In this document: positions 1 to 64,000 of the stretch, piece after piece | How positions within the stretch are numbered: the first letter of the stretch is position 1 | Layout: each line of letters starts with the position of its first letter | Assembly: GCA_947650365.1 (NCBI GenBank) | Contig: OX393549.1 | Location: forward strand, 22,097,572-22,161,571 | Direction: 5' to 3' | From: Chamaelirium japonicum | Lineage: Eukaryota > Streptophyta > Magnoliopsida > Liliales > Melanthiaceae | DNA: 64,000 bases | Notes under the pieces: model-generated | Databases searched by the model: none | What the model was told of the DNA's origin: nothing | The model's input: only the letters and a program-made list of their open reading frames with translations | Position numbers and translations under genes: made by a program

Positions 1-1125
1 CACGTCCTTCCTTGAACCCGTGAACCCTAAAAAGCTCCTCATCTCTTATATAAAGGGTGGCACGGACGAACCGAAGGGGGGACGAACGGAGAGCTCTCAC
101 ATACCCGAACATCTCACCATCTCCATCATCACCACCTTCACCAACCCGGAGCTCTTGGGACCATCTACAACCCGCATCTCTCATCCCCATCTTCATCACC
201 ACCGGAGGAGCCCTCATAACCTTACACCGCCCACCATCTTCATCTTCACCATCACCCGGGCCACACCCCAGCATCTACGGACCCGGACTACGCATCTCGA
301 AGCCACGGCCATCACCACGCAACCGTCTCCAAGCCGAGCCGCGTCATCATCGTCGCACATCGCCGTCATCGCCGGGTTCGTCGTCATCTGCAAAGGAATA
401 TCCGCCATCAACGACCACATGGCCATGCGAGGCTAAACCACCGTTCTAAGTTCTGGATGAAGCCTTGTAGTTGTATCTAAACCATGCTCTTATTTGATTT
501 TCATATTTTAGTGCGTTTAATGAAAATAAAGTGATCTTTGCTCATTCATGCTTGATTAAAATTTCTGTAATAAGTTAGTTTTATTCTCCGTTATTATCAG
601 AGTTCTACAGAGGTTTATCGCATAGTTTTATTCTTCGTCATTACGAGTAGTTTTACGGAGAATCATTACATAGTCTTGGCTTCTGTTATTACTCCGAATT
701 TTACGGAGAATTATTTCTGGCTTATTCCATTAAAGCGAGGAAGATCACTACATTCGTGATCGTAATAGTGCTCCATTGAATATCATTCACGGAGATAGAT
801 TGACTTCGTATCTCCGTGAGAATCCTGGAAATCATCTAAAAGTATAGTTTAGATCGCTACTTGTGCGGATTCTAAAGCTTAGAATATCCATCCATATAGA
901 CTACACCCTCAATCTTAATTAGCTTTCAGTTTTGCGTTCCGTAATTCCCGTTATAAAACAATTTCACAAAAAAATCAACCTTTTTAAACTAAGATATAAA
1001 ATTAATTAGCTTTAACTTTCCTTTAATTAGTTTTGATCCAAGTCTCTGTGGGATCGACCCGTATTTGCCACTGTCTATCAGATAGACGCCGTGCACTTGC
1101 GGTATAACAATTTAAAATCACAACA
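1..1125 (+). mobile_element. Element A left (5') LTR, partial
   Basis: This stretch matches 11333-12457 base for base at a constant offset of 11332, with no indels. I see only two substitutions (near base 73 and at 787). It ends in ...CACAACA and is followed directly by a tRNA-Asp-type primer site, which fixes the LTR end. The first ~1.6 kb of the LTR (most of U3) lies outside the window. A TATA box at 47-54 puts the transcription start near base 80, so most of what is visible is R/U5. A histidine/proline/serine-rich reading frame at 20-436 is a by-product of CATCAC-rich DNA and is not called as a gene. Confidence 0.95.
47..54 (+). promoter_or_regulatory. TATA box of element A left LTR
   Basis: TATATAAA followed by GGGTGG, repeated at 11379-11386 in the right LTR. 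It is the only good TATA box in the visible part of this LTR. Confidence 0.75.
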
Positions 1126-1131
1126 AGTTTT

Positions 1132-1149
1132 TGGCGCCGTTGCCGGGGA
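1132..1149 (+). promoter_or_regulatory. Primer-binding site (tRNA-Asp type) of element A
   Basis: TGGCGCCGTTGCCGGGGA begins six bases after the LTR end. It is complementary to the 3' end of plant tRNA-Asp including CCA, the primer site typical of Athila-type Ty3 elements. Confidence 0.93.
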
Positions 1150-1260
1150 CTTGAGTTTGAAAACTATTAAAGTTTAGTTTTTATTTGCTTTAAAAAGAAA
1201 AAAAAAAAAAGTCAGTATTAGAATTTTAGTTATTCTCGTTCGTATTTTATCTTCTTAGTA

Positions 1261-1338
1261 CTTATTTTTTATTGTGTTTTACTTTTCAGGTACTTACACG
1301 CTCAACGGAAAACTTGCATAAGCATCGCCAAGGTAAGT
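1261..1338 (+). promoter_or_regulatory. Candidate splice signals in the element A leader
   Basis: A pyrimidine-rich run ends in an acceptor-like TTTTCAG at 1283-1289. A near-consensus donor AG^GTAAGT follows with its boundary after 1332. Both lie between the primer site and gag. Athila-type elements are known to splice a subgenomic RNA for their 3' ORF. Use of these sites is inferred. Confidence 0.5.
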
Positions 1339-1487
1339 ACTCAAATCCTTACCCACGCCTCTCCAGTCAGTGGGTTTGATTACTCCTATTGCTTATTCCT
1401 GCTGATTCAATAACCGTAGTAATTAGGGTAATCGGCTAATGTGCAAACTTTCACCGTAGATCAAATAATCGAATTGCATTGCAACTT

Positions 1488-1569
1488 TGTAAGGTTGTCG
1501 CCAGCTCGGCACATACACCTCTTATAGTTGTATGTGTGTCTCAGTCTGAGGTGTACACTCAACCTTGCA
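1488..1569 (+). other. Structured-RNA motif, copy 1 (AGCTCGGC stem-loop)
   Basis: The outer helix pairs 1488-1497 with 1560-1569 (AAGGTTG with CAACCTT, extended through one G-U pair). The conserved core AGCTCGGC is at 1503-1510. An apical hairpin pairs ACATACA (1511-1517) with TGTATGT (1529-1535), and the 3' strand reads GTGTCTCAGTCTG. The same architecture recurs at 8229-8308 and, on the minus strand, at 34623-34692. It lies in the 5' leader, 223 bases before the gag start. Confidence 0.7.
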
Positions 1570-1791
1570 TCGATAGAAACCATTTGCTAGGGTGCTGCAT
1601 TGCATAATAGTAGATTCTCTATTTGCATAAGTATTCTGATAAAGTACGTACTTTGTTTTCTTTACTAGCATATCATTATATTAGTTAAACTACTATTACT
1701 TAATTGGCACACTAATCTGGACACACAGTCCGCAGTTTGGGCACGTGTAGGAAAACGATTAGTTAGAATTGATTATAATAACATCGTAGAA

Positions 1792-4700
1792 ATGGCGGAA
1801 CAGCCGCAAGCAATCACCTTAGGGGATTATATGTATCCCACTAGGGCTACACAACCTTCTTGCATAACCTTACCCAATACTAATGCAAAATTTGAATTAA
1901 AATCTGGCTTAATCCAAATGCTTCCCGTCTTTCGGGGAATGGAGCAGGAAAATCCATATCAACATGTGAGGGAATTTGAGGACATATGTGGAACAATGAA
2001 ATTCGATAATATGTCCGAAGAAAACCTCAAACTTAGGTTATTTCCCTTCTCGCTAAAAGAAAAGGCTAAAGCATGGCTTTATGCCTTACAAGCTGGATCC
2101 ATAACTACTTGGGTAGGCCTACTCGAGCTCTTTTATAGAAAATTCTATTCTAAACAAAAGACGGCCTCGATTCGTCAGGCCTTGAATGTGTTTCACCAAC
2201 TGGAAGGTGAAGCTCTCTATAAATACATAGAAAGATTTAAGGACCTACTTCTGCACTGTCCACATCATGGCTTTGAAAAAATTAGACTAGTCCAAATCCT
2301 TTATGAAGGGTTGAACTACCCATCTAAGACCATGGTAGAATCATGTTGTAATGGTGAGTTCACCAAAAAGACAGCAGATCAAGCCTGGACCTACTTAGAA
2401 GAAATTGCCGAGAACACACTACAGTGGGAACCAATCAATGAAGAATATAGGAAACCCCTCCCTATTGCGCAAGGTGGGCTCTATAAAGTGGAACCTAAAT
2501 TCGAAGCAGAAGCTAAACTAGCTACTGTGATGAGACGCTTAGAGGCTCTAGAAATGAATCAAGGAAATAGGACTCCCACTCCGAATACCTTAGAGGCACT
2601 AAGTCTTAATCAAACTATGAGTTGCAATAATGAGCTTAGCTTTCCTAATTGTTCAATTTGTAGTGAGCCTACCCATGCAGATCATCGATGCCCGATGGTA
2701 GGGGGACAAGAAAATAATATGGAAAAAATTAATGCTTTGTATCAAAATAATCGTTTTGATAATCAACAAAGGTATAATCCATATTCAAACACTTACAATG
2801 AAGGATGGAAGAATCATCCAAATTTCTCGTGGACTAAAGGTCCGTACCAAGGTGGCCCATCTCAATCTGTACCACCTCCAGGATTTCAAAAGCCACCTAT
2901 ACAAAATGCCACCCCTAACCCAGATAATCAAAGAATCAATTCTCTAGAGGAAACGATGAAACTATTAGCTCAGAATACCCTCCAATTCCAACAGAGCACC
3001 GCACAAAGCATTAGTGCTAACACGCAATCTATTGCGAAGTTAGAATACACTGTTAGTCAACTAGCTGATTCTTTGAATACAAGGGATAAGGGTACATTCC
3101 CGAGTCAACCTGAGGCTAACCCTAAAGGATCAAATCTAAGGGGTCAATTTGAAATTCATGACATCAAAGGAAAAGGCCATGCGCAGGCCAATGCAATCAC
3201 TACACTTAGGTCAGGACGGCAAGTTGATAACATGATAGAACCTCCTAAGGAAACTGAGGAACCTAGGCAGAATGATATAATAACTGAAGAAACACCTGAA
3301 GAGGAGCCAAAATCACAAGAGGAAACCAGGGAGAACACAATACACGATACTGAAAATATGGCATCACCTAGTGAACCACCTCTTAGAACCTATATTCCTA
3401 GAGCCCCATATCCTCAAAGGCTAGAGCCAGCAAAGAAGAAAATGCAAATGGACAATATGTTAGAAATTTTCAAACAAGTTAAAATCAACATTCCACTCTT
3501 AGATGCAATCCAACAAATACCTACATACGCTAAATTCTTAAAGGATCTTTGCACTTTTAAGAAAGCAACTAATGTACCCAAGAGAGCATTTCTGGCTCAG
3601 CAAGCTAGTTCGGTTATTTCATGCTCAACCCCTATCAAATATAAGGACCCTGGTTGTCCTACTATTTCCTGTGAAATAGGGGAATATCATATTGAGAAAG
3701 CCTTGCTCGACTTAGGTGCGAGTGTCAACCTCCTTCCATATTCCATATATGAAGAACTAGGTCTGGGGGAGTTAAAACCCACTAGATTGACCCTCCAGCT
3801 AGCTGATGCTTCAATTCGATATCCTAAAGGGATAGTGGAAGATGTCCTCATCAAAGTGGGAGAGTTTGTATTCCCTGTTGACTTTGTGGTCCTGGATACA
3901 AAACCACCAACTGAATTTACTAATCGAGTACCGGTAATCTTAGGGCGACCTTTCCTAGCAACATCGAACGCACTAATTAACTGTCGGAATGGTGTTATGA
4001 ATATCTCTTTCGGTAACATGACAATACAAGTGAATATATTTAATGTGAGCAAACAACCGAGAGATGAAAGTGATGAAGTAGAAGAGGTCAACTACTTGCA
4101 AGAACAAGAAGAAAGTTTAGTATCGCAAGTAAACTATGATGACCCACTGGAAGCCTGCCTTGCATATTTTGGAAAAGATTTTGATATTGATGATCATATC
4201 AATGAAATCAATGCACTACTAGAAGCTACCCCTTCTTTCGGAATGGACAAATGGCAGCCTAAGCCAGAAATCCTCACACCTTCTCTGACACCACCTGTAC
4301 CTTCAATAATAAAGCCCCCGAAGTTAGAACTAAAACCATTACCACAAAATCTTAAATATGTATTCTTAGGATCTGCTGAAACTCTTCCTGTCATAATAGC
4401 TTCAGACCTAGACGAAGACCAAGAGAAACAACTTGTTGAAATCCTTAAGGATCATAAAGAAGCTATAGGATGGTCAATAGCCGATATAAAGGGCATAAGT
4501 CCCTCTGTGGTTCAACATAGAATCTATCTCGAGGAAGAGACTAAAACAAGTCGAGAACCGCAAAGGCGGCTAAACCCTGCAATGAAGGAAGTGGTTAGGA
4601 CAGAAGTACTAAAACTTTTGGATACCGGAGTGATTTACCCGATTTCAGATAGCTCCTGGGTGAGCCCTGTCCAAGTAGTTCCAAAGAAATCGGGTATCAC

Positions 4701-7224
4701 AGTGGTGATAAATGAAGGTAATGAGTTGGTGCCTACAAGAGTGCAAACTGGATGGAGAGTATGTATTGACTATAGGAAGTTAAACTCTGCTACACGAAAA
4801 GATCACTTTCCACTCCCTTTCATAGATCAAATGCTAGAGCGGTTAGCCGGACATGCTTACTACTGTTTTTTAGATGGTTATTCCGGTTATAACCAAATTC
4901 CTATAGCACCAGAGGATCAAGAGAAAACTACATTCACTTGTCCATTTGGAACGTTCGCCTATAGACGCATGCCCTTTGGGTTATGTAATGCACCTGCTAC
5001 ATTTCAGCGGTGTATGACTAGTATCTTCTCTGATATGGTTGAACGTTTTCTGGAAGTATTTATGGATGACTTTTCAGTCTTTGGATCCAATTATCAAGAG
5101 TGCTTGCAACATTTAGAACTCGTGCTTGTAAGATGCAAAGAGAAAAATCTAGTGCTAAATTGGGAAAAATGTCATTTCATGGTGAAGAAAGGAATAGTCT
5201 TAGGGCATGTCATCTCTGATAAAGGGATTGAGGTAGACAAAGCAAAGATTGATCTAATCTCTAACCTTCCACCCCCACGATCGGTTAAAGATATAAGATC
5301 ATTCTTAGGCCATGCTGGGTTTTATAGGCGATTCATTAAAGATTTTAGTAAAATTTCAAGACCGTTATGCAATTTACTTTCCAAAGATGTACCTTTTACC
5401 TTTGATGAATCCTGTCTAGAAGCTTTCGAGCGATTAAAAAAAGAACTTACCTCTGCCCCCATCATCCAGCCTCCTAACTGGTCCATCCCATTTGAAATCA
5501 TGTGTGACGCATCAGATCATGCCATTGGAGCCGTTTTGGGTCAAAGAGTAGATAAGCTGCCCCATGTAATCTATTATACGAGTCGTACTCTAAATGATGC
5601 ACAGCTAAACTACACTACAACTGAAAAAGAATTGTTAGCTGTAGTCTTTGCCCTAGAAAAATTTAGACCTTATTTGATAGGATCTAAGGTCATCGTGTAT
5701 ACAGATCATACGGCTTTACGGTACCTTCTCTCAAAAAAAGATACCAAAGCTCGATTGATTCGATGGATCCTTCTATTACAAGAATATGATCTAGAAATTC
5801 GGGACAAAAAGGGCAGCGAAAATGTAGTCGCAGATCATCTCTCTAGGTTAAACTTAGATTCCTTTAGTAAGGAACTTCCTCTACATGAAAGTTTTCCCGA
5901 TGAGCAGTTGCTACAAATCTCTAAACTCCCATGGTTTGCAGATATAGTAAACTACCGAGTCACTGAGGAGATGCCTAGTCATTGGTCGAAACAAGATAAA
6001 TCTAAATTTTTATCTGAGGTAAAATATTTCTTTTGGGATGACCCCTACCTTTTTAAATATTGTCCCGACCAAATCATTCGAAGATGTGTCCCTGATCATG
6101 AGCATAATAGTGTGATAGCATTTTGCCATGACTATGCTTGTGGCGGCCATTTTAGTGCTAAAAAGACAGCTGCCAAGATTCTGCAATGTGGCTTCTACTG
6201 GCCCACGATGTTTAAAGATTGTCATGCATTATGTGTAAGTTGTGAACGATGTCAAAAGCTTGACAAAATAACCAATCGAAATATGATGCCCCTAAATCCT
6301 ATTTTGATAGTTGAAATTTTTGACGTTTGGGGTATAGATTTTATGGGGCCATTTCCAAGCTCTTTCGGAAATTTATATATCTTGCTTGCAGTTGATTATG
6401 TTTCAAAATGGGTTGAGGCAATACCGACCAAGACCAATGATAGCCAAGTAGTGATCAAGTTTGTAAAAGATTATATTTTTAGTCGGTTCGGTACACCTAG
6501 GGCGATCATAAGTGATGGCGGAAGCCATTTTTGTAATAGCACCTTCGATAGATTAATGAAGAAATATTCGGTCACCCATAAGGTTGCTACACCCTATCAT
6601 CCACAAACAAGTGGCCAAGTGGAAGTCTCGAATAGGCAGATCAAGCAAATTCTCGAGAAAACCGTCAATCCGAATCGAAAAGACTGGTCGGTACGGCTGA
6701 TAGATGCGTTATGGGCCTATCGAACTGCTTATAAAACTCCACTAGGAATGTCCCCATATAGGCTTGTGTATGGTAAGGCTTGCCACTTGCCAGTTGAATT
6801 AGAACATAGGGCCTACTGGGCAATTAAGACATTCAATTTTGATTTACCCTCAGCCGGTAACCTTCGCAAGCTACAACTGAATGAGCTTGATGAAATACGA
6901 AATGATGCATATGAAAATGCAAAAATCTATAAAGAGCGGATGAAAGCAACACATGATAAATCCATCCTAAGAAAATCATTCGAACCGGGTATGAAAGTTC
7001 TCTTGTACAATTCCAGATTAAATTTATTTCCCGGAAAATTAAGATCTCGTTGGTCTGGCCCCTTTATAGTTCGTGTAGTTCATTATCATGGGGCCATAGA
7101 AATTGAGAACCCCCAGAATGGTGATATTTTCAAGGTAAATGGGCAAAGGCTAAAGCCATTTTTAGAACTAAAAGATAAGGTTGTAGAGGAGATTCTCTTA
7201 CAAGATCCTCTTTACACTGACTAA
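1792..7224 (+). CDS. gag-pol: Athila-type Ty3/gypsy Gag-Pol polyprotein, intact
   Basis: This single open frame of 1810 codons encodes the capsid protein and all replication enzymes of element A. Gag covers about residues 1-430, with a CCHC zinc knuckle (C-x2-C-x4-H-x4-C) near 286-299. The retropepsin is near 640, with the active site written D-L-G-A as is usual in Athila, and a later ILGRPF. Reverse transcriptase spans about 970-1160, with F-M-D-D near 1090 and the long insertion before the [12 protein letters not shown] block. RNase H is near 1235-1365, starting at MCDASD. Integrase follows with an HHCC zinc site, the catalytic D, D and E ([21 protein letters not shown]) and a C-terminal GPF module. 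The start ATG has A at -3 and G at +4. No stop or frameshift interrupts it, so it may be functional. Confidence 0.96.
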
Positions 7225-7440
7225 TCCCATAAGAACCATGTCGGGCTGACGACACTAAACTTAGCACTTACTGGGAGGTAACCCAGATTGCATGATGCAT
7301 ATATTTATAAACTTTCGAAAAAAAAAAAATATATCTATATAAAAAAATTATAAAAAAATAAAATTTATGTGTACATGTTTTTTTTCTTCATTTTTATATT
7401 AGCATTTTTGTTTTCTGATTTCTATATGACAAAAATTGGT

Positions 7441-7460
7441 ATTATCTTTTCCTTTTCAGG
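7441..7460 (+). promoter_or_regulatory. Candidate 3' splice site ahead of the retropepsin ORF
   Basis: A long pyrimidine run ends TTTTCAG^G with the boundary after 7459, 111 bases before the ORF at 7571. Joined to the donor after 1332 it would remove gag-pol and put this ORF first on a subgenomic RNA. Inferred from sequence only. Confidence 0.5.
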
Positions 7461-7570
7461 ACAGACTTAGTTCATTCAGAATCTATCTCACGAGGAGTGC
7501 ACCCCTGCATCTTCACTACAACAAGACAATCTATATATCAAGGGAGGTTGGCTAGTAAACACTTGCATTC

Positions 7571-8089
7571 ATGTCTACATCTGATAATCTTGTCTCATCA
7601 TTTTCACACCTAGAAATAGAGACTGATGTTGATGACCATTTTGAAAGATCAAATGTGTTTGAAACCATTGGATGCCTTATGGATTTTGCTCTATCTGTTA
7701 CTATTTTAGTGGATAGCGGTAGCTGCAATAATTTAATTTCTAAATCTTTTACTGATGTCCTCGATATAGAACATATCCCCATCAAAGAACCATATTCATT
7801 AGCATGGCTGTTTAAGGCTCCCACAATAGATGTCACACATAGGGTTTACCCCGCCATATCAATTCAGGATTACTCTAATGTAATCCCTCTGGACATAGCA
7901 CTCATGGATTCTTATGATATAGTTCTCGGTCGACCTTGGTTATATGACCGCCACGTGCTGTACGACGGGCGACTTAACACTATGAACTTTCTCTTTCAGC
8001 ACAAATATTTCACACTCTGGCCTCAACGCCCATTATTCCATAATATCATATCCCTACCACCGATCGCGAACATTGAGGACAATGTCTAA
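7571..8089 (+). CDS. Standalone retropepsin-like protein (172 aa) in the env position of element A
   Basis: This is a short protein made almost entirely of one aspartic-protease fold of the retropepsin type. The catalytic loop VDSGSCNNLIS is at about residues 55-65, and the flap-side strand YDIVLGRPWLYDRHVLYDG is near 116-134. The order of conserved blocks (DSGSC, then PYSLAWL, then LGRPW-x-DR-x-x-x-DG) resembles the protease segment of chromovirus-like Ty3 Pol proteins more than Athila's own protease, which has DLGA and is already present in gag-pol. I see no signal peptide, membrane segment or RT. Athila elements usually keep an envelope-like ORF here. The frame is intact in a very young element, which suggests it is maintained. 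Whether it cleaves Gag, has another role or is a passenger is unknown. Confidence 0.8.
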   Translation: MSTSDNLVSSFSHLEIETDVDDHFERSNVFETIGCLMDFALSVTILVDSGSCNNLISKSFTDVLDIEHIPIKEPYSLAWLFKAPTIDVTHRVYPAISIQDYSNVIPLDIALMDSYDIVLGRPWLYDRHVLYDGRLNTMNFLFQHKYFTLWPQRPLFHNIISLPPIANIEDNV

Positions 8090-8092
8090 TTT

Positions 8093-8105
8093 AGGTTTGG
8101 GGGTG
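8093..8105 (+). promoter_or_regulatory. Second polypurine-tract-like site in element A
   Basis: AGGTTTGGGGGTG, immediately after the stop of the retropepsin ORF, differs at one base from the true 3' polypurine tract at 9722-9734. It could be an extra plus-strand priming site or a duplicated tract. Confidence 0.5.
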
Positions 8106-8228
8106 ATTTTCATTGCTTGCATCGGGCGTTTTAATTTAGTACGTATTGATATATTTTATTTTATTTTTTTTTATTTTTTAAAAAAAGAAAAATAAAATTT
8201 ATTATAAAAAAAAAATTTGCATCAACTT

Positions 8229-8308
8229 ACGCTATAGTGGGACAGCTCGGCATATACGTCTTGGCGTATATGTGTCTCGTCTGTAGTCCCCTACCAAAAC
8301 TATAGCGT
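8229..8308 (+). other. Structured-RNA motif, copy 2 (AGCTCGGC stem-loop)
   Basis: This is the best-paired copy. A perfect 9-bp outer helix joins ACGCTATAG (8229-8237) to CTATAGCGT (8300-8308). A second helix joins GGGAC (8239-8243) to GTCCC (8286-8290). The core AGCTCGGC is at 8244-8251, an apical hairpin pairs ATATACG (8252-8258) with CGTATAT (8265-8271), and the 3' strand is GTGTCTCGTCTGTA. Helix sequences differ from copy 1 while the cores are the same, as expected for a conserved RNA fold. Confidence 0.75.
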
Positions 8309-9721
8309 TTGTATAGAAATATATAGGAATTTGCATTTGCATGTTTTTATTTTCTTTTTCATATTTTAGTTTCTTATCGTATTACTTTTGCCTTCCGCTT
8401 CGTTATTTTCAAAAAAAAAAAAAAATTATATATATATTTCACCTTTATTTCAGGTTTTGTAATATAATTCGATTGTACTCGAATAGGACTATAAGGCACC
8501 TGGTAATCAAGGTATAAAGTCCAAGGATCAGCTAGAAAAGTATGTCTAATATGGTTCTGACCCTTAGTAACCTTTTAGAAATTGTCAAAACAAACTAGAC
8601 TTGACTTTTCACTTCACATCTGGCTTACACCTCTAGGGTCTAGATTCAAAGCTTTCATATCACCTAATAGTCACTTGGAGTCCTGATGAACCATGCGGAT
8701 CTGGTTCACTTGGTTTGAAAAAAAAAAATATATCATTAGAAAAGCGACCAGTGAATTCTAAGGTATAGCGGAAAGGGCTACCTATTAGCATGGTATAGGA
8801 CCTAATTATGTAAAAGTCTTAACCTGTATGCCCTAATATGAGTGAAGCCTGGTCGATAGGGTTATGAGAATGATCCTATGGATGCAGAGTGAATCAAATA
8901 TAAAGGCAACATGAGGATGGCTACCTAACTCATGAGAGCGTTGGCAGCGTGTCATGGGCATAGAGTGCAGCTGGCATGGTACAAGTTAGGAAGGGATATA
9001 TAATTAGATTAAAAAAAAAAAAAAGAAAAAAAAAAAGAAAAAAAAAAAAAGAAAAAAAAAAATGAGACCGAAAAAAAAAAGAGAAAAAAAAAAAAATAGT
9101 GTGAAAGCCGTCGCTATAAACAATGTGGGGAAACTGGAATATCACATATAAAGCCGAAAGGTATTAAGGTGAATATCCACAACTCTCACTAGCCTGTCTA
9201 GATTAGCTGGTTTTGACTCAGGTTCTAAGGTCGACTTTGACCGTTCTAGAAGACAGTTAGAATGATATGAATGTAGAGAACCAAAACCCCAGTTGTGTTT
9301 TGCCCAGACAGCACCGTGCACTCGAGCATAGTTGACCTTGACCTTTTCTAGCGGGAAACTAATAGTTAGAACCTAAAGTGCTTACTTCGAAAGCTGAAAC
9401 TTGGGCTAGATGTCTTGCGAGTCTTGTGCCTTAGAAATTCTATTTTTGAGTACTTTTTAATTATTCTGCGAAACCGACTTTTCTTATTTCTTATTTTTAA
9501 AAATAAAAAAAAAATGAAAAAAAAAGGGGTTGGAATTTTGTGGGTAGATTCACTGCAAACCCTCACGAGATAAAACTCGTCCACTGGGGTAACCCAGGGG
9601 TTTAAAGGCTTGTTGCACATGCTAAGTGCAATCGCGATTCCTGCGAAAGTGAGTTAGGAGTTTTTATTTTGTCATTTACTTTGTTTATTTTTCTTTCCTT
9701 ACTCGAGGGCGAGCAAGATTT
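8309..9721 (+). other. Non-coding 3' region of element A
   Basis: No ORF here resembles a known protein. The stretch holds an acceptor-like TTTCAG ending at 8453, several poly-A runs and a purine-only tract at about 9011-9093. Such long untranslated 3' regions are normal in Athila-type elements. Confidence 0.7.
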
Positions 9722-9734
9722 AAGTTTGGGGGTG
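9722..9734 (+). promoter_or_regulatory. 3' polypurine tract of element A
   Basis: AAGTTTGGGGGTG sits immediately before the TGATGAGCG start of the right LTR and would prime plus-strand DNA synthesis. Confidence 0.85.
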
Positions 9735-12457
9735 TGATGAGCGTCCATTTGGTGCGAATTATCCTTTCTTAATCATGCACATAGCGTCACTTTGCTACGT
9801 AAAACTTTCATAATACACGTAAACTGCATGAGTTTCTTTACACCACGATATAGTAGACTCTCATACGAACCCAACGGCATATTGGTTCACTCTCATACAT
9901 ATCATGCATGATAGTTATACTGTCTGATAATCTAAATTATTCTTTTGTCGATAATCGCATATTGGAATCTTATGGACGTCATTTCATGTGTGATTTTCAG
10001 GGAATTGATCCGGTTATTGATGCAGTCAGCTCAAGAGCGTTATGATCAAGCAATGGATATTCTCACGGCAATGCGATGGAAGTTGTACAGGCCGGATGCG
10101 GACATTTCTGACGGACCGATGATGAATGCGGATGATGTTAAGTGGGTGACCAAGCCTTCCACGTGACTCTATTGCTCTTGAACCCATTAACCAACCCAAG
10201 TTGGCCATTCCCTACTTTTCTTATTTCACCATCGTACCCATCGCAACCGTCTATATACAAAGTCGCCCGTAGACCCGCCATGGCCAAGACTTCGATCGAA
10301 TCGCACAAACCCGATTATCTCTCATGACCTCTTCTTCCGTCTAAATCGAAGCCGCACATTCCCATAGGTCTTTAAGTATAAAGCCCGGCTCGGTCGTGCA
10401 CCCACCTCTCCTTTCCACTTAATCGCAGCCGTCCCTTACCATTCCTAGCAGGCATGCATGTATGTGCATGTGCAAAACCGAACCATGCATGCATGCAGCT
10501 GTACCCGAGCAAACCCCTTAACAGCACTCACTCTCTCAGCCCAATCACAGCCGTCCACACGTGCCGATGCATGCAGCCGCTCATCCACTGTCTCCCTAGT
10601 AAAACCGGAATCCAGCATCTCTTCCCACCTAATCCTAGCCGTCCGATCCCCTCCGGATCTCCTTGCGTTATATCCAATCCTCATGCATGCAGCTTCCCCA
10701 CACAATCACAACCTCTCCAAAAATCCCAGCCGTCCGATGGCATGCAGCCGCCCAGCGTTCCGCCCACCTCAACCCACCTGATCCCATGCAACCGAGGCCC
10801 AGCTGCATACCACCGAACCAATTACAGCCGTCCGATTAGATCACATGCAGGCTTTAAAAAACCGGAACCCATGCGATCCCTCTCTCCGCCTGGTTTTTCT
10901 CTCTCTCTAAAACCGATCTTCTCTCACCCGGGATTCTCTCTCTAAACTCTCTTTCCTAAACCGAGACCCCTGCAAGCTGCCCACGTCTCTCTCTCCGGGA
11001 TACTCTCTCTCTCTACGGGATTCTCCCGATCGCGCCTCTCTCTCTCCTCCTACAAACCAGGCGCTCATCTCTCTCCCGTTTCTCTCTCCTTCCATAACAG
11101 ACCCCAGCTCCGAACTTCTCTCTATCCCAACCGTCTCTCTCTCTCTATCTCCTCATCACAGTCCCGCAGCCCCTCGCGATCATCCTGGACTCCCATCACA
11201 CCGTCCATCTTCTCAACAAATCATGCCCCATTTATCTCTCCCTCTCCCGTTCCCTCTATCTCTCTACCGTCTTTATCTATTTCCAAACGGATCACAACCG
11301 TCCATTCCACCCATCTCCTTGCACCCAGTTCTCACGTCCTTCCTTGAACCCGTGAACCCTAAAAAGCTCCTCATCTCTTATATAAAGGGTGGCACGGACG
11401 AACCAAAGGGGGGACGAACGGAGAGCTCTCACATACCCGAACATCTCACCATCTCCATCATCACCACCTTCACCAACCCGGAGCTCTTGGGACCATCTAC
11501 AACCCGCATCTCTCATCCCCATCTTCATCACCACCGGAGGAGCCCTCATAACCTTACACCGCCCACCATCTTCATCTTCACCATCACCCGGGCCACACCC
11601 CAGCATCTACGGACCCGGACTACGCATCTCGAAGCCACGGCCATCACCACGCAACCGTCTCCAAGCCGAGCCGCGTCATCATCGTCGCACATCGCCGTCA
11701 TCGCCGGGTTCGTCGTCATCTGCAAAGGAATATCCGCCATCAACGACCACATGGCCATGCGAGGCTAAACCACCGTTCTAAGTTCTGGATGAAGCCTTGT
11801 AGTTGTATCTAAACCATGCTCTTATTTGATTTTCATATTTTAGTGCGTTTAATGAAAATAAAGTGATCTTTGCTCATTCATGCTTGATTAAAATTTCTGT
11901 AATAAGTTAGTTTTATTCTCCGTTATTATCAGAGTTCTACAGAGGTTTATCGCATAGTTTTATTCTTCGTCATTACGAGTAGTTTTACGGAGAATCATTA
12001 CATAGTCTTGGCTTCTGTTATTACTCCGAATTTTACGGAGAATTATTTCTGGCTTATTCCATTAAAGCGAGGAAGATCACTACATTCGTGATCGTAATAG
12101 TGCTCCATTGAATATCATCCACGGAGATAGATTGACTTCGTATCTCCGTGAGAATCCTGGAAATCATCTAAAAGTATAGTTTAGATCGCTACTTGTGCGG
12201 ATTCTAAAGCTTAGAATATCCATCCATATAGACTACACCCTCAATCTTAATTAGCTTTCAGTTTTGCGTTCCGTAATTCCCGTTATAAAACAATTTCACA
12301 AAAAAATCAACCTTTTTAAACTAAGATATAAAATTAATTAGCTTTAACTTTCCTTTAATTAGTTTTGATCCAAGTCTCTGTGGGATCGACCCGTATTTGC
12401 CACTGTCTATCAGATAGACGCCGTGCACTTGCGGTATAACAATTTAAAATCACAACA
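9735..12457 (+). mobile_element. Element A right (3') LTR, complete (~2.7 kb)
   Basis: It starts TGATGAGCG after the polypurine tract and ends CACAACA at 12457. The last 1125 bases match the window's first 1125. The U3 part (9735 to about 11410) is not duplicated in the window. It contains CATG-rich DNA near 10450-10500, CT-rich runs at 10880-11280 and repeated CCGTCC boxes. The start could be two bases earlier. The base-side flank is GCTCT; the matching left target copy lies outside the window. Confidence 0.92.
11379..11386 (+). promoter_or_regulatory. TATA box of element A right LTR
   Basis: TATATAAA in the same context as the left LTR. It divides a U3 of about 1.68 kb from an R/U5 of about 1.05 kb. 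Confidence 0.7.
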
Positions 12458-15159
12458 GCTCTCGCAACCCATAATAGCACTACAGCTAAAGGTTACATCG
12501 CTTATAAAGCGATTCGACCTACACTCCCCCAAAACTAGTAAATTAGGGTTGCCACTCCTTTTAGTAGGGTGGGTTCCGATAATCATTATTTACTCAATTT
12601 ATATTTTAATTTAAGGAAATACCTAATTATGATGTCCATGCAATAATTGTGATTATTTTATTAATATTTAAAGCATATGTCGCCGGAATCGTGACTCCGC
12701 ATGCAAGGAGGGGTCCACTTGACCACATGCGGTGATGCCTGGCGGGACCCGCATGCAGTGTCATGGACACCTACCCTAGTTGTTCTTATTTCCCACTATC
12801 AAAGACCACGGCAAGGGAAGTAAATGTCACCTGTTTGGTAGGCAAGGATTCCGCTAGGCGACCTCTGCCCCGTCTCCGATTGGGTCGACACAGTCCCGAA
12901 CTGTCAAACACACACAACGGCCTAAGGTCATTGCTTGCTACCAAGTAATATGGGTTTAGGCCCGAGTTGGCCGAGTCAAGAATTTTAGGCATCATCGGAC
13001 ACCGGTCTACCGGCATACAAAACGTTGCGCCAATGGTAAAGTCTTAGTTAGTCGGTATTGCCGATGCGAAGAGTCGCACTAGGGTTCAATAGCACTAATC
13101 CGACCAAACGGTCATAACCATGTCGGTCGATGGTAAAATTGACAAAGCCGATCACGATCAGGCTTGATTTATCAAAAGAGGGGTTTACATGGGAATCACA
13201 CTAGTGGTCAGCCTAGGCCGCTAAGTAGCACATCATTGCCGTCATGGGTCGGCTTTGTGCGCACATGGCTACACAAGGTATTCTATGACCTTACTCTACC
13301 TAGGCGGTCGAACCCGTATCAGTATTATTAATCCTGAGGCATGTGCGACCCGATAAGATCAGGCCCGCTAACTACGAGTGTGGGCTCAAGGGGCTTGATC
13401 GATATACATAATTATGATCAAAATTAAGTAACATGCCTCGTTCGGTCGTGTCCCGAAATGGGTAGGGTTGACATAGAGGGGGTAATGACCACTATGACTG
13501 TGGGAATCGATAACCGACATGGCGGCTCATGACACCGTGCGCAATGGTATGATAGGTTTGCACACGAAACAAGGGAGCGCAAGGCTAGAAGCTAAGTTCG
13601 TGGCCAAAAGGTATATCGACAATCGTCGATGCCCTAAGGTTGTTCACATAGCTCGGCTCCTTTGACTAGAAATGTCAAAATCACACCCGCATAAAACAAT
13701 TTATTTGGTATTCATGGGCAGTACCAATGTCGAGGTAGGCATGGCTTGAAGAGATCGGCTAACTACCTCGAGGTAAGGGCTTGAGACTTGATCGATACAG
13801 CAATAACTGAATCGGCGAAAAACAATTGAGATCATCAACCATCAGAAGGTTTCGTTGAATCGTACCACTTGGTGGGTTGGAAATGGCAATTCAAGAGGGT
13901 TTAAAGGGTCATAGCATGAGCTCTGGATGCCCAGGCAATATCGGGGGTCGATGGTTGCGATCAAACACCACAGGGGTTGGGGGTCGTCGATGTGTCTAAT
14001 GGTCGGGTACTCATGATGGTCGGGTGTCGCCACTTAATGGCCGGCCACATGGCCGATGGTTGTTACGGCAGCAAAAGCAGAGGCCAAACGAAGGTCAAGA
14101 TTGGCTCATTCAAAGGAAAAGAGGAGGGATGGGGTAACCTGTGGTAGTTGCAGGGGATCCTTCTCCGTGCCGCTGCTACTCTTTCCGCGCACTTCACTCC
14201 GCGCTGGCCAAAATTAGGGCTTCGCTCCTCCACGCAGCCACACACACAACAAGGGGTAGAAGGACCCCTGCCTTCACTGCTGCCGCTCTCCCTTCTTGCC
14301 GGCTACATTGTGGCAGCACACAAAGAAAGAGAGAAGGATGTGATCAAGAGGGGGATGAGAGGAGAGAGGTGGGTCTGGGTTAGGACTCGGATTGAGGGAG
14401 TAGGAGTGGGGGATCGGGTTTTTGAAGGAGGGGAGGAGCGGCGGTCAGGTACGGGCAGATTTCGCGGCGGGTTTTGGGGGATCGGATAAGGGGGAGGTGA
14501 CGGGAGGGTGATAATGGGATAGTGAGGCGGCTGATGGGATAGAGAGATCGGGTAGGTAGGGGAGAGGGGGAGATCGGGTAGGAGGAAGAGAGATCCGAGA
14601 GAGGGAGGGAGAGATCGGGTTAGGGGGGAGAGGGATCCGAGAGGGTGAGATGAGGGAGAGAGATATCCGAGAGAGGAGTGAGAGATCGGGTGAGAGGGAG
14701 AGGGGTGAGATCCGAGAGGGAGAGGATCGGGTTTTAGGGGGTTGAGGAGAGAGAGAGAGAGGGAATGGTTGGATGGGTTTGGGATTAAGAGAGAGAGAGA
14801 AAGGGGAAAGGGTTGGGGCTGGGTTTTGGGGTTGGGGTCGGGTTCGGGTTCGGGTCCGGGTTTGGGGTTTGGGGTGAGTTTGGGTTTGGGATAAAGAGAG
14901 AGATAAAGATAGAGAGAGGAGTTGGGATGATGGGGGTGGTTGGAAGGGGTGGCTGAAGTTGGGTGGGTTAAAGAATTTGGGTTGGGGTGGGATTTTTATT
15001 GTTTTATTTTATTTTATTGTATTTAATCTTCTTTTTTTTGTGTGTGTGCTTATGGGGTTTGTGTTGGTGCATCTCGGGCGTCGGATCGAAGTCTGCTGGC
15101 CTAAGAAGGTGAAGGAGAGGATCCCTCAGATCGGAAGGCTAAGAACAAGAGGGGATACC
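12458..15159. other. Unassigned intergenic DNA between elements A and B
   Basis: I recognise no protein-coding gene here. 12458-14100 is mixed sequence with short GC-rich stretches. 14140-14490 has an open frame without recognisable domains. About 14330-14960 is purine-rich (GAGAGATCGGGT-type repeats and runs of GGGTTT/GGGTTC). It was contiguous with 23428-23847 before element B inserted, and both may be remains of an older long-LTR element, but I cannot show that. Confidence 0.5.
14330..14960 (+). repeat. Purine-rich low-complexity tract
   Basis: About 630 bases made mostly of G and A, with repeated GAGAGATCGGGT and GATCCGAGAG words, and GGGTTCGGGT-type G clusters near 14815-14880. Confidence 0.7.
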
Positions 15160-15794
15160 TGTGGGGGGAAATTTCCGAGCCGCCTTGATCGGGAACCCCA
15201 CCCCACAGCCTTGATTGAATGTTGATGGTTTGTATGTTAGAGATTAGAAAATTGAGTAGGAGAGAGATGACACATGGAGTTGTTGTCGAAGTTCGGTCTT
15301 ACGACCTACGTCTCTGGGCGAGAGGTGCCACCTGATCTTCACTATAATATGAATATAAAGGGTTGAGCGTTCTCTCGACAGGCCAAGAGAAGATTTTTAC
15401 AGTGGGGGTTGCACGGAGCAACAAGAAAAGAAACTAGGAGGAGAGAAGTAAGCTCTTGCACTTGCTCTGGATCTGGAATCCCTCTTCCTCTGATCGAATG
15501 ACCAACCCCTCTGATCGAATGACCAACCACTTTCCTGGATGCCTTGGGGGTCCTTTTATAGCGTAGGCACGTGCCCGATATGACAGTGATGACGTGGCGC
15601 TGATGACGTGGCACTGGTTCTGGGCCTCCTTGCTGGGCCCTTATTAGGCCGTTGTTCGGGCCCAATAAGGGGTAGGGCTTGATCTGCGAGCCTCGTAGAG
15701 TGGGCCCATGTGAGCCCAGGCGGGCTTACCTATTTGGGCCGTTGCGCGGGCCCATGCTACTCTGATCTGGTCCGGTACAATTTTTGCACCCACA
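15160..15794 (-). repeat. Element B 3' LTR
   Basis: 635 bp. It carries an extra 14-bp tandem duplication of the GATGACGTGGC segment relative to the other LTR. On the minus strand a TATA box (TATAAAAG, 15553-15560) follows two TGACGTGG boxes (15590-15597 and 15604-15611), which resemble bZIP-factor sites. Confidence 0.92.
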
Positions 15795-15809
15795 GTTACC
15801 CCCTCCCAG
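15795..15809 (-). promoter_or_regulatory. Polypurine tract of element B
   Basis: On the minus strand it reads CTGGGAGGGGGTAAC directly before the LTR's TGTGGGTGC. Element D has a nearly identical tract at 60486-60500. Confidence 0.85.
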
Positions 15810-15924
15810 TCGGGTCAGGACCCCCTAGGTCGGCTGGGATTCCAAGGTGCAAACGCTTTAGGATCCTGGCGCGGTTGGCGAGGGTTGTCGGTGCCGCGGT
15901 TCGTATTAGCAGAGCCTTCTTCCG

Positions 15925-16236
15925 CCGATGCCGAGACCCTTTTTGGCGCGAGCCAAAAAGTCTCGGTTTTGCGAGGGGTGTTTTCGAAAAAACAGTGTGT
16001 TTTCCGACCGAGTGGATACCGAGAGGGTACCGAGTGCATACCGAGTGGGTACCGAGAGCATACCGGGTGGGTACCGAGACCCTTTTGGTGCAAGCCAAAA
16101 AGTCTCGGTTTTGCAAGGGGGTGTTTCCGAAAAGGCAGTGCGTTTTCCGACCGAGTGGGTACCGAGAGGGTACCGAGTGCATACCGAGTGGGTACCGAGA
16201 GCATACCGAGTGGTTACCGAGACCCTTTTGGTGAGA
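15925..16236. repeat. Tandem repeat of ~145 bp with short ACCGAG subrepeats
   Basis: Blocks starting GAGACCCTTTT recur at about 15929, 16076 and 16219. Each contains several 13-14 bp subrepeats such as TACCGAGTGGG. It lies in the 3' untranslated part of element B. Confidence 0.8.
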
Positions 16237-16360
16237 GAACAGCTTTTCTCTTTTTCCTTTCTTTGCTTCTCTCTTTCCTTTCTTTTTTTATTCCCTTCAA
16301 CAAAACAAGGCTCGATCCATCCCTCTGGTCCTTTGAAGGTTCTGCTTCAATCGGGATTCA

Positions 16361-16990
<630 letters not shown>

Positions 16991-17810
16991 GCGAAGACGA
17001 TGTCAGCGTCGCTGAAGCCGACGACGGAGAGCCCGGCGTCGACGGAGTCACTCCTTCTTTCTTTCCTTTGAACTCGATGAAAGAGCATCACCCTCTCTCT
17101 CTCTTTTTTGTTCGCGAAGGCACAACAAAAGCGACGGAGGCGGCGCGGAGGTCGGCGCAGGCAAGGCCCAAACGGTGGGCACGGGCGACGCAGGCGGTAG
17201 CTGTGGAGCGGCGGCGAGCACGAGGTCCAGGCCGAGGTCGGGCGCGGCTGCAACACAACGCAAGCAGGCCGGGGCTGTGGCATCACCGGCGCAAGCGGGC
17301 GGGCTGCTACGCAGTAGACCGGCGGCTGTAGCAGCGACGTATGGACGGCGCGGGTGGTGGCAGCGGGTGCAGGCCGAGTCGGGTGAGGGGTCCGGCCGAC
17401 TCGCAGCGGGCGCCGGTGGTCGTGGGAGAGAGCGACGAAATGATGCCCGGAGGGGGGGGGGGATCGGATCCGCCTCTCTCTTCTTCTTATTTTGCCCGAT
17501 AGAAGGCACATGCATGGGTGCAGTTCGGATGCGCGGTGGGAACCGTGGGGTCTGTGGCCGTCGTGAGAAACCAAGGTACATGGGAGAGGAGGAACCGAGA
17601 CCCCCCTTGATCTTCTCTGCTGTGCGACGAGGCACGCATGGGGGGCTCTTCGTTCGGTATCAATTCGAGCCATGGGTCCGTCTGCACCCCCTCGGGTAGT
17701 CGCGGGCCATTGTAGGGGGAACGCGTGGAGAGAGGGGCGGAGGTTTGGTCTGCCCGACCCCCTCCTCTGCTGTCGCGAGCCGCTCCTGGAAGATGGTGCA
17801 CGGGTGGCAT
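16991..17810 (-). other. GC-rich segment beside the captured uS5 fragment
   Basis: A CGG-rich stretch with long overlapping open frames in several phases (the longest on the minus strand, 16957-17673). None shows a recognisable domain. It may be more captured host DNA, for example a GC-rich 5' exon, but I cannot identify it. Confidence 0.4.
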
Positions 17811-17814
17811 TGTG

Positions 17815-18240
17815 CTAACACCAAAGAATTGGTCAAAGTGGATGTGAAACCTGGCGTGCGTTGACGTGTAACTCTCCCAATGCCTTACTTCGGAGATAAG
17901 AGTCTCGTAGACTTCTGACAGTCATAACTTTTCATACACATGTCGGATCAACGCGTATAAGGTGTCGTTGTGTAGGCGCCGAAAAATCGATCAAAGTGGA
18001 CATGAAACATCGCACACCTTGACGTGTAACCTTCCGATATTCACCTTTGTAGAGTGATGACTAAAGAACGCACCGACCGGGTTTTTGGCTAGCGCCTTAA
18101 GGATGTCTCGGCACGTGATAACTCATCCGTTCTGTCCGACACCCCACTGCACCTAGTTACTGTGTTCACTAGGGACTGCAGTCGGGCCTCAGTGATGATG
18201 CGATGGTTACCGCGTGCTCACCCCTTATGAGAAAGGGGAT
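17815..18240. other. Element B internal non-coding DNA with a degenerate duplication
   Basis: Two related segments about 160 bp apart share GGTCAAAGTGGA, GTGAAAC and TTGACGTGTAAC. I see no ORF of note. Confidence 0.5.
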
Positions 18241-18384
18241 TTTTTTTTTTTTTTTGAAGTTTGTACAAACAAATCAATAGGGTTGGATGAGATGCTATCC
18301 AACCGACCCCATGGAAGATAACTATTCGTCCCTGAATGATCATTGTATGTGGATGACACTTGAATCGGGTTGACTAATAGGTTT

Positions 18385-19065
18385 GGATGACGCCAAGCAC
18401 CCCCCTTCTCGGTTTTCTGACGAAACCAAAGGGTGGGTTGATATTGATGCCGAACACACCCCCCCTCTCGGTTTTCCGTCGAAACCGAGAGGTGAGTTGC
18501 TGATGGTGTGCCGTCATCCCCTCCCTACTCGATTTTTGTGTGAAACCGAGGGGGGGTCTGCTTGTTGATACCGACACACCCCCTCTCGGTTTTCTGACGA
18601 AACCAAGGGGTGTGCTGTTGACGGTGTGCCGTCACCCCCTCCCTACTCGATTTTTGTGCGAAACCGATGGGGGGCTGCTTGTTGATGCCGACACACACCC
18701 CCTCTCGGTTTTTTGACGAAACCGAGGGGTATGCTACTGATGGTGTGCTGTCACCCCCTCCCCACTTGGTTTTTGTGCGAAACCGAGGGGGGGTTGCTTG
18801 CTGATGCCGACACACACCGCCCCCTCTCGGTTTTCTAACAAAACCGAGGGGTGTGCTGATGGTGTGCCGTCACCCCCTCCCCACTCGGTTTTTATACGAA
18901 ACCGAGGGGGGGTTGCTTGTTGATGCCGACACACACCCCCTCTCGGGTTTTTTTTTACAAAACCGAGGGGTGTGCTGCTGATGGTGTGTCGTCACCTCTT
19001 CCCCACTCGGTTTTTGTGCGAAACCGAGGGGGGGCTTCTTGTTGATGCCGACACCCCATTATTGG
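18385..19065. repeat. Tandem array of ~119-bp units built from AAACCGAG palindromes
   Basis: About six units, with GAAACCGAGGGGG recurring at roughly 18542, 18660, 18779, 18898 and 19020. Each unit is two half-units of about 60 bp. Each half-unit carries an inverted repeat, CTCGGTTT ... AAACCGAG, separated by about 6-8 bases. Confidence 0.88.
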
Positions 19066-19514
19066 GGCTGCTAGAAGAGGCCAAAAAGTGTCGGTATTGA
19101 AAATAGTGTGTTTTTCGAATTTCAGCCCTATTTGAAACCGACACTTTTTCGGTAAAATGCTGGTGCGCGGGGATGTCGGCGAGGGACAATGCTATATTCG
19201 AGGGGGCTTCTTAGAGATAATCTAGGATGACGCCGCATGATGGCCAGCCAGTCTTCACCCAATGTACTACCGCACCTGGTTACTGTATTCGCTAGGTACT
19301 ACGGTCACGTGAGGGTGTTGACTTGGCCAGGATCAAGGAAGCACCATTTTATCCCGTGTTACCTACCGTCGACTGCACCAGAGTGGAGACACGCACTGAC
19401 AGAGTTAGACCAACCACCCCCTGACCGGTTTGGAACCGTTAGTCGTCGAGAAAAGGTGATGGCTATTGATAATCTAATGCTTGGACCTGAGTGACAAGAC
19501 TAAGCTTGGACTTT

Positions 19515-19975
19515 TGATCGAATGCCAATACGTCGGCGACGACGTCTCGGACTTTGTCTTCGAATGCCAAGGGCTGGGCCTTGGGCTTGTAGAGTGCCAA
19601 GGCGTTGGTCGCCTCGAGCTTTTTCTTCAATTGCCAAGGGCTGGGCCTTGGGCTTGTAGAGTGCCGAGGCGCTGGTCGCCTCGGACTTTGTCTTTGAGTG
19701 CTAAGGGCTGGGCCTTGGGCTTGTAGAGTGCCGAGGCATTGGTCACCTCGGACTTTGTCTTCGAGTGCCAAGGGCTGGGCCTTGGGCTTGCAGAGTGCCG
19801 AGGTGCTGGTCGCCTCAGACTTTGTCTTCGAGTGCCAAGGGCTGGGCCTTGGGCTTGTAGAGTGCCGAGGCATTGGTCACCTCGGACTTTGTCTTCGAGT
19901 GCCAAGGGCTGGGCCTTGGGCTTGTAGAGTGCCGAGGCATTGGTCACTTTGTCTTCGAGTGCCAAGGATGTCTCC
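19515..19975. repeat. Tandem array of 67-bp units
   Basis: TTGGGCTTGTAGAGTGCC (or CAGAG variants) recurs at 19581, 19648, 19715, 19782, 19849 and 19916, an exact 67-bp period. The units are highly similar, which implies recent amplification. Confidence 0.92.
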
Positions 19976-20059
19976 TTGAACTTGGTGCATGTCAAAGCGG
20001 CGATGTCTGCCTTGGACTTATTCTCATCATCTCGGATAAGTGTAGTTGATAGTTTAGCT

Positions 20060-20830
20060 TGACCTGGATCGTCAGGAGCATTTTTATCTGACTTTCGCCT
20101 GGAAAGGGCGTAGCCGAATTGCCTTCGAGCTTCCGACTTGAACGGGCGGAATCGAAGGTCTTTGGTTGACCTGGGTTGCCAGGAGCCTTTTTATCAGACT
20201 TTAGCCTCGAGAGGGCATAGCCGAATTGCCTTCGAGCTTCCGACTTGAACGGGCGGAATCGAAGGTCTTTGGTTGACCTGGGTTGCCAGGAGCCTTTTAT
20301 CGGACTTTAGCCTCGAGAGGGCGTAGCCGAATTGCCTTCGAGCTTCCGACTTGAATGGGCAGAATCGAAGGTCTTTGATTGACCTGGGTTGCCAGGAGCC
20401 TTTTTATCGGACTTTAGCCTCGAGAGGGCGTAGCCGAATTGCCTTCGAGCTTCCGACTTGAATGGGCAGAATCGAAGGTCTTTGGTTGACCTGGGTTGCC
20501 AGGAGCCTTTTTATTGGACTTTAGCCTCGAGAGGGCGTAGCCGAATTGCCTTCGAGCTTCCGACTTGAATGGGCGGAATCGAAGGTCTTTGATTAACCTG
20601 GGTTGCCAGGAGCATTTTTATCGGACTTTAGCCTCGAGAGGGCGTAGCCGAATTGCCTTCGAGCTTCCGACTTGAATGGGCAGAATCGAAGGTCTTTGGT
20701 TGACCTGGGTTGCCAGGAGCCTTTTTATCGAACTTTAGCCTCGAGAGGGCGTAGCCGAATTGCCTTCGAGCTTCCGACTTGAATGGGCGGAATCGAAGGT
20801 CTTTGGTTGACCTGGGTTGCCAGGGACCCT
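20060..20830. repeat. Tandem array of 107-bp units
   Basis: GCCTTCGAGC recurs at 20121, 20228, 20334, 20441, 20548, 20655 and 20762, a 107-bp period with one single-base deletion. It directly adjoins the 3' side of the element B gag. Confidence 0.93.
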
Positions 20831-21013
20831 TTTTTTTTATGTCTTAACATGGTGGAATCGAACTTCGAGAGATTTGATTTTGAGAAAAAAAGAGATACTT
20901 TATTGATACAACAAAGTAGCGGTTACACTTTTTCAGAAGTTGCCCAGTGAGCGTTACGATTATGCATCCATTTATTACATTGACTTTTTTTTTTTTTACT
21001 GCTGCTGCCTCTC

Positions 21014-22327
21014 CTACTCTCGACCTGGTTCCTTATTAGCGAGGTAGCCATCGACCCGCCCTTCTTGGATCAGGTCTTCGATGTGATGCTTTAGCTTCTG
21101 ACATGTAGAAGTTGGGTGGCCATGGCTACGATGAAACTCACAGTAGGCTATCGTATCTCCCGCCTGGTCGGAATTTGGAGGGAGAGGCTGTGGCCACTTG
21201 CAAAAGGGCTCGCTCTGCAAGTAGGCGAAGATGTCTTCAATGGAGGTGTTCAGCTCAGTGAACACCCTTTGCTCCCTTGGAGTTCGCCTCTTTTCTGCTG
21301 GAGGGGCTTTTGGATCTTCATTGTACCTTTTGGCCAGTACTTTTTGGTCGGACGCGGCATGGGCAGACTTCTTGTAGTGTGCTTCATTCGAAGCTTCATC
21401 ATCTTTCTTATGTCGGGAGTCACGAGACTCGCGGGGCTCGCGTAGTCTTCTGGCCCGCTGATTGTCTTCCACCTCTATCTCCCGTTGTACGCGCTTGAAC
21501 ATCGCTTCCAAGTTATTGGGAGGATGCCGGATGAAGTCGGTGTAGACGTGGAGCTCTGGCCGGATAGCATTCTGGAATGCCAGCATGATGACCTCCTCAT
21601 TATAGGAGCGATCGGTGAGCTCAGAATGCTCATTACAAAACCTCATCGCGAAGCTCCTTAGAGACTCGTCGGAGCCCATCTTCAGCTGGTAGAGTGTATC
21701 CAGCCTCTTTTTCGGCGTTAAGTTTAGCCGATAATGGTCCATGAAGAGTTCAGCCAACTCTTTGAATGTGGCCACTGTACCGGTAGGCAGCGTGTAGTAC
21801 CAGTCGAGGGCAGGTCCCTCGAGGCTTCCCGCAAACATACGGCAAAGAACATGGTTCTCATATTCGTAGGGCGTCAGGGCCTGCTTGTAGGCTAGGATAT
21901 GGAGAGCAGGGTCTCCCTGGATGCAGTTGAACTTTGGTAGGTTCGGTGTTCGCCAACCCATAGGAAATGGTGTTGCAAGAACCTTGGGATGCAGTGGCCC
22001 CACCGAGGTGATTAGTTGCCTACGGTCTTGATGGCGGCGTCTCACGTCGGCAGTATGCCTTAGTCGATTGAGCAGCTCGCGGGCATCTGTTGCTTTCGTG
22101 TGCGAAGGGATAGAATGTCTAGTGGACCCTGTTGACTGAGGTGATCCTTCTCCGCGATAGTTGGGCGCACCGTTGACGTCGAGGCGATCCCACACCGTTT
22201 GCCTTGGTGCTTGTGTGGATACCTGACGCATCTCGATACGCGGCTCATGTGGTTCTTCAATATGATGACTCATGGCTGGATGAGTCCTTGGTTGGTCTTC
22301 ATCAATAGCTAGAGAGTTGTGGGCCAC
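21014..22327 (-). CDS. gag: Element B Gag protein (Tat-type), 437 aa
   Basis: This frame encodes a Gag capsid/nucleocapsid protein that would package the element's own RNA. The capsid core at about residues 115-285 has the Retrotrans_gag pattern (PKFNCIQGDP near 131, LEGPALDWYYTLP near 168, YQLKMGSDESLRSFAMRF near 213). A basic linker rich in Arg, Lys and Glu follows. Near 393 is an atypical Cys/His cluster, YCEFHRSHGHPTSTC, which is characteristic of Tat-lineage Gag. The frame is open throughout although no protease or RT remains, so the Gag may have been selected or borrowed by an autonomous partner. It lies about 480 bases downstream of the 5' LTR. Confidence 0.92.
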   Translation of the reverse strand: MAHNSLAIDEDQPRTHPAMSHHIEEPHEPRIEMRQVSTQAPRQTVWDRLDVNGAPNYRGEGSPQSTGSTRHSIPSHTKATDARELLNRLRHTADVRRRHQDRRQLITSVGPLHPKVLATPFPMGWRTPNLPKFNCIQGDPALHILAYKQALTPYEYENHVLCRMFAGSLEGPALDWYYTLPTGTVATFKELAELFMDHYRLNLTPKKRLDTLYQLKMGSDESLRSFAMRFCNEHSELTDRSYNEEVIMLAFQNAIRPELHVYTDFIRHPPNNLEAMFKRVQREIEVEDNQRARRLREPRESRDSRHKKDDEASNEAHYKKSAHAASDQKVLAKRYNEDPKAPPAEKRRTPREQRVFTELNTSIEDIFAYLQSEPFCKWPQPLPPNSDQAGDTIAYCEFHRSHGHPTSTCQKLKHHIEDLIQEGRVDGYLANKEPGRE

Positions 22328-22783
22328 AACCCCCGCTCTTTCAGCTGCCTTCTTTAGGGAATCCCTCTCTTGCTCGAGGGCTGTGTTCCTCTTGAGGAGG
22401 TTCAGCAGCTGGAAATCAGCAGCCGAGATCTCGTATGTAGCCTGAGGCTCGCTCCTTTGAATAGCATGTTCTTTGCCAGATCGACGCCTCGGGGATGACG
22501 GGTCTCACCGATCGCTGTGCCCTTCTGGATGGCTGCCTTGCGGCCCCAGCCACTCCCGAATATTTCTTCGGCTGGTTGCAACCGAGACTTCTTGTTCTTC
22601 TTCGATCAGCATATCGTTTGTTCGTTCAGCACCCGCCTTTGGTGGGTTGGTGCTGGCCTTCACCATTGAGCGTGTTGATGTCGGCGTGATGAAGGCATTG
22701 AGGTTGATTTGGAGGAGGACTTGTGGCTCGTCACCACAAGCTGAATAGGAGTCGGTAGAGGTGTGGGTAAGACCTCTATCGAT

Positions 22784-22801
22784 ATCCCACAGACGGCGCC
22801 A
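22784..22801 (-). promoter_or_regulatory. Primer-binding site of element B
   Basis: On the minus strand it reads TGGCGCCGTCTGTGGGAT, five bases from the 5' LTR end. The same 18 bases occur in element C. I have not assigned the tRNA. Confidence 0.85.
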
Positions 22802-22806
22802 AAGAT

Positions 22807-23427
22807 TGTGGGGGGAAATTTCCGAGCCGCCTTGATCGGGAACCCCGCCCCACAGCCTTGATTGAATGTTGATGGTTTGTATGTTAGAGATTAGAAAATT
22901 GAGTAGGAGAGAGATGACACATGGAGTTGTTGTCGAAGTTCGGTCTTACGACCTACGTCTCCGGGCGAGAGGTGCCACCTGATCTTCACTATAATATGAA
23001 TATAAATGGTTGAGCGTTCTCTCGACAGGCCGAGAGAAGCTTTTTACAGTGGGGGTTGCACGGAGCAACAAGAAAAGAAACTAGGAGGAGAGAAGTAAGC
23101 TCTTGCACTTGCTCTGGATCTAGAATCCCTCTTCCTCTGATCGAATGACCAACCCCTCTGATCGAATGACCAACCACTTTCCTGGATGCCTTGGGGGTCC
23201 TTTTATAGCGTAAACACGTACCCGATATGGCAGTGATGACGTGGCACTGGTTCTGGGCCTCCTTGCTGGGCCCTTATTGGGCCGTTGTTCAGGCCCAATA
23301 AGGGGTAGGGCTTGATCTGCGAGCCTCGTAGAGTGGGCCCATGTGAGCCCAGGCGGGCTTACCTATTTGGGTCGTTACGCGGGCCCATGCTGCTCTGATC
23401 TGGTCCGGTACAATTTTTGCACCCACA
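22807..23427 (-). repeat. Element B 5' LTR
   Basis: 621 bp, the transcription-side LTR of this minus-strand element. It lacks the 14-bp duplication of the other copy. Confidence 0.92.
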
Positions 23428-23847
23428 ATACCAGGATGAGGCTATGGGATGCCAGCTAAAGATCTCGAGAATCGGGACGACCTGATAGAATCGGATCGGT
23501 AAGTCAAGGGAACCGTTGGTCCTATAGTGAAGAGTTAGTTGGGGCCCCGCAACTTGCGTCAATTGGCACCACATGGCAACGGGTTGCTACATGGGCGCAG
23601 CTAGGCCGCAACGTACTAATAATTAATTATTAAATAAAATACACGTATTCACTTGTACGTCAACCGCCACACGCACATAAGTGCGCACTCACACACCTAC
23701 ACGTGTCTGAATAATCGTACTGCCGTTATCATGTCGCCTCGCGACCTGGATCCAGGACCCCATGGTCCGGTCCAACTCAAGTCCTATGCAACACATGCAC
23801 TATCATAATATTTAAAGATGACCAAATTATTAACTACTGATTATAAT
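23428..23847. other. Spacer between elements B and C
   Basis: 420 bases of older flanking DNA with no ORF or repeat that I recognise. It includes the right target copy of B (ATACC) and the left target copy of C (ATAAT, 23843-23847). Confidence 0.6.
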
Positions 23848-25202
23848 TGTGGGGGGTTCTGAATCGAACCGGGCGGTTCGGGTGGCGAGCACAATCCAAC
23901 AAGCCAAAATAAAAACAAACCGAGAATTACGTGGAAAACCCCTTCGCAACGTCGAAGGGGAAAAAACCACGGGCGGGGCGAGAATGCACTAGAACTATCT
24001 TTCGGTTACAATCTCTCACCTAAACCCCAATTACATTCCCTGAGGACCGGTCTCCCAAACTACCGACCTCTGTAATTTCACTCTGTCTACCGACCGCTGC
24101 GGACAGTGTCTGTCTGCAGGTCGCTTGCAAACAGTGTCTGGCTGCTGACCGACCGACCTCCGCAGACAGACTCTGGGTGCAGACCGACCGACCTCCGCAG
24201 ACAGCTTCTGGGTGCAGACCGACCGACCTCCGCAGACAGCTTCTGGGTGCAGACCGACCGACCTCCGCAGACAGCTTCTGGGTGCAGACCGACCGACCTC
24301 CGAAGCTCCGCGAATTCCGGGACGAAACGGGCAGCGTCTCCTCCAGAAATCTTCCCCCCCTTGCTGAAGGGGTAGGTCCCCTTTTATAGTGGCGTGGTGA
24401 CGGTTACACTCCGCGAAAATCGGGCGAGTGACGTGTCCCCGCAATGAGCTCAACCGCCGCGGTGACGTGGCGCGCGGTTGACACCTGGTCACGTTGGACC
24501 GGAAATCGCGGAGCGTCGTAAGCACCGCGAGATCTCCGGGTTCGGCTGTTGCTTGACACTTCAGCTCGTTGCATGTCCCATCGAGAGAGAGAGAGAGAGG
24601 TTGTTGCCTGGCCGACCTCCTTTTGTCTGGATATACGTCGACCGAGAGCCGCAGGGGGGGGGTGTTGCCTCCCCCCTGGATAAATGCCGACCGACCCCCC
24701 CCCTTTCTCTGGGTACATGCCGACCGAAAGGGGGGGTGCTGTTTCCTTATGGACCAACCGGCCGACCCCCCCCTCTCTCTGGCTACATGCCGACCCAGGG
24801 GGGGTGTGCTCCCTTTGGTGACCGGCCGACCCCCCCCTCTCTCTGGTTACATGCCAACCCAGGGGGGGTGTGCTCCCTTTGGTGACCGGCCGACCCCTCC
24901 TCCCCTCTCTGGCTACATGCCGACCAAAGGGGGGGGGGGGTGTGCTTCCCTTGGTGACCGGCCGACCCCCCCCTCCCCTCTCTGGCTACATGCCGACCCA
25001 GGGGGGGGGGTGTGCTTCCCTTGGTGACCGGCCAACCCCCCCTCCCCTCTCTGGCTACATGCCGACCCAGGGGGGGGGGTGTGCTCCCCTTGGTGACCGG
25101 CCGATCCCCCCCTCCCCTCTCTGGCTACATGCCGACCCAGGGGGGGGGTGTGCTTCCCTTGGTGACCGGCCGACCATCTCCAAAAAAGGAGTGGTACGCA
25201 CA
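23848..25202 (-). repeat. Element C 3' LTR with internal tandem arrays
   Basis: 1355 bp. It contains a 35-bp array (about 24136-24300, GACCGACCTCCGCAGACAG units) and seven 64-72 bp units (about 24700-25175). Each of the latter combines a run of C, TCTCTGGCTACATGCCGACC and a run of G. On the minus strand a TATA box (24381-24388) follows TGACGTGT (24429) and TGACGTGG (24463). Confidence 0.93.
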
Positions 25203-25214
25203 ATACCCCCTCCT
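25203..25214 (-). promoter_or_regulatory. Polypurine tract of element C
   Basis: On the minus strand AGGAGGGGGTAT precedes the LTR's TGTGCGTACC. Confidence 0.8.
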
Positions 25215-25630
25215 GACCGGACGGTCTTCGGTCCCGCCCGGTCAGGATCACTTTGCCTCGATTTACGTACAGCTTCATTCTGCGTGTCAGTCTCGACTTA
25301 CATGACTGCCTCGGTTTACGTACCTGCCCTGGTTTGTATGCGCCACCTCGATATGCGCGCCCATCTCGGTTTGTGTGCCCGGCTTGGTTTATATGCGTCA
25401 CCTCGACATGCGTGCCCATCTCGGTTTGTGTGCCCGTCTTAGTTCTTCGGGCATCATCGACGTCCTCCGGTAATATCCCATTAAGTAGGTACTTCTTCAT
25501 GTTGCTTACCCAGTCAGCTCTGATCGCAATAGTATGGACCGCATCAATGTGTCCTCCTCGTCAGGCAACTATCTTCCGCGGGGCCGACTGTTCGGGGGTC
25601 AGCTTGCACCGATAAAGACTCTTTTCTCTC
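25215..25630 (-). other. 3' untranslated segment of element C where integrase is absent
   Basis: It contains degenerate ~30-bp repeats (ACCTCGATATGCGCGCCCATCTCGGTTTGTGTGCC types) between 25250 and 25440. No integrase motif is present, although integrase would be expected between the second RNase H and the LTR. Confidence 0.6.
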
Positions 25631-25639
25631 TGTCTTCTC

Positions 25640-26014
25640 CGAGTACCGATGCTAGATTAGCAAGGGCATCCGCCTGCTTGTTTTCCGTTCTGGGGAACTG
25701 GTGAAAGCTTATGTCTTCGAACTTGGCGATCAACTCCCGGGCAGCTTCAGGTAAGCTTGCATTCTGGCGTCGCGGGCTTCGTACCTACCGGTAATTTGAT
25801 TGATTACCAGTTGGGAGTCGCCGTAGACCTGTAGGCTGGTCACCCCCAGTGCTGTCGCCATCTTCAGTCCTGTCAGCATCGCCTCGTACTCAGCTTTGTT
25901 GTTCGTCGTCGGGAAAAGTAGCCGCACTGACTTTTCGAGCTTCGTGTGATCGGGGGTTACCAGGACTACCCCCACACCACTCTCGACTGTGCACGACGAG
26001 CCATCCACGAACAA
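25640..26014 (-). pseudogene. Second (archaeal-type) RNase H of element C, frameshifted
   Basis: The minus strand reads FVDGSS near the start, then NNKAEYEAMLTGLKMA, VYGDSQLVINQI and, after a frameshift near 25735, ENKQADALANLASVL. These are the four acidic-residue blocks of the extra RNase H found in Tat-lineage elements. The shift prevents one continuous protein. Confidence 0.88.
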
Positions 26015-26017
26015 TCT

Positions 26018-26353
26018 TCAGCCTTTTCCTTCGTCCTCCTGTCCTGCTGCCGCACCGACTCCCACGGGTCGACCGACAGCTACCGACAGGTCTTCTAACG
26101 TCTCTGGCACCGGTGCAGTGTCTTCCGCCGGGAAATCGCTGAGGACGTCCGCAAGTGCTTGGCCCTTGACTGCTTTCCGAGGCACATACCGAGGACCAAA
26201 CTCTTGCAGCTCTGCAGCCCACTTGCTCAGCCGACCTGCCCGAGTAGAATTATCCAGTACTTCCTTCAGGGGGTGATATACCCTTCCTTGTTTGCGTTGG
26301 TCGATCGGTCGTACCCCCGAGGAGTCTGTCGACTGATCCTTCCAGGTGTTCAC
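26018..26353 (-). pseudogene. C-terminal fragment of the Ty3 RNase H in element C
   Basis: Only the end of the RNase H domain remains: RAGRLSKWAAELQEFGPRYVPRK followed by GQALADVLSDFP, then an acidic linker. Its upstream edge runs straight into the 145-bp tandem array; RT and the front of RNase H are gone. Confidence 0.82.
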
Positions 26354-27030
26354 CGGACGGTCACGTCCTTCGCAGGGACCAGGGACCTGTCGACCGGTCG
26401 GCCAAGTGGAAGAACTCGCTCGGAGTGTTATGTACCACTTGGTTTAGGTTGGTCGACCGGTCGTACCCTGGCGGGGTCTGTCGACCGATCTTCCAAGGTG
26501 TTCACCGGCCGGTCTCGCCCTTCGCAGGGTCCTATCGACCGGTCGGCCAAGTGGTAGAACTCGCTCGGAGTGTTATGTACCACTTGGTTTAGGTTGGTCG
26601 ACCGGTCGTACCCCGGCGGGGTCTGTCGACCGATCTTCCAAGGTGTTCATCGGCCGGTCCCGCCCTTCGCAAGGTCCTGTCGACCGGTCGGCCAAGTGGT
26701 AGAACTCGCTCGGAGTGTTATGTACCACTTGGTTTAGGTTGGTCGACCGGTCGTACCCCGGCGGGGTCTGTCGACCGATCTTCCAAGGTGTTCACCGGCC
26801 GGTCTCGCCCTTCGCAGGGTCCTATCGACCGGTCGGCCAAGTGGTAGAACTCGCTCGGAGTGTTATGTACCACTTGGTTTAGGTTGGTCGACCGGTCGTA
26901 CCCCGGCGGGGTCTGTCGACCGATCTTCCAAGGTGTTCACCGGCCGGTCTCGCCCTTCGCAAGGTCCTGTCGACCGGTCGGCCAAGTGGTAGAACTCGCT
27001 CGGAGTGTTATGTACCACTTGGTTTAGGTT
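26300..27030. repeat. Five-copy 145-bp tandem array replacing RT in element C
   Basis: GGTCGACCGGTCGTACC recurs at 26451, 26596, 26741 and 26886, with a diverged copy at 26300, an exact 145-bp period. The units share AAGTGGTAGAACTCGCTCGG and CGACCGGTCG palindromes. The array occupies the place where RT should be. Confidence 0.92.
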
Positions 27031-27104
27031 GCCTCAGGTAACCATTATTCTCTCGCATGAACAAGAACTCTGAGCAAGTGCATTTTTATTGAATAGATCC
27101 GGCG

Positions 27105-28124
27105 TTACAAAACTGTCAGTTCTTTACATTCAACTGACAGGTCGATCTTCATCAGGTCCCCCGACACTGTCGGTTCTTTACGTTCAACTGACAGGTCGGT
27201 CTTCAACAGGTCCTCCGACTCTGTCAGCTCTTTACGTTCAGCTGACAGGTCGGTCTTCAGCAGGTCCCCCGACGCTATCAGCTCTTCACATTCAGCTGAC
27301 AGGTCGCTCTTCAGCAGGTCCCCCGACACTGTCAGCTCTTTAAGTTCAGCTGACAGGTCGCTCTTCAGCAGGTCCCCCGACACTGTCAGCTCTTTAAGTT
27401 CAGCTGACAGGTCGGTCTTCACAAGGGATTGGCCCTCTCGCGCTCCTACGCTTGATCGGGCGCGGAGCTGGAACGTTGGATCTTCTTGACTCTGCTTAGC
27501 AGTCCAGAGGTTGAGGATGCCCAACTCAGTGCCGCCTTCACCTGGCTCTCCTCCTTCGATTTGGCATGTCGTCTTCAGATGGATGGCACTGAGCTCGCAC
27601 TTGGCTGCCGAGGACTGGTCACCTCGAATGCTCATCACACCCTTGTCGGTCCAAAACTTCACTACCTGGTGGGCCGACGAGGGGACCGCATCCAAGTGGT
27701 GGAGCCACGGTCTTCCGAGGATGATGTTGTACGCCGAGTGAGCTTCTATTACGATGAACCGGGTAAGATTAGTGAGATGCCCTGTTGTGATCGGGAGGGT
27801 GATCTCACCAACCACCCTTGCAGCCTCCCCCGTGAAGCCCGTTATCGTCGACGACGACTCGGTCACCTGTCCGCGATCTAGCTGCATGGCGTCGAAGGCA
27901 CTGAGGAAGAGCACATCTACCGAACTTCCGGCGTCGACCAGAATTCTCTTCACAAGACAATTGGCTATCTGGAGCCGTATGACCAGGGGATGGTTGTGAG
28001 GCCTCTCTATTCCGACCAGATCCGCCGCCGAAAACTGTACTACAGCTTCCACTCTTGGCTCGGGGCGGATGACAGGGTCGAGTACCACATGGTGGACTTG
28101 CCTTGTTTGTTCAATACGCCGCAC
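27105..28124 (-). CDS. Element C protease ORF with 18-residue tandem repeats (339 aa)
   Basis: The frame encodes a Tat-type retropepsin: catalytic LVDAGSSVDVLF near residue 60, then NIILGRPWLHHLDAVPSS near 134, and a C-terminal CELSAIHL segment near 171. A linker follows, and then about six copies of an 18-residue unit related to SAELKELTVSGDLLKSDL (54-bp DNA period, 27113-27430). The charged repeat is not part of the protease family. It keeps frame because the unit is a multiple of three. Upstream on the minus strand, gag-linker coding is joined through several stops, so the protein is probably no longer made as one Gag-Pro. The active-site D-A-G is a normal variant. Confidence 0.85.
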   Translation of the reverse strand: MRRIEQTRQVHHVVLDPVIRPEPRVEAVVQFSAADLVGIERPHNHPLVIRLQIANCLVKRILVDAGSSVDVLFLSAFDAMQLDRGQVTESSSTITGFTGEAARVVGEITLPITTGHLTNLTRFIVIEAHSAYNIILGRPWLHHLDAVPSSAHQVVKFWTDKGVMSIRGDQSSAAKCELSAIHLKTTCQIEGGEPGEGGTELGILNLWTAKQSQEDPTFQLRARSSVGAREGQSLVKTDLSAELKELTVSGDLLKSDLSAELKELTVSGDLLKSDLSAECEELIASGDLLKTDLSAERKELTESEDLLKTDLSVERKEPTVSGDLMKIDLSVECKELTVL

Positions 28125-28352
28125 CTGTCGGTCGACGGCATTCGCCGACGGTACAGGGCCAGGGTACCCGTAGACGGCGTCTACCTCTCGGAGCTGGCGC
28201 CTTTCTGGTGGAGGGCCTGGTAAGCGCTGCGCCGTCGCTCCTCGCTGGACTTCCCCTACCGCTTTAGTCTCTTTACGTTGAGGGAGGTCAATGAAGCAGC
28301 CAATATGGCCGGCCTCAATGAGATCCTCAATATGATGTTTGAGCGCCCGACA

Positions 28353-29237
28353 CTACAGGGTAGTGTGGCCTTGGCCCTGGTGGTACTCACAGTACCTTGA
28401 CGCATCTCTGGCTCCTCTCTCTCCAGGTTCAAGCGGTTGCGCCCACTTGAAGTATGGTTCGCCCTTGATAGCTTCCAGAATCTGGTCAATGGGGGCGTTC
28501 AGTACTGTGAGCTCCCTGTTCCACTGCGGCCTCGCTGGCCTGTCTTGCCTTTGCCGCTTCGCCTCGTGCCGTGTCGCATCCCCCTGCTGCTTGTTGACGT
28601 TCTTCACAGCAGCAGGCTTTGCGTAGCCCTGGTGCGGGATTCTAGTTTCCACCGCCTTCCTCTTGCGATCCGCGTCCTCGATCTTGATGTATTTCTCAAC
28701 GCGTCGCGACAGCTCGTCGATCGTCTCCGGGGTTTGCTTGATGAGTGACGCGTTGACGAGCTGGGCAGGCTGAATGGCGTTCTTGAAGGCCGCGATCACC
28801 ATGCGATCCTGCCCGTCTGCGTCCGCCAAGCTCAGGTACTCGGACCTGAACCTATGGTAGAATTGTCGGAGCGTCTCCTTCTGGGTCATACTCATCCCGA
28901 AGAGTGACTCCAGAGTCTTCAGCTCCCGGCGATTACATCGGTACTGGTCGATGAACCGCGTGCTCAGCTCCGAGAAGGAGGAGACGGACGAAGGCCTAAG
29001 CTTGTGGAACCATTCGAGGGGGGTTCCCGACAAGCTGTTGGCGAAGGTCCGGCAGAGGATATGATCATCCTCGTGCGGGACCAGAGCATCCCGGAAAGCC
29101 AGTACATGCTCCACCGGGTCTTTCGATCCGTCAAACTTGGGGAGGCATGGAGGATTCCATCCTCGAGGGAATGGCTCCCGGAGTAGCCTCTCGACAAGCG
29201 GCGACCGTGCGGCTCCTCGGATGGCGACTTCCTCCAA
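28353..29237 (-). CDS. gag: Element C Gag core (294 aa)
   Basis: A Retrotrans_gag capsid domain: PCLPKFDGSKDPVEHVLAF near residue 32, LSGTPLEWFHKLRP near 68, then ESLFGMSMTQKETLRQFYHRF near 107 and a basic linker. It ends in the Cys/His cluster YCEYHQGQGHTT near 285, where an in-frame TAG removes the last cysteine. Sequence beyond the stop continues as ALKHHIEDLIEAG in the same frame, so the original Gag was longer. It is the same Gag class as element B but clearly diverged. Confidence 0.85.
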   Translation of the reverse strand: MEEVAIRGAARSPLVERLLREPFPRGWNPPCLPKFDGSKDPVEHVLAFRDALVPHEDDHILCRTFANSLSGTPLEWFHKLRPSSVSSFSELSTRFIDQYRCNRRELKTLESLFGMSMTQKETLRQFYHRFRSEYLSLADADGQDRMVIAAFKNAIQPAQLVNASLIKQTPETIDELSRRVEKYIKIEDADRKRKAVETRIPHQGYAKPAAVKNVNKQQGDATRHEAKRQRQDRPARPQWNRELTVLNAPIDQILEAIKGEPYFKWAQPLEPGERGARDASRYCEYHQGQGHTTL

Positions 29238-29282
29238 CCGGTCGGGAGCTCGGACCCCCGGTCGGTCTCGTTGGATCTCCTC

Positions 29283-30056
29283 TCACTCCCCGAGTCGCTT
29301 CGACGCATGCACCCGAATGCGCTCGTGTACGCTCCTCCGATCAGCAGTATGAGCCGGCTGCCGACTAGCTGGCGTCATCCGAGTGTGGTGACTATCACTC
29401 GGTTGACGATGATGTTCTTCGTCTCGCTTCGGGCGACGCACTTGTGCCGAGTCCGTCTTCGAGTGATGCTTGGAGGCAGGCGGCTGTCGGGGGTGTGCTC
29501 CGAGCCGGGACCAGACATCCGAGCGTGCCGACGCCGCTCGTGCATGTTTTGTTCTCTCCGCAGGCTCCGGGCTACTCGAGTCTCGCCCATCGGGATTTGC
29601 ACTCTGGACCTCCACCGAGCGATTACCCCTGACCTCCACCTGAGGCACTGGTTGCGGCTGCGTTTGCACCGGTGGGGTAGCTTGAGTGGGGAGACTTTGT
29701 CCCGCTTGGGCCACCATGCCCTGGTTGAGCAGACCACCCGTCGGTGCGGCCCGCACGAAGTCACGCAACTCCTCGTAGTTGCGCTGCATCGTTTGGAGCT
29801 GGGTGGTGAGAGCTTGCTGGGTCATCATCATGGTGGCTAGAAAAGCTTCCGATAGACCCCCTGTCAGAGGAGCCAGGGTTGCTACCGGGGCTTGACTGGA
29901 CTCCCCGACCCCCAGTACAGGATTCGCTAACGTGACTGCGTGCTCCGTGTCCGTTGGCTGTTGAACAAGACGCCTGACGTCATTCGCATCTCCGAGTGGT
30001 GCGGCTTCGGACAGGAGCTGCGACGTCGAGCGAGTACGATACGGTCCACCGGCCAT
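29283..30056 (-). CDS. Element C Gag N-terminal region (257 aa)
   Basis: This frame starts 107 bases inside the primer site (MAGGPYRTRSTSQ). It reads through a low-complexity Gln/Pro/Ser/Arg-rich N-terminal extension with no capsid motif. Tat-lineage Gags commonly have such a disordered N-terminus. It was probably continuous with the capsid frame at 28353-29237 and is separated by a frameshift or stop near 29240-29285. Confidence 0.65.
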   Translation of the reverse strand: MAGGPYRTRSTSQLLSEAAPLGDANDVRRLVQQPTDTEHAVTLANPVLGVGESSQAPVATLAPLTGGLSEAFLATMMMTQQALTTQLQTMQRNYEELRDFVRAAPTGGLLNQGMVAQAGQSLPTQATPPVQTQPQPVPQVEVRGNRSVEVQSANPDGRDSSSPEPAERTKHARAASARSDVWSRLGAHPRQPPASKHHSKTDSAQVRRPKRDEEHHRQPSDSHHTRMTPASRQPAHTADRRSVHERIRVHASKRLGE

Positions 30057-30162
30057 CGTTCTTCAACCGTGTGGTCGTGGACTGCTAGTTGCAGGTAGCT
30101 TCGGACTGGTCGACACCCACGGGTCAACAGTCGAAAGCTCTAGTAGGAAGTCTCGAAGACTG

Positions 30163-30180
30163 ATCCCACAGACGGCGCCA
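30163..30180 (-). promoter_or_regulatory. Primer-binding site of element C
   Basis: Minus strand TGGCGCCGTCTGTGGGAT, four bases from the 5' LTR; identical to that of element B. Confidence 0.87.
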
Positions 30181-30184
30181 AGAT

Positions 30185-31537
30185 TGTGGGGGGTTCTGAA
30201 TCGAACCGGGCGGTTCGGGTGGCGAGCACAATCCAACAAGCCAAAATAAAAACAAACCAAGAATTACATGGAAAACCCCTTCGCAACGTCGAAGGGGAAA
30301 AAACCACGGGCGGGGCGAGAATGCACTAGAACTATCTTTCGGTTACAATCTCTCACCTAAACCCCAATTACATTCCCTGAGGACCGGTCTCCCAAACTAC
30401 CGACCTCTGTAATTTCACTCTGTCTACCGACCGCTGCGGACAGTGTCTGTCTGCAGGTCGCTTGCAAACAGTGTCTGGCTGCTGACCGACCGACCTCCGC
30501 GGACAGACTCTGGGTGCAGACCGACCGACCTCCGCAGACAGCTTCTGGGTGCAGACCGACCGACCTCCGCAGACAGCTTCTGGGTGCAGACCGACCGACC
30601 TCCGCAGACAGCTTCTGGGTGCAGACCGACCGACCTCCGAAGCTCCATGAATTTCGGGACGAAACGGGCAGCGTCTCCTCCAGAAATCTTCCCCCCCTTG
30701 CTGAAGGGGTAGGTCCCCTTTTATAGTGGCGTGGTGACGGTTACACTCCGCGAAAATCGGGCGAGTGACGTGTCCCCGCAATGAGCTCAACCGCCGCGGT
30801 GACGTGGCGCGCGGTTGACACCTGGTCACGTTGGGCCGGAAATCGCGGAGCGTCGTAAGCACCGCGAGATCTCCGGGTTCGGCTGTTGCTTGACACTTCA
30901 GCTCGTTGCATGTCCCATCGAGAGAGAGAGAGAGAGGTTGTTGCCTGGCCGACCTCCTTTTGTCTAGATATACGTCGACCGAGAGCCGCAGGGGGGGGGG
31001 GTGTTGCCTCCCCCCTGGATAAATACCGACCGACCCCCCCTTTCTCTGGGTACATGCCGACCGAAAGGGGGGGTGCTGTTTCCTTGTGGACCAACCGGCC
31101 GACCCCCCCCTCTCTCTGGCTACATGCCGACCCAGGGGGGGTGTGCTCCCTTTGGTGACCGGCCGACCCCCCCCCTCTCTCTGGCTACATGCCAACCCAG
31201 GGGGGGTGTGCTCCCTTTGGTGACCGGCCGACCCCTCCTCCCCTCTCTGGCTACATGCCGACCAAAGGGGGGGGGGTGTGCTTCCCTTGGTGACCGGCCG
31301 ACCCCCCCCTCCCCTCTCTGGCTACATGCCGACCCAGGGGGGGGGGGTGTGCTTCCCTTGGTGACCGGCCGACCCCCCCTCCCCTCTCTGGCTACATGCC
31401 GACCCAGGGGGGGGTGTGCTCCCCTTGGTGACCGGCCGATCCCCCCCTCCCCTCTCTGGCTACATGCCGACCCAAGGGGGGGGTGTGCTTCCCTTGGTGA
31501 CCGGCCGACCATCTCCAAAAAAGGAGTGGTACGCACA
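30185..31537 (-). repeat. Element C 5' LTR
   Basis: 1353 bp, with the same internal 35-bp and ~64-72 bp arrays as the other LTR. It ends ACGCACA just before the target copy ATAAT. Confidence 0.93.
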
Positions 31538-31836
31538 ATAATAATAATAAAAAAAAAAACAGGGCATTATATCCTACCCACCTTATTATAATTTTCATCC
31601 CAAAAATTAACTATTATACTGAGTATACAACTCTACCAGCTTCTGATATCAAAGCAATGAAATATAAAAATAACAAAGATGAACTTATGGCTGGTACAAA
31701 TATTATTACTAATATTATAAATAAAAAAAACTAAACTAATACACCATACTCACTAAAAAAAAAAGTCTGTCTCAAAATCCACCACTCACAACTTTACCCT
31801 CTCAACTAACGGCACCGATACTTGAACATATAAGTA
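31538..31836. other. AT-rich spacer left of the copia half-element
   Basis: An ATAATAAT run and A-rich DNA without a recognised gene. It begins with the right target copy of element C. Homology to the copia element starts abruptly at 31837. Confidence 0.6.
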
Positions 31837-32823
31837 GAAGATCTTTTCTGTCCTAGCTCTAGAGCTTCTCCTAGGTTCAGTGGGAATGTTATCCTCAATT
31901 GGTCTTTTGTTTCTAGAGCACGATGCTATGTCAGTGTCGTTCGATCTAGGTTCTGTTCCAATTCTAGTCCTAAAAGGAAAGATGTCTTCAAAATAGGTTG
32001 CATCTCTAGCTTCCATTATTGTGTTATTAGTAATTTCACTAATCTGGGAATTAAAAACTAAAAATCGGTTAGTGTTGCTATTTGATGCATAGCCTATGAA
32101 AATGGCATCTATGGTTTTTGGACCGATCTTTTTCTTTTGATTTTCAGGGATCTTGACTTTCGCCAAACACCCCCACACTTTAAGATAATCCAAAGTGGGT
32201 TTTCTATTCTTCCACATTTCATAAGGCGTGAGGTTATTCTTTTTAGAGGGAATTCTGTTAAGTATGAAACAAGCTGTTACTAGTGCTTCTCCCCACAAAT
32301 TTTCAGGTGCTCCTGAGCTAATTAGCATGGCATTAACCATGTCCATAAGGGTTCTATTCTTACGTTCAGCTACTCCGTTGGATTGGGGGGTATAGGGAGC
32401 TGTGACTTTATGAATTATACTGTGTTCTTCACAGAACTCGGTTAACTCATGAGAGGTATACTCTCCACCTCGATCGGATCTAAGTATTTTTAAGGTCTTA
32501 TCTCTTTGGTTTTCATCCTCAGCTTTATAGACCTTAAATTAACTTAGTACCTCATCTTTGGTTTTTATGAGGTATAGATAGCAGTATTTTGATAGGTCAT
32601 CTATGAATGTGACGAAATATCTGTTACCTCCTCTTGTAGTCCTTCCTGAGTCGCATACATCACTATGAACTAATTCGAGAATTTCAGAATCTCTATCGAT
32701 TGTTTTAAAAGGTTTCTTAGCTTGTTTTGCTTCTACACAGGTTTCACACTTATCGAGGTTTTGGATATCTGCTTTAGGTATTAGATTTAGATTCATCAGT
32801 CTCTTGATGGAGTTGTAATTCAC
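31837..32823 (-). pseudogene. Copia half 1: GAG-pre-integrase and integrase, truncated
   Basis: Minus-strand pol fragment of a Ty1/copia element. The pre-integrase HHCC-like segment ([14 protein letters not shown]) is near 32750, and the integrase core begins [34 protein letters not shown] stop and disrupted frame lie near 32530-32540. It resumes with SDRGGEYTS and the C-terminal NRIPSKKNNLTPYEMWKNRK region, ending at RTEKIF. RT should follow, but homology stops at 31837. The last 651 bp (31837-32487) recur inverted at 34924-35574. Confidence 0.88.
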
Positions 32824-32841
32824 ATGACCTAGTCTAGCATG

Positions 32842-33321
32842 TCAGATAGGTGGAGATTCAACATTTAGTACAGAAAGACTTTTATTATTTTCGAAAGGAA
32901 TACAAACATTTAGCTTAAATAAGCCATCACTCATAAATCCTTTCCCAATAAAAGACACTCCTTTTGTGATTACAACTTTATTCGATTCAAACACGAGTTT
33001 ATAACCGTGTTGAACTAGAAGAGAACCGCTAACAAGGTTGCGTCTAATCTCTGGAACGTGATAAACTCCATGTAGGGTTATGATCTTGTTCGATGTAAGC
33101 TTTAAGTTGACTTGACCCGTTCCCAATACACGAGCTTCGGTATTATTTCCCATGGTCACAGCTCCTCCACCTGAGACCTGATAAGTGGAGAACCAAGAGC
33201 GATCAGAACATACATGGATGTTAGCTCCGGCATCAATCCACCAGTCAAGTGCTTGCAAAGTCAAGTTTACTTCTGGAATAGAGGCAACTGACCTGAAAGC
33301 ATTCTCAGATGAGGTGACCAT
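32842..33321 (-). CDS. Copia half 1: protease segment (159 aa)
   Basis: Copia-type retropepsin: WWIDAGANIHVCSDRSWF near residue 27 (active site D-A-G), MGNNTEARVLGTGQV near 56 and YHVPEIRRNLVSGSLL near 87. A single stop at its downstream end (near 32840) separates it from the pre-integrase segment. Upstream it is split from the gag frame by another stop near 33325. Confidence 0.85.
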   Translation of the reverse strand: MVTSSENAFRSVASIPEVNLTLQALDWWIDAGANIHVCSDRSWFSTYQVSGGGAVTMGNNTEARVLGTGQVNLKLTSNKIITLHGVYHVPEIRRNLVSGSLLVQHGYKLVFESNKVVITKGVSFIGKGFMSDGLFKLNVCIPFENNKSLSVLNVESPPI

Positions 33322-33327
33322 ATTTAC

Positions 33328-34308
33328 TTAGGAAGGAGGTTGTGGTCCGTTCTTCCTAGGCTGAGAAGGTCCAGTCTTCTTGTAGAAGCAGTTCGATGCC
33401 ATATGGTTGGTTCGACCACATACGTAGCAGCAGCGTACTCCTTCTACTGGCTTCTTCTGGAATTTGGGGTTTTTGGTGAAAGGCTTCTTGTGGAATGGTT
33501 TATTTGGTTTGGGATAAAAGGACTTGGTTTTCTTATAGTGTTTAGGTTTTGATTCTATATTGTTTACCTTGGGTTTGGACTCGGAAAGAGATTTTTCTCT
33601 AAGTCTATGTTGTTCTTCTATCCTAATGGAATTGAAGACTTGGGTTAGAGATAGTTCTCCTTGGGAATGGTTTAGTTTTCTAGCAAAGTCAGACCAGGAT
33701 GATAGGAGTTTATCTATCAAGCAAGCTATCTGGAAGTTTTCATCTAGGGTTGATCCATTATCCTTGAGATAATGGACTAGATTCTCAAACTCGTGAATTT
33801 GTTCATTCATCGGTTTAGAATCATTCATTCTAAACTTGTTGAAATCAGCTACTTTGTAGCATTTGATCCCAGCATCATCTAGGCCGTACTTAGAATTTAG
33901 GGTATCCCAAAGTTCTTTGGCATCTTTTGAGGTATAGTAGATGTCATATAACCTATCGGAAAGGGATCCTAGGATACGGTGGCGACAAATATATTCTATT
34001 TCCTCAGGAGTCCTAGATGTGGAAGTAGAATCAGAGCCATCTGGGTTAGATGATCCACTACTGGTTTGGGCATGTTTCTCTATAGGGTTGGACTCATTTT
34101 CTGATTCGGTGGTGCTATCACTTATTGCAGACATAAGTCCAAGCAAGGACAACCAGAATCTCATCTGGTTTTGCCAACGCTTGAAATTAGCCCCATCAAA
34201 TTTCTCGGACTTCGCACTAAGGTACTCAGTTCTAGGGGAAGTCATTTCCAGGGTATGGGAGTTAAGCCTGAAATGAAACAAATTTTGTGTCAAAACAATA
34301 TTGTGCAC
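33328..34308 (-). CDS. gag: Copia half 1: Gag (up to 326 aa)
   Basis: Ty1/copia Gag of the UBN2 type. KFDGANFKRWQNQMRFWL near residue 37 is the signature of the capsid N-terminus. A DUF4219/UBN2-like body follows (AKELWDTLNSKYG, LPSSW-like LLSSWSDFARKL), then a Lys/Pro-rich linker and a CCHC knuckle, CYVCGRTNHMASNC, near 299. The biological start is probably the Met at residue 23 (about 34242), because the preceding residues overlap an acceptor-like TTTCATTTCAG. The frame is open. Confidence 0.9.
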   Translation of the reverse strand: MHNIVLTQNLFHFRLNSHTLEMTSPRTEYLSAKSEKFDGANFKRWQNQMRFWLSLLGLMSAISDSTTESENESNPIEKHAQTSSGSSNPDGSDSTSTSRTPEEIEYICRHRILGSLSDRLYDIYYTSKDAKELWDTLNSKYGLDDAGIKCYKVADFNKFRMNDSKPMNEQIHEFENLVHYLKDNGSTLDENFQIACLIDKLLSSWSDFARKLNHSQGELSLTQVFNSIRIEEQHRLREKSLSESKPKVNNIESKPKHYKKTKSFYPKPNKPFHKKPFTKNPKFQKKPVEGVRCCYVCGRTNHMASNCFYKKTGPSQPRKNGPQPPS

Positions 34309-34622
34309 TATTTTCTACGTGAACCAAAGTTATCTTCTTTTGTATAATAGTTGACCTGAGTATCGCTAGATTTGACTTTAGAAGTCCAAATGAGTTCTCC
34401 AAAGTATGACAGCCAGATCAGCTCCAGATGGGTGGTGGAGCACTTGGCTCGCTTAAATACCAGTCCGTTTTAGGCACGTATGCCTTTTTGACAAGCTTTT
34501 CTAGACACTGTCTAACTAAGGATGATTCATCGGAATTCTTTAAGTCACTTCTTCGTGAGAGACCCAAGTATAAATAAAAGAAAATAATTAAAGGGTTTTT
34601 TTAAAAAAAAAATTATCAAAAT

Positions 34623-34692
34623 CTCTAGATTATAGGGATACCAGACTAGTCACACATACACGAATGTATGTGCCGAGCTCTCCCTACTAGAG
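34623..34692 (-). other. Structured-RNA motif, copy 3, in the copia leader
   Basis: On the minus strand CTCTAG (34687-34692) pairs with CTAGAG (34623-34628), and TAGGGA (34681-34686) pairs with TCCCTA (34633-34638). The core AGCTCGGC is at 34672-34679. ACATACA-TTCG-TGTATGT forms a tetraloop hairpin (34654-34671), and the 3' strand is GTGACTAGTCTGG. The fold and core match the two copies in element A, although this is a different superfamily. It lies about 380 bases upstream of the gag start. Confidence 0.72.
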
Positions 34693-34768
34693 TCTTGATT
34701 TTATTTAGATTATGTGTTTGATTAGTTTTTTTTTTTTATAAAATATTAAATTTTAATTATGTGTAGTA

Positions 34769-34907
34769 AAACAATTTTTCACTTACACTAATATCGTATT
34801 ATCTATATTATACTAATGATCAAGCAATTTCTAATCAAAACAATTTTTCACTTACACTAATGTCGTATTATCTATATTATACTAATGATCAAGCAATTTC
34901 TAATCAA
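34769..34907. repeat. 68-bp tandem duplication at the junction of the two copia halves
   Basis: A segment starting AAAACAATTTTTCACTTACA and ending AAGCAATTTCTAATCA occurs twice in direct succession with one substitution (ATATCG / ATGTCG). It ends 17 bases before the copia homology of half 2. Confidence 0.88.
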
Positions 34908-34923
34908 TCAAGATGCTAACAAT

Positions 34924-35655
34924 ATACTTAGATCCGATCGAGGTGGAGAGTATACCTCTCATGAGTTAACCGAGTTCTGTGAAGAACACGGTATAATTCA
35001 TGAAGTCACAGCTCCCTATACCCCCCAATCCAACGGAGTAGCTGAACGTAAGAATAGAACCCTTATGGACATGGTTAATGCCATGCTAATTAGCTTAGGA
35101 GTATCTGAAAATTTGTGGGGAGAAGCACTAGTAACAGCCTGTTTCATACTTAACAGAATTCCCTCCAAAAAGAATAACCTCACCCTTTATGAAATGTGGA
35201 AGAATAGAAAACCCACTTTGGATTATCTTAAAGTGTGGGGGTGTTTGGCGAAAGTCAAGATCCCTGAAAATAAAAAGAAAAAGATCGGTCCAAAAACCAT
35301 AGATGCCATTTTCATAGGCTATGCATCAAATAGCAACGCTAACCGATTTTTAGTTTTTAATACCCAGATTAGTGAAATTACTAATAACACAATAATGGAA
35401 GCTAGAGATGCAACCTATTTTGAAGACATCTTTCCTTTTAGGACTAGAATTGGAATAGAACCTAGATCAAACGACACTGACATAGCATCGTGCTCTAGAA
35501 ACAAAAGACCAATTGAGGATAGCATTCCCACTGAACCTAGGAGAAGCTCTAGAGCTAGGACAGAAAAGATCTTCGATGACTTCTATGCTCTTCTAATAGA
35601 AGATACACCAATCAACTACGTAGATGCAATGAAGTCATTCGATTCTCCTTTCTGA
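34924..35655 (+). pseudogene. Copia half 2: integrase C-terminal part
   Basis: Plus-strand copy beginning inside the integrase core (LRSDRGGEYTSHELTEFCEEHG) and running through TPQSNGVAERKNRTLMDMVNAML. A TGA at 35653-35655 interrupts the frame where the family has a tryptophan (FWKEA). The first 651 bp are the inverted partner of 31837-32487, with several amino-acid differences. No gag or protease lies upstream. Confidence 0.88.
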
Positions 35656-35676
35656 AAAGAAGCTATAAATAACGAG

Positions 35677-37143
35677 ATGCAATCTATAGTCCAAAATCAA
35701 ACTTGGGAATTAGTAAACCTACCTCCAGGTTGTAAAACCATTGGATGTAAGTGGATCTTCAAGAAGAAACTTAGACCCGATGGATCGGTAGAGAAATTCA
35801 AGGCTAGGTTAGTAGCCAAAGGATTTACCCAAAAACCTGGAATAGACTACTTTGATGTGTATGCTCCTGTAGCTAGGATCACTACCATCAGAGTCCTTAT
35901 TGCATTAGCATCCATTAATAAGCTGGTAATTCACCAAATGGATGTAAAAACCGTTTTCTTAAATGGAGACTTAGATGAGAAAATCTATATGGATCAACCT
36001 GAGGGGTTTATAGTTTTAGGTCAAGAATCTAAGGTGTGTAAATTGATTAGATCTCTATATGGCCTAAAACAAGCACCCAAACAATGGCATAGGAAGTTTG
36101 ATGAAGTCATCACATCCGACGGTTTTGAAATAAACAAAACCGATGAATGTGTATACCATAAGGTTAGTAATAATGGCATCATCATTCTCTGTTTGTATGT
36201 GGATGATATCCTAATCTTTGGATCTAACATTCAAGCAGTAAATGAAGTAAAACATTTTCTGTCCCAAAATTTTGATATGAAGGACTTAGGTCAAGCAGAT
36301 GTGATACTAAACACAAAAATCATTAGAAATGATGATAGTATCACACTAACTCAATCTCACTATACTAAGAAGATCCTTAGGAAATACTTTTACTTTGATT
36401 GTACTTCAGTATCCACACCTTATGATCCTAATATTCACCTTAAGAAAAACATAGGTTTACCTGTGTTACAAAAGGAATATGCACAAATAATTGGATCGTT
36501 AGGATATTTAGCTAACTATACTAGACCCGATATAGCTTACACAGTAAGTCGTCTAAGTAGATACACACACAATCCAGATAAAAGCCATTGGAATGCCCTA
36601 GAAAGAGTAATGAAATATCTTAAGGGCACACTAAACTATGGCCTTCAATTTAGTAGTTATCCAGCCGTCTTAGAAGGCTATACTGATGCTAATTGGATCA
36701 GTGACAACCTGGATGTAAAATTTACAACCGGTTTTGTCTTCCTATTAGAAGGTGTAGCTGTCTCTTGGAAGTCCACCAAGCAGACAGTAATGGCTAAGAG
36801 CACAATGGAATCTAAAATGATAGCCCTAGATACCACTAGTATAGAAGCCGAGTGGTTAAGAGACCTTATAGCTGATATACCCATAGGAGAGAGACCTATA
36901 CCAGCTATATCTATTCATTGCGATTGTAAGTCAGCAATTGATAAATGCAAACAAGAAAATGCAAATATAAAAATGAATCGACACTTAAAAGTGCGACATA
37001 AATCATTAAGGTATAAACTAAAATACCAAATAATTACCCTAAATTTTGTGAGGTCTGAGAAGAATATTGCTGATCAGCTCACAAAGGGGTTGTCTAGAAC
37101 AGTGGTTCTAGAAGCGTCGAGGGGGATGGGATTAAGCCTATAA
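35677..37143 (+). CDS. Copia half 2: reverse transcriptase and RNase H (488 aa)
   Basis: This frame covers the whole RT and RNase H of a Ty1/copia Pol. RT begins [22 protein letters not shown]. It keeps [19 protein letters not shown], the block [16 protein letters not shown] and the active site [10 protein letters not shown] near residue 179. RNase H follows with [10 protein letters not shown] near 334, [20 protein letters not shown] near 380 and [14 protein letters not shown] near 419, ending RGMGLSL. It is open after the single upstream TGA and was probably functional recently. Confidence 0.93.
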
Positions 37144-37667
37144 GAAAGATCACCACGGTAGCAACCCAACCTCACGGAGGTTCAATGGTAGAAACAAGCC
37201 GTATTGGTGACTATGAGGAGCACTAGTTTTACCTACTCTCATCCCTATGGCATCAGTGCTCATAAAAGCAAGGGTAGGATGAGTTCAAAACTCTTAAATG
37301 ATTCCGAGATCCTTGAGACAGAGTGCCTCCTTGCTCGTACTCTTTGAGGAATCACCGATATGTGTGGTCGTAAGGCCGCGACTATGAGATTAGGGCTGAT
37401 CTCGAATACACACATAAGATACCTGCGCAAGGCCGTTAATAGCGCTACCCGTTTAGAACATCAGCATAGCCATACTGTGTGTGACACTTGTTAAAGTCTG
37501 AATCATGGTCCTAAGTTCAAAGACATAGTCTACTAAAGGTGCCACAGACCAAAACAATTTTTACTAAGTAAAGGTTCAAACCGAGAGGTACCTCTTACGA
37601 ACTCATAGTACAAGGAGACCAGCAAATTCTCTTATTTTAAATTTTTTAATATTTAATATTTTTAAAA
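37144..37667 (+). other. Copia 3' untranslated region with a long hairpin
   Basis: Non-coding. TATGTGTG (37359-37366) pairs with CACACATA (37409-37416), enclosing a GTCG/CGAC stem (37367-37370 with 37379-37382). Confidence 0.55.
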
Positions 37668-37668
37668 C

Positions 37669-37679
37669 ATGTGGGGGAT
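37669..37679 (+). promoter_or_regulatory. Copia polypurine tract
   Basis: ATGTGGGGGAT immediately precedes the LTR start TGTTAAC. Confidence 0.85.
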
Positions 37680-38306
37680 TGTTAACTTTTTTATTAATTT
37701 TATTATTATTGTGTTTTAAAACCTTTTGTAACGGTATAGCCGTTGCACACATTCAAACCTTTGTGCAACGGCTATAACGGTCACATTCAAACCCATTATG
37801 GCTTGGATTTTAAAGTCCAAAATAATGGGCTGCCATCACACCCCTTGGTGGGCTATAAAATGGGCCCAAAACCTATGACTAAAGATACACTTTCATCATC
37901 TTTTGCTCTTGAAACTCTGCTCCAAAAATCTTCATTTTCAATTTTCTTTAAGTTTTTTGCTGGGCTCCTGAAGGCGATAGTGCGGTGTTCGTGTGCCTTC
38001 TCCGAGGCGTGCCAACGAGAAGGAAAGGAGGCCATCCTCTTAACTCTTCTTCTTTCTGAATTGCTAGGCTCTTAATAGTACTATTTGCTTATGTTTTAAT
38101 TTAGCTATAATATTATCATATTCATACTCCTCTACAAAATTCTCATTTTGGATCCTTCACTAGGATTCATTCGTAATTTTATTGTCTCATATTTTCATCT
38201 TTTTTATTTGGCAATATTTGGAATATAAAGTTGTCATCCATCTCACATCTAATTAAAATAAATTAAGATTTGAAATATTTGTTTAGCAAGCGAATTATTT
38301 CCAACA
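37680..38306 (+). repeat. Copia 3' LTR (627 bp)
   Basis: It begins TGTTAAC after the polypurine tract and ends TTTCCAACA. A TATA box (TATAAAA) is at 37854-37860. Upstream is a 15-bp perfect inverted repeat (37735-37749 with 37762-37776) containing CCGTTG/CAACGG. No second LTR of this sequence occurs in the window, so neither half-element has a 5' LTR. Confidence 0.85.
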
Positions 38307-40553
38307 GAAAACACGTCAAATTGCATACTACCAACACTACTTATGGGATTGAACATCAAGTATTCCAAAATCTATGTCTCAGATGGTTCCACAATAGATA
38401 GCTTTACTCTGACAATTGGTAGTAATCTCATTGACTCACTCCAAGATTTGAGGATCGATCATAAATCAGAGTTTAGACTTAACTGAACGATAGCCAACAA
38501 GCTAGTCATGAGAGACATAATCAACGAAAAGAACTTCTTGTCAACTAGTCCCAAAACTAGCTATGGGCGATCATCACAGCAAGACTAGGATCTAGAGAAA
38601 ATTCATAATTAAAATTAACTCCTCACAGGCATAAGAAGACCAAAACAAACTAACCAAAATAATTATAATAACTCGAAACTATTGAAAGTAAAATAGAACC
38701 AATTAGATCCTTCCAACGTAACTCTTGGGAGAAAAAAAATGATAATCAAGAAGAAAAAAAATCGGGCAATCTCAGAGTCACCAAGAATAAACAGAATTGT
38801 TCAAAAAAATTTAAACAAACAAGAGCAATTAGAATCAATACGGACAAAATTAAGTATAACCTGAAACAAATCAAAGGAGATTAACACTGCAAAATATAGA
38901 AAAATTCAAATCGGGCTATCGAAGATCGGTCGGTAAAAGTCAAAAATAAACTCAAAAAACTAAGAATTGGAAATAGACTAGATCATATTAAAAAGAACCA
39001 AAACTATCACACCATCCTAAACAAGAATGAAAGCAAATCAAGAAAAGACTAAGCATCTGAGGAAAAATTTAAACCAACACTACAAGGGCTAAGAAATCAA
39101 ATGAAAATCAAGAACTACAATCGATTTAGAATTAACAAAGTTAAGCGGGAAATAACCCAGAGTGAACTAAGAAGAAACACAAGGAGGTCATAACGCATCA
39201 TGTGCCAGAGCCAACTATGAAGCAGATCAGAATCACTAGACTATGGAATAACTTAAAATCAATAGTTCTCTACTATAAGACCACTGACTGAAAGAAAACT
39301 CGAAACTGAACAAATAAGGCATAGTTCGAGTAAGATCAGAATTGATCTCCAAAAACTTGAAATATTCAAAATAGATAGAAACCATTAGCCAAAAAAAAAA
39401 GTGGATAACATGTCAATCACAGAATGCAACAGCTAAAATATAAACACAGCCAGGTGTAGACGAATGCACCTAAAAACTGACAAGAGTGGCGAATCATGCC
39501 GGAGACTGACGAAGAAATGCTAATTGGTAATGATATTCACTTGATCACGGGAGGATCAAAAGATAAGATGAAAGTCTAACTCTCCAAAAGAAGACACCAA
39601 ACCAACCAAGAACAATCATACAGTCGAAACCTATTATCTCAAACCATGATGAGTTGAAAAAAAAAATCCAAGAAAAACTACAAAACTTACACTCGTGAAA
39701 AAGCTATAAGCTACTACCACTAGGAGACAACTGCAAAAAGATAATTGAAAACTGAGTAAATGTTGAAAAACAGATTTGGTAACTCGAGTCGAGATCTAAT
39801 AATCAAGAAGAATAGAAGGTATGGAGAAGACATAATACATTTTATACTAAAACACTAGATCCAGAGCCTTAGCTGATCAAGACACTTCCTCAAATTCTAT
39901 TAACCCATATAAGGTAATTAGGAAAAATCAAAAGCTTGTATCCGTGATAGAAATTATTAACTAATAATCAATATCTGAGATAAAAATAACTAGTAAGCAC
40001 GTCGACATAAGAATACATTAAGATGACGGTACTCTAAAAGTTCGAATAAACAGGTATAACTTGGCAGGAAGACCTAGAACCAAATATTAAACCATCCTGA
40101 ACCCAATCTCTAGAATCGATCCTATACGAAGGGAGAAATACTTCGAAACAGTCGAATAGATATTTACTATTGGAATGACTCATAACACCAAAGAATATAG
40201 AACATGCGCAGAGTGGGATGCATCACCCATAGCCATAAAGAATGATCTCTAATTATACTCAGTTAAAACCTTGCATTATAAAATATATATATCAAATGAA
40301 TGACATCGAAGGACACATACTAGTATCATATGCCTGAATACTATGACATCGACCTAGGAACATATCTCCATGCTCTGAGAAGAGAGAGATAGAACCTATG
40401 ACGGACTCCTATACCTAAGATAAGAATAATAAGGATTATGAATCATAATATGTTACCACTTCTAGTATTAGCCATCATCAATACAACTACCCATTAGAGA
40501 ACCACTCTAAGACCTAAACTTCTACTCCAACAATTCTAACCCCTAGAACCATA
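38307..40553. other. AT-rich non-coding DNA, about 2.2 kb
   Basis: A-rich plus strand with no frame resembling a known protein and no obvious tandem structure. Because a minus-strand primer-site remnant follows at 40559-40569, part of this may be the inside of a non-autonomous minus-strand LTR element. Confidence 0.5.
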
Positions 40554-40664
40554 TCCCTATGCTCTGATACCAGCTGTCATGTCTCAAAAATTTGGAACCG
40601 ATCCCTGGGGTGTGAGGTGAGAAAAACCAAGGGATTTAGGATTTAGTCGCCTAACTACACCAAT
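40554..40664 (-). mobile_element. Truncated minus-strand LTR end with tRNA-Met primer site
   Basis: GCTCTGATACC (reverse complement of the initiator-Met primer site GGTATCAGAGC) is followed after a few bases by TGTCATGTCTCAAAAATTTGG. This fits the 3' end of a 5' LTR of a chromovirus-like element on the minus strand. It is cut off after about 85 bp by the next remnant. Confidence 0.55.
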
Positions 40665-41880
40665 TATCCCCGGCAACAGCCAAAAACTTGTTGCGATCTA
40701 AACTAATCCTAAATTAAGGAGTTAATTTGATCTAAATTATAACTCGTAAGTGCACGAATCGCTTTGTAGGAGCGGCACGTATTATGAGGTCGATCCCACA
40801 GGGATTGCTAATGAGGGAACTGTCTAATCTAGGGTTATTAGTTATTTAACCTAAATTACTTAATGAGCAATATTGTTGATTTGGTTTTATGAGATTGTTA
40901 TGAAAAAGTAAACTAAGCAGGATTAAAGCATGCAAATTAATTAATGTAATGCGGTGCAGTGTGGAAGTTCAGATATGGATGCGATACTAAGGCGATCGAA
41001 TCCACCGCTAGATTATCGTAGATTTTATGTTTAAATTATGATATTCTAAATTTAGGCAAGTAGCATGCGGAAAACAAATTCTGTGCTTTCTCGAGATGCG
41101 ATCATTAAAGCTTTTCTATATAATTATCTAATATTAGATTCAACTCAAGCATGGGTAATAAAACGAAGCATCAAACATCTAGGTTAAGCACAATGGATCA
41201 AAGCACATAAGCAGAGCATCCGATATCTGAGTTAAGCATGCAAGATCTGGGTTTTAATTATTTAATTAAAATAGGCCTAATTGCATGATGATCAATTATA
41301 GTGCTAACCACAAAACATACGTAGGTATGGATTGTGAGAGCAAATTGAACCATCAATCAATTAAGAATTGAATCGCATAAAACATGAAGGAGCATTGGCA
41401 TAAAACACATAAAATAAACCTAACATCTACTAGATCCAAGGTTTCATCTAGGCCTTAGTAAGAAATTTAGCTAGACATGGTTTTTGTTACATCAAGGGAA
41501 AAATTGAAAAGAAACAAAGTACAGATCATCTTTGAAGATTGTGCCGTAGATTCCATCTTCTTCGATCTTGTTCCTTGATGCTTTCTCTACTTCGGATCGT
41601 TCATGTTGTAGCTTCGATAATGGAGTGATAGTAGCTCGATGATGGATGAAAGATGGCTCGGGTGATGGCGGAAGATGGTGATGTTGATGATGGGTTGAAG
41701 GTATGGTGATGGGGAGGATTAAGGTTTTTGGTCGAGGATGGTAGAGGCTCTCGGGTTTTGTAGAATATAGTCCGATGGTGTGAATTGTGACAAAGAGCCC
41801 TCCAGTCTCGATCATGCAATGGCCAAAGAGTCCGCCTATTGATGGTAGAAGAGGTTCTAAAGGTCCCCCCCTGACCAAGA
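40665..41880 (-). mobile_element. Athila-type LTR remnant on the minus strand
   Basis: On the minus strand this ends ...AATCCCTGTGGGATCGACC ... CGCAACA, followed by a shortened tRNA-Asp primer site (TGGCTGTTGCCGGGGA, two bases deleted). This mirrors the end of element A's LTR. A CATCAC-rich stretch (about 41600-41720) corresponds to the R/U5 part. The LTR terminus is at about 40690; the other edge is uncertain. It is diverged from element A and not a recent copy. Confidence 0.8.
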
Positions 41881-42350
41881 GTTCGCCCTCGTCTCCACAG
41901 AGGTCGCCTACAGTAAGGCAGTACCAAATCGACAGGTGTCACCACCCCCATGGGGCTACGTGGACAACTACGAGCCACGAAAGCCGATCAAAGTCGGTCT
42001 AGGACCTTCCAGATTAGAGATTTCCAGAATCTCCACCTAGCAAGGACAAGACCGATGCATCCCCCTTTACCACCGCCTGGCAGGCTAAACGATAAAGGCC
42101 ATAAAGAGCCCATGTGGGCTGGCACATGGGGGCGTCGAAGGTGCGGGAAGACACCACCACATGACAAACTCTAGTGGTCTGTAAAAAGTCTATAAAGGTA
42201 CAACCCCCGGCTCCAAATTACATGTTCGAAACTCAAAACCCTACCACTTCAAACTACTACAGCTCTCCCTTGTTCGAACCAACACTGACTTGAGCGTCGG
42301 AGGGTCTGCACTCCTAAGGGAACCAGCCATTCTCACGCTTTCTCTGTCTT
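41881..42350 (+). mobile_element. Probable Tat-type LTR remnant before element E gag
   Basis: The stretch contains a TATA-like TCTATAAAGG at about 42190 and the U5-like GACTTGAGCGTCGGAGGGTC near 42283, a word typical of Tat-lineage LTRs. It ends in an acceptor-like CTTGCAG just before the gag fragment. It is not homologous to the LTR at 45664-46389, so element E is chimeric or this is a separate insertion. Confidence 0.5.
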
Positions 42351-42429
42351 GCAGGACGACCGCATGAGTCAGCGAAAAATATCCCCCAAACATTGGTGTT
42401 TCAGAATGCTCTCTACTATGACCTACATA

Positions 42430-42930
42430 CTTACAATGACTTCACGCAACCCACCATCCTCTCTCAGTGTGATGTTTGATTGCATTCAATGGGAGATAGA
42501 AGTCGAAGATGATCAGGTGACTCGGAAGGGACGCGAAGCTAAATACCGACCTGCGGAGAAAGAGCCGTCTAGGCAGACGGCTAAAGCCCATAATGTCAAA
42601 GTACCAGAACCAACACCCGCTAAGTGACCAAGGGATGACTACCACAAGTCTCCACCAGTCTAGAGGACAAAGTTTACTGATTGGAATCTACCAATCGACC
42701 AAATCTTGTACTAGATACAACATGAAGAGTTCCTTCACTGACTGAATCCATTACAACTAGACACCAAGCTCACCGTCAACAAATTTGTGTACTGCGACTT
42801 CCATCGCTGCCACAGTCACCCGACAATTCGATGCTTCTGGCTAAATTACCATTTGGTAGATCTATTGCATGAAGGCCATCTCCAAGAGTTCACCTGCAAA
42901 CAAGATCAACGCCCTTTCTCCGCGGTAAAA
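42430..42930 (+). pseudogene. Element E Gag fragment
   Basis: Two short frames carry the rear part of a Tat-type Gag: a capsid end IQWEIEVEDDQ (compare VQREIEVEDNQ in element B), then after stops the nucleocapsid cluster YCDFHRCHSHPTIRCFWL. The N-terminal half is missing. Confidence 0.82.
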
Positions 42931-42989
42931 GGAAAAGAGATATGCTGGGTTCGGATTGTGTCTGCTCAGCACTCGATGTCTTTGGCACT

Positions 42990-43660
42990 CACGGGACTAT
43001 GCACCATCAAGCCTTGACTGGAAAAGACTTTGATCGACAAGTTTGGCGCATCTATAATATTCTATCATTGTCGAACAAAGAAGAGAGCTGGGTTGAGAAA
43101 CCAGTCAAGGGCTTGGCTTGGCCTTCTATTTTCTTCACGGATCAAGATCTACAGGGAGTGCATGCCCCGCATCGAGATCCTTTAGTATTATGGCTCACCC
43201 TTGACGAAAGTATTGTTAACCGAATACTCATTGACACCGACAGTTCGATCGATATTATGGTCTTCGACTGTTTCAAGCATCTGAGACATAGATACGAAAG
43301 CCTAGACGTTATCCCGATAGTCATCACAAGCTTCAATGGTGCATAAAGCAAGACTATGGGAGAAGCAAGATTCATACTCGATCTTAGTAAAGAGATGCGA
43401 GTTTCCATAAGATTCGTGGTCATTGAAGGAACCTCAAATTACATCATCCTAGGGCAACCATTCCTCTATCAAATCAGTGCAGTCCCTTCACCATACTATC
43501 AACTCTTTAAATTCCCACTAAGAGAGGGCATCGTATGCATCCGAGGGAATCAACAGTCTGGACGTTCATGCGAAGTAGCAGCAACAAAGATGGATCGGAG
43601 AGTGAATCTCGCACCGCCAAAGTCCTCAATAGACGAAGCAGGCCCCTCCACGAGCTAGCA
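42990..43660 (+). pseudogene. Element E protease, degenerate
   Basis: Tat-type retropepsin in two frames split near 43347. The catalytic loop reads ILIDTDSSIDIMVF (G changed to D, so D-T-D) and the later strand IILGQPFLYQISAVPSPYYQ. The altered glycine and the stop make an active enzyme unlikely. Confidence 0.82.
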
Positions 43661-43889
43661 ACTAAGGGAGCCCCCACTACCAGAACCTCTACCTGCAAAG
43701 TGGGAGGCCTCACCTTCAATTGAAGAGATTTCCTGAGTAGACCTTGGCAACGACACTCTCCCTCGAGTGATATTCATTGGTATCAGTCTTAGCAATGCAG
43801 AAGTGCAAGACATGGTATCGTTCCTCAGGTCCAATATCGACGTATTCATTTGGAGCTTCGAAGACATGCCCGAGATCAATCCGGATGAC

Positions 43890-44700
43890 GCATGTCATTA
43901 ACTCACAATCAAAAAAGGGGCAAGCGTAGCCAAGCAGATGTCACAAACAAATAGACCAGAGCGACTGATTTCATTTTGAGAGGAGATCAACAAGTTGCTT
44001 GCGACAGGCTTTATTCGTGAAGTAGAGTGCCCAACTTGAATCTCCAACATCGTTGTCATCCCAAAGAAGAATGGGAAGATTAGAGTCTGCATTGACTTTA
44101 CCAACCTCATCAAGGCCTGCCCTAAAGATCCATTTCCTATGCCAAGGATAGATAGACTCATTGACACCACCGCCGGGCATTAGCTTCTATCTTTTATGAT
44201 GGGTACTCAGGCTACAATCAAATTCCTTTACATCGAGATGATCAAGATAAGATATGCTTCGTGACAGATAGAGGCCTCTACTACTACAACATCATATCCT
44301 TCGGCCTCAAGAATGTAGGGTTAACCTACCAAAGGCTAGACATGAATATGTACAAGGAGCATATCAGTCGCAACATCAATGTCTATATCGATGACCTGCT
44401 TACCAAGAGTCAAATTAGAGCCGAGCACCTCTTAGACCTCACTGAAACCTTACGAGTCCTAATGAAGTATCACATAAAGCTCAATCCAGCCAGATGCACC
44501 TTCAGTGTATAATCGGGTAAATTCTTGGGTCATTTGGTGACCAGAAGGGGCATCGAAGCAAATCCGGACCAAATTTGGGCAATTTCGAAAATGCCATCAC
44601 CTTCCACTCATAAGGAGATTCAGTGCCTCACGGGAAGATTGGTCGTCGTACTTAACCGATTCATCTCTAAGTCCTAGGATAAGTACAAACCACTCTTCGA
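43890..44700 (+). pseudogene. Element E reverse transcriptase, degenerate
   Basis: Fragments of Ty3 RT in shifting frames: GKIRVCIDFTNLIKACPKDPFPMPRID near 44080-44160, then SFGLKNVGLTYQRLDMNMY and the active site VYIDDLL near 44385. Several stops and frameshifts interrupt it. Confidence 0.88.
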
Positions 44701-44739
44701 CAAGCTTCGCAAAGCTCATATTTTGGGGTGGGACACGAC

Positions 44740-45300
44740 TTGCGAACAAGCCTTTCAAAACATCAAGCTTTACCTATCTCAGACTCCTATCCTGATCGCC
44801 CCGCTTCTAGGAGAACCACTTTGGATTTATCTCGCCATTACCGATTAAGCCATCAGCGCAGTCCTAGTCAGTATAAAGGATGCAATTGAATGCTCCGTCT
44901 ACTACATCAGTCACACCCTTCTGCCGGCCAAGACTTGCTACTCAATGATAGAGAAGGTTACGTTGGCTCTGCTAATAGCCACTAGGCGGCTCCGCTCCTA
45001 CTTCGTCTCACACTTGATCACCGTCACCTCCGAACACCCTCTCAAAGACATTCTCGATAAGGCAAGTCGAGTCGGTCGGATGACCAAGTTGGTGATCTAG
45101 ATGAGCTTGCTCGGCATTCAGTTCGAACCATGAATTTCCTTCAAAGGGCAAGCCATAGATGACTTCCTAGCCGACTTCCCTGTCGGAGATCCAGTTGTCC
45201 TCAAAGACGATCTAAAGATGCACCTCAACGACGACAATGAGCAGTGTAATCCAGGCCCTGAAGCCTCTAATCTGTGCCTTGAAGCTCCCTCAACAGCCAC
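44740..45300 (+). pseudogene. Element E RNase H, degenerate
   Basis: Ty3 RNase H with EPLWIYLAITD (stop where the next codon should be), YYISHTLLPAKTCYSMIEKVTLAL near 44900-44980 and IDDFLADFP near 45160, followed by an acidic linker. Stops at several places. Confidence 0.82.
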
Positions 45301-45304
45301 TTAA

Positions 45305-45663
45305 TGAAAACTCTTTACCGACGGAGCTTCAAGTGCGATCGATTTGGGAATTAAGATAGTTCTGATATCCCCTGAACTCAATTACCTTACCGTCTATAGT
45401 GATTCCCAGTTGGGGATCAGACAAGTCAATGGGAATTATGTAGCTCGAGGAGAGATGATGCAACACTACATGGCCCTTATGCAACGTCTTAAGCAGCTGT
45501 TTGCTGACATCAAATTCATCCAAATTCCAAGGGCAAAGAATCGCGAAGCAGACGCCCTCACCAACATTGCCTCGGTACTTGGAGATCTTATCAGCCAACG
45601 TCAAATCCACACCAACTACCAAGAGCTGCCTAAGGCTAACCTCGAGCATCACTTGGCCGCCAC
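45305..45663 (+). pseudogene. Element E second RNase H, internally deleted
   Basis: It begins LFTDGASSAIDLGIKIVLISPE, then jumps directly to VYSDSQLGIRQVNGNYVARG and READALTNIASVL. The block with NNKAEYEA between strand 3 and helix A is deleted. The coding sequence runs to the first base of the LTR with no integrase or polypurine tract between. Confidence 0.83.
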
Positions 45664-46389
45664 TGTGGGCATAAATCTAGCTACTACCTGATAGGGGGAC
45701 CCACAACCCTGTCTAGGGCCCACAGATACGCTAAGGGACCCGTAGCCCTGCTTGAGACCCACGGAGATGCCAGTGGAACCCACAGCCCTACCTGGGCCCA
45801 CGGAGATGATAGTGGAACCTACAGCCCTGCCTAGAGTCCATTGATGCAGTTCCAGGAATATTTCTAGAATATTCCCCAGATACTCCTAGGAATGCCCCTA
45901 GAATATTCCTAAGAATATTCTCCAAATATTCCTGAGAATATCCCCATAATATTCCCAAAACCTCTATAAATAGCCAACCTTGTAATAATCAAGATCGAAT
46001 TCCATTATTCCCAACTCCATATTCTGGTTTCCAGATCGAGCTCTCTGAGCCTTCTGGTCTTTAGACTTTCAAGGCCTCTCCACCCTCTATCTACTTGTAA
46101 GAAGTACTCCTCGGCCTATCGAAAGTAGCTTTACTTTCTTAGAGTTAGTAGATTCAAAGGTTGTGTCTTACCGCACACAGATATAGGCTTCGGCCGAACG
46201 TCGTTACCATATCTTGTGTCAATTCTCTTTCTTTCTCTTTATCCTTCTTTGTCTCTCTATTGCAACAGTGTCTAAGTAACAGCTAAGCACACGACAGCTA
46301 GGCATCCCACAATGCCACACATCAAAGATTCAACCCTTCAATCGACTGTTGGAGGGGGGTTATGTATGACGGCCAAAATTCTCCCCCAT
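45664..46389 (+). repeat. Element E LTR with heat-shock-element-like cluster
   Basis: It begins TGTGGGCATAAATC and ends about CCCCCATA. It is homologous in reverse orientation to the element D LTR at 59869-60485 (shared GCCGAA-rich segment, CTTACCGCAC, TCAATCGACTGT). A TATA box, TATAAATA, is at 45965-45972. Upstream lie several GAATATTC palindromes, including the perfect three-unit TTCTAGAATATTC at 45862-45874. Confidence 0.83.
45850..45956 (+). promoter_or_regulatory. GAATATTC cluster resembling heat-shock elements
   Basis: GAATATTC occurs at 45867, 45901 and 45913, with degenerate copies near 45924, 45935 and 45947. TTCTAGAATATTC at 45862-45874 is a perfect nTTCnnGAAnnTTCn site for heat-shock factors. 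The cluster ends less than 20 bp from the TATA box. Confidence 0.55.
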
Positions 46390-46393
46390 AGTT

Positions 46394-46410
46394 TGGCACC
46401 GTCTGTGGGA
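46394..46410 (+). promoter_or_regulatory. Primer-binding-site variant after the element E LTR
   Basis: TGGCACCGTCTGTGGGA differs at one base from the TGGCGCCGTCTGTGGGA of elements B and C. Confidence 0.78.
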
Positions 46411-46739
46411 CCTTCCTTGTCGACTTGTGACCTCTGTGCTTCCTAGCTCATCCGGTCAAGCAACAACTATCTATTGCCCAAGCAATCTGTATGTCTCCAT
46501 CGCTACCTAAATGGTGAAGACACGACTTGTGGACCAGCCGAGGGAAGCAACGTTCACCCCGATGTTCATCATCCTATGACTCGCTCAATGAGTCGTAGGT
46601 TTGTGACAAGTCAACGTCCCGAGCAACACTCTGCTATGAACTCGAGGAGCTTTCGGTCAGTCGACCGTGCAACCCCGGCTCAGCCTCAACAATCTCCTCA
46701 ACTGGCCGACGCAACTCCTTAACACCTGAGGAAGGCGCA
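46411..46739 (+). pseudogene. Gag leader and N-terminal fragment following the element E LTR
   Basis: The short frame at 46474-46722 contains HPMTRSMSRRFVTSQRPEQ and ends in a Gln/Pro-rich tail, resembling the disordered start of a Tat Gag. So a second internal region begins after this LTR and is cut off near 46740. Confidence 0.5.
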
Positions 46740-47024
46740 CCTCTCGCCCCTTGCTGACCCCCAAGCGACGTATCGGATTTCGGCAAAAAACTTCCAACTC
46801 CTCACCTTGATGAAGCAGATGGGTCTAAATATTTGGGTGTAGATATTAATGGTATGCAATGATATGAATGTTTGGAGGGGATACAATATATGTTCTTCTT
46901 GACAACAAAGATTAATATGCATAATGTTATGGACCTGACTATCAATCCAACACAACTATTGAGTCTCCTACATGTATTTGGGACTTGAATCAACTCTAGA
47001 GGTCGACCACAAGGCTTTAAATAG
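46740..47024. other. Short unassigned segment left of element F
   Basis: 285 bases without recognised features. It ends with the left target copy AATAG of element F. Confidence 0.5.
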
Positions 47025-47731
47025 TGATGCAGGCACGCGTCGTCCAAGAGCGGTTGATGAAGACGATGCTATCTTTTTTTTGTATTTTTTTTGTAACGGG
47101 ATAACTAGTGATACGGAATCACCGAGAGGAAGTGGCGAAGGGGGTAAGAACCATGACAGAGAAGAAAAGACTAGAAGCTTAGATGAGAGGGGGCCTGAAA
47201 TCCATCAGGATACAAGGTGGGGACTCAAATCCATGAGCCAACGAAGGCATCCGCCATCAATTTTCATTCATCATAATCTGTCCTCCAATGGTTACAATGG
47301 GGGCCTTTAAATAAGCTAAAAGAAAAGATAAAAATGGCAACAAACTTAAAAGCCAATAAGTATCCTAACAACTTGCCTAAAATAAAGATCTCAAATAAAA
47401 AAAAAAGATATTAAAAGATATCATGATAGATATCTGCCTTATCCATCCATGGCAGGTTAGGATGGGCCTTCGGGTGGTCCAACGGGCTTGGGCCCAAGTC
47501 GGATCACATCATTCGCTTCCACTGCGAAGAACTCGCCCTCGAGGTCATATGGTAAAGCGTAATCATCCTCAAGGTTTTCGCCGATGTGGTGTCTGTCGTC
47601 AGGAGCTGATGATGGAGGCCCAACAAATGATGTCTCACTATATCGAAGTCATCACCGGGGTCCCATGAGAAGGTATCACTGCCGTCTATCGGGAAACACA
47701 CACCAAAGCGATGCTGGGGTAGATGACCGAG

Positions 47732-48439
47732 TCAGATAGTAATATCAGACCACTGCAGTAGCTCGAACATCGGCTCGCTTGAACGGAGGTAGAGCTGAAC
47801 AAACACTGTAGGCACCAATAGTCGGTCTAGCCCAAGAAAATCAATCTGCTGAAGCTCGGCTAGAAAGACATCCTTGAAAGAATCCACAGTAGGTGGTAGC
47901 ATGGCAGGCGGTAGAAGATCCTCTGGAGGGGGGAGCTCGTCGGCTGGTGGTGGTACTGGAGGTGATGGATCTACCAAAGATACAACTGGAGGAAGCTCTG
48001 TCGGTGGGGGAGGCTCTGCTGGAAGTGCTGGAGGTGGAGACTCATTTGTGGAGGCCGCTAGAGGTGAGTTCATTTGCTCTAGCTCCCATTCAGTCTCACA
48101 AGCTATCTCATAGGCTTCGTTCAGATCCCTCCAAGATCTAGATGAAAACTTGCCCTTTATGTCGGAGCGGAGTCCTCTAACGTACAGTACCACTGCCAAG
48201 AAATCTTTCTCTGAAAAACCATAGCGGATCATGCGCCGATAGAATGTTGAAGTATACTCATAGACGGAGTTGTTCCCTTGATGACAACGAATCAATCCTT
48301 GCATCTTGGCATCCATGCACAATGGTGAAAGTGTGATCCAGGAGTAAATCTGAAAATCTGTAATTACTAGTTCACTGAAATTTTTTGATGATGGTATGGA
48401 TGCGTAGAGCTCGAAAAACCCTTCGATTTGATAGGTCAC
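47732..48439 (-). CDS. gag: Element F Gag-like protein (235 aa)
   Basis: The first ~125 residues fit the C-terminal part of a Ty3 Retrotrans_gag domain: NNSVYEYTSTFYRRMIRYG near residue 55, then FLAVVLYVRGLRSDIKGKF and LNEAYEIACETEWELEQM. A proline-rich segment (about 125-180, PPP-rich) replaces the usual zinc knuckle, and the tail is unrecognised. The capsid N-terminus is missing or lies in another frame upstream. It is the only coding potential in the element. Confidence 0.75.
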   Translation of the reverse strand: MTYQIEGFFELYASIPSSKNFSELVITDFQIYSWITLSPLCMDAKMQGLIRCHQGNNSVYEYTSTFYRRMIRYGFSEKDFLAVVLYVRGLRSDIKGKFSSRSWRDLNEAYEIACETEWELEQMNSPLAASTNESPPPALPAEPPPPTELPPVVSLVDPSPPVPPPADELPPPEDLLPPAMLPPTVDSFKDVFLAELQQIDFLGLDRLLVPTVFVQLYLRSSEPMFELLQWSDITI

Positions 48440-48779
48440 ACGTCAAAAACGGACTAGAATTGAGAGAGATATGCCCAATTGACGTTGGCGGGTCTGTTTT
48501 GCCTATTCAGGTCGGATCCGAATTCAACTCGGGTTCAGCACTTAAGTGCAAAATAGTAACTATAAAGGTTGGGGATCTGAGGACTGTAGGATGGGGATCT
48601 AAGGGTTGTGGTAGAGGAGTGAGTTGGGAAAAAGGAAAGGGCTAAAGGGTAAAAAAATTTAGGGCTTTGGTTCTTCTTGGTTTTGTTGGCAGATAGGAAA
48701 GGAAGGAAGAGGCCGGCGGTTGCAGCTTGGAGCAAAAGGGCGGCTGCAGCTGGGATCAAAAGGGGCAGCAGCTGGTACG

Positions 48780-49130
48780 TTTCCTCTCCTTTTTCTCTTC
48801 TTTCCTTTTTCTTTTTCTTCCCTTTTCTTCTTTCTTTCCTTCTATTCTGTCTTTCCCTTTTTTTTTTTTTTCTTCACAGATCTGCGGCAGATCTGTGTGG
48901 CTTCCTTTTTCTTCTTTTTCTTTTTTTTGGATGGCTACGGGGTGTGCGGGAGCACGAACAGGGGTGGCGGTTCAGTGGGTGGAGCGAGAGGAAGGGGTGG
49001 CTTGTGGTGGACGGGCGGGCGGCAACGGAGAGGGTTCGGTTGAAGGAGGTATGCTCTCTATCTCTCTTCTCTTTTTTTTTCTCAAGATCTGATCTCTCTT
49101 CTTCTTCTTCTTCTTCTTTTTTTGTTGGGA
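48780..49130 (-). repeat. CT/TC-rich leader of element F
   Basis: On the plus strand it is dominated by TTCTTTTTC and CTTCTTCTT runs. The overlapping Phe/Ser-rich frames are by-products. Confidence 0.7.
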
Positions 49131-49243
49131 TTGTAGGGCGACGTACCAGAAGAAGATGACGAATCAGCGACGATGGTGATGACGATGACGATGGACGACG
49201 ACGATCGAAGCGAAGATCATTCGTGGTGCAGGAACGCCACGAA

Positions 49244-49262
49244 GCCCGAAGCTCTGATACCA
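49244..49262 (-). promoter_or_regulatory. tRNA-iMet primer-binding site of element F
   Basis: Plus-strand GCTCTGATACCA, the reverse complement of TGGTATCAGAGC, lies three bases from the 5' LTR. Confidence 0.85.
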
Positions 49263-49753
49263 ACTTGATGCATGCGCACATCGTCTAAGAGCGGTTGATG
49301 AAGACGATGCTATCTTTTTTTTGTATTTTCTTTGTAACGGGATAACTAGTGATACGGAATCACCGAGAGGAAGTGGCGGAGGGGGTAAGAACCGTGACAG
49401 AGAAGAAAAGACTAGAAGCTTAGATGAGAGGGGGCCTGAAATCCATCAGGATACAAGGTGGGGACTCAAATCCATGAGCCAACGAAGTCATCTGCCATCA
49501 ATTTTCATTCATCATAATCTGTCCTCCAATGGTTACAATGGGGGCCTTTAAATAGGCTAAAAGAAAAGATAAAAATGGCAACAAACTTAAAAGCCAATAA
49601 ATATCCTAACAACTTGCCTAAAATAAAGATCTCAAATAAAAAAAAAAGGATATTAAAAGATATCATGATAGATATCTATCTTATCCATCCATGGCAGGTT
49701 AGGATGGGCCTTCGGGTGGGCCAACGGGCTTGGGCCCAAGTCGGATCACATCA

Positions 49754-50359
49754 AATAGCCTCCAGTGGCCAGGCCCTATCAGGTCTCCAAGAGGGATATG
49801 TTCACCTCCTGGTCTCTATCCAATTCTACACTCAAGGGATCTCATTAAAGAGACTCCTTGTGCAGGTGGGAGTTCCTGTGACCCGACTCTATCTTTCAGA
49901 CTGGTTCTCCTTATAGGCAATCACTTAAGGGATTTTCGGACTACCACTTGTTTCCAACTTTGAAACCCAGTCAAACTAGGACTCTTGATCAATAGTGGAT
50001 TTTCTACTTTATAGAAATTTAATCATATATGAACTAGGATCCTTGTTAGTGTGGATAAGTCCATAACTAACAATCCTACTCATACTAGGATTAGTATATG
50101 TTAGCCTACCGACAAAGCTAGGAGTTAGGATCCGTTAGGACTCAAACATCTCAGGACCAATTAATTAGACTATGATTCTTGTCATCACATGACTACATCC
50201 TTATCTAATTAATTATGGCTAGAACCAATATCAAGTCATAACTAAAACCGCAGTATTAGTTCCTACTTTGATTGGCTTATACTTTGACACAAAACATATC
50301 TCGGATATCTAAGTAAGCCCGTGATTGAGGGTATCTTGAGAGCTTTGCATATTTAAATT
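49754..50359. other. Unassigned DNA right of element F
   Basis: It contains many short CTAGGA/ACTAGGA words and no supported ORF. It starts with the AATAG target copy. Possibly an old LTR, not proven. Confidence 0.5.
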
Positions 50360-51080
50360 GCCTTGTAGCAACGTTCTTTCACGTAACTTTGGAGTTACCG
50401 TAGCTGCTATATATATTGCTTCCTCCGTATGTTATCTAAAACGTATTTTAATTCACTAAATATGTGTTTTGGATTACTAAAAGTGTATAAAACATATCTT
50501 AAAAAAAAGTGTATAGAACATTATCTAAATCGTATTTTATATACACATAACGTCTACAATAACTTTGAAAAAAAATTGGCATGTAGTAAAACTCTTTCAC
50601 ATGGCTTTGGAGGTACTATAGCTGGTATAATTATTACTTTATCTATAAGTTACCTAAAACATATTTTAAATAACTAAATATGTATTATAGATTAGTAAAA
50701 ATATATTAAATATTATCTAAAGTGTATTTTTATTTACCATAGTGTCTACAGTAACTTCGAAAATAATTATTTGTAGTGAAAGTCTTTCATGTGGCTTCAT
50801 AGTTACTGTAGCTGCTACAGTTTATTGCTTCCTCTGTATGTTATCTAAAACATATTTTAAATGACTAGATATATATATTTTAGATTACTAAAAGCGTATT
50901 AATCAGTATTAAATATTATTTAAAATATATTTTTATTTACTTAAAGAGTCTACACTAACTATGAAAAAAAATTGTCCTGTAGTGAAACACATGAAAGAGT
51001 TTCACAACATAACAAAAAAATTTCAGAGTTATTGTAGTAGTTACAGTAACTCCAAAAATATTTTTTATATTTATGTTTCA
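50360..51080. repeat. AT-rich degenerate tandem repeat of ~200 bp
   Basis: Three to four units start GTAGTGAAAGTCTTTCA-like at about 50369, 50584, 50773 and 50979. Each is followed by TGGAGTTACCGTAGCTGCTA-like sequence, then TCTAAAACATATTTTAAATGACTAAATATG. They include GTTACTGTAGCTGCTACAGT-type palindromes. Confidence 0.72.
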
Positions 51081-51482
51081 CGTTACATTATGCTCTCAAC
51101 TTTTTTTGTGGTTATTAATATCATTTTATATTTCCATCGTTCACGAGAACGACGACCATGGATCTAGTTTTAAGATCTCTTAACGTAGGGCTTTTTATTG
51201 TATTGGGGTCAGACTTTGGATCCGTAACTTTAACCTTTATTATTTATTTCCCCTTCTCGAAAGTGCTGCTTCTTGGTTGTTCTCCAAAGTTCTAATAGGT
51301 ACCAGACCCATATTATGTAATTCTGACTAATACCAGCATACATAGTTGAGCACCTTTTTTTATATATATTTCAAATTCCGGAACTCAGATCTCTCTTTCA
51401 TGTCCCTTGAAAGGTCAGTTGGAATCAATTTTAATCCAATCTTTGGGTTACTTGGTTAAGAGGTCAGTTCCGTCATCAACTG

Positions 51483-51769
51483 TGTTAGATACCCTCACAT
51501 CCCAAAACCTGGGTTGTAAGGGAAGGTCCACATTGGCTATATTAAGCGGGTAATGGGTGCCTCTCTCATTGATGTGAGACTATCGGTTAACACTCCCCCT
51601 CATATCGTGGGGAGCACCCAGAGCGAGAGTAGGAGACGGTGAACCCAGCTCTGATACCATGTTAGATATCTTTACTTCCCAAAACCCGGGTTGTAAGGGG
51701 AGGTCCACAAAGGCTATATTAAGCGGGTGATGGGTGCCTCCCTCACCGATGTAGGACTATTCGTTAACA
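51483..51769 (-). mobile_element. TRIM/SMART-type miniature LTR retrotransposon (287 bp)
   Basis: Two 110-bp terminal repeats (51483-51592 and 51660-51769) start TGTTAGAT and end GTTAACA. They enclose only 67 bp. GCTCTGATACCA at 51648-51659 is the iMet primer site in reverse, and CTCCCCCTCAT at the other end is the reverse of a polypurine tract, so the element points leftward. The flanks AACTG (51478-51482) and CACTG (51770-51774) look like a target duplication with one change. The repeats differ at about 16 of 110 positions, so it is old. It has no coding capacity and depends on other elements. Confidence 0.9.
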
Positions 51770-51804
51770 CACTGCCACCCATTGCCCTCCTTATCTTCCA
51801 ATCC

Positions 51805-53640
51805 TCCTACCCTGTAAATGATCATGATATGCTTGATAATATTAGTCAATCCTCATCTATTATACCGGTACCGATACTAATACCGGTACAACCACTAGTA
51901 TCAGTACCAGCACCAATTACCTCTGATAGTGATATGGATTTAGAAATTAATGAGTTTAGTTCATCATCTTCGAATGATAACGAGATTTACATTGGTAAAA
52001 CCTATTCATCGAAAAAATTATTTAGAAAAGACATGCTTAATATTACAATTAAAAAAAATTATGCTAGCATATGATTGCAATAATAAGAGTAAAATTACGA
52101 TAAAATGTGATATGTCAAAATGTATATGGCGTATTTATGCAAAAAAAAACTTATGATGGTGATACCTTTAGCATTGTAACATATAATTTGACTCATATAT
52201 GTACAGGTAAGGTAATGCCAAGAAATCATCCTCAAGCTACTTCTGAATGGATTAAATCTAAGATTGTAACTCGTTTAACAAATAATCTGAACTATCCTCT
52301 ATCTTCGATAATAAAAGATATACTTCATGGTTTTCGTGTATCTGTATCTTATAATAAAGCTTCAAAAGCTAAGAAAAAAGCCAATATAGAAATCCATGGT
52401 TGTGATGTAGAATCTTATAGGAATCTAGACCATTATTGCTTAACTATTTTTGAAATAAATCTTGATAGTTTTACTATAATTAAAACTAATGATAATAATA
52501 GTTTTTATTGCTTTTAATTTTTGTATAACTGGTTTTAAAAATAGATGTTTGCCGATTATAGCTATAGATGGTATATTTTTAAAAGAAAAATGCCAAGGTA
52601 TAATGCTTACTGCTATTTCTCACGATCCTAATGGTGGGATATTTTCAATAGCATATTCAGTTGTCGAGGCTGAAGATAAGCATACTTGGATTTGATTTTT
52701 AGAGTGTCTTATAATTGTATTAAATCCATATGAGTTTTCAAAACTATCATTTATTTCTGATAAATAAAAAGGACTTATTTATGCCGTTAGTAGAATTTTT
52801 CCCCAAGTTTATCATTTCTTTTGCATACAATATTTTAAAGAAAATCTCAAAAATAAATTTTGGAAAAAACTTTTATGTGATTTATTAAGAAAGACAGCTA
52901 AGAAATATAATATTACCGAATGTAATGCAGTACTTCAACAAATTGAGACTGAAGATAAGGAAGCTTATGATTGGATTATATCAGGTGACCCAACACACAA
53001 TGCACATTATTGGTTAACAGCTTACTCACCTGTGCCACAGTATAGGATATTAACATCTAACATAGCCGAGTCTTTTAATTCAGCAATTAGATATTTACGA
53101 GAGAAACCAATAACATGCCTTTTAGATAGAATTAGGTATAAATTAATAAAATTATATTCTAAACGTAGAGAGCCCTGTCAATTATAGGAAGGTCAATTTG
53201 TACCAAAAGCGGAAAAAAAAAACTTAAAAAACGAATTGATAAAGCAAGATATTTAGATATTTTACATGTCAATGAGATGCAATTTGAAATAATCGATAAT
53301 GCAAAATCTAGACATGAAATCATTGACTTAGCAGAAAAAACTTGTACATGCAGAAAATAGAAATACACACTTATACCATGTCAGCATGCAATATGTGCAT
53401 GCAACTTTAAAAGATGGAATATTTATGATTTGTATCCAATAGAACTATATATGGAAACATATAAACAAGTTTATGCTACTCGTATGGAAAGGATCCCTAA
53501 TCCGTATGAGCTCTATAATCCATCATAAAGACAAAATCATATCTTACCACCAAACACTAGACGTCGTCCTAGTCGTCCCAAAGTTAAAAAACAAAATACA
53601 GATTTAGGGAAGTGCGACCTTTTCGTTGTAGTCGTTGCCA
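51805..53640 (+). pseudogene. Mutator-type (MULE) transposase pseudogene
   Basis: Successive frames on the plus strand spell a MuDR-family DDE transposase. The N-terminal zinc domain appears as KTYSSKKLFRKDMLNITIKKNY and ITIKCDMSKCIWRIYAK. The core has PIIAIDGIFLKEKCQG (first catalytic Asp, near 52560), GGIFSIAYSVVEAEDKHTWI, FISDK and a later NIAESFNSAIRYLREKP near 53060. The SWIM zinc finger is TCTCRK ... IPCQHAICAC near 53345-53400. At least four stops or frameshifts (for example near 52070, 52150, 52515, 52695, 53187 and 53360) inactivate it. No terminal inverted repeats are evident. The TRIM lies just upstream. Confidence 0.88.
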
Positions 53641-54053
53641 CCAAATTGGTCATAGTCAAACAACTTATAGGAATCTCATAGGACTCGATTCCACGTTTTG
53701 ATTTTGCAAAATCAATTATCTAAAATTATATCTCATTGACATGTAAAATATCTATATATTTTGCTTTCGGTACAAGTTAACATTCTCATAATCGACTAGT
53801 CTCTCTACGTTTACAATGTAATTTTGTTAATTTACACCTAATTTCATCTAGAAGTCTTTTTATTGGTTTCTCTCGTAAATTGTATCAATTTAACATAGTG
53901 TTATTGATTTCTCATTCATAAGCTTATTTATCTCTAGTCTCAATTTGTTGTAGTATTTGATTACATCCAACTAAATTATTTATCTTAGTTGCCATTGAAA
54001 AAAGAAATTTTAATTTTTTTTGTTAACTTTGCCAATGCATCTTAATTCAAAAT

Positions 54054-54632
54054 ATTAGGGTTTAGGGGTTTAGGGATTAGGGGTTAGGGTTTAGGGTTTT
54101 AGGGGTTAGAGTTTAGGGGTTAGGGTTTAGGGTTTTATGGTTTAGGGGTTTAGGTTTTAAGGATTAGGGTTAGGGTTAGGGTTTAGGGTTTAGGGTTTTA
54201 GGGTTTTAGGGTTTAGGTTTTAGGGTTTTAGGGGTTTAGGGTTTAGGGTTAGGTTTAGGTTTTAGGGTTTAAGGGTTAGAGTTTAAGGTTTAGGGTTTAG
54301 GTTTTAGAGTTAGAGTTAGGGTTTAGGGGTTTAGGTTATAAGGGTTAGGGTTTAGTTTTTAGGGTTTAGGGGTTTAGGGTTTTAGGGTTTAGGGTTAGGG
54401 TTAGGGTTTAAGTTTTAGGGTTTAGGATTTATGGTTTTGGTTTAGGGGTTTAGGTTTTAGGGTTTAGGGGTTAGGATTAGGGTTAGGGCTAGGGTTTATG
54501 TTTAGGTTTTAGGGTTTAGGTTTTAGGATTAGGGTTAGGGTTTAGGTTTTAGGGTTTAGGGGTTTAGGGGTTAGGGTTAGGGTTTAGGGTTTAGGTTTTA
54601 GGATTTAGGGTTTAGGGTTAGGGTTTAGGTTT
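54054..54632 (+). repeat. Interstitial telomere-like TTTAGGG array (degenerate)
   Basis: About 580 bases of TTTAGGG, TTAGGG, TTTTAGGG and TTTAGGGG variants all in one orientation, the plant telomere repeat with many length changes. It is bracketed by similar ~33-bp sequences (54014-54046 and 54642-54674). Confidence 0.95.
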
Positions 54633-54764
54633 AAAAAAACCATTTTTTAACTTCGCCAACGTAACATCTTAATTACATTGCCGGTCCCTAGCCCGAATAA
54701 AGGAGGAAAAAATGTCTATTTATATTTTTGAAAACATTTCATGAGAGGGGGGTAGCGATGAATG

Positions 54765-54766
<2 letters not shown>

Positions 54767-54838
<72 letters not shown>
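54767..54838 (+). repeat. (TC)n microsatellite
   Basis: More than 30 uninterrupted TC units, followed by a second copy of GGGGGGTAGCGATGA (54747 and 54857) and a shorter TC run near 54880. Confidence 0.95.
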
Positions 54839-54842
<4 letters not shown>

Positions 54843-55039
54843 ACTCTCATTCTCACGGGGGGTAGCGATGAGTTCCTATCTCTCTCTCTCTCTCTATCAC
54901 TTACAAGATACAAAAACAATCATAACTAGTAATGCCTGCGAGGAAAAAAAGATACAAAAACAATCATAACTACGAATGTCAACATCCTGGCGTATCATGA
55001 CTATAATCCCCAGATTCAACCCTAGCATAGTTCTCAGCA

Positions 55040-57520
55040 ACGTGCCTCTTCCTCGGAGGCAAAGAAACCTGCTCGACGATAATAGCTGCTTATGGGGCCT
55101 GGAGTGGACTGGCGGTAGCTACCTGCGAAGATCCTTAGCCGTCTAAAGTAGCTGTCTGTGAAGACACCTGGCCAGGGTCTAAAGTAGCTGCCTGCGAGGA
55201 CCCCTGGCATGGCTCAAAGCTGGTCAATAAATGGTATAATAGTGAGAGCCCCTGACTGGACAAAACCTGGGAGCAGTTGTTATACTCAATCATATCTAGA
55301 ATACCCACCCCTAGCTCTATCTCTCCCTCCTCATGTGCCCCACCTCCCTCTTCTTGTGCCCCACCTCCCTCCTCATGTGTCTCTCCCTCCTGTGCACCAA
55401 CTCGGCCTCTACCTCGACCACCAACTCTTGCTCGGCCTCTGTCTCAGCTACCACGCCCCGTGCGGTATGGTACTAAAGGTTGTCCCTCAATAGGTGCATA
55501 GAGTAACCGAAGATCTGAAGCAGAACTCAGCAACTCTATAATACCTCTCACAGTATCCTCAGTATACAGCGGACCAACAGTCTCTAGATCGTCAGCCTAT
55601 AAAATTTAATTATATAATTTTAGAATTATATATTAAAGAGCACTTATGATAAATATACTTTAGGTAAATATTAAACTTACCGCCTGGAAGCATCTGAGGG
55701 TGTACTAGTGAAAAAACTGGTCCCTATATCCTTGGGGAAGCAAATGTGGCTCCAAGTAGTGCGTCCGTGGTTTGTAGATCCGTGGAATATCAAACCACTG
55801 ACGGTACTCCAGTGTCAGACCCCCGTCTGAAACATTTATGAAATGCACATATAAGCACATACTAAGAATTTAACTCTGTACACAATAAATATAACCACCT
55901 ATGAAATCAATAATTAATTTATTAAAATAACATCTTACCGTGAGAGTCCAAGCAGAGAAACGAGACTAACTTAACTTTGTATGCAACCAACCGTTGCTCC
56001 CACGCATGGAGGACAACGTGTCCTACACTCAAGCCTCTGTCCCTAGAAGCCCACGAAAGAGGTGTAGCAGGAATGGACTGGCATCTAACGTACTAACGTA
56101 AATACCGATTTAGTGGATGATATAGCACAAGCGTCATATGGATCACATAGGACCGGTGACATACCCAACTCGCCTCCCAAGCCTCCCATAAAAAAAGTGG
56201 AACATACAGCTCAAGTAGAAAGTGAGGGAGCTATATGACCTAAAAAATATATTATATTATTTAATATGACAATCAACTATTAAATTATGAATAACCTACT
56301 AAAATATCTAATGTTAATGTTTAATTAACTTATCTCACTCCCAGTCAGCAAATTCAGTATCATCCGGTACAACGGGATACTGTGGTAGGAGTCAGACTCG
56401 TACTGCCGGTACGAAAGGACCCACCTTAAAGCTCGAGGAAAGAGTCGGGTGCCCTTGGGAAGGTCAAAACGTACCAGCCTACCTACATGTAGGTACTCAT
56501 GGGCCCAAACCTAAAATAATACAATAAATATGTAAGATTCTAAACAATTCAAATAAAATAAAACAAGTATAATATATTATAATTTTTTTACCTACAGTAA
56601 AGGGGTACAATGCAACACCCATCACAAAATAGTTTAGGCCAGAGTATAAAAATGCCAGAACGACTGCACCCTAGGCATACTGGAAAGTGATAGTCAAATT
56701 CTGAAAAAAAAAAAAAAAAGATAACTAGCATGCACAAGATTGTCAGTTGCATCTGGAAACAGACATAAGCCACACAGTACCAACAAGTACGCACGTGTGT
56801 ACCTCAATGCCTTAAATAACAAAAATACATTATTAGCATGTCATTTATATAAGAATATTAACATGTATTGAATACAATTAATAAATAAAAACTTATCATC
56901 TCATGGTGTACTGGCTCTGGAGGTCCCGGTCCAAAGTGAGTACAAAACCAGCTAAGCTGGATGTATTGCTCCCTCTGTGATGGCGGAGGCGGTACAACTC
57001 CTAAGTTGTCATATATTAGTTGGCGGTAGTCAAAAGGTAGGGTGCTAGGAGGTACGGTCACATAGAGGCCGGTGATGGCCAACCCTGTGATCTGCTGAGT
57101 GTCCTTCAAGGTGATCAACATCTCTCCGGAAAAAAAAAATGTGTGAGTAGCCGATCAGCAACGCTCAGCTAGTGCGTAGCAGAGACGCAGACCGCTGTTT
57201 AGCCATCGGATACGGCTGAACCAACTGAACCCGGCCTGCTCCACTAACTGAGTATGGGTGTCGAACAACTCCTACTCGTCCAAAAAAATTCACGTGATAA
57301 CGGGAACGAATATCGTGATAGTCGATCTAATATACAAATTTTAACTAAATTCTTTAATTTTTTAATATTAATTAATTTGAATATCGTAATATGCTCAAAT
57401 ATAAAATTTAAGACGTACCTCAGTATACTCGAATATGGCAGTAGCACGATATCTAGTTCGTGACAGAAACACCTGATTTGTAATCGAGCTTCTAGGAAAT
57501 CGTACATCATTCTGCTTCAT
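55040..57520 (-). pseudogene. Plant mobile domain (PMD, MAIN-like) pseudogene
   Basis: On the minus strand, scattered exons spell a PMD protein, the domain shared by MAIN/MAIL proteins of plants and some transposons. LFDTHTQLVEQAGFSWFS precedes ALAER and THTFFFSGEMLITLKDTQQITGLAITG (about 57250-57020), the PMD signature. YGAVVLAFLYSGLNYF follows near 56690 (a TAG replaces the expected Trp), then VWAHEYLHVGRLVRFDLPKGTRLFP near 56500, and a C-terminal Gly/Arg-rich and Glu-rich tail (about 55330-55480). Intron-like gaps fall near 56520-56630, 56250-56340, 55835-55940 and 55630-55680. Stops at 56690 and near 55710 and 55440 make it a pseudogene. Confidence 0.83.
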
Positions 57521-57659
57521 TCCAAATAATATCCACAAGAGCACCCCACTCGCACAAATAGCACCCCACCCCACCCACTGCCAACACCCCCACAGGTCCA
57601 TAGTGCTCCCACAGAGAGGGCCACCAAAGAGAGAAGGTAGAGAAGAGGAGAGAAAGAGT

Positions 57660-57860
57660 TTTACGCCAAATGAACCAAATGACATATTTCTCCTATAAAT
57701 ATTTATCTGGTTTTACGTCATCTCAAATAGCGTAAAGACTCTACGCCATCTCAAATGACGTAAAGTAGAGGTATTTTGGGTATGTGAATATATGGCTCCC
57801 TTATTTACGCCATTTGTATTGCCGTAAACCCTTTACGCCATCTCAAATGACGTAAAGTTT
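57660..57860. promoter_or_regulatory. Cluster of five CTTTACG...CGTAAAG palindromes upstream of the PMD gene
   Basis: Units of ~25 bp at 57660, 57712, 57741, 57803 and 57832 have the form TTTACGCCATCTCAAATGACGTAAA. The outer 6-7 bases are inverted repeats, and the inner TGACGT resembles a bZIP site. The cluster lies 5' of the minus-strand PMD pseudogene, in the promoter position. Confidence 0.6.
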
Positions 57861-58746
57861 TTTCTTCTTCCAATTACTAATGTTTTGATCCGTTTATTAA
57901 AATAATAATATTTTTTGTTCTGTTTTTTAAAAATTTCTGAAAAATTTATTGCCAATGCTTGAATATTTATTGTCAATGCCTAAATTGTGGTTCAAATTTA
58001 CTTCTTCGTGTCCTTGGAAGTATTCTATTTGCTCTCTTATTTTATAGATACTTTTCTGTTCAAATTTTTATGTGAGTTCAAAATTACAGCATGAGTATGT
58101 AATAAGTTTCTAAAAGAGCCATAGTTTAATAGTATATTAGGTTAAGAAACTCTCAAGTCAATTAAGATTAGGTTTGAGGTTGGTTAGAGAGATATATGCA
58201 CATGGTACTATCTAAGAAGAATGCCAATTTACCTATTGTTTTCTTAGTAGAAATCTAGAGTTTTTTTTCCCCCTCCTCTTTCTCTACTACTTGGTTGGTC
58301 CCATACCCTTCCTGTCCTCAGGGGATGTGCTATCTTCGTACGGGCCCAAATCCTTCTCGATTCCCTTCAATGGAGATCCCTTTGGTGATATATGTTGGTG
58401 TATAGGTCCTTAACTATTTTGCAATATCAGCCGCAGGACATCCTAATTTGCTATATTAGCTAAGGTCCCTACAAGTATACATTCGTCTTCAGAAACAGTA
58501 TATATTCGTCTTCAGAAAGAGTATACATTCGTCGGGAGGGACTTGAGCTATATTTCGAAATTAACGTGACCTGTAACTAAAATCCCTGTCTGCCAATTGT
58601 TTCTACGTAGGATCCTTCATCACCGATCTACTCAGATCTCGCTCTCTCTAATAATCCCTGTCTGACAATTGTTATGTGGACCGATGAATAGATATGAATT
58701 ATTTGTTATATCGTTATCAATATTTCCTCTCTGAATAGGGATAGCT
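57861..58746. other. AT-rich non-coding DNA before the F-box fragment
   Basis: It contains a small triplication of AGTATACATTCGTC-like sequence near 58474-58535 and no supported gene. Confidence 0.55.
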
Positions 58747-59019
58747 GTGAAATTAAAGAGGGATGATAGGTATTCTATGACAGTAATCATTGCTTTCATT
58801 CTCTTGTTGCTTTTAGTGGGCATCCTCACACAGATAGAGCATCATGCTCTTGCATCAGAAACGATCAATCTCAGCCGTCGTCCTACCACACATGATGTGC
58901 TGCTCGAGATTCTTTCGAGAGTTCCTGGAAGATCCCTTGTAAGATTTAGGTGTGTTTGCAAGCTATGGAGCTCATTGTTCCTTGACCCACACTTTATCAA
59001 ATATGTGGAAGCTTCTTGA
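58747..59019 (+). pseudogene. F-box protein N-terminal fragment (90 aa)
   Basis: Residues 47-88 match an F-box, the Skp1-binding module of SCF ubiquitin ligases: THDVLLEILSRVPGRSLVRF, then RCVCKLWSSLFLDPHFIKY. The frame stops at residue 90, right after the F-box, whereas family members run on to kelch or FBA repeats, so this is a truncated gene. Unusually, a hydrophobic stretch (VIIAFILLLLLVGI) at about residues 13-26 precedes the F-box. It may be chance upstream sequence rather than a true membrane anchor. Confidence 0.82.
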
Positions 59020-59049
59020 TCTCCACACCGGCACTTGCTCGAAGATCAA

Positions 59050-59412
59050 TTTGCCTTACACGATGAGATAAGTATTTCGACTCGGGCAAGGCCTTTCGTA
59101 TGCGAGGAGAGCATTGTCCCAATAGATTGCTTGAAGAATAGATGATCGAAGGCCTTTCAAGAGAAGCCTCTTTTTTTTCTTCTATGCACTATATCTGCAT
59201 TGAAAACACAACTAATCATTTTGTTGGGAGCAGCTTATTTTGCTTTGAGCAATGCTATTCATACCGAAACTCTTACCGAAAGAGTCTTACCTGTTAATGT
59301 ATATTGTAGGTTATACATATGAGTTAGGTGTACAAGACTCATTCCCTACACATGTATGTACCTTTTTATTCGTGGCTATTGCCCTAATGAGAATCATCAG
59401 TCATTCTTTTAA

Positions 59413-59482
<70 letters not shown>

Positions 59483-59835
59483 TTTAGGGTTGTGGTGAGA
59501 TAAGTATTTGGACTCGGGCGATGCCTTTCGTATGCGAGGAGAGCATTGCCCAATAGATTGCATGAAGAATAGATCATCGAAGGCAGTGTGAAGTGTTGTC
59601 AATGACTAAATAGTATTTATTGCCAATGCCTAAATTATGTATGGTTTTAAATTGTTTGTCAATGACGAAATATTTATTGCCAATGCCTAAATTATGTATG
59701 GTTTTTAACTTTTAGCTTTTTTTTTCTATGTACTGTATCTGCATTGAAAACACAACTGCTCTTTTTGTTGGGAACATGTTATTTTGCTTTGAGCAAGTCA
59801 TACCGAAACTCTTACCGAAAGAGTCTTACCGAATG
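59050..59835. repeat. Diverged tandem duplication downstream of the F-box fragment
   Basis: Two segments repeat in the same order. GATAAGTATTTCGACTCGGGC...GAATAGATGATCGAAGGC (59064-59153) matches 59498-59583. The segment from CTATGCACTATATCTGCATTG to CCGAAAGAGTCTTACC (59181-59291) matches 59727-59830. A (TC)n run lies between the copies. Confidence 0.82.
59418..59482 (+). repeat. (TC)n microsatellite
   Basis: About 32 uninterrupted TC units inside the duplicated region. Confidence 0.95.
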
Positions 59836-59868
59836 ACATGGCATCCATTCATAGTGCCCCTTTTTGCC

Positions 59869-60485
59869 TGCCCCTTTTTTTCACAGTCGATTGAAGGTTT
59901 GACCCTTCGGGATGTGGCGCACTTCAAAGCGCTGAGTTGTGACTTCCTGGGCTGTCACACAAGCACTGTAGAGTAGAAAGGTAGAGAAAGAGATGACACA
60001 AGATATGGTGATGAAGTTCGGCCGAAGCCTACGTCTCCGTGCGGTAAGACGCAACCTTTGAACCCACTATCTCTGAGTAAACAGTAGAGCTACTCTCGAC
60101 AGGCCAAGGAGTGCTTCTTACAAGTAATCAGAGGGTGGAAAAGGAGTCTGAAAACTAGAAAACTCAAGGAGCTCTGGAAAACAGAAAGTGGGTTTCTGGT
60201 CTGGAATTTCGGATCCGAAATCATTTACAGGGGTTGCTATTTATAAGGGCTTAGTTTATCTAGAGAATATTCTAGGAATATTCCAAGAAATATCCGGGGT
60301 TTGGTAAATACCCGGGGGGATTTACCAGACCCTAGATAGTGCAAGTGGGCCCCAGGCAGGGCTGCAGCTCCCACCACTGGACTCGTGGACCCCAGGCAGG
60401 GCTGCGGGTCCCACCGTTGGACTCATGGGCCCCAGGCGGGGCTGTGGGTCCCATCGTTGGGCGTTAGCCAGATTTTGCACCCACA
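59869..60485 (-). repeat. Element D 3' LTR with heat-shock-element-like cluster
   Basis: It ends GCACCCACA at 60485 in plus reading, next to a polypurine tract in reverse, so transcription is leftward. It is homologous to the element E LTR. TATA box in reverse is TATTTATA at 60238-60245, and GAATATTC copies are at 60265 and 60276. The left edge (TGCCCC near 59869 or 59855) is uncertain. Confidence 0.82.
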
Positions 60486-60500
60486 ATTACCCCCTCCCAG
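60486..60500 (-). promoter_or_regulatory. Polypurine tract of element D
   Basis: Minus strand CTGGGAGGGGGTAAT precedes the LTR's TGTGGGTGC. Confidence 0.83.
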
Positions 60501-60569
60501 CTAGATAGGTGTTAACCTAGCTGGTTGGGATTTTCTGGTGCAAAGTCGGTCGCTTATCTACCGATCTTC

Positions 60570-61265
60570 TATCCAGGGTTGGTCGTCATCTGTCTGTCGA
60601 CCTGCTACGTGAGGCCAACCGTTGGGCCTGCCAACTCCCTGCCAGGGATCGGCCGGGTGTGCGTGTGCCGACCCATTATGCAGGGCCGACCATCGTCTGT
60701 CTGCTGACCCGTTGCGCGGGGCCGACTGTTATGTGTCTGCCGACCCGTTGTGCGGGGCCGACTATTGTCTGCCTGTTGATTCCCTGTCCGGGATCGACAG
60801 TTGTCTATCTACCGACCCCTGTCCGGGACCGACCGTCGTCTGCCTGCCGACCTCTTGTCCGAGGCCGACCATAGTCTATCTGCCGACTCGTTGCGCGGGG
60901 CCGACCGTCGTCTGTCTGCCGACCCCCTGCGCGGGGTCGACTGTTGTGTGTCTACCGACCTGTTGTACGGGACCGACCATTATTTGCCTGCCGATCCCCT
61001 ATCCGGGATCGACAGCTGTCTGTCTGTCGACCCCTGTCCGAGACCGATCGTCGTCTGCCTGTCGACCCCCTGTCCGGGGCCGACCATAGTCTGTTTGGCG
61101 ACCCGTTGCGCAGGGCCGACCGTCGTCTGCCTGCCGATCCCCTACGTGAATCCAACCATCGTCTGTCTGTCGACCCCTTGTCCGGGGCCGACCGTTGTCT
61201 GCCTGCCGACCCCCTGTCTGGAGCCGACTGCTGTGCGTCTGCCGACCCGTTGGGTAGGATCGACT
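60570..61265. repeat. Tandem array of ~36-bp units in the element D 3' UTR
   Basis: About 19 units related to CCGACCGTCGTCTGTCTGCC followed by GACCCGTTGCGCGGGG. Each contains a short GCGCGGGG/CCCC-type inverted pair. Variation is moderate. The overlapping Cys/Pro/Thr-rich frames are by-products. Confidence 0.92.
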
Positions 61266-61382
61266 ACTGGTGTGTTACCCCCTCCCAGTTGGGTAGGTGG
61301 TAACCTGGTTAACTGGGGTCACAAAAATAGCTGCGCGTAAGTTGGTTCGGGCTAAAAAACCTGGGGGGCGTTGTCAAAAAAT

Positions 61383-61640
61383 ATTAGGGGCAGGGGGTTC
61401 TGTGCAAAAAGTTAGGGGTAGGGGGTTTTGTATAAAAGTTAGAAGCAGGGGGTTCTGTGCAAAAAATTAGGGGTAGGGAGGTTATGTGCAAAAAGTCTTA
61501 GGTAATGGGTTATGTGTAAAAAGTCGAGTTAAATCTGTGCAAAAAATCAGGAGTAAGGGGGTATGGTCAAAGATTCTAGGTGGCAGGGGTTTTTTTTGTA
61601 AAAAATCCTGGGCTAGGTTTATTGTCAAAAAGTGATAAAA
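61383..61640. repeat. ~29-bp degenerate repeat in the element D 3' UTR
   Basis: GGGTTCTGTGCAAAAAGTTAGGGGTA-like units recur about eight times. Confidence 0.75.
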
Positions 61641-61869
61641 GGGGTTCTGGGCAGAAATTTTTAGGATTGGGGGGTTTTTTGCAAAAACCCAGGTTGGGTT
61701 TTGGGGGGTCGGGAGAAGTGTATAGGGAGACTCCCGGGGTAGACCCAAGAGCTCCCGGGGTGGTAGGTGGTCGTTTGATCAGATTGTACTGAATCGTGGC
61801 CACACGATTTAAACAGCAGAATGAGTGCAATGCACTCAGCCCGAATCGAGCGGCGATCCGCGAGGCCAC

Positions 61870-62480
61870 CTCAGGAAGGGCGGGGGGGTTTTGTTTTCAG
61901 TGGGTCGGGATTTTGGTGAGAAGGGGGGGGGTTGTTTTTAGTGGGTCAGGATTTTGGTGAGAGGGGGGGTCCGGAGAAATGCTGGGGGGGTCGGGTTGGT
62001 CGCACCCCTCTCTCTCTCTCTCTCTAAACTCTCTCTGCTCTTTCTCTCTCTCTAAGCTCTCTCTGCTCTCTCTCTCTTTCTCTCTCTCTCTCTCTTTCCT
62101 CTCTCTTTTTCACTCTCTAACTCTCTCTCTCTCTCTCTCTCTCTCTTTCCTCTCTCTGTTTTTCTCTCTCTCTCTCTCTTTCCTCGCTCTCTCACCTCTC
62201 TCTTACCTCTCTCTCTCTCACCTCTCTGCTTTTGCACCAGGGGGGGTTGGATGAGTTGTCTCTGCAGGTAGGGGAGGTCGGGCGCCGGTGAGAGGGGGTC
62301 GGGCGGAGAGCACCCTGGGGGGGGTCGGGCGCCGGTCGCAGCCGTAGTAGAGAGAACCGACGAGGCCGTTCGGCGCCCGGGATGGACCCAAGGTCGCACG
62401 AGGGTTCTGGCCGATACAGGTCGGGTGAGGGGGTTGTCGCTGCTTCGTCGATGCCACAGACGGGGGAGGATTTCGGAGTA
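61870..62480. other. CT-microsatellite and G-rich segment of the element D 3' UTR
   Basis: TCTCTC-rich DNA at 62008-62225 is flanked by GGGGGG-containing sequence. No supported coding sequence. The adjoining 62481-62745 has two copies of CGGAGTACTCAGC (62474 and 62673). Confidence 0.7.
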
Positions 62481-62747
62481 CTCAGCATGGTGACTTTGTA
62501 TCAGTTGGACTTAGGCGAAGTGCCCTCTCAGTTGAGCCTACGTATCGGGACATGTAGCTTTGTACTGTTGCAGGTTAGCCGGCCGTGTCGCAACGCGAAC
62601 CGAACTAACTGTGGTGAGGCATTAGTGCATGTGTCCTTACGTGACAACGTGAGCACGTGCGACGCTAATGATTCGGAGTACTCAGCGTAGTGCCCTTGTA
62701 TCGGTTGGCCTTTTCATTGATAGCTTGATGGAGATTACATTCATTGA

Positions 62748-64000
62748 TAAAATTTCTTGAGATGTGATGCATTCCATGCTCTGAGTAGTCGTTGTCCTTC
62801 CGGCGTCACTAGTCGGTATGACCCTTTTCCTCCGGCTAACTCGACAATGTATGGTCCTTCCCAGTTCGGAGCGAACTTGCCGCTGCTATGCTCTTTTGTG
62901 TTTGGGAAGACCGCTCTTAGAACAAGTTCTCCGACGCTGAACTGTCTTTTGCTATCCTTGCGGTCGAAAGCTGACTTGATCTTTTGTTGATAGTTGGCGA
63001 TGCGTACGGCTGCTTGATCACGAAGTTCGTCTGTGCAGTCGAGGTCACCGATGCGAAGTTCCTCATTGATCTCTTATTCGATTGCGAGGGACTTGATAGT
63101 TGGGCATATGGCTTCGGTTGACATAATTGCTTCTGACCCATAAGTTAGGCGGAAGGGTGAAAATCCGGTCGATCATCGAGGTGTGGTTCGATACCCCACA
63201 GCACCTCAGGAAGGACTTTCTCCCAGAGCCCTTTCTTGTCTTCTAACTTCTTCTTAAGTATGCCGAGGATGGCTCGGTTGGAGGCTTCCGCTTGACCGTT
63301 GCATTGAGGGCATCTCGGGGTTGAATAGAAGAGTTTGATCCCATACTCTTGGCAAAAGTCCCGGAATTTGTCCGAGTCGAATTGTGCTCTATTGTCAGCG
63401 ATAAGCACTTGGGGCATGCTGAATCTTAAGAAGATGTTCTTCCTGACAAATTTGATGACTTCATCGTCTGTTTCACAGAAGAGAGGCACAGCTTCGACCC
63501 ATTTGGTGAAGTAGTCAGTTGCTAACAGCAGGTACTTCTTCTTACTGGGAGAAGGTGGGAATGGGCCCAGGAAATCCAACCCCCATTGATGGAACGGCCA
63601 AGGACTCGTCAGAGGGTGAAGCTCAGATGCAGGGAGATGGATTGATCGAGCATGTTGTTGGCAGGGTTCATACTTCTGGACGAACTGTCATGCGTCCTTG
63701 GCCATAGTGGACCAATAGTAGCCTTGGAGTTTGACTTTCCCTTTGAGGGATCTGCCGCCAGAATGGTTACTGCAAGCTCCGGCATGGATATTTGCTAATA
63801 TCATTTCCACTTGTCCAAGGCTGACGCATTTGAGAAGGATTCCGCTGTGGGACTGGAAGTAGAGATCGTCTCCTTCAAGGTGATAGAGAGGGAGTTTCCT
63901 TTGAAATCGTCTGGCTTGAATCGGGTCCTCCAGTATTTTGTTGTGCTTGAAGAGGTTGAGGATTGGCCATCTCTAATCTAACTGATCTTCGCTTAGGGCG
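62748..64000 (-). pseudogene. Element D integrase, frameshifted and interrupted
   Basis: The minus strand encodes a Ty3 integrase that would insert element DNA into the genome. The zinc region HAGACSNHSGGRSLKGKV with downstream Cys pair is near 63770-63690, and a TGA falls at 63688-63690 just before the cysteines. The core is MDFLGPFPPSPSKKKYLLLA (from 63579), IADNRAQFDSDKF and CNGQAEASNRAILG with D, D and E visible. A frameshift near 63200 interrupts RTTPRSSTGFSPFRLTYGSEA, and a TGA follows. The C-terminal module (PNWEGPYIVELAGGKGSY) reads to a stop near 62748. It is dead as it stands. Confidence 0.92.

Follow-up and report, generated by a model that had tools for sequence, protein, structure and literature searches.

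A predicted structured RNA element common to Ty3/Athila and Ty1/copia retrotransposons, with a possible role in the handling of unspliced RNA

Structured, host-directed RNAs in retroelements are known from the CTE of MPMV and from the RTE/MTE of mouse IAP and musD (PMC11379458, PMC7551171, PMC12786077). In the parts of these papers that concern it, the MPMV CTE is described as a long stem-loop with two internal loops (PMC7551171), which lies directly upstream of the PPT (PMC11379458). The xrRNA_D of plant RNA viruses (Tombusviridae/Luteoviridae) occur in intergenic regions and 3' UTRs, and a pseudoknot was required in the three of them that were mutated, as far as the relevant sections report (PMC6299227). 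As for plant retroelements, retrozymes carry hammerhead ribozymes (PMC4918200), barley BARE2 is said to retain dimerisation and packaging signals (PMC3735527) and Cassandra retrotransposons contain 5S RNA (a reference in PMC12786077).

Here, we describe three copies of one predicted hairpin architecture in a 64,000-nt stretch of plant DNA, which was analysed as a whole and is called the window below. Copies 1 and 2 belong to an Athila-type Ty3 element (element A), and copy 3 belongs to a copia element (Table 1). Common to all of them are AGCTCGGC, an apical stem of 8 bp and GTG(T/A)CT..GTCTG. In the predicted folds, each copy has one conserved internal loop, which is asymmetric, with AGCUCGG on one strand and UG(U/A)CU(C/A)(A)GUCUG on the other. 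The pairing predicted within this loop is not the same from copy to copy, and the apical loops differ as well (CCTCTTATAGT, TCTTGG and TTCG). The minimum-energy fold of copy 3 has its apical stem shifted by two, and the pair probability of the common register is 0.80-0.83.

Table 1. Coordinates of the three copies, of the elements that carry them and of predicted splice sites in the window.
Feature	Position	Strand	Remarks
Copy 1	1488..1569	+	P1 1488-1497/1560-1569; P2 CGCC/GGUG; core AGCTCGGC 1503-1510; apical stem; GTCTG 1544-1548
Copy 2	8229..8308	+	P1 8229-8238/8299-8308; P2 GGGAC/GUCCC; core 8244-8251; GTCTG 8279-8283
Copy 3, copia leader	34623..34692	-	core 34679-34672; GTCTG 34646-34642; outer helix extendable to 34699/34615
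5' LTR of element A, end part	1..1125	+	99.8% identity to 11333-12457; ends ...ACAACA at 1125; LTR start outside window
Putative primer binding site of element A	1132..1149	+	TGGCGCCGTTGCCGGGGA; just after LTR end
gag-pol ORF of element A	1792..7224	+	gag, protease, RT, RNase H, integrase; ATG 1792 picked by eye
ORF2, second retropepsin-like protein	7571..8089	+	3' of pol; ATG 7571 picked by eye
3' LTR of element A	9733..12457	+	5' boundary inferred from polypurine tract; 3' end from LTR identity
copia gag (Retrotran_gag_2)	33328..34245	-	downstream of copy 3; ATG 34245 picked by eye
Putative 5' splice site AAG|GTAAGTA	1333..1338	+	best score of about 128,000 positions; 155 nt 5' of copy 1
Putative 3' splice site before ORF2	7459	+	rank 8; prediction
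Putative 3' splice site downstream of copy 2	8453	+	rank 20; prediction
Putative 3' splice site, 23 nt 5' of copia gag ATG	34268	-	tied for rank 6; prediction
Weak predicted 5' splice site near copy 3	34786	-	rank 440

The pattern GCTCGGC..GTGnCT..GTCTG was found at three places on both strands of the window at 0-2 substitutions; allowing 3 substitutions brings in many other stretches. The AGCTCGGC octamer by itself is not rare, as the window contains 5 exact matches, 2 of which are unrelated. The folding z-scores of copies 1, 2 and 3 were -3.47, -4.47 and -3.36, and 0 of 200 dinucleotide shuffles were as low for any copy. The pairing energies of the outer flanks (-16.0, -22.6 and -21.8 kcal/mol, in the same order) were matched by 2.3%, 0 and 0 of the shuffled flanks and by 1.2%, 0.2% and 1.4% of the local background (n = 5000 in each case). 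In copies 1 and 2, the outer helix P1 consists of 10 contiguous pairs at an identical offset from the core (-6 to -15), and all 10 pairs are changed on both sides between the two copies. A P1-like run of 10 pairs was seen at 63 of 11528 background positions.

A covariance model built from the two Ty3 copies only (R1) detects the copia copy with a score of 39.4 bits (E 6.7e-9), and none of the 1276 shuffled windows of the template test attains the score of copy 3. This search and this test supersede a generic comparison of hairpin flanks, which was uninformative: the 60 matches listed were ordinary repeats, and 521 shuffles reached up to 19/20. The original prediction of one hairpin fold in three copies, with outer helices that vary in sequence and still pair, is thus confirmed in its coordinates and helices by the z-scores, the pairing of the outer flanks, R1 and the template test. 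In the core alignment of the three copies, 2 of 14 pairs are changed on both sides; 60 of 500 column shuffles reach this number, and the covariation is not significant. As copy 1 has its P2 displaced by one position, three P2 pairs of the alignment have one non-pairing row. Overall, the data support the view that a single RNA fold is under constraint in both LTR-retrotransposon superfamilies: the core strands are conserved, and the outer helices differ yet pair.

A rival explanation for the resemblance is that recombination passed the motif between the elements or from a third sequence, in which case the core would reflect ancestry and not constraint. The cores are very alike, with an identical run of 15 nt in copies 1 and 3, and template switching could produce such a likeness. 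However, the outer helices pair although their sequences are unrelated, and the only DNA that the flanks have in common outside the core consists of low-complexity runs and short matches at chance level. We consider such an exchange distinctly unlikely. An ancient transfer followed by constraint would be compatible with either reading.

Element A appears to be young because its LTR ends are 99.8% identical. Its leader is 666 nt long from the LTR end to the likely gag ATG, and copy 1 ends 223 nt upstream of this codon. In the related literature, the primer binding site of the Diaspora/Calypso lineage is given as complementary to tRNA-Asp (PMC1142308). Copy 2 is situated between the last ORF and the 3' LTR. 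If the PPT is the tract at 9725, the copy belongs to the 3' noncoding region rather than to the LTR, and it ends 1.4 kb short of this inferred PPT. The copia element is rearranged. No LTR was seen ahead of its leader, and the copia primer-site consensus matched the searched stretch only once, with 3 mismatches. Copy 3 ends 378 nt upstream of the likely copia gag start codon. The placement that had been proposed for the copies, two in leaders ahead of gag and one behind the last ORF of element A, was correct.

Such locations could suit a translation element, i.e. a cap-independent enhancer or entry site that would recruit an initiation factor to a long leader, with the 3' copy acting like a 3' CITE. 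The distances of copies 1 and 3 from the gag starts and the A-rich stretches ahead of copies 2 and 3 (by eye) are consistent with this function, but no Rfam family matches, and we regard it as possible but rather unlikely. Translation by ribosome shunting was rejected, as no short ORF is common to all copies: an ORF of this kind ends 44 nt ahead of the core in copy 1 and another 49 nt ahead of it in copy 2, but the 260 nt that precede copy 3 contain no start of one.

A search of the whole window against Rfam 15, which includes the hammerhead families, returned 0 matches at the gathering score. Copies 2 and 3 had 0 matches at E<=5, and copy 1 had three at E 4.7-7.8, far below gathering. The core has no Rfam family, in line with the earlier statement that no named class with this core was known to its author. 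A self-cleaving ribozyme, as once suggested, could look like this motif, which is small and combines variable helices with conserved strands in the loops, but the motif has no counterpart in Rfam. Moreover, cleavage within the leader would separate the PBS and gag-pol, whereas element A, which carries two copies, is apparently young. We consider cleavage extremely improbable.

An xrRNA-like RNA, which would halt a 5'-3' exonuclease and shield the RNA downstream, would agree with the compact fold and its conserved unpaired strands. In copy 1, ACCTC of the apical loop can pair with GAGGT beginning at the last base of GTCTG, and the pairing reaches 7 nt (ACACCTC/GAGGTGT, by eye) if two bases of the apical stem join; in copy 2, the apical TTGG can be set against CCAA at 8294. 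However, the only match found for copy 3 is 6 nt long and lies 66 nt past the structure, so the pseudoknot is not common to the copies. Together with the Rfam result, this makes an exonuclease-stop function very unlikely.

A signal by which the genomic RNA is packaged or dimerises could lie in the leader, and two of the three copies are found ahead of gag, a possible site for such signals. Copy 2, however, lies far downstream, the Gag domains of the two elements belong to different Pfam families (PF03732 vs PF14223), and the three apical loops are unconserved and without a 6-nt palindrome (by eye). A signal of this kind, be it for Gag-specific packaging or for dimerisation, is highly unlikely, although packaging and dimerisation had both been put forward originally. 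Hence, the ribozyme, the dimerisation signal and the pseudoknotted exonuclease-stop RNA are all disfavoured. Three other candidates were rejected: an H/ACA snoRNA, the flanks being paired where the boxes should be (by eye); an AuxRE-like TGTCTC, present in copies 1 and 2 and absent from copy 3 (by eye); and TTGCAT clusters, which surround copies 1 and 2 and are absent near copy 3.

The surroundings of the copies were examined with weight-matrix predictions of splice sites. A 5' site scoring at least 11.5 within 170 nt upstream, as for copy 1, is found at 0.14% of the sampled positions, with the distance chosen after the sites had been seen. Strong 3' sites within 145 nt after copy 2 and within 355 nt after copy 3 have equivalents at 2.2% and 2.4% of positions, respectively, again at distances chosen post hoc. 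For the copia 5' site, 31% of positions have an equally good one in the 120 nt upstream of them, and equally strong predicted sites are present elsewhere in the window. As predicted 5' and 3' sites flank them, copies 1 and 3 may lie in introns. If the sites are used, splicing from 1333 to 7459 would yield an ORF2 mRNA, and copy 1 is located between them. This context, on which the original prediction was silent, points to the handling of unspliced RNA.

Our preferred, still tentative, explanation is that the motif is a cis-acting structured element of about 80 nt, which is read by the host and serves the handling of unspliced genomic RNA. The outer helices would be free in sequence, whereas the internal loop, conserved next to the 8-bp apical stem, would be the binding site of a plant host protein. 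Such a site is probable because the loop is carried by two superfamilies with different Gag families, and for the same reason a Gag-binding role would be hard to share. Recognition of the predicted RNA by a plant-cell protein is thus probably why two unrelated kinds of retrotransposon have this fold in common. The step served may be nuclear export or retention of the intron-containing transcript, as with the CTE/RTE/MTE of animal retroelements. It is possible, although doubtful as yet, that the motif represents an undescribed class of structured RNA of plant LTR retrotransposons, acquired separately by Ty1/copia and Ty3/Athila and kept by both to have their unspliced genomic RNA exported or retained. 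In the literature examined, we found no description of this motif or of an export/retention signal of plant LTR elements. If two superfamilies have retained so small an RNA element, it would give access to the host protein that acts on it. Even if the step were translation or stability, its presence in elements whose Gag families differ suggests a host factor, possibly used by further plant elements.

No further homologues were found in the viral contigs or genome contigs searched. The pattern AGCTCGGCA..GTGnCT..GTCTG matched 18 stretches of the viral contigs, which we take as chance: none has the apical stem in place (by eye), and the best R1 E is 0.15. One of these stretches (L017) contains a hairpin that is displaced. 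A second motif pattern gave 3 stretches, with 0 R1 matches at E<=10, and queries with the RTs of the Ty3 and copia elements found no relatives in the viral contigs. In the genome contigs, the tight motif pattern had 0 matches, and the Athila RT query found two Athila-type loci (L019 and L020), which are in effect one element, as they are 99.7% identical over 9013 nt. The parts of them that are covered do not contain the motif; L019 starts about 160 nt before the likely gag start (by eye), so its coverage begins inside the leader, past the position in question. In a study of barley small RNAs, AGCUCGGC occurs in miR5055 (UCUCGCUACUGAGCUCGGCAU), which is a lead only, as octamers recur by chance.

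Compared with the systems described at the outset, the motif differs from the 5S RNA of Cassandra in being internal and in matching no known RNA family. Like the BARE signals, it would be a noncoding cis-signal of a plant copia element, but those are tied to BARE particles, whereas this motif is common to elements with different Gags. It resembles the ribozymes of retrozymes as a small structured RNA in plant retroelements, unlike which it has no Rfam match in the window. With xrRNA_D it shares the small fold, variable helices and conserved unpaired strands; in contrast to them, the pairing of the apical loop with the 3' flank is not general, with 5 nt close to the core in copy 1, 4 nt in copy 2 and none there in copy 3. 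A single MPMV/SRV CTE contains two internal loops, whereas there is one per copy here, and copy 2, likewise in the 3' noncoding region, is not beside the PPT as the MPMV CTE is. Furthermore, the present elements are from plants, two of the three copies are in 5' leaders, and the export role and the host receptor are proposals. What the motif has in common with CTE-type elements is a predicted cis structure with an internal loop, situated in a retroelement and, judging by its location, transcribed with it.

The motif, a predicted RNA hairpin of about 80 nt, was found at the three positions and on the strands of the original prediction, twice in element A and once in a Ty1/copia leader (Table). 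Allowing 0-2 substitutions, a search of both strands of the 64 kb found the bipartite pattern GCTCGGC..GTGnCT..GTCTG at these three places only. The octamer by itself is common, with five exact matches in the window, of which two are unrelated to the motif. In all three RNAs the outer helix (P1) and a short helix (P2) are joined through a 3' bulge and lead to an internal loop and an apical stem (P3), which has 8 pairs in the common fold. The internal loop is conserved and asymmetric, with AGCUCGG as its 5' strand and UGUCUCAGUCUG, UGUCUCGUCUG or UGACUAGUCUG as its 3' strand. Its predicted pairing is not alike among the copies, and in copy 1 AGCUCGG is predicted to be mostly paired. The minimum free energies of copies 1, 2 and 3 are -29.3, -32.9 and -29.9 kcal/mol, with z-scores of -3.47, -4.47 and -3.36; for none of the copies did any of 200 shuffles reach so low a value. 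In copy 3 the fold of minimum energy displaces P3 by two bases, the common register still having a probability of 0.80-0.83. When 250 nt of flanking sequence are added at both ends, the pair probabilities of copy 1 drop to about 0.5-0.6 and copies 2 and 3 hold.

Table. Coordinates of the motif copies and associated features
Feature	Position	Strand	Remark
Copy 1	1488-1569	+	element A
Copy 2	8229-8308	+	element A
Copy 3	34692-34623	-	copia leader
PBS-like TGGCGCCGTTGCCGGGGA			element A
Second ORF (ORF2)	7571-8089	+	separate from and downstream of pol; retropepsin-like domain, E 8.6e-5
PPT-like TTTGGGGG	9725	+	inferred 3' LTR boundary
Predicted 5' site AAG/GTAAGTA	1333	+	best of ~128,000 positions; 155 nt upstream of copy 1
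Predicted 3' site	1289	+	tied rank 6
Predicted 3' site	7459	+	rank 8; before ORF2
Predicted 3' site	8453	+	rank 20; after copy 2
Predicted 3' site	34268	-	tied rank 6; before copia gag ATG
Copia integrase repeats	31837-32490 and 34921-35574		inverted; flank leader-gag part
Tandem duplication, 69 nt	34768-34905		in rearranged copia element

The claim that Ty3 and copia elements carry the same fold was borne out by a covariance model trained on the two Ty3 copies, which recovered the copia copy with a score of 39.4 bits (E 6.7e-9 over the window). The apical stems of copies 1 and 2, which are near-palindromic, also matched in antisense (E 0.0017 and 0.12, respectively); the next match in the window had an E of 0.77. 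In a separate template test requiring core, stem and 3' strand, copy 3 scored 18/20, against a maximum of 17 in 1276 dinucleotide shuffles of the window. Outer flanks pairing as well were found in 0/5000 shuffles for each of copies 2 and 3 and, more moderately, in 2.3% for copy 1; against the local background the figures for copies 1, 2 and 3 were 1.2%, 0.2% and 1.4%. The further claim that the stems differ and yet pair holds for P1 but is weak for the core. P1 has 10 contiguous pairs at an identical offset in copies 1 and 2, all 10 differing on both sides; among 11528 background positions, 63 show such a run. Among the three core sequences, however, only 2/14 pairs changed on both sides, which 60/500 shuffles equal; in this alignment copy 1 has its P2 out of register.

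A recent common origin of the DNA, the alternative to a constrained fold, was not seen: when the copies were aligned locally together with 400 nt of sequence to either side, the only likeness beyond the core was in A/T-rich runs and short chance-level matches. Exchange of DNA without constraint ranks below roles in export and translation. As supposed originally, the core belongs to no named class in Rfam 15, which gave no match at gathering score in the whole window. Copies 2 and 3 had no match with an E of 5 or less, and copy 1 had three, far below gathering (E 4.7-7.8). Literature searches found no description of the motif; as they covered openly licensed papers only, this is weak evidence of absence. 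Scans of viral and prokaryotic contigs found no homologues, and the motif is absent from the covered parts of two Athila-type contigs. These contigs, near-identical plant retrotransposon sequences in the bacterial records of Solirubrobacter sp. CPCC 204708 and Geminicoccus harenae CPCC 101083, are probably contamination. The barley small RNA miR5055, UCUCGCUACUGAGCUCGGCAU, includes AGCUCGGCAU, a sequence to be expected in the 5' half of the motif (excerpt of PMC3060140); the likeness may be due to chance or to origin from a hairpin of this kind.

Element A, a Ty3 element probably of the Athila type, is young. Its LTR ends are 99.8% identical over 1125 nt, and its gag-pol is a single ORF. ORF2 has two relatives at E≤0.001 among 28 candidates, both unnamed proteins on short ENA contigs; in related elements an envelope-like gene can occupy its place downstream of pol, according to an excerpt of PMC1142308. 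If the tract at 9725 is the PPT, the 3' LTR starts at about 9733, and copy 2, 1.4 kb upstream of the LTR, is therefore part of the 3' noncoding region. The PPT-like TTTGGGGGTG is present twice on the forward strand, at 8096-8105 directly after ORF2 and at 9725-9734 at the inferred LTR boundary. TTGCAT is also repeated in noncoding parts of this strand, five times around copy 1 (1314-1623) and four times around copy 2 (8117-8337).

The copia element is rearranged: a second, inverted copy of its integrase part matches the first at 98% over 654 nt. Upstream of the element's leader no LTR was seen in the window. Among named proteins, its Gag has the best E-values with relatives from Asparagus (45% identity) and Iris (44%), which points to a monocot host, although dicot proteins come next. 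The likely gag start is 378 nt downstream of copy 3. A role of the motif in translation ranks second among its possible functions and appears rather unlikely. The two superfamilies have different Gag families (PF03732 and PF14223) and keep the same internal loop, and hence we infer that the loop's partner is more likely to come from the host than to be Gag; packaging ranks below export and translation.

Splice sites were predicted by ranking with a generic weight matrix. MAGGTAAGT occurs in the window only at site 1333 (1.13 expected by chance), and 0.14% of sampled positions have an equally strong 5' site within a like distance. For the 3' sites that follow copies 2 and 3, the corresponding shares of sampled positions are 2.2% and 2.4%, the distances having been set after the sites had been seen. 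The copia 5' site is weak, with an equally good one near 31% of positions, and scores as strong as these are also found elsewhere in the window. The 43 nt between the predicted sites 1289 and 1333 (1290-1332, +) resemble a tiny leader exon.

If used, the predicted sites would place copies 1 and 3 inside introns that have to stay in the genomic RNA. Copy 2, with the last ORF before it and the 3' LTR after it, has roughly the place of the MPMV CTE (position from an excerpt of PMC11379458). For these reasons export or retention of unspliced RNA is ranked first, as a tentative reading. Self-cleavage stands lower than either export or translation, as does exonuclease resistance: xrRNA_D has an apical-loop pseudoknot, but a similar one is possible only in copies 1 and 2 and is not common to all three. 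The excerpts cited here describe no case from a plant LTR element. The export reading is drawn from animal elements, the IAP RTE and the musD MTE (excerpt of PMC12786077), whereas the elements here are from a plant.
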